Assembly (NCBI RefSeq): GCF_000208925.1
Contig: NW_001915148.1
Coordinates: 1-18,833, forward strand
Direction of reading: 5' to 3'
DNA from: Entamoeba histolytica HM-1:IMSS
Lineage: Eukaryota; Evosea; Mastigamoebida; Endamoebidae
DNA length: 18,833 bases
Under the pieces are notes generated by a model. It was not told where the DNA came from. It searched no databases and saw nothing but the letters and a program-made list of their open reading frames with translations. Shown here one piece after another: positions 1 through 18,833 of this stretch. Positions within the stretch are counted from its first letter, which is position 1. The number at the start of each line of letters is the position of its first letter. The position numbers were made by a program, and so were the translations under genes.

Positions 1-747
1 ATTTATTCTGAAATGTTGTGTATATTTATTATATTAAATTAATATGATGAATGAATATCAATATTATTGTTTATTTGATTTTAAAAAATAATAAATGAAT
101 ATGAAATAATGAAATAAAATAATGAAGACAATGAAATGATAATGAAATAGAATAATCTAATATTGAACAAATCAAATAAAGAATATATTGAATATATCAT
201 TATTGTTACTTTATTATTTATTATTTCAATTATTAAATATTAATAAATTATTATTCATGAATATTTAATTGATATTTTACAATTTCATTTTCATTTTATT
301 TAATAAATGAAATATAAATAATAAATGAATGAATAATAATTTAATATATGAAATAATAAAAAGAAAGATCAATAATAAATAAATATGATGTATTTAATAC
401 ATAATATAATTTATTATCAAATATAATAATATCAAATGATGAATTATTTTTATTTCAAAATATTTTGCATCAATAAAATATGTTGCTAAATATTTTGCAT
501 CATTAAATTTTGCATCATTAAATTTTGCGCTTTTTTTATTTGTTTCAATAAAATTTGCATCCTTTATTTTTTCATTCTTTTCTTCTTTTAATATCTCTTT
601 TGTTTTATTACACTTTATCTTCTTTCTTTTTATATTCTCTCCTTTCTACTTTTATTCTTTCTTCATCTTCTTCTACTTTTTACTTTCTTTTTATTCTTTT
701 TTATCTTTCTCTTCTTTTTTTTCTATTATTTCTTTTTTTTCGTTGCC
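1..747 (+). repeat. Left arm of long inverted repeat
   Basis: Positions 2 onward are the reverse complement of 18238 downward. The pairing runs to GGCAACG/CGTTGCC at 741-747 and 17506-17512. I compared the arms line by line: from about 113 to about 660 they are identical by eye. Near position 97-113 the left arm has a 14-bp insertion relative to the right. The innermost 85 bp, a pyrimidine-rich tract, carries several substitutions and small indels. Position 1 already mismatches, but the window begins there, so the outer limit is unknown. The arm holds a degenerate 15-bp tandem array at 448-567 and a pyrimidine-rich tract at 560-740. The 74-codon frame across 555-779 starts at TTG and is low complexity, so it is not called as a gene. 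Confidence 0.95.
448..567 (-). repeat. Degenerate 15-bp tandem array in left arm
   Basis: TTTTGCATCATTAAA occurs exactly twice in tandem at 493-507 and 508-522. Related units sit in the same 15-bp phase at 448, 463, 478, 523, 538 and 553, giving about eight units. The period is a multiple of three. On the minus strand one frame reads as five-residue units such as A-K-F-N-D and A-K-Y-L-A, which resemble the A(D/N)(L/F)xx pattern of pentapeptide repeats. The frame is short and lacks a clear start, so this is either a repeat with accidental coding periodicity or the eroded end of a gene. Confidence 0.7.
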
Positions 748-1511
748 TTATTTATCTATTTTATTTTTATGTTGAATAAAATATGATAAATAAATATAAA
801 TCATCAGTAATATATCAAAATGATACAATTACATATTGTAAATAAATGAAAATAATAAGAAATGAAATAAATAATGAAATATCATATATTTAAATGAATA
901 ATAAAATAAATGAAAATATAATAAAAATATTATTATTTTTATTTTATCAAATTATCATTGTTTTATTTCATTTCATATTTATTATCATTATAATTTAAAC
1001 TGATTAATATTGTTATTTCTTATTATTAATAAAATAAAGAATATAATTATATTTATATTGATTCTTCATTATTATTCATTTCTATTTCATTATTCTTATG
1101 ATTTATTTTATATTTGAATGAATTAAATAACAAATATTATATGAATTAATACAATAAAAAAGAAGAATATAAAGAAAATACAGAAGAGAGAAATGAAATA
1201 ATATTTAAATTAGATAAGAAAGAAGAGTAAAAAAAGAATAAAATTATTACAAAACAAATATAAAGAATGAAATATCATTTAATAAGAGATGAAATATCAA
1301 TTCAACATATTGAAACAAATAAATAATATGAAATAAATTAAAAATGAATAAACATAAGATAATAATAATTAAATAGATGATGAATGATTTTATTATATTT
1401 CATTCATTTGATATTTCATTCTTTATTTTATTATCATTTAATTTGTTTATGATGTATTTATTATCATTTAAATTATAAAATGAAATTTGTTTTTATTCTT
1501 TAACAATTCAA
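748..1511. other. AT-rich intergenic DNA, no gene seen
   Basis: This stretch is made almost entirely of short A/T words such as AATAAATGA and ATTTCATT on both strands. A short purine-rich patch lies near 1150-1260. No open frame with family character and no RNA-like structure is visible. The right end holds the 3' flank of the BspA-like gene; the motif TAATT, known as an Entamoeba polyadenylation signal, overlaps that gene's stop codon. Confidence 0.6.
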
Positions 1512-3014
1512 TTATCTTATTTCTTCATAAAAATATTCTTCAAAGCAATATTCTGGTATTGATTTATTCTTCTTTAATTCTTCTTCACATCCACATCCAT
1601 AAAAACATCCATTTCTAAATGATGTAATTGATGATGGTATATTAATTGATATTAATGATGTACATTTATAAAAACATCCACCTCCTATTTTACTAACATT
1701 TGTTGGTATATTAATTGATGTTAGTGATGAACATCCATAAAAACAATAATTTCCTATTTCACTGACACTTGTTGGTATATTAATTGTTCTTAATGATGAA
1801 CATTCACAAAAACACCAATATCCTATTTCAGTTACACTTGTTGGTATATCAATTGATTTTAATGATGAACATCTAGAAAAACAACAATATCCTATTTTAC
1901 TAACATTTGTTGGTATATCAATTGTTCTTAATGAATAACATCCATAAAAACAATAATCTCCTATTTTACTAACATTTGTTGGTATATTAATTGATGTTAG
2001 TGATGAACATTCACAAAAACACCAATATCCTATTTTGCTTATACTTATTGGTATATCAATTGATTTTAATGATAAACATTCTTTAAAACAATAATCTCCT
2101 ATTTCAGTGATTGATGATGGAATAATAAATTCATTAATATCTTTCTTTTCAATATGCTTTCCATTTATCATTTTTAAATTCTTTGGTATTTCAATACTAA
2201 TTAACACTGGCTCATTCATAAATATTCTTTCTTCACTTATATATTTCACATCTTCTATATTAATTGATGTTAATGATGAACATTCTTCAAAACATCCATT
2301 TCCTATTTCACTTATACTTGTTGGTATATTGATTGATTTTAATGATGTACAATATTTAAAACACCAATACTCTATTTTACTAACATTTGTTGGTATATTA
2401 ATTGTTTGTAATGATGAACATCCAGAAAAACAACAATATCCTATTTTACTTATACTTATTGGTATATCAATTGTTCTTAATGAATAACATCCACAAAAAC
2501 ATTTATCTCCTATTTCACTGATACTTGTTGGTATATTAATACTTGTTAATGATGTACATTGATAAAAACATTCATTTCCTATTTTACTTACACTTGTTGG
2601 TATATTAATTGATTGAATATCATTACATCTATAAAAACAATTAATTCCAAGTGAATTAACTTCTATTGGTATTGTATTTCCATATTCTTCTCTATCATAT
2701 ATTGTATATTCGATATTTTTATATTCATTCTTTTCTTTTTTCTCTTCTAAATATCTTGAATAACTCACATCATACCATATTACGTATTTAAATATTTTTC
2801 CATCTTCAAATATTTTATCATATCCATTATAAATATGAAATGTTTCAATATTAGGAAATAATTTTCTTGAATATTCATTCAATGGAATTGGATTAAAATG
2901 AAATCGTTCCATATTTCCTCTAAATCTTTTAATTCCAATTTCTAAATTAATAAAATCATTAATATCTTCAAAATACTTCGAGACAATCATTATTTCATTA
3001 TATCCTAATTGCAT
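1512..3014 (-). CDS. BspA-like leucine-rich repeat protein
   Basis: The 500-residue protein has an N-terminal cap of about 115 residues (begins MQLGYNEIMIVSKYF, includes ERFHFNPIPLNEYS) that I recognise from Entamoeba BspA-type LRR proteins. About 13 Treponema/BspA-type repeats of 23 residues follow, pattern SINIPTSVSKIGxxCFxxCSSL. One irregular segment (about residues 255-300, ISEERIFMNEPVLISIEIP) splits the array. Almost every repeat has a CFxxC cysteine pair. It ends in a charged tail (PEYCFEEYFYEEIR). There is no signal peptide or membrane segment and no CAAX end. Bacterial homologues such as BspA bind host matrix proteins; in Entamoeba the family is very large and at least one member was reported at the cell surface, so a role in adhesion is inference. 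The ATG is chosen because the conserved cap begins there. It is transcribed away from the LINE. The near-identical 69-bp units are prone to gain or loss of repeats. Confidence 0.95.
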   Translation of the reverse strand: MQLGYNEIMIVSKYFEDINDFINLEIGIKRFRGNMERFHFNPIPLNEYSRKLFPNIETFHIYNGYDKIFEDGKIFKYVIWYDVSYSRYLEEKKEKNEYKNIEYTIYDREEYGNTIPIEVNSLGINCFYRCNDIQSINIPTSVSKIGNECFYQCTSLTSINIPTSISEIGDKCFCGCYSLRTIDIPISISKIGYCCFSGCSSLQTINIPTNVSKIEYWCFKYCTSLKSINIPTSISEIGNGCFEECSSLTSINIEDVKYISEERIFMNEPVLISIEIPKNLKMINGKHIEKKDINEFIIPSSITEIGDYCFKECLSLKSIDIPISISKIGYWCFCECSSLTSINIPTNVSKIGDYCFYGCYSLRTIDIPTNVSKIGYCCFSRCSSLKSIDIPTSVTEIGYWCFCECSSLRTINIPTSVSEIGNYCFYGCSSLTSINIPTNVSKIGGGCFYKCTSLISINIPSSITSFRNGCFYGCGCEEELKKNKSIPEYCFEEYFYEEIR

Positions 3015-3363
3015 TCTTTCTTATTATTTTATTATTTATTAGTTCTTCTTTTATTTTTAGTTTGAACTTAATTTATTTTTAAGATAACCGTCATTCATTT
3101 TTTCTTTTTATTCTTTTAATATAAATTATTAATAACAAATAATTTCTATTTCAATAAATTATTATTTATTATTTATTTGATGAATATGAATAAATAAAAT
3201 ATCATAGAAATGAAATATTACAAATGATAAATATTCAATTAATAAATATATTAATAAATTGATAATATGAATAATAAAGAAATGAATAAATCAATGAATG
3301 TAATGTATTTATTTCTATCTTTCTTTATTTCTATCACTTCAATTTTAGAAAAAGACAAAAAAG
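3015..3363. other. AT-rich spacer between BspA gene and LINE
   Basis: This holds the upstream region of the minus-strand BspA-like gene and the 5' flank or untranslated leader of the plus-strand LINE. No TATA-like GTATTTAAA element is clear near the BspA start. A GAACT string, as in the Entamoeba GAAC element, is on the minus strand at about 3040-3044, but its position and context are not convincing. I could not find a target-site duplication pairing this region with the sequence after 7913. Confidence 0.5.
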
Positions 3364-4531
3364 ATGCATTACAGAAGACACCACAAAAAATATAGAAAAA
3401 CAAATAACCAAAGAAGAAGAAATTCACATCAACCAAGAAATATAAATGATAGAAGAATGAGTGAAAATAGGTATTATCTGTATTGACAGAGATACATGAA
3501 TAATCACACTAACCATTACAATAATAATTATTACCATAAATATCACAATATAGATGATACAAATTATTTCACTCATCACTTCATTCATAATCATCGTCAT
3601 AAACACTTTAATAAAAATTTCAATAGAAATAAACAATACTATCATGATAGAAACAAATACCATAATAACACACAAAGAAGATATATACAATATCAAAATA
3701 AGAAACAAAACAGAAAATAAAGAAAAGAAATGATTGAAATACAAAACCAAGAATATTGGAAAAGACTCATTGAAGAAGAAATTAAAATACTTACACCACA
3801 AGAAGTAGAAGAAATTAAAAATACCAAGATTAAAGCATATACATCATCAACAATATAGAGGAGATGGTATTTTTCTTGCACGAGAAAAAACAATCAGAAT
3901 AGAAGAAGAAACTATTAGTATGATGATTGAAGAAGACAATAATCAGTACAACCCAATTGAGATTAAAGACAATAGAATATACAATAACTATTTAATGAGT
4001 ATTGAAAGTGAAGAAGACGATGATAAAGAGTTTAATAAAAAGAAAAAGAAGAGACTGGTAGAAAAGGAAGAAAACAAAGAATTTAATAAAAAGAGTAGAA
4101 GAAATAGAAAAGAAAGTGGAGGAGGATATGAAAGAGAAAGAAGAAATGAAAAAGGAAATACAAATAAAAGACCAAACCATAAAAAAACTAACTAAGGATA
4201 TTATGGCATTAAAGAAGAAGCATGAGAATGAGATAAACAAAAAACCACGAGTGTGATAAAAATATTCAAATTCAATGCTGAATCTGAAAGGAAAAGGTCT
4301 GAAGTAAATAATTTAACACAACAATTATTATTCATGAAAGATAAATTATCTAAATTACAAAATGAAAATACACAAGAAGAAAAGAAGAAAGAAGAGATAA
4401 ATTACAATATAACAGACTCATCTGAAACACAGATTGTGAATGACCTCTCCCCTAATGTGGTAGTAGCTGATGAAATATCATCAAGTGAAGATGATCTTCC
4501 AAAAAAGAAAGTTAACGCAGAAATCAATTGA
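3364..4531 (+). pseudogene. LINE ORF1 remnant (basic, coiled-coil)
   Basis: An ATG at 3364 opens a frame starting MHYRRHHKKYRKTNNQRRR. The same frame continues, past an in-frame TGA at 3484, into an Asn/His/Tyr/Arg-rich stretch (MNNHTNHYNNNYYHKYHN) and past a TAA at 3718 into IEIQNQEYWKRLIEEEIK. A TAG at 3856 is avoided by shifting to another frame (QQYRGDGIFLAREKTIRIEE). A second shift near 4095 gives the heptad-like VEEIEKKVEEDMKEKEEMKK, and a third near 4250 leads to RSEVNNLTQQLLFMKDKL and the C-terminal SSSEDDLPKKKVNAEIN, ending in TGA at 4529. The pieces join into about 388 codons. A strongly basic N-terminus plus a coiled coil suits an RNA-binding, oligomerising ORF1 protein, by analogy with other LINEs. 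Function is inferred. Confidence 0.7.
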
Positions 4532-4535
4532 AGAA

Positions 4536-7500
4536 ATGGATATTCAGCATAAGAGGAACACCACATTTGAATTAGACAATCAAAAAAACGGGGGAAGCAA
4601 ACAGATAGAGAAGAAGAAAATTTAACACTTTATAAATGTTTTGCTTTGAAATTATTTGAAAGAAAATTAAGATGTCAATTAAAAGAAGAAATAATAGAAA
4701 GATTAATACAAGAATTTGAAATTAAAGTAAATGATATTAATGAATATAAAGAAATAATAAAGAAGACATTTAAAATAAAGAATGAAAATAAAAGAGAAAT
4801 AAATAGAATAATGGAGGAAGAAATAATAAAACATCAATGGAAAGATAATGAATTAAAAGAAATAATAACCAAAATGAACAATAAAGAAGAAATAGAAGAA
4901 GAGGATATAATGAAAATATTTAAAGAAGAAGAAATGAAAGAACAAGAAGATGTACAATTTATTAACTATTATTACAATAAGAAGAAAATACATCAAATAA
5001 TTAATATTATTAATAAAAATGAAATAATAATCAATACATTAGATGATTATTATCATTATATTAAATCTGTAGCTTCCACTATTAATATTATTAATAAAAA
5101 TGAACAAGAAAGAAGTGGAAAGAAAAGTATAGAAAGGATATTACAATCAAAAATATGTAGAATAAGAGATTTACTTAATAATAAACAATATATGAAATTA
5201 AAAAGAATATTACATATTAAGAAATATGATATATATCATATTAAAATAAAAACAAATAAACAAATAAACTATTATAAATACCTCCGAAAGATGAAAAGAA
5301 TAGAAATAGAAGCAAGAAAGAATAATTTGAAAAGAATAAGATGGAATTATAAAATGATGAAATATTGAAAAAGGAAATATCTAAATAAATCTAAAGAAGA
5401 TGAATATCCAGATAATATCTCCACTATTAATTTCTGGAAATGAATCTATGAAACTAATACTAATATAGATTTCCTGAATATTAATTTATATGAAATATTA
5501 AATGAAAATAGAATTAATAATAGAATATCAATAATCACTCCCAATGAACTAGTTTGTGCTATTAAATTCGTTGCAAACTGGAATGCACCGGGAGTTGATA
5601 AAATACAAGGATTTTGGATTAAATATTTAGAACAACCAATGAAATATTTATTAAAATTATTTAATGAATGGTTAAACAATCCTAATGAAATACCTCTCAC
5701 TTTATTCAAGGAAGAACAATATTAATATATAAGAAAGGAGATAAATTAGACCCACAGAATTACAGACAAATAACTTGTTTAAATTGTCTGTTAAAAGTAT
5801 ATCCATCATTATTAAAGATGAAAATAGAAAATCAATTGATGTTAAATCAAATTGAAAAACAATTATCATTAAATCAAATTGGATGTAAAAATATACATAT
5901 GCATCAAAAGAATGATTATTATATAACACTATAATCATTCAATTATTATTAAAGACTAAATGGAAGTGGGTAGAAACATATTATGACGTCTCCAAAGCAT
6001 ATGATAGTATTAATCATCAATGGATTAAACAATGCTTAATTTATTTTAATATCCCACTAGTAGTAATTAATAGTATATTGTATATATTAAATAATACATG
6101 TCTTAATTTGTATTACAATCAAGAAAGAGTGGGTATAGTTAATGTAGAAAGAGGAATAATACAAGGTGACAGCCTATCTCCACTTTTATTTGTATTATCT
6201 ATTGATATATTATCTAAACAACTAGATAAACAAATAAGCAAATTAAATATTAAAATGAATGGAGAAGAAAAACAAATCCAGTTAAATCACATATTGTATA
6301 TGGACGATTTAAAGATAATGAATAATAGCCTCGATGAAATGGAAAAAGCCCACAAATTAACTAAAGAAATATTTAATGCAATATGATTAAAAATTAATGT
6401 AGAAAAGAGTTTGATAATGAATAATATTAATAGTCAAATAAATGGTGAATTAGCTGAATTACCAAGAGTAACTAATGATAATCCTTATAAATACCTTGGT
6501 ATTGAAATAGGAGATAAAGTAAACATCAACAAATATTGTACAAGAATATTAAATGATATATCTTCTATTTTATCATCATTAAATACTATGAAGTACAGCA
6601 GCCTCAATACAATAAGAAAGATTAATAGTGATATAATCTCCAAATTAAGATATGGATTTTGTATTGTCCCATGGAAACTAGAAGAGTTGGAGAAGATAGA
6701 TAAACAAATAAGAAATTCATTAATACAACTCCAATTATATAGTAGAAATATCCCAAAAAGTAGATTATATGTTAAAATAAATGAAATGGGATTAGGATTA
6801 ATGTCAGCAAGAGATGAATGTGGTAAAGAATTATTAAGAATATATTTAAAATATAAGTGGAAATCAAACACAGGAATAGGAGAAATGATAGATGCAATAA
6901 AAGAAAATCCAAATGGAATAATTAAAAGAATGAAGAAAGCATTTGGTAAGAAGATTAATTTTAACGAATTAATGAATATAATAGAATTAAATGAAAGAAA
7001 ACACAATGTAAAGAAAGTGTTTGAATGGGTAAATAATGAATTAAATGATAATTAAGTGAATGGAAAGAAATATGGTGAATATATAAGATGTACAAATGGC
7101 ACTTTCAATGATAAGAAATTAACAGTAACCACATGGAGGTCATTAAATATAAAAAGAAATGCATTCCTCCAAATAATAAAGATGCAAGAAGGAGTAAGTA
7201 TGACAGGAAATATTAAATCAAAAATACTCAAAATGATGATTTAAAATATTGTAAACATTGTCCTAACACAATTGCATCTATTAGTCATATCTTGTTAGGA
7301 TGTAATGAAAAAGAATCAAATATTAAAACATGATTATGTTTGTAAACAAATATATAAACAGATATTAATTACACATTTTAATGAATTTGATGTTATTGAT
7401 TTTAATAATCCTCCTAAATGTATTAATAATGATGAAATAGTCATAGCTTACAATAAAGATTTATTTGTTAGTGACAATTCATTTCAATGATAGAAGACCA

Positions 7501-7913
7501 GATATATATTATCAAAATATGAAAGAAAATGATATATTATAGATGTTGTTATATGTCAAGATAATAATTTAGAATTAAATTATATTCATAAAATAAATAA
7601 ATACAAAGAATTACAAGAGAAATTAAGAAACAATAGAGAAATAATATATTTAGAAATAATACCTGTAATATTATCAATAAATTGATTAATACACAAAGAA
7701 TCAGTAAGAAGATTACAATCACTGAAATTACAATTAGACTTTTCCAAAATCCTACGAACAATTATTATAAAAAATATGAAAGACTTAATGTTTTATACAT
7801 TCAATTCTGACAGCACATTAGAAGAAGAATAATCTAATGCGAGCATGTTAGAAATGAACTCTATTACACCAATAGAGCATAATGAAGAAACTGAAATAAA
7901 CACTTCACAATAA
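4536..7913 (+). pseudogene. LINE ORF2 remnant (RT + REL endonuclease)
   Basis: The putative ATG at 4536 lies four bases after the ORF1 stop. A frameshift near a G5 run at about 4588-4592 leads into the long charged N-terminal region (to 5368). Reverse transcriptase motifs follow: NWNAPGVDKIQGFWIKYL (about 5573-5630), YKKGDKLDPQNYRQI (about 5730), motif A YDVSKAYDS with its Asp at 5984, motif B IIQGDSLSPLLF (about 6153) and motif C YMDD (6298-6309). A C-x2-C-x8-H-x4-C knuckle spans 7250-7303. The nuclease shows RPD at 7495-7503, Asp at 7542 and then HKINKYKEL. Lesions seen include TGA at 5366, 5438 and 6384, TAA at 7053, and frameshifts near 4590, 5715, 5930, 7250 and 7540. The last open segment ends EETEINTSQ with TAA at 7911. 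All catalytic motifs are still readable, so decay is moderate, but no full protein can be made. Confidence 0.88.
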
Positions 7914-8236
7914 TCATAAAATCCAATAATGGATATATCTATTAATTTCTATTATCTTATTCATTTGATTCATAATGAATTAATTCAATGAAATAATACA
8001 AATAAATTGTTTATTCATTTTATCTTATTTCTCTTTTATTCTTATTTCTTTTATTATTTATTAAAAACACCATCATTGGGTGTGAATATTTCAAATGAAA
8101 TAAAATAAATCATCATTGAATTATATCCATTTTTATTTCACCATTTCATTCATTGTCAGATGAACAAAATGTTCATATTCTTCATTGATTTGTTTTTATT
8201 CTTTTTTATTTCATTTTCAATTAATTCCAGATTGAA
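7914..8236. other. LINE 3' flank and AT-rich spacer
   Basis: About 320 bp follows the ORF2 stop. It should contain the short LINE 3' untranslated region and the genomic insertion boundary, but neither is visible to me. It also holds the 3' flank of the minus-strand TLDc relic. No gene is seen. Confidence 0.45.
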
Positions 8237-8700
8237 TCATTTCATTTCAATTACTATGATTCGTTTTGGTGTGAAACGATATTTTCCACAAAGTGCATTT
8301 GATATTCCTTTATAATCAAATGAAGATGGATTACACCATGATTTTGTTTTATCACTTTCTTTACCAACAACAATATCACTTAATCCAAATGAAAACAAAT
8401 AAACATCTGATTGATTATATAAATAAAATGAATATTGTTGTTGTTTAATATCAAATTTCATCATTCCTTCAATTCTTCCATTTGAATCTAATGAAAATAC
8501 AAATGATTTTGAATCATATATCCATTCATCAACTTTATCAATTTTAGAATTAACATATCCTCCAAATTTATTTCCTTCTTCATCTTCAATAATAATTATT
8601 ATATGTTCTTTATTCTTTATTTAATTCCTTTTATATTGTAGTTCTATTCATCTTTATCTCTTTCATTTCCAGTGTTGGGGGTTTTCTATTTCTCCTTTCT
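8237..8700 (-). pseudogene. TLDc-domain protein relic, 5'-truncated
   Basis: Reading the minus strand from about 8620 gives KEHIIIIIEDEEGNKFGGYV, then SKIDKVDEWIYDSKSFVFSL, SDIVVGKESDKTKSWCNPSS and a C-terminal TPKRIIVIEMK followed by a stop at 8237. This is the C-terminal half of a TLDc domain of the type that is abundant in Entamoeba. The family is linked to oxidative-stress resistance in animals; its role in Entamoeba is unknown. The frame is closed by TAA a few codons upstream of KEH with no ATG at the expected place; the first in-frame ATG lies in the middle of the domain. In the next frame upstream (about 8640-8700) GNERDKDE, a stop and NYNIKG look like more of the domain, with TAG in place of a likely tryptophan codon. 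Further upstream the frames are Lys/Glu/Arg-rich, possibly a decayed coiled coil. I call it a pseudogene; the 75-codon segment from 8464 is not a full gene. Confidence 0.8.
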
Positions 8701-9560
8701 TCTTCTTTTTTTTTTCTTCTTCTCATTGTATTTATCTCATTTCTTCATTTCTTCTCATTAGATTCTTTTATATTTCTCTTTCGTTCTTCTGCTTTTCTTA
8801 TTATTTATTTTTCTATATCATTTCCTCATTTCAATTAACTTAAATCTTTACTTCTTTCCCTATTTTAATTAATGTTTATTCTTTTATGCTTTTCTTCATT
8901 TCATTTTGTAGTATTTCTCTGTGTTTCTTTCTTGATTTTTCTTTCATTAATTTTCTTCTTCTTATATCATCATTTCTTCCTTTTATTCATTCTCCATTCT
9001 AATTTGCATCTTCATGTATTTCTCTTTCTTTTTACTAATTCATATTTATTATTAATATGATTAGTAGTATCATCAATTGTTTGTTGAATGTTTGGAAGTG
9101 TTTTTACTACTTCTATAAATAATTAAGTGTTTTTGTTTATTAACTCTTCATTTTATTGCTTAATTCGTTAAATAACATTTATAAAACATATCAAATTATT
9201 TATTGTTTCATCATTTCATCGTTATATTAATTAGTATTTCTTTTATTCTTTAAATATATTTGTTATTTGTTATTTATTTGTTATTTTTTATTTTATGTTT
9301 TATTCTTCATTGTTGTTATACTTTCAATTACTTCTATTCTTATTTTCTATCAACTTTTTATGTAACACGTTATTTCTTTTTCTTTTATTATTTTATTTCT
9401 TATCTTTACTGTGCTTTTCTTTCCTTTCTTTTTATTATTTATTATTCTTCCTTTTCTACTTTTTATTCATCTCCTTCTTTGGTGTATTGTCTTTCTTCTG
9501 TTCTTTTGTTTTACTTTTTGTTCGTTGACTCTCCATTTCTTTAGTTTTGTTGAATATGAT
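8640..9560. other. Pyrimidine-rich, strand-asymmetric block
   Basis: For about 900 bp the plus strand is dominated by T and C, with many TTCTTC, TTTCTT and TTCATT words. The plus-strand frames here (8872-9060, 9260-9544, 9295-9528, 9411-9710) are Phe/Leu/Tyr/Ser-rich and overlap one another, which composition alone explains. The part nearest the TLDc relic may be its decayed Lys/Glu-rich N-terminal coding region read in antisense. I see no MutS domain I or II coding sequence here in any frame. Confidence 0.55.
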
Positions 9561-9629
9561 TTTCTTTTCTTTACAACAAACAAAAACATAGTCAGCAACA
9601 AATCAATAAAATTTGAGATAAATTTTACA

Positions 9630-9710
9630 ATGAAAAAAAACCTAAAACAAAAAAAGAAAAAGAAAAGAAAAAATAAAGAATGGAGGAAGTTACAACGGAC
9701 AATGCAATGA
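9630..9710 (+). other. Upstream ATG frame overlapping MSH2 start
   Basis: An ATG at 9630 opens a 26-codon frame (MKKNLKQKKKKKRKNKE...) that overlaps the MSH2-like start at 9680 in a different frame and ends with TGA at 9708. The product is almost pure lysine/arginine. It could be a translated upstream frame, part of the leader, or an eroded nuclear-localisation-like N-terminus separated from the main frame by a shift in the A8 run at 9633-9640. The sequence alone does not decide. Confidence 0.3.
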
Positions 9711-11572
9711 TAATCGAAGAAGATGCTATTGAAGGACTTCATTTATTTGGAGATAAAAAAGAAATGACATTATTTAAACATTTAAATAGAACACATACAA
9801 AGATAGGAGAAAAGATGATAAAAGAATGGATTAAACAACCGTTGATAGACAAAGACAAGATAAATAAACGATTAGAATTAGTCGAAGGGTTTTATGACAA
9901 TTCAGGGATTCGACTAAAAATCAAAAATGAAGAATTAGCAATAATACCAGACTTAGAGAAATTAATAAAAGGGATAAATAAAAGTGATTTAGAAAGTATT
10001 GTTAAATTATATGAAGCAGTAAGAATTAGTAAAAATATTAAAGAAGAATTAAAAGAAATGAATAATAAAAGTATAGAAAAAGAAATAATAGAACCATTAG
10101 AAAAAATAACTGAAGAAATGGAAAAATTTGAAGAAATGGTAGTAACACTTATTGATATTGAAGAGACACAAAATCACGTATTTAAAATAAGAGAAGATTT
10201 TGATGAAGGGCTTCAAAAAATAAGAGAAAGTCATAAAAAAGTAGAAGAACTTTTTGAAAAGTGTTTAGAACAAGCAGCAAATGACCTTAATATTAAGACA
10301 GATAAAATTAAAATTGTTGAACATAACAATAATTTAATATTAAGAGTATCTAAAAGTAATGAAAAAGAAGTTAAAAAGAATAAAAAATATACTATTATTC
10401 AAACACTTAAAGGAGAATGTAAATTTACATTTAAAGAAATGCAAACACTTAATGTTAAAAGAGATAAACTTAAATTAAAAGAAGAAGAAATTAATAAAAA
10501 GTTTATAGAAGAAATAAATAAAGTAGTAGAAGGATATAAAGAAAAGTTTCAAGAATTAGAAAATATGATTGGATATATTGATTGTATTCAATCGTTTGCA
10601 ACTGTTTCTATTGATAATAATCAAGGATATAGTAAACCAACAATATATGAAAGTGAAAAAGGAATAATTAAAATTATAAAAGCAAGACATCCATTAATTG
10701 AGAATAATAGTATTAATTCATTTATTGAAAATGATATTGATATTGATAGAAAAGAAACAAGATTTCAAATTATTACAGGACCAAATATGGGAGGAAAATC
10801 AACATATTTAAGAATGATTGGATTATGTGTTATTATGGCACAAATTGGAATGTTTATTCCATGTTCAGAAGCACATATTTCTATTTGTGATAAAATAATG
10901 TGTAGAATAGGAGCAGGAGATAATATTGTTGAAGGAATGAGTACATTTATGTCAGAAATGAAAGATACATCAGAAATTATTAAAAAATCAACAAAAAATT
11001 CATTAGTTTTAATAGATGAATTAGGTAGAGGAACATCAACATATGATGGATTTGGAATTGCTTGGGCAATTTCAGAATATTTGGCTATTGACATTGGATG
11101 TTATTGTGTTTTTGCAACTCATTTTCATGAAATTACAGGATTAGAAAAAAGAGTAACTGGTGTTATAAATAAACATGTTGAAGCTGATATTATTGATAAA
11201 CAACTTGTATTAAAATATAAAATTAATAATGGAAGTACTGATCAAAGTTTAGCAATTTATGTTGCTGAATGGGCTGATTTTCCTCATGAAGTTGTTGAGT
11301 CTGCAAAAAGAAAAGCAAAAGAACTTGATTTAGACCAACCTGATTCTAAAAGGAAAATTGAATTATTCACAAATAAAATCCCTCTTTTAGATGATGAAAT
11401 TCCTCAAATTACTTCTGAAGATATTCTTAATGGAAAGTCAATTATTTCTCAGTTTATTCATGACTATAAATCTACTCCTTCTGATCAACTCATTTCTCTT
11501 CAAAATAAATATCATCAACTCCTTCTTTCAAATCCTTTTTTAAAACAACTTGAACTTATTTCACTAAAATAA
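9680..11572 (+). CDS. MSH2: MSH2-type mismatch repair ATPase lacking domains I and II
   Basis: The 630-residue protein aligns with MSH2 from the start of the lever domain. Its N-terminal AIEGLHLFGDKKEMTLFKHL and WIKQPLIDKDKINKRLELVE correspond to the first lever helices of MSH2. Lever and clamp helices fill about residues 10-330. The ATPase domain has Walker A TGPNMGGKST at residue 366, the GAGDNIVEGMSTFMSEM signature near 412, Walker B LVLIDE with Asp446/Glu447, LGRGTSTYDGFG, and ATHFHE near 479. A C-terminal dimerisation region follows (TDQSLAIYVAEWADFPHEVVES). MSH2 normally pairs with MSH6 or MSH3 in the nucleus to start mismatch repair. Here the MutS I (mismatch contact) and II (connector) domains, about 300 residues, are absent. 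TAA stands two codons before the ATG, and no domain I or II sequence is visible upstream. All ATPase motifs look intact, so either the gene is genuinely short or its 5' part was lost. It is convergent with the downstream kinase gene. Confidence 0.92.
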   Translation: MEEVTTDNAMIIEEDAIEGLHLFGDKKEMTLFKHLNRTHTKIGEKMIKEWIKQPLIDKDKINKRLELVEGFYDNSGIRLKIKNEELAIIPDLEKLIKGINKSDLESIVKLYEAVRISKNIKEELKEMNNKSIEKEIIEPLEKITEEMEKFEEMVVTLIDIEETQNHVFKIREDFDEGLQKIRESHKKVEELFEKCLEQAANDLNIKTDKIKIVEHNNNLILRVSKSNEKEVKKNKKYTIIQTLKGECKFTFKEMQTLNVKRDKLKLKEEEINKKFIEEINKVVEGYKEKFQELENMIGYIDCIQSFATVSIDNNQGYSKPTIYESEKGIIKIIKARHPLIENNSINSFIENDIDIDRKETRFQIITGPNMGGKSTYLRMIGLCVIMAQIGMFIPCSEAHISICDKIMCRIGAGDNIVEGMSTFMSEMKDTSEIIKKSTKNSLVLIDELGRGTSTYDGFGIAWAISEYLAIDIGCYCVFATHFHEITGLEKRVTGVINKHVEADIIDKQLVLKYKINNGSTDQSLAIYVAEWADFPHEVVESAKRKAKELDLDQPDSKRKIELFTNKIPLLDDEIPQITSEDILNGKSIISQFIHDYKSTPSDQLISLQNKYHQLLLSNPFLKQLELISLK

Positions 11573-12227
11573 AATTTATTGTTTCTTTAGTGTATTATTT
11601 TTTGGTTTTATTATATTCTTTTTGATTTCTTTACAACATCTTTTCTTTTTTTGTGTGTGTGTATTTCTTTGTTGCTTCCATAGTATATTTGTTCTATCTT
11701 TTTATTTGATTTACATATTGTTATATCATCGATTTTCTTTATCTATGTTCATTATCATTTCTTATTTCTTCTTTGGTTAGTTCAATCTTTGTTTTTGTTC
11801 ATTTATTCTGATGATCTCGTTATATTTCTTTCTTGTTTTTATTATTCTTTTTTTTTATTTTCTTTTTCTATTTGAATAGTTTTGGTTATTCTTAGAATAT
11901 GTATTGAAAGAATGAGTGTTTAACATCATTGTTTATACAAACGATTGTTTTGGTTGTGAGTTAGTTGTATTGATGATAAACACTTTGATCTTTTATTCTT
12001 TCATTGGAACATTTATTATTAATTTTAATGTTGTGCATTGAAATTGATAATCAATAATTAAAGTATTTGTAATCTAAAACATTATTTATTGATTATTTCC
12101 TTATTATAAGGATATTCATTCCATTTATGTTTGAATAAATATCATTATATTCATCTTTTTATTATTTCTTTTATTTGTTCTAATCTTTTGTTCATTCACT
12201 TCTAATATTTATTGTTTTTGAATACAA
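11573..12227. other. Convergent intergenic region, T-rich
   Basis: This lies between the ends of the MSH2-like gene (+) and the kinase (-), so it carries both 3' flanks. The first half is T/C-rich with a short GT microsatellite at about 11650-11661. The second half is mixed AT-rich. The MSH2 stop is followed by AAATTTATT and T-rich tracts, in line with Entamoeba 3'-end signals (TAATT/TAAATT plus pyrimidines). No coding or RNA gene is seen. Confidence 0.5.
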
Positions 12228-13355
12228 TTAAAGTTGCACAACATTAAGTTGATTATGATTTTCTTTTATTATTATTCTTACAATTTCATCTATTCTTATT
12301 CTTTCTTTTGGTTCTTGTTGCCATGACTTTTCAATAACATCTTTAATATCTTCTTCTACTTCTTGTATTATGACTGGTCGATTACCTGTTGATATAAATT
12401 CTGCTAGTTTCCAAGGAAATTTAAATTCTGATTTAGGAAATGGATCTTGCCATGTGATGATTTGTAACATTGTTATTGAAAATGAATATATATCTGATTG
12501 CATTTTGTAATGTTGATGATTTAATACTTCAGGTGCCATGTATTTTGGTGTTCCTATTCCTTTTGTGAATGTCATATTTGTCATCATCATATTAATATTT
12601 CTTGCACTTCCAAAATCCGTTAATTTACAATTAACTTCAATATTATCATCAAGTGATACAACAAGAAAATTATCTGGTTTAATATCTCGATGTAATATTC
12701 CATTTGAATGAAGATATGAAATTCCTTTTGCTCCATCTATCATAAATTTGATTCTTATTTTCTTTGATATTTCTGTGATGTTTCTTTTATTCATTATATC
12801 TTGTATTGATCCATATTTTGCAAACTCTGTTACCATACATATTTTATTAGGAATAAATACTGCTCCATAAAATTGAATGATATATTCATCTCGAAATTTA
12901 TCTAACATTGCTACTTCTTTCTCAAATTCTTTCTTTTTATCTTCACTTTCTTCAACTTGTTTCATTTTCTTAATTGCTACTTTATTTCCTCTAAATTCTC
13001 CAACATAAACAATTCCAAATGATCCTTCTCCTATTTTCTTTTCTTCTTTTATTTCATCAGGATCAAGTCGTGTTGATATTTCTGTTTCTCCTTCAATAGA
13101 AATACTTTTGATTGTTTCTTCTTGTGCTTTATTAAGTGTTTTACTAATTATCATTATTTTATCTTTGATTTTAGTTGTACATTTGATTGTAATGAATAAT
13201 TCAAATTCACATGCATATCCTCCTTCAATTGTAATGACATTTGGGTTTATTCTAATTGAATATTTCTCATTTTCTTCTTTACTACTTATTTGTATCTTCA
13301 TCTTCTCTTTCTTTGAATTTCCAATACAAATCAATTCTCGTATTTCTTCATTCAC
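12228..13355 (-). CDS. TMK/TKL-type protein kinase, cytoplasmic part only
   Basis: Numbered from the GTG at 13355, the protein has a juxtamembrane module (residues 1-105, including NEEIRELICIGN and EGGYACEFELFI) typical of the cytoplasmic side of Entamoeba transmembrane kinases. A full kinase domain follows: glycine loop IGEGSFGIV (108-116), VAIKK with Lys129, a helix-C Glu near 147, HRDIKPDN with Asp224, DFG at 247-249 and APE at 274-276, then the C-lobe to the stop. All catalytic residues are present, so it should be active if made; substrates are unknown. The frame stays open upstream to 13511 (…KRIYTSFQTKTIFKITQSN… also looks juxtamembrane) but holds no ATG; the first in-frame ATG is residue 19, at 13301. 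No signal peptide, Cys-rich ectodomain or membrane helix is found before a TAA at 13512-13514. It is therefore a 5'-truncated TMK: a pseudogene, or a short cytosolic kinase started at 13301. Confidence 0.85.
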   Translation of the reverse strand: MNEEIRELICIGNSKKEKMKIQISSKEENEKYSIRINPNVITIEGGYACEFELFITIKCTTKIKDKIMIISKTLNKAQEETIKSISIEGETEISTRLDPDEIKEEKKIGEGSFGIVYVGEFRGNKVAIKKMKQVEESEDKKKEFEKEVAMLDKFRDEYIIQFYGAVFIPNKICMVTEFAKYGSIQDIMNKRNITEISKKIRIKFMIDGAKGISYLHSNGILHRDIKPDNFLVVSLDDNIEVNCKLTDFGSARNINMMMTNMTFTKGIGTPKYMAPEVLNHQHYKMQSDIYSFSITMLQIITWQDPFPKSEFKFPWKLAEFISTGNRPVIIQEVEEDIKDVIEKSWQQEPKERIRIDEIVRIIIKENHNQLNVVQL

Positions 13356-13511
13356 TTTAATTTCTTCTCCTTCTTGAAGTTCAATTTCTTTCTTATTTGA
13401 TAATATCCCATCTCCAAGTGATATGAAATTGATATTTGATTGTGTTATTTTGAATATTGTTTTGGTTTGAAATGAAGTGTATATTCTCTTTATTATTGGT
13501 GTTTTTTTTTC

Positions 13512-13764
13512 TTATCCTTTTATTCATTTCTTTTTCAATTATTTTTGTGTTTTATTTTATATTTTAAACTAATCACATATAATGATTGTATTGAAAATCA
13601 TGAATAATTTGAGATGACCTATCAATGTGTTATTATTATGAATATTATTTAACACTAATAACAATTAGTTATAATAGAAATAAAGTAAAAGTGTTAATGA
13701 GATGAAGATGTAGTATTTATAATGAATATTGTTAATAAATTTAGAAATAACAAAATTCATTCAA
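13512..13764. other. AT-rich spacer between two minus-strand genes
   Basis: The region holds the 3' flank of the GPI-tail protein gene and the upstream end of the truncated kinase frame. No membrane-segment coding or Cys-rich ectodomain sequence of a TMK is recognisable on the minus strand. No RNA gene or repeat is seen. Confidence 0.45.
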
Positions 13765-14625
13765 TTAAATTAATAAAAATGTGATGAGAATAGAAAGAAT
13801 AACAAATACACATGATGTACCATCAATACTCTTTTGATTATTTATGTCATTATCTGTGCTATTATCTGTTTCACTTTCATCGTTGTTTGATTGTTTAGTA
13901 TCTGATTCTTTATTTTCATTTTTGTTTGGTTCATGAGTTTTTTCATCTTCTGGGTTGTTGTTTGTTTGTTGATTATTGTTATTCTTTTGTTGAGAATCAT
14001 TATCTTTCTTTTCTTGTTTGTCTTTTGCATCATCTTGTGTTTTTGGTATTTCATTATTTTTATTATCACCATTTTCTTGTGTTTTTTCTGACTTTTCTTT
14101 TTGTTGATTTCCTCCTTGAGTTGATGGTGTTTGTGTTTCTGATTGTTTTTTGTCTTTTTGTTTTTTATTTTCTTCTCCTTGTGATGATGGGTTATGATCT
14201 TTTTGTTGTTGTTTTGTTTTGTCTGAATTTTCTGATTGTGGTGCTTTTGGTGTGCTTGACTTTTGGCTTTCTGTTTGTTGTTTTGTTGTTTCTGCTGATG
14301 TTGTTTCTTCTGTGGTGATGTCTTTTGGTTGTTTTTCTCCTGTTGTTGAATCAACATCTGATCCTTTTGTTTCTTGTGTTTCTTTTGGTACTGCCTGTTC
14401 ACTTGTAGGTACTGCTTCTTTTGTTGATTGTGTTGATGTTGGTTCTTCTGCTCCTTTATCCGTTGTAAGTTTCTCGTCTACACCAGTTTCACCTTTTAAA
14501 TGTATATTATGTAGATTAAACAGTCTTTTGTGTTGTTTTGAATATATTTGTGTATGTATTACTTTTGTATTGTTAATACTCTTTGTTCCACTTGTAATTA
14601 CAATAATCAATAGAAATGTAAGCAT
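13765..14625 (-). CDS. Secreted Ser/Thr/Gln/Asn/Lys-rich protein, probable GPI anchor
   Basis: The protein has 286 residues. Residues 1-12 or so are a hydrophobic signal peptide (MLTFLLIIVITSG). A short N-terminal part (to about residue 50) is followed by some 215 residues of hydrophilic low complexity, first Thr/Ser/Glu-rich (TTEETTSAETTKQQTES), then Gln/Asn/Lys/Asp-rich (SQQKNNNNQQTNNN). The C-terminus is SIDGTSC followed by FVILSILITFLLI and a stop, which fits a GPI-attachment signal with small omega-site residues and a hydrophobic tail. The layout recalls E. histolytica GPI-anchored low-complexity surface antigens such as SREHP, but I see no sequence match, so I give no family name. Likely place: cell surface, probably heavily O-glycosylated in the Thr/Ser part (inference). 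The ATG begins the signal peptide and sits 26 bases after a TATA-like element, which supports the start. The reading frames that overlap it on both strands are composition shadows. Confidence 0.85.
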   Translation of the reverse strand: MLTFLLIIVITSGTKSINNTKVIHTQIYSKQHKRLFNLHNIHLKGETGVDEKLTTDKGAEEPTSTQSTKEAVPTSEQAVPKETQETKGSDVDSTTGEKQPKDITTEETTSAETTKQQTESQKSSTPKAPQSENSDKTKQQQKDHNPSSQGEENKKQKDKKQSETQTPSTQGGNQQKEKSEKTQENGDNKNNEIPKTQDDAKDKQEKKDNDSQQKNNNNQQTNNNPEDEKTHEPNKNENKESDTKQSNNDESETDNSTDNDINNQKSIDGTSCVFVILSILITFLLI

Positions 14626-14651
14626 TGAATGAAATGTATTTAAGTTATTCT

Positions 14652-14662
14652 CTTTAAATATA
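14652..14662 (-). promoter_or_regulatory. TATA-like core element of the GPI-tail gene
   Basis: The minus strand reads TATATTTAAAG, close to the Entamoeba TATA consensus GTATTTAAA(G/C). It lies 26 bases before the ATG at 14625. The bases directly before the ATG are CATTTCATTCA, ending in ATTCA as does the Entamoeba initiator AAAAATTCA. Short leaders of this kind are usual in Entamoeba. No AATGAACT (GAAC) element is evident. Confidence 0.6.
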
Positions 14663-15970
14663 CTCTCTTCTTTTTCTATTATTTTCTTTTATTTTTATTT
14701 TATTTCATAATGACTCAATCATTTCATTCTTCATTTCATCATATTGTTGTATTATTGTATTTTGAACTTCAATGATAAATAGAATGAAATGAAATATTAA
14801 ATTAAAATTCATTTCATTTTTATAATTTATTCAACAAAATTAAATAAACATTAAATTTAATAAATAAATCATAAACAATAATAACAACAATGAATGAAAT
14901 GAATAATAATTTCAATTCATAATTCAAATCATTATTATTTTAAGAATATATTCATCATTATTCATATTATTTTCTTATTTTATTCGATTCATATTTCATT
15001 CTAATATTAACTTATTTCTATTATTTTCGTATTGATTTGATTATTCTTTATTTATGTATTTATTTTATCTTGTTTCTATCACTTGAATTGCCTTGTTATA
15101 TTAAAATATTATTATTTCTTCTTTATTCTCTTAATTTATTTCTTTATTGTTCACATTTCATTTCTTATAGAAAATAAAATAATAAACAATATAATTATGC
15201 CATTATTAATTTGAATAAATTGGAATCAAACATTATTTAAATATAATATCATCATTATGTAATATATTAATTATATTTATTCTTTTATCTTCTTTATGTT
15301 CATCGTTTTCATTCATCAATCTTTTATTTTATCGTTTAATGATGTTGTTAATGTATAAGTTATTCTATTACAGTATAAATCATAAAATATTTTTTATTTG
15401 TTAGATATAAAATATATAACCAAATTAAGTTAATGATTACAAGTTACTGATACTAATATGTTTGAAGTGAAGAAAATTAAAACAATACATAATATTTAGT
15501 GATAACAATTGAATAAATAGTATCAAAAAAAAATAAAATATATTAAAAATGGATAAAATGAAATAATAATATACTATAAACATCATAGTAATAATTTAAC
15601 AATCAATGAACATAATTCACACTAATAAATTAATGAAGTTGAAATAATTTAAGAATAAATAATGAATAATTTTAAAGATTACTAAAGAATAAAAAAGAAA
15701 ATATGATGATGATGAGATTAAATCATAAATATGATAAGTTCAAATCATTAAACATAATATAAAAAGAAGAATAAGAAAGTAAATAAAGAAATAAAAGAAA
15801 TAGAAAGACAATACAAATAAAGAATGATAAAAAGAAGAATTGAAAATATAATAGTGAAATATTTTAAATTAAGAAATAAAGAAAAAGAAATAAAGAAAAA
15901 GAAAAGGGATATATAACAATAAAAAATCCAAAAATAAAAGAGAAGGAAAATAAAATCAAATAAACAAGAA
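14663..15970. other. Long AT-rich intergenic region, no gene seen
   Basis: About 1.3 kb without a credible frame. The left part is a mixture of ATTTCATT/AATGAAAT words. From about 15650 to 15960 the plus strand becomes purine-rich (AAAGAAATAAAAGAA, AAAGAAAAGGG), leading up to the tRNA-like gene. I see no repeat shared with the inverted-repeat arms. Confidence 0.5.
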
Positions 15971-16072
15971 GCGGCTGTAGTTTTACGTGTAAAACACTTA
16001 TTTGTAATTTAATAATTATGAAATACTAAGTTAAATTAATAAGAGTCGTAGGATCGAAACCTGCCAGTCGCC
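15971..16072 (+). tRNA. Divergent intron-containing tRNA-Tyr(GTA)-like gene
   Basis: The fold by hand gives a seven-pair acceptor stem (GCGGCTG with CAGTCGC, one G-U), T8-A9, a four-pair D stem (GTTT/AAAC) with the loop TACGTGTA, a single base 26, a five-pair anticodon stem (CTTAT/ATAAG), T33, anticodon GTA at 16004-16006 and A37. A 30-nt intron (16008-16037) lies exactly after position 37, where eukaryotic tRNA-Tyr introns sit. The variable loop has four bases. The T arm is GTAGG/CCTGC with the loop ATCGAAA, and a T7 run follows. Odd points: the D loop lacks the GG pair and A14, the T loop starts with A rather than T, the first pair is G1-C72 where eukaryotic tRNA-Tyr has C1-G72, and the discriminator base is C. 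It may be functional but divergent, or a recent pseudogene or tRNA-derived repeat. Confidence 0.6.
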
Positions 16073-16076
16073 AACA

Positions 16077-16083
16077 TTTTTTT
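16077..16083 (+). terminator. T7 run, probable Pol III terminator
   Basis: Seven consecutive T start five bases after the end of the tRNA-like gene. RNA polymerase III stops at runs of four or more T. In such AT-rich DNA a T7 is not rare, so the support comes from its position. Confidence 0.5.
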
Positions 16084-16488
16084 AAATTAATGAAAAAAAG
16101 ATATTAATTACAATAAACATAAATAACAAATTTAAACAAAATAGTTTAATGATAGAACTAACTTCTAAATATTAGATTAATTAAATCAAATGTTAATAGG
16201 TTTATCTTCATAATTTCTACATTTTAACTCATTATTTATTAAATTGTTGGTTCTTGGTTCTTGTTGGTTGTTATATTTTATATTTCATTTTATTCTTCTA
16301 TTTCTTATTTATTTCATCATTATATCTTCTTATAAAATTATGTAATTCCTATTTCATTATTTATCATTACATTAATTCTTTTCTTTCTTGAATTTTAATC
16401 CAATTCTTTTTATTTCTATTCTATTTCTATTCTATTTCTATTTATTTCTCTATCTTATTTTAATTCTCTTTCATTGTTCTTTTAATTA
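16084..16488. other. AT-rich spacer with short 11-bp repeat
   Basis: No gene is seen. A small cluster of GTTGGTTCTTGGTTCTTG words occurs at about 16244-16270. TATTTCTATTC is repeated three times in tandem at 16411-16443, the last copy with one change. On the minus strand the part near 16440-16488 may be a further decayed continuation of the BspA relic. Confidence 0.5.
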
Positions 16489-16632
16489 TCTTGAATATTC
16501 ATTTAAATGTTTTGGATTAAAATGAAATCTTTCATCATTTCTATTAATTCTTCTATTTCATATTTCTATTTTAATACTATCATTTATATCATTAACATAT
16601 ATTGATGTCTTCATTATTTCTTTATATCTTAT
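16489..16632 (-). pseudogene. Relic of a BspA-type N-terminal domain
   Basis: The minus strand from about 16629 reads RYKEIMKTSIYVNDINDSI, KIEI, stop, NRRINRN and DERFHFNPKHLNEYSR. This follows the N-terminal cap of the intact BspA-like protein in this window (GYNEIMIVSKYFEDINDFI, LEIGIKRFRGN, MERFHFNPIPLNEYSR) almost position for position. One TGA replaces a glycine codon, and after NEYSR the frame falls apart with TAA and TGA. No LRR units follow. It is a decayed fragment of another member of the same family, in the same orientation as the intact gene. Confidence 0.75.
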
Positions 16633-17505
16633 TTCTTTATTCTTTTCTTTTATATCTCATTGACAGTATTATTAAAACTGTGTTTAATAAAATTATGAAT
16701 TTCTCTTTAATTAAATAATCCTGGTTTTGAAAGGCATTAACATTAGTGATTGTTCTTGAGAATACAACAAATGAGAAGAAACAGAAGAAATATAACTAAT
16801 TTGAATGAATAGTTTACAAAAATCTTCATTTAATGGGATAATATTATTTAGATTTAATTTGTTAATTTATCATTGAAATAATTCACTCTTCATTATTTCA
16901 TTTTCTAGTTCATTTCTTCAATAAGATTTATCAATTTATTTCATTCATATTTCAGTCACTTTTATTAATATTCATGTTCTTTTGTTGATAATTAATAAAT
17001 AAATAAAAAGAGAATAAATCAATAAAATAGAAGATGAATGAGAAATTAAAAGATACAAAAGTGAAAAATATAAAGATACGAAAGAATAAAAAATAAAAGA
17101 AGGAATAAAAACAACCAAAAGTGAAATAAATCCAGAATAGTTCTATGAAGAAGTAGAAGAAATTGAAATATAAAAGATAAATGGTTAATAATAAATATAC
17201 AACCAGATCACAATATAAATGATAGAGATGAATAGAGAATATATACAATGATGAAATTAAATAATAAAGAAATAATAAATAACATACAGAAAAAAAGAAG
17301 AATAATAAATGAATAAACATAAGTAAGAAATCTAATAGATATAAAAGATGATATTAAGATATGCAAATAATAATAAAGTAAAATGATAAGAAGAAATAAA
17401 AAGAATAGAAAGAAGAAATAATTATAGAATAATAAAATCATAAATTACTCATAACACTTTATTTCCATTATTTTAATTAACTGAAGATTATATGTATCTT
17501 ATCAT
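16633..17505. other. AT-rich, partly purine-rich DNA, no gene seen
   Basis: From about 16990 to 17440 the plus strand is A/G-rich. Its frames give fragments rich in Lys, Glu and Asn (for example NNKEIINNIQKKRRIINE) broken by many stops. The minus-strand frames 16952-17320 and 17208-17441 are Phe/Tyr/Leu-rich shadows of this composition. It may be old coding debris, but I recognise no family. It does not pair with the DNA just inside the left inverted-repeat arm. Confidence 0.4.
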
Positions 17506-18239
17506 GGCAACGAAAAAAAGCAAATAATTGAAAAAGAAGAGAATGAATGATATAAAAGAATAAAAAGAAAGTAAGAAGTAGAATATGATGAAGAAAGAAT
17601 AAAAGTAGAAAGGAGAGAATATAAAAAGAAAGAAGATAAAGTGTAATAAAACAAAAGAGATATTAAAAGAAGAAAAGAATGAAAAAATAAAGGATGCAAA
17701 TTTTATTGAAACAAATAAAAAAAGCGCAAAATTTAATGATGCAAAATTTAATGATGCAAAATATTTAGCAACATATTTTATTGATGCAAAATATTTTGAA
17801 ATAAAAATAATTCATCATTTGATATTATTATATTTGATAATAAATTATATTATGTATTAAATACATCATATTTATTTATTATTGATCTTTCTTTTTATTA
17901 TTTCATATATTAAATTATTATTCATTCATTTATTATTTATATTTCATTTATTAAATAAAATGAAAATGAAATTGTAAAATATCAATTAAATATTCATGAA
18001 TAATAATTTATTAATATTTAATAATTGAAATAATAAATAATAAAGTAACAATAATGATATATTCAATATATTCTTTATTTGATTTGTTCAATATTAGATT
18101 ATTCTATTTCATTATCATTTCATTGTCTTCATTATTTTATTTCATTTATTATTTTTTAAAATCAAATAAACAATAATATTGATATTTATTCATCATATTA
18201 ATTTAATATAATAAATATACACAACATTTCAGAATAAAG
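17506..18239 (-). repeat. Right arm of long inverted repeat
   Basis: This is the reverse complement of 1-747. Positions i and 18240-i pair for the outer part; after a 14-bp gap near left position 97-113 the sum becomes 18254, and 18253 at the inner end. The inner end is GGCAACG at 17506-17512. On the plus strand the arm begins with a purine-rich stretch whose frames read Lys/Glu-rich (for example EERIKVERREYKKKEDKV). The 15-bp periodic array at about 17687-17806 follows, then plain AT-rich DNA. The minus-strand frame at 17502-17699 has a TTG start and mirrors the one in the left arm; it is not called as a gene. Confidence 0.95.
17687..17806 (+). repeat. Degenerate 15-bp tandem array in right arm
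   Basis: This mirrors 448-567 of the left arm. On the plus strand one frame reads DANFIETNKK, SAKFNDAKFNDAKYL, ATYFIDAKYFEIK, which falls into five-residue units with Ala or Thr at the first position and mostly Phe or Tyr at the third. The open frame continues upstream as EILKEEKNEKIK and downstream as IIHHLILLY. This matches the pentapeptide-repeat pattern loosely; it is too short and has no start, so a protein is not claimed. Confidence 0.65.
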
Positions 18240-18429
18240 AATGAATAATTAAGAATGGAAATATTGATTATATTCGATAATTTATTCAACATAAAATCAA
18301 TAAAACATATAATTTGATAATACACAAATGAAATAATAAAGAAATATACAATACTCAAGAACTAATAAAAAGAAATAAAAAGAATGAATGAAAATAAAAT
18401 TGATAAATAATAGAAGAAAAAAATAGAAA
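18240..18429. other. AT-rich DNA outside the right arm
   Basis: AT-rich, with no gene seen. The sequence that would correspond to it next to the left arm lies outside the window, so the outer boundary of the inverted repeat cannot be judged. Confidence 0.4.
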
Positions 18430-18660
18430 CAACAACGAAAAACAAATAATATAAAAAGAATATAAATATATAAAAGAATAAAAATAAAGTAGAAGAAGAA
18501 TATAAAAATAATAAATCACAAAGAGATGATAAAAGAAGAAAAGAAGAAATAAAAAGTGTATTTTTATTGTAAAAATTAGAAATATTCAATAACAAGTGTC
18601 TAATTTAATGATGTAAAATGATTAACAATATTTTATTAATGAAAAATATTTTACTCTTTT
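18430..18660 (-). repeat. Third, diverged copy of the inner repeat-arm sequence
   Basis: The plus strand here follows the order of words in the right arm: CAACGAAAAACAAATAAT against CAACGAAAAAAAGCAAATAAT, TATAAAAGAATAAAAA in both, CAAAGAGATGATAAAAGAAG against CAAAAGAGATATTAAAAGAAG, and TTTAATGATGTAAAAT...AATATTTTATTAATG against TTTAATGATGCAAAAT...ACATATTTTATTGATG. It is clearly more diverged than the two main arms and has the same orientation as the right arm. It shows that the arm is a member of a dispersed repeat family. The minus-strand 77-codon frame at 18362-18595 is a composition shadow. Confidence 0.65.
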
Positions 18661-18833
18661 TTATGTTTATTATTTATATGTATAATTTAAACATGATGTT
18701 TATTATATATTCAATCATATGTGTTATGTTATTATAACATATAATAAGTGATAAAATATAAATGAAAATGATATGAATATATAACATAGATAGAATATAA
18801 AACAAAAGAATAATAAGAATAAATGATAAATAA

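What the first reader, a model, noticed from the sequence alone, without database searches (positions are those of the whole stretch)
1..18239. Near-identical inverted repeat of about 740 bp flanking 16.8 kb of mixed genes
1-747 and 17506-18239 are reverse complements. By eye they are identical for about 650 bp apart from one 14-bp indel, while neighbouring elements (LINE, TLDc, BspA relic) are heavily decayed. Such identity in non-coding AT-rich DNA suggests a recent duplication, gene conversion between arms, or a segment able to invert. Length and arm size recall Polinton/Maverick elements (known in Entamoeba), but none of their genes is present. It could also be an assembly fold-back effect.
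Basis: partly seen in the sequence, partly recalled or inferred. Interest (0 to 1): 0.75.

Follow-up and report, generated by a model that had tools for sequence, protein, structure and literature searches.

The report
Two inverted copies of known transposon
The matching ends of this amoeba contig are two oppositely oriented copies of a common 1.9-kb transposable element that looks like the known ERE2 repeat, cut off where the assembly stops, so they are not the ends of a special 18-kb unit, although the two copies share one unusually long identical stretch.

Summary
The inverted repeat is real: 2-747 against 17506-18238. But the window is a whole contig of 18,833 bases, so its outer edges are contig ends; the right copy continues to the last base. 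Both arms are copies of a dispersed 1.91-1.95-kb element, about 85% A+T, with short imperfect terminal inverted repeats; the genome holds 123 of its 3' ends and 131 of its 5' ends at up to 3 mismatches. Length, ends, composition, abundance and host fit Eh_ERE2 (PMC2657916); no ERE2 reference sequence was at hand to align. Contigs often begin inside the element. Each arm recurs elsewhere with its own flank (C75, C20). One intuition survives: the arms share a 560-bp perfect stretch, rank 2 of 666 copy pairs, and same-contig pairs generally share longer perfect runs, fitting gene conversion in cis or an assembly effect. Inversion between inverted SINEs 12 kb apart is published for E. histolytica (PMC3787063). 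Side result: the only target duplications found, in 3 of 21 copies, are each exactly 9 bp, hinting at a Mutator-like origin.

The parts
1..747 (+). ERE2-like element, left copy: 3' 746 bp of the element, cut off by the contig start
   Evidence: 2-747 aligned at 96.8% to the C362 copy; contig is exactly the window
17506..18833 (-). ERE2-like element, right copy: 3' 1.33 kb of the element, cut off by the contig end
   Evidence: 17505-18833 aligned at 95.0% to the C362 copy
726..747 (+). 3' terminal inverted repeat of the left copy
17506..17527 (-). 3' terminal inverted repeat of the right copy
   Evidence: exact match of the 26-base 3'-end pattern at 17506-17531
108..667 (+). tract identical to 17587-18146; candidate gene-conversion tract
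17587..18146 (-). partner of the identical tract 108-667
94..107 (+). 14 bp present in the left copy and in C75, C174 and C362, absent from the right copy; outer bound of the tract
657..3351 (.). left ERE2 junction with its flank and BspA-type LRR gene; recurs on C75 at about 90% (1991-2393, inside the LRR repeats, not covered by these two matches)
1512..3020 (-). BspA-type leucine-rich repeat frame (not part of the element)
   Evidence: PF13306
3306..7948 (+). LINE, broken reading frames (not part of the element)
   Evidence: 30 further places, 90-94%, among 31 scored of 631 candidates; RVT_1
9570..14960 (.). segment with Msh2 and kinase genes, recurs on C131 (98-99% to 13508, then 88%)
14488..17631 (.). 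right flank with the ERE2 junction, recurs on C20 at 94.4%

Best explanation
The arms are two separate copies, in opposite orientation, of a high-copy DNA-transposon-like element, most likely ERE2 of Entamoeba histolytica or its close relative E. nuttalli. The element has short imperfect inverted ends and makes a 9-bp target duplication on insertion (seen in 3 copies). They bound this contig because the assembly often stops inside this repeat; by my reasoning an inverted arrangement is then expected about half the time. Their high similarity is mainly family-wide. In addition a 560-bp tract was probably made identical by gene conversion between copies in cis (inferred, not shown). The genes between are not cargo: the interior is a patchwork of a LINE, other repeats and duplicated segments that recur elsewhere.
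For: Whole contig = window. Sharp element ends with unrelated flanks; ten complete copies of 1,914-1,953 bp, 14-15% G+C. 123 3' ends and 131 5' ends, controls 0. Contig starts inside the element: 23 against 0 and 20 against 7 by orientation, expected 2.3 each (100 listed rows of 123 and of 131). Each junction recurs with its own flank on C75 and C20. Published ERE2: 1,936 bp, 22-bp imperfect TIRs, 3-14-bp TSDs, about 800 copies (PMC2657916 section 14). Host: Msh2 87% to E. dispar, 51% to E. invadens. Target duplications 3 of 21 at 9 bp, 0 of 420 mismatched pairs. Conversion: window pair rank 2 of 666 by perfect run, cis median 242 against trans 109 bp; tract bounded on both sides.
Against: No ERE2 reference sequence was aligned. 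TIR identity in single copies is 11-17 of 22 ungapped, below the published consensus value of 82%, and no frame of 173 aa was found in 15 copies. 18 of 21 copies lack a target duplication. At right contig ends the 5' ends gave 0 of 22 in the expected orientation and 3 in the other. Overall identity of the window pair is ordinary, rank 67 of 435, and cis against trans identity is only P = 0.05. The C114 cis pair ranks 651 of 666.
Confidence: 0.88

Rival explanations
1. The 560-bp identical tract is an assembly effect: reads from one copy were used to build the other copy near the contig end.
For: Both top-ranking same-contig pairs (C105, C106) include copies truncated at a contig end. The earlier E. 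histolytica assembly had 161 artefactual tandem duplications at contig boundaries (PMC2886108 section 14), so misplaced reads are a known problem in this species. Most complete copies lack target duplications (18 of 21), which wrong joins could also cause.
Against: The left arm differs from the right on both sides of the tract (substitution at 53, 14-bp gap, last 80 bp), whereas simple extension with right-copy reads should stay identical to the contig end. The C204 direct pair (rank 4) is internal to its contig.
Confidence: 0.4
2. The two copies recombine with each other and the 16.8-kb segment exists in both orientations in the population.
For: In E. histolytica, inverted EhSINE1 copies 500 bp and 12 kb apart, and 730-bp inverted repeats on a plasmid, recombine and flip the DNA between them (PMC3787063). 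The arms here are at least 746 bp with a 560-bp identical tract.
Against: One assembled sequence cannot show two orientations. With over 100 copies, exchanges with other copies could dominate.
Confidence: 0.25
3. Arms and interior form one discrete unit (a segmental duplication, an extrachromosomal element or a large transposon) with the inverted repeats as its ends, like the D1 segments of E. histolytica.
For: Outline resembles D1: 16.6 kb flanked by AT-rich inverted repeats, nearly filling scaffolds of that size (PMC2886108 section 16). Parts of the interior are duplicated.
Against: [quoted passage not shown] these arms have over 120 ends per side. Interior pieces recur separately on C75, C20 and C131; no scored hit joined all pieces, though those searches scored at most 40 candidates each.
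Confidence: 0.04

Closest known systems
Eh_ERE2 (PMC2657916; also reported in E. nuttalli, PMC6917348)
   Same: Length about 1.9 kb, short imperfect TIRs starting GG, AT-rich, high copy number with many truncated copies, host E. histolytica/E. nuttalli range, target duplications within 3-14 bp
   Different: Sequence identity not checked against a reference. Here every duplication found is exactly 9 bp, and no 173-aa frame was seen in 15 single copies
D1 and D2 segmental duplications of E. histolytica (PMC2886108 section 16)
   Same: A gene-bearing segment of similar size on one scaffold, flanked by AT-rich inverted repeats
   Different: D1 repeats are unique to D1 and 2.3 kb; D2 repeats are ERE1/LINE2 fragments of 1.2 kb; here the repeats are a dispersed 1.9-kb element and the segment as a whole was not seen duplicated
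Inverted EhSINE1 pairs that recombine (PMC3787063)
   Same: Inverted transposon copies kilobases apart on one scaffold
   Different: Inversion was shown there by PCR and sequencing; not tested here, and another element family
Mutator-like elements (MULEs)
   Same: 9-bp target duplication, TIRs (range 8-11 bp in PMC6446971, passages; EMULE-Ei1 9 bp in PMC2725143, passages)
   Different: ERE2-like ends are short (about 22 bp; EMULE-Ei1 has 187 bp), no transposase frame in the copies examined, and no shown partner
Polinton/Maverick
   Same: Only overall size and long inverted arms
   Different: No diagnostic gene in the 8 frames scanned; arms belong to another, dispersed family

Membership tests
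Eh_ERE2 | About 1,936 bp long | tested here: met
   Ten complete copies, 1,914-1,953 bp
Eh_ERE2 | 22-bp imperfect TIRs, 82% identical in the consensus | tested here: inconclusive
   Ends are inverted and imperfect; 11-17 of 22 ungapped in 8 single copies; single-base length differences in the poly-A/T run lower the ungapped count; consensus not built
Eh_ERE2 | Target duplications of 3-14 bp | tested here: met
   3 of 21 copies, each 9 bp; 18 of 21 none
Eh_ERE2 | Hundreds of copies, most incomplete | tested here: met
   123 3' ends and 131 5' ends at up to 3 mismatches; 428 first-look candidates for the arm
Eh_ERE2 | Present in E. histolytica (and E. nuttalli), absent from E. dispar and E. invadens | tested here: inconclusive
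   Msh2 87% to E. dispar, 51% to E. invadens places the host near E. histolytica; species not named by the tools
Eh_ERE2 | Putative 173-aa frame in the consensus | tested here: not met
   Longest ATG frame in each of 15 single copies is 63-111 aa. The published frame belongs to a consensus, so single copies may carry breaks; I therefore call it ERE2-like rather than proven ERE2
Eh_ERE2 | Sequence match to the ERE2 consensus | not testable with these tools
[quoted passage not shown]
Polinton/Maverick | Polymerase B, integrase and capsid-type genes (recalled) | tested here: inconclusive
   None in 8 of 37 listed frames scanned against Pfam; the other 29 were not scanned
Mutator superfamily | 8-11-bp target duplication | tested here: met
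   9 bp in the 3 of 21 copies with any
Mutator superfamily | MULE transposase in the element or a partner with the same ends | tested here: not met
   One MULE-domain place in the genome; its frame lies 8 bp outside an ERE2-like end and no such end was found beyond it in the 10 kb read

The most novel reading that the evidence does not exclude
ERE2-like copies on the same chromosome are homogenised by gene conversion, leaving bounded identical tracts such as 108-667; the same recombination swaps flanks (hence 18 of 21 copies without a target duplication) and can invert the segment between inverted copies. ERE2 itself would be a non-autonomous Mutator-superfamily element with a fixed 9-bp duplication.
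Probability: 0.3. Interest if true: 0.45.

Novelty: already known. Interest (0 to 1): 0.2.

Why it matters
It removes a candidate large mobile unit by showing that its ends are copies of a dispersed transposon cut off by the assembly. It also gives a concrete test of how far recombination between transposon copies shapes Entamoeba genomes: long identical runs between same-contig copies and frequent loss of target duplications can both be measured with long reads.

Tried and rejected
Subtelomeric repeat: the arm seemed to face outward at many contig ends. Rejected: the query was the inward-facing half of the element; the 5' half shows the mirror pattern at contig starts, and internal copies exist (for example C204, C362).

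Polinton/Maverick: no diagnostic gene in the 8 frames scanned.

Arms as ends of a duplicated unit: interior pieces recur separately (at most 40 scored candidates per search).

Empty-site comparison at the left junction: C338 and C112 carry the left flank without the element next to it, but the other flank of the C75 copy does not match them, so no target duplication could be read there.

Coding element: the longest ATG frames in 15 copies are 63-111 aa. 13 of 15 exceed the 95th percentile of 100 first-order random sequences each; C269 (73 against 74) and C327 (63 against 69) do not. The frames lie in different parts of the element (mostly near 210-430 or near 1600-1660). This is a weak signal that neither proves nor excludes a decayed gene.

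MULE partner: the one MULE-domain place (C257) lies beside, not inside, an ERE2-like copy.

Literature: two searches naming ERE2 and three on conversion, long-read assembly and MULEs. Read: PMC2657916 sections 13 and 14 and passages; PMC2886108 sections 14 and 16 and passages; PMC3787063 section 16 and passages; PMC6917348, PMC6446971 and PMC2725143 passages only; all other papers only as listings. I saw no account of cis homogenisation of ERE2 in these, which is not proof that none exists.

Full report
WHAT IS THERE. The inverted repeat is real. The two longest inverted matches in the window are 108-740 with 17514-18146 (633 nt, 97%) and 2-99 with 18141-18238 (98 nt, 99%); the next listed is 52 nt at 71%. 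The full alignment shows one substitution at left 53, a 14-bp stretch (left 94-107) missing from the right arm, a perfect 560-bp run (left 108-667 = right 17587-18146), and a less similar last 80 bp, 70 of 81 aligned positions.

THE OUTER EDGES ARE CONTIG ENDS. The window is contig C106 of a 16.95-Mb, 392-contig assembly, and it is the whole contig: 18,833 bases. The right arm does not stop at 18239: 17505-18833 aligns at 95% to another copy of the same repeat, to the contig's last base. The apparent end at 18239 is only where the left arm runs out, and there is no outer flank in which to look for a target duplication.

THE ARMS ARE A DISPERSED ELEMENT. As a query, the left arm gives 40 scored candidates at 93-100% (itself and the right arm included; 428 first-look candidates). 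Fetched loci show an element with sharp ends, GGGTACGAAAATTAGC...GCTTTTTTTCGTTGCC, and unrelated flanks. Ten complete copies measure 1,914-1,953 bp and are 14-15% G+C. The 3'-end pattern occurs 123 times (58 +, 65 -) and the 5'-end pattern 131 times (67 +, 64 -) at up to 3 mismatches; the reversed control patterns occur 0 times.

NAME. PMC2657916 (section 14 read) describes Eh_ERE2: 1,936 bp, two 22-bp imperfect TIRs (82% identical), a putative 173-aa frame, 3-14-bp target duplications, about 800 copies of which 71 complete; found in E. histolytica, not in E. dispar or E. invadens. It was later reported in E. nuttalli (PMC6917348, passages). I could not align an ERE2 reference. Two features fall short in single copies: the ends match each other at 11-17 of 22 positions ungapped in 8 copies, and the longest ATG frame in 15 copies is 111 aa. 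The published values come from a consensus, so I keep the name as most likely, not proven.

TARGET DUPLICATIONS. Of 21 copies with both flanks read, 3 have a perfect duplication and all three are exactly 9 bp; the other 18 match at 0-5 of 9 positions; 0 of 420 mismatched flank pairs were perfect at 9 bp. A looser scan that allowed small shifts found the same three at 7 bp or more, with a mean of 0.19 and a maximum of 2 in 500 shuffles. Two inferences follow. Nine bp lies in the 8-11-bp range given for Mutator-like elements (PMC6446971, passages), so the element may be a non-autonomous member of that superfamily. And most copies examined no longer have their original partner flank, through recombination between copies or through wrong joins in the assembly. 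The genome has one MULE-domain place, in a 971-aa frame at C257:4264-7179, but the frame begins 8 bp outside an ERE2-like end, and no such end was found beyond it in the 10 kb read, so a partnership is not shown.

WHY COPIES SIT AT BOTH ENDS. Contigs often begin inside this repeat. Of the 100 listed 3' ends (of 123), 23 lie within 2 kb of a contig start in the orientation meaning 'contig begins inside the element' and 0 in the other. Of the 100 listed 5' ends (of 131) it is 20 against 7. About 2.3 per orientation would be expected by chance. At right ends, for contigs of known length only, 3' ends gave 4 of 27 in the expected orientation and 0 in the other, while 5' ends gave 0 of 22 and 3 in the other; that side of the check is weak. 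When both contig ends fall in such a repeat, I expect an inverted pair about half the time.

THE ARMS RECUR SEPARATELY. The left junction with its flank (window 657-1990 and 2394-3351) recurs on C75 at about 90%; the right junction with its flank (14488-17631) recurs on C20 at 94.4%. In the stretches compared (C75:2200-12000 and C20:1-10000) no other match of 200 bp or more at 85% or more to the window was seen. Between the arms the contig is a patchwork: a LINE at about 3306-7948 with 30 further places at 90-94% (31 candidates scored of 631); a repeated stretch at 7960-8622 that includes the TLDc piece, found at 39 further scored places; and an Msh2-kinase block that recurs on C131 from about 9570 to 14960, 98-99% and then 88%. 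No scored hit joined all pieces.

THE IDENTICAL TRACT. Among 37 copies of the arm (666 pairs) the window pair has the second-longest perfect run, 560 bp. The longest, 627 bp, is another inverted same-contig pair, on C105. The eight same-contig pairs (C105, C106, three on C204, C196, C197, C114) rank 1, 2, 4, 8, 25, 26, 35 and 651; the last, C114, goes against the trend. Median run is 242 bp for cis and 109 bp for trans pairs (Mann-Whitney P 0.0002 for run length, 0.05 for identity). Limits: pairs are not independent, the copies fetched were not a random sample, and two further same-contig pairs (C58, C174) were lost to the length filter. In overall identity the window pair is ordinary: rank 67 of 435 in the first set of 30 copies, 0.984 against a median of 0.977. 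Within the tract left and right agree at 559 of 559 counted positions, while left and C75 agree at 537 of 551. On the outer side the left copy keeps G53 and the 14 bp that C75 and C362 also have and the right copy lacks; on the inner side left 701-733 carries changes not seen in the five compared copies. A tract bounded on both sides is what gene conversion leaves. An assembly that mixed reads from the two copies could mimic it. I put conversion slightly ahead.

CAN IT INVERT? Not tested. In E. histolytica, inverted EhSINE1 copies 500 bp and 12 kb apart, and 730-bp inverted repeats on a plasmid, recombine and flip the DNA between them (PMC3787063, section 16 and passages). By analogy, inversion of 748-17505 in some cells is plausible.

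RELATION TO KNOWN SEGMENTS. Segmental duplications flanked by inverted repeats are published for E. histolytica: D1, 16.6 kb with 2.3-kb repeats found nowhere else in the genome, and D2, 12.5 kb with 1.2-kb ERE1/LINE2 repeats (PMC2886108 section 16). The window resembles D1 in outline but fails its defining feature, because its repeats are dispersed.

VERDICT. A correct observation with an ordinary explanation: two truncated copies of what is most likely a known transposon family, at the two ends of a contig. What remains of interest is the excess of long identical runs between same-contig copies and the frequent lack of target duplications. Both point to recombination between copies, or to assembly error, and long reads can decide.

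Noticed in passing
window 9677-11572 (+): The Msh2 frame (631 aa) matches human Msh2 only from residue 305 on and shows MutS domains III, IV and V but not I and II. Listed E. dispar, E. invadens and E. marina Msh2 proteins are also short (594-629 aa, domains III-V), so the whole genus may lack the mismatch-contacting domain; upstream exons were not searched.
   Followed up: partly
C257:4264-7179 (L076): Only MULE-domain place found in this genome: a 971-aa ATG frame starting 8 bp from the end of an ERE2-like copy. Whether it is an active transposase or a host gene is open.
   Followed up: partly
C257:3201-4255, C105:243-1249, C183:24963-26009: Short form of the element, about 1.0-1.06 kb, with an internal deletion of roughly 620 bp and both ends kept (the C183 length only from the positions of its two ends).
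   Followed up: partly
C58 (L034): A direct fold-back of two element pieces: element 1 to about 1732 joined to an inverted 3' piece of about 0.6 kb running to the contig end; real palindrome or assembly artefact.
   Followed up: no
C204 and C362 (L025, L027): The same upstream flank plus element start (759 bp aligned at 99.7%) on both contigs, but different 3' flanks; on C362 it follows a run of N. Flank swap by recombination or a misjoin.
   Followed up: no
window 12274-13468 (-): The kinase gene region belongs to a highly similar family: at least 15 other places at 92% or more over about 0.9 kb or longer (40 candidates scored).
   Followed up: no
window 13765-14688 (-): A 307-aa frame rich in Gln, Lys, Thr and Ser with hydrophobic ends, no Pfam match; looks like a repetitive secreted or membrane-anchored protein (my reading of the letters).
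   Followed up: no
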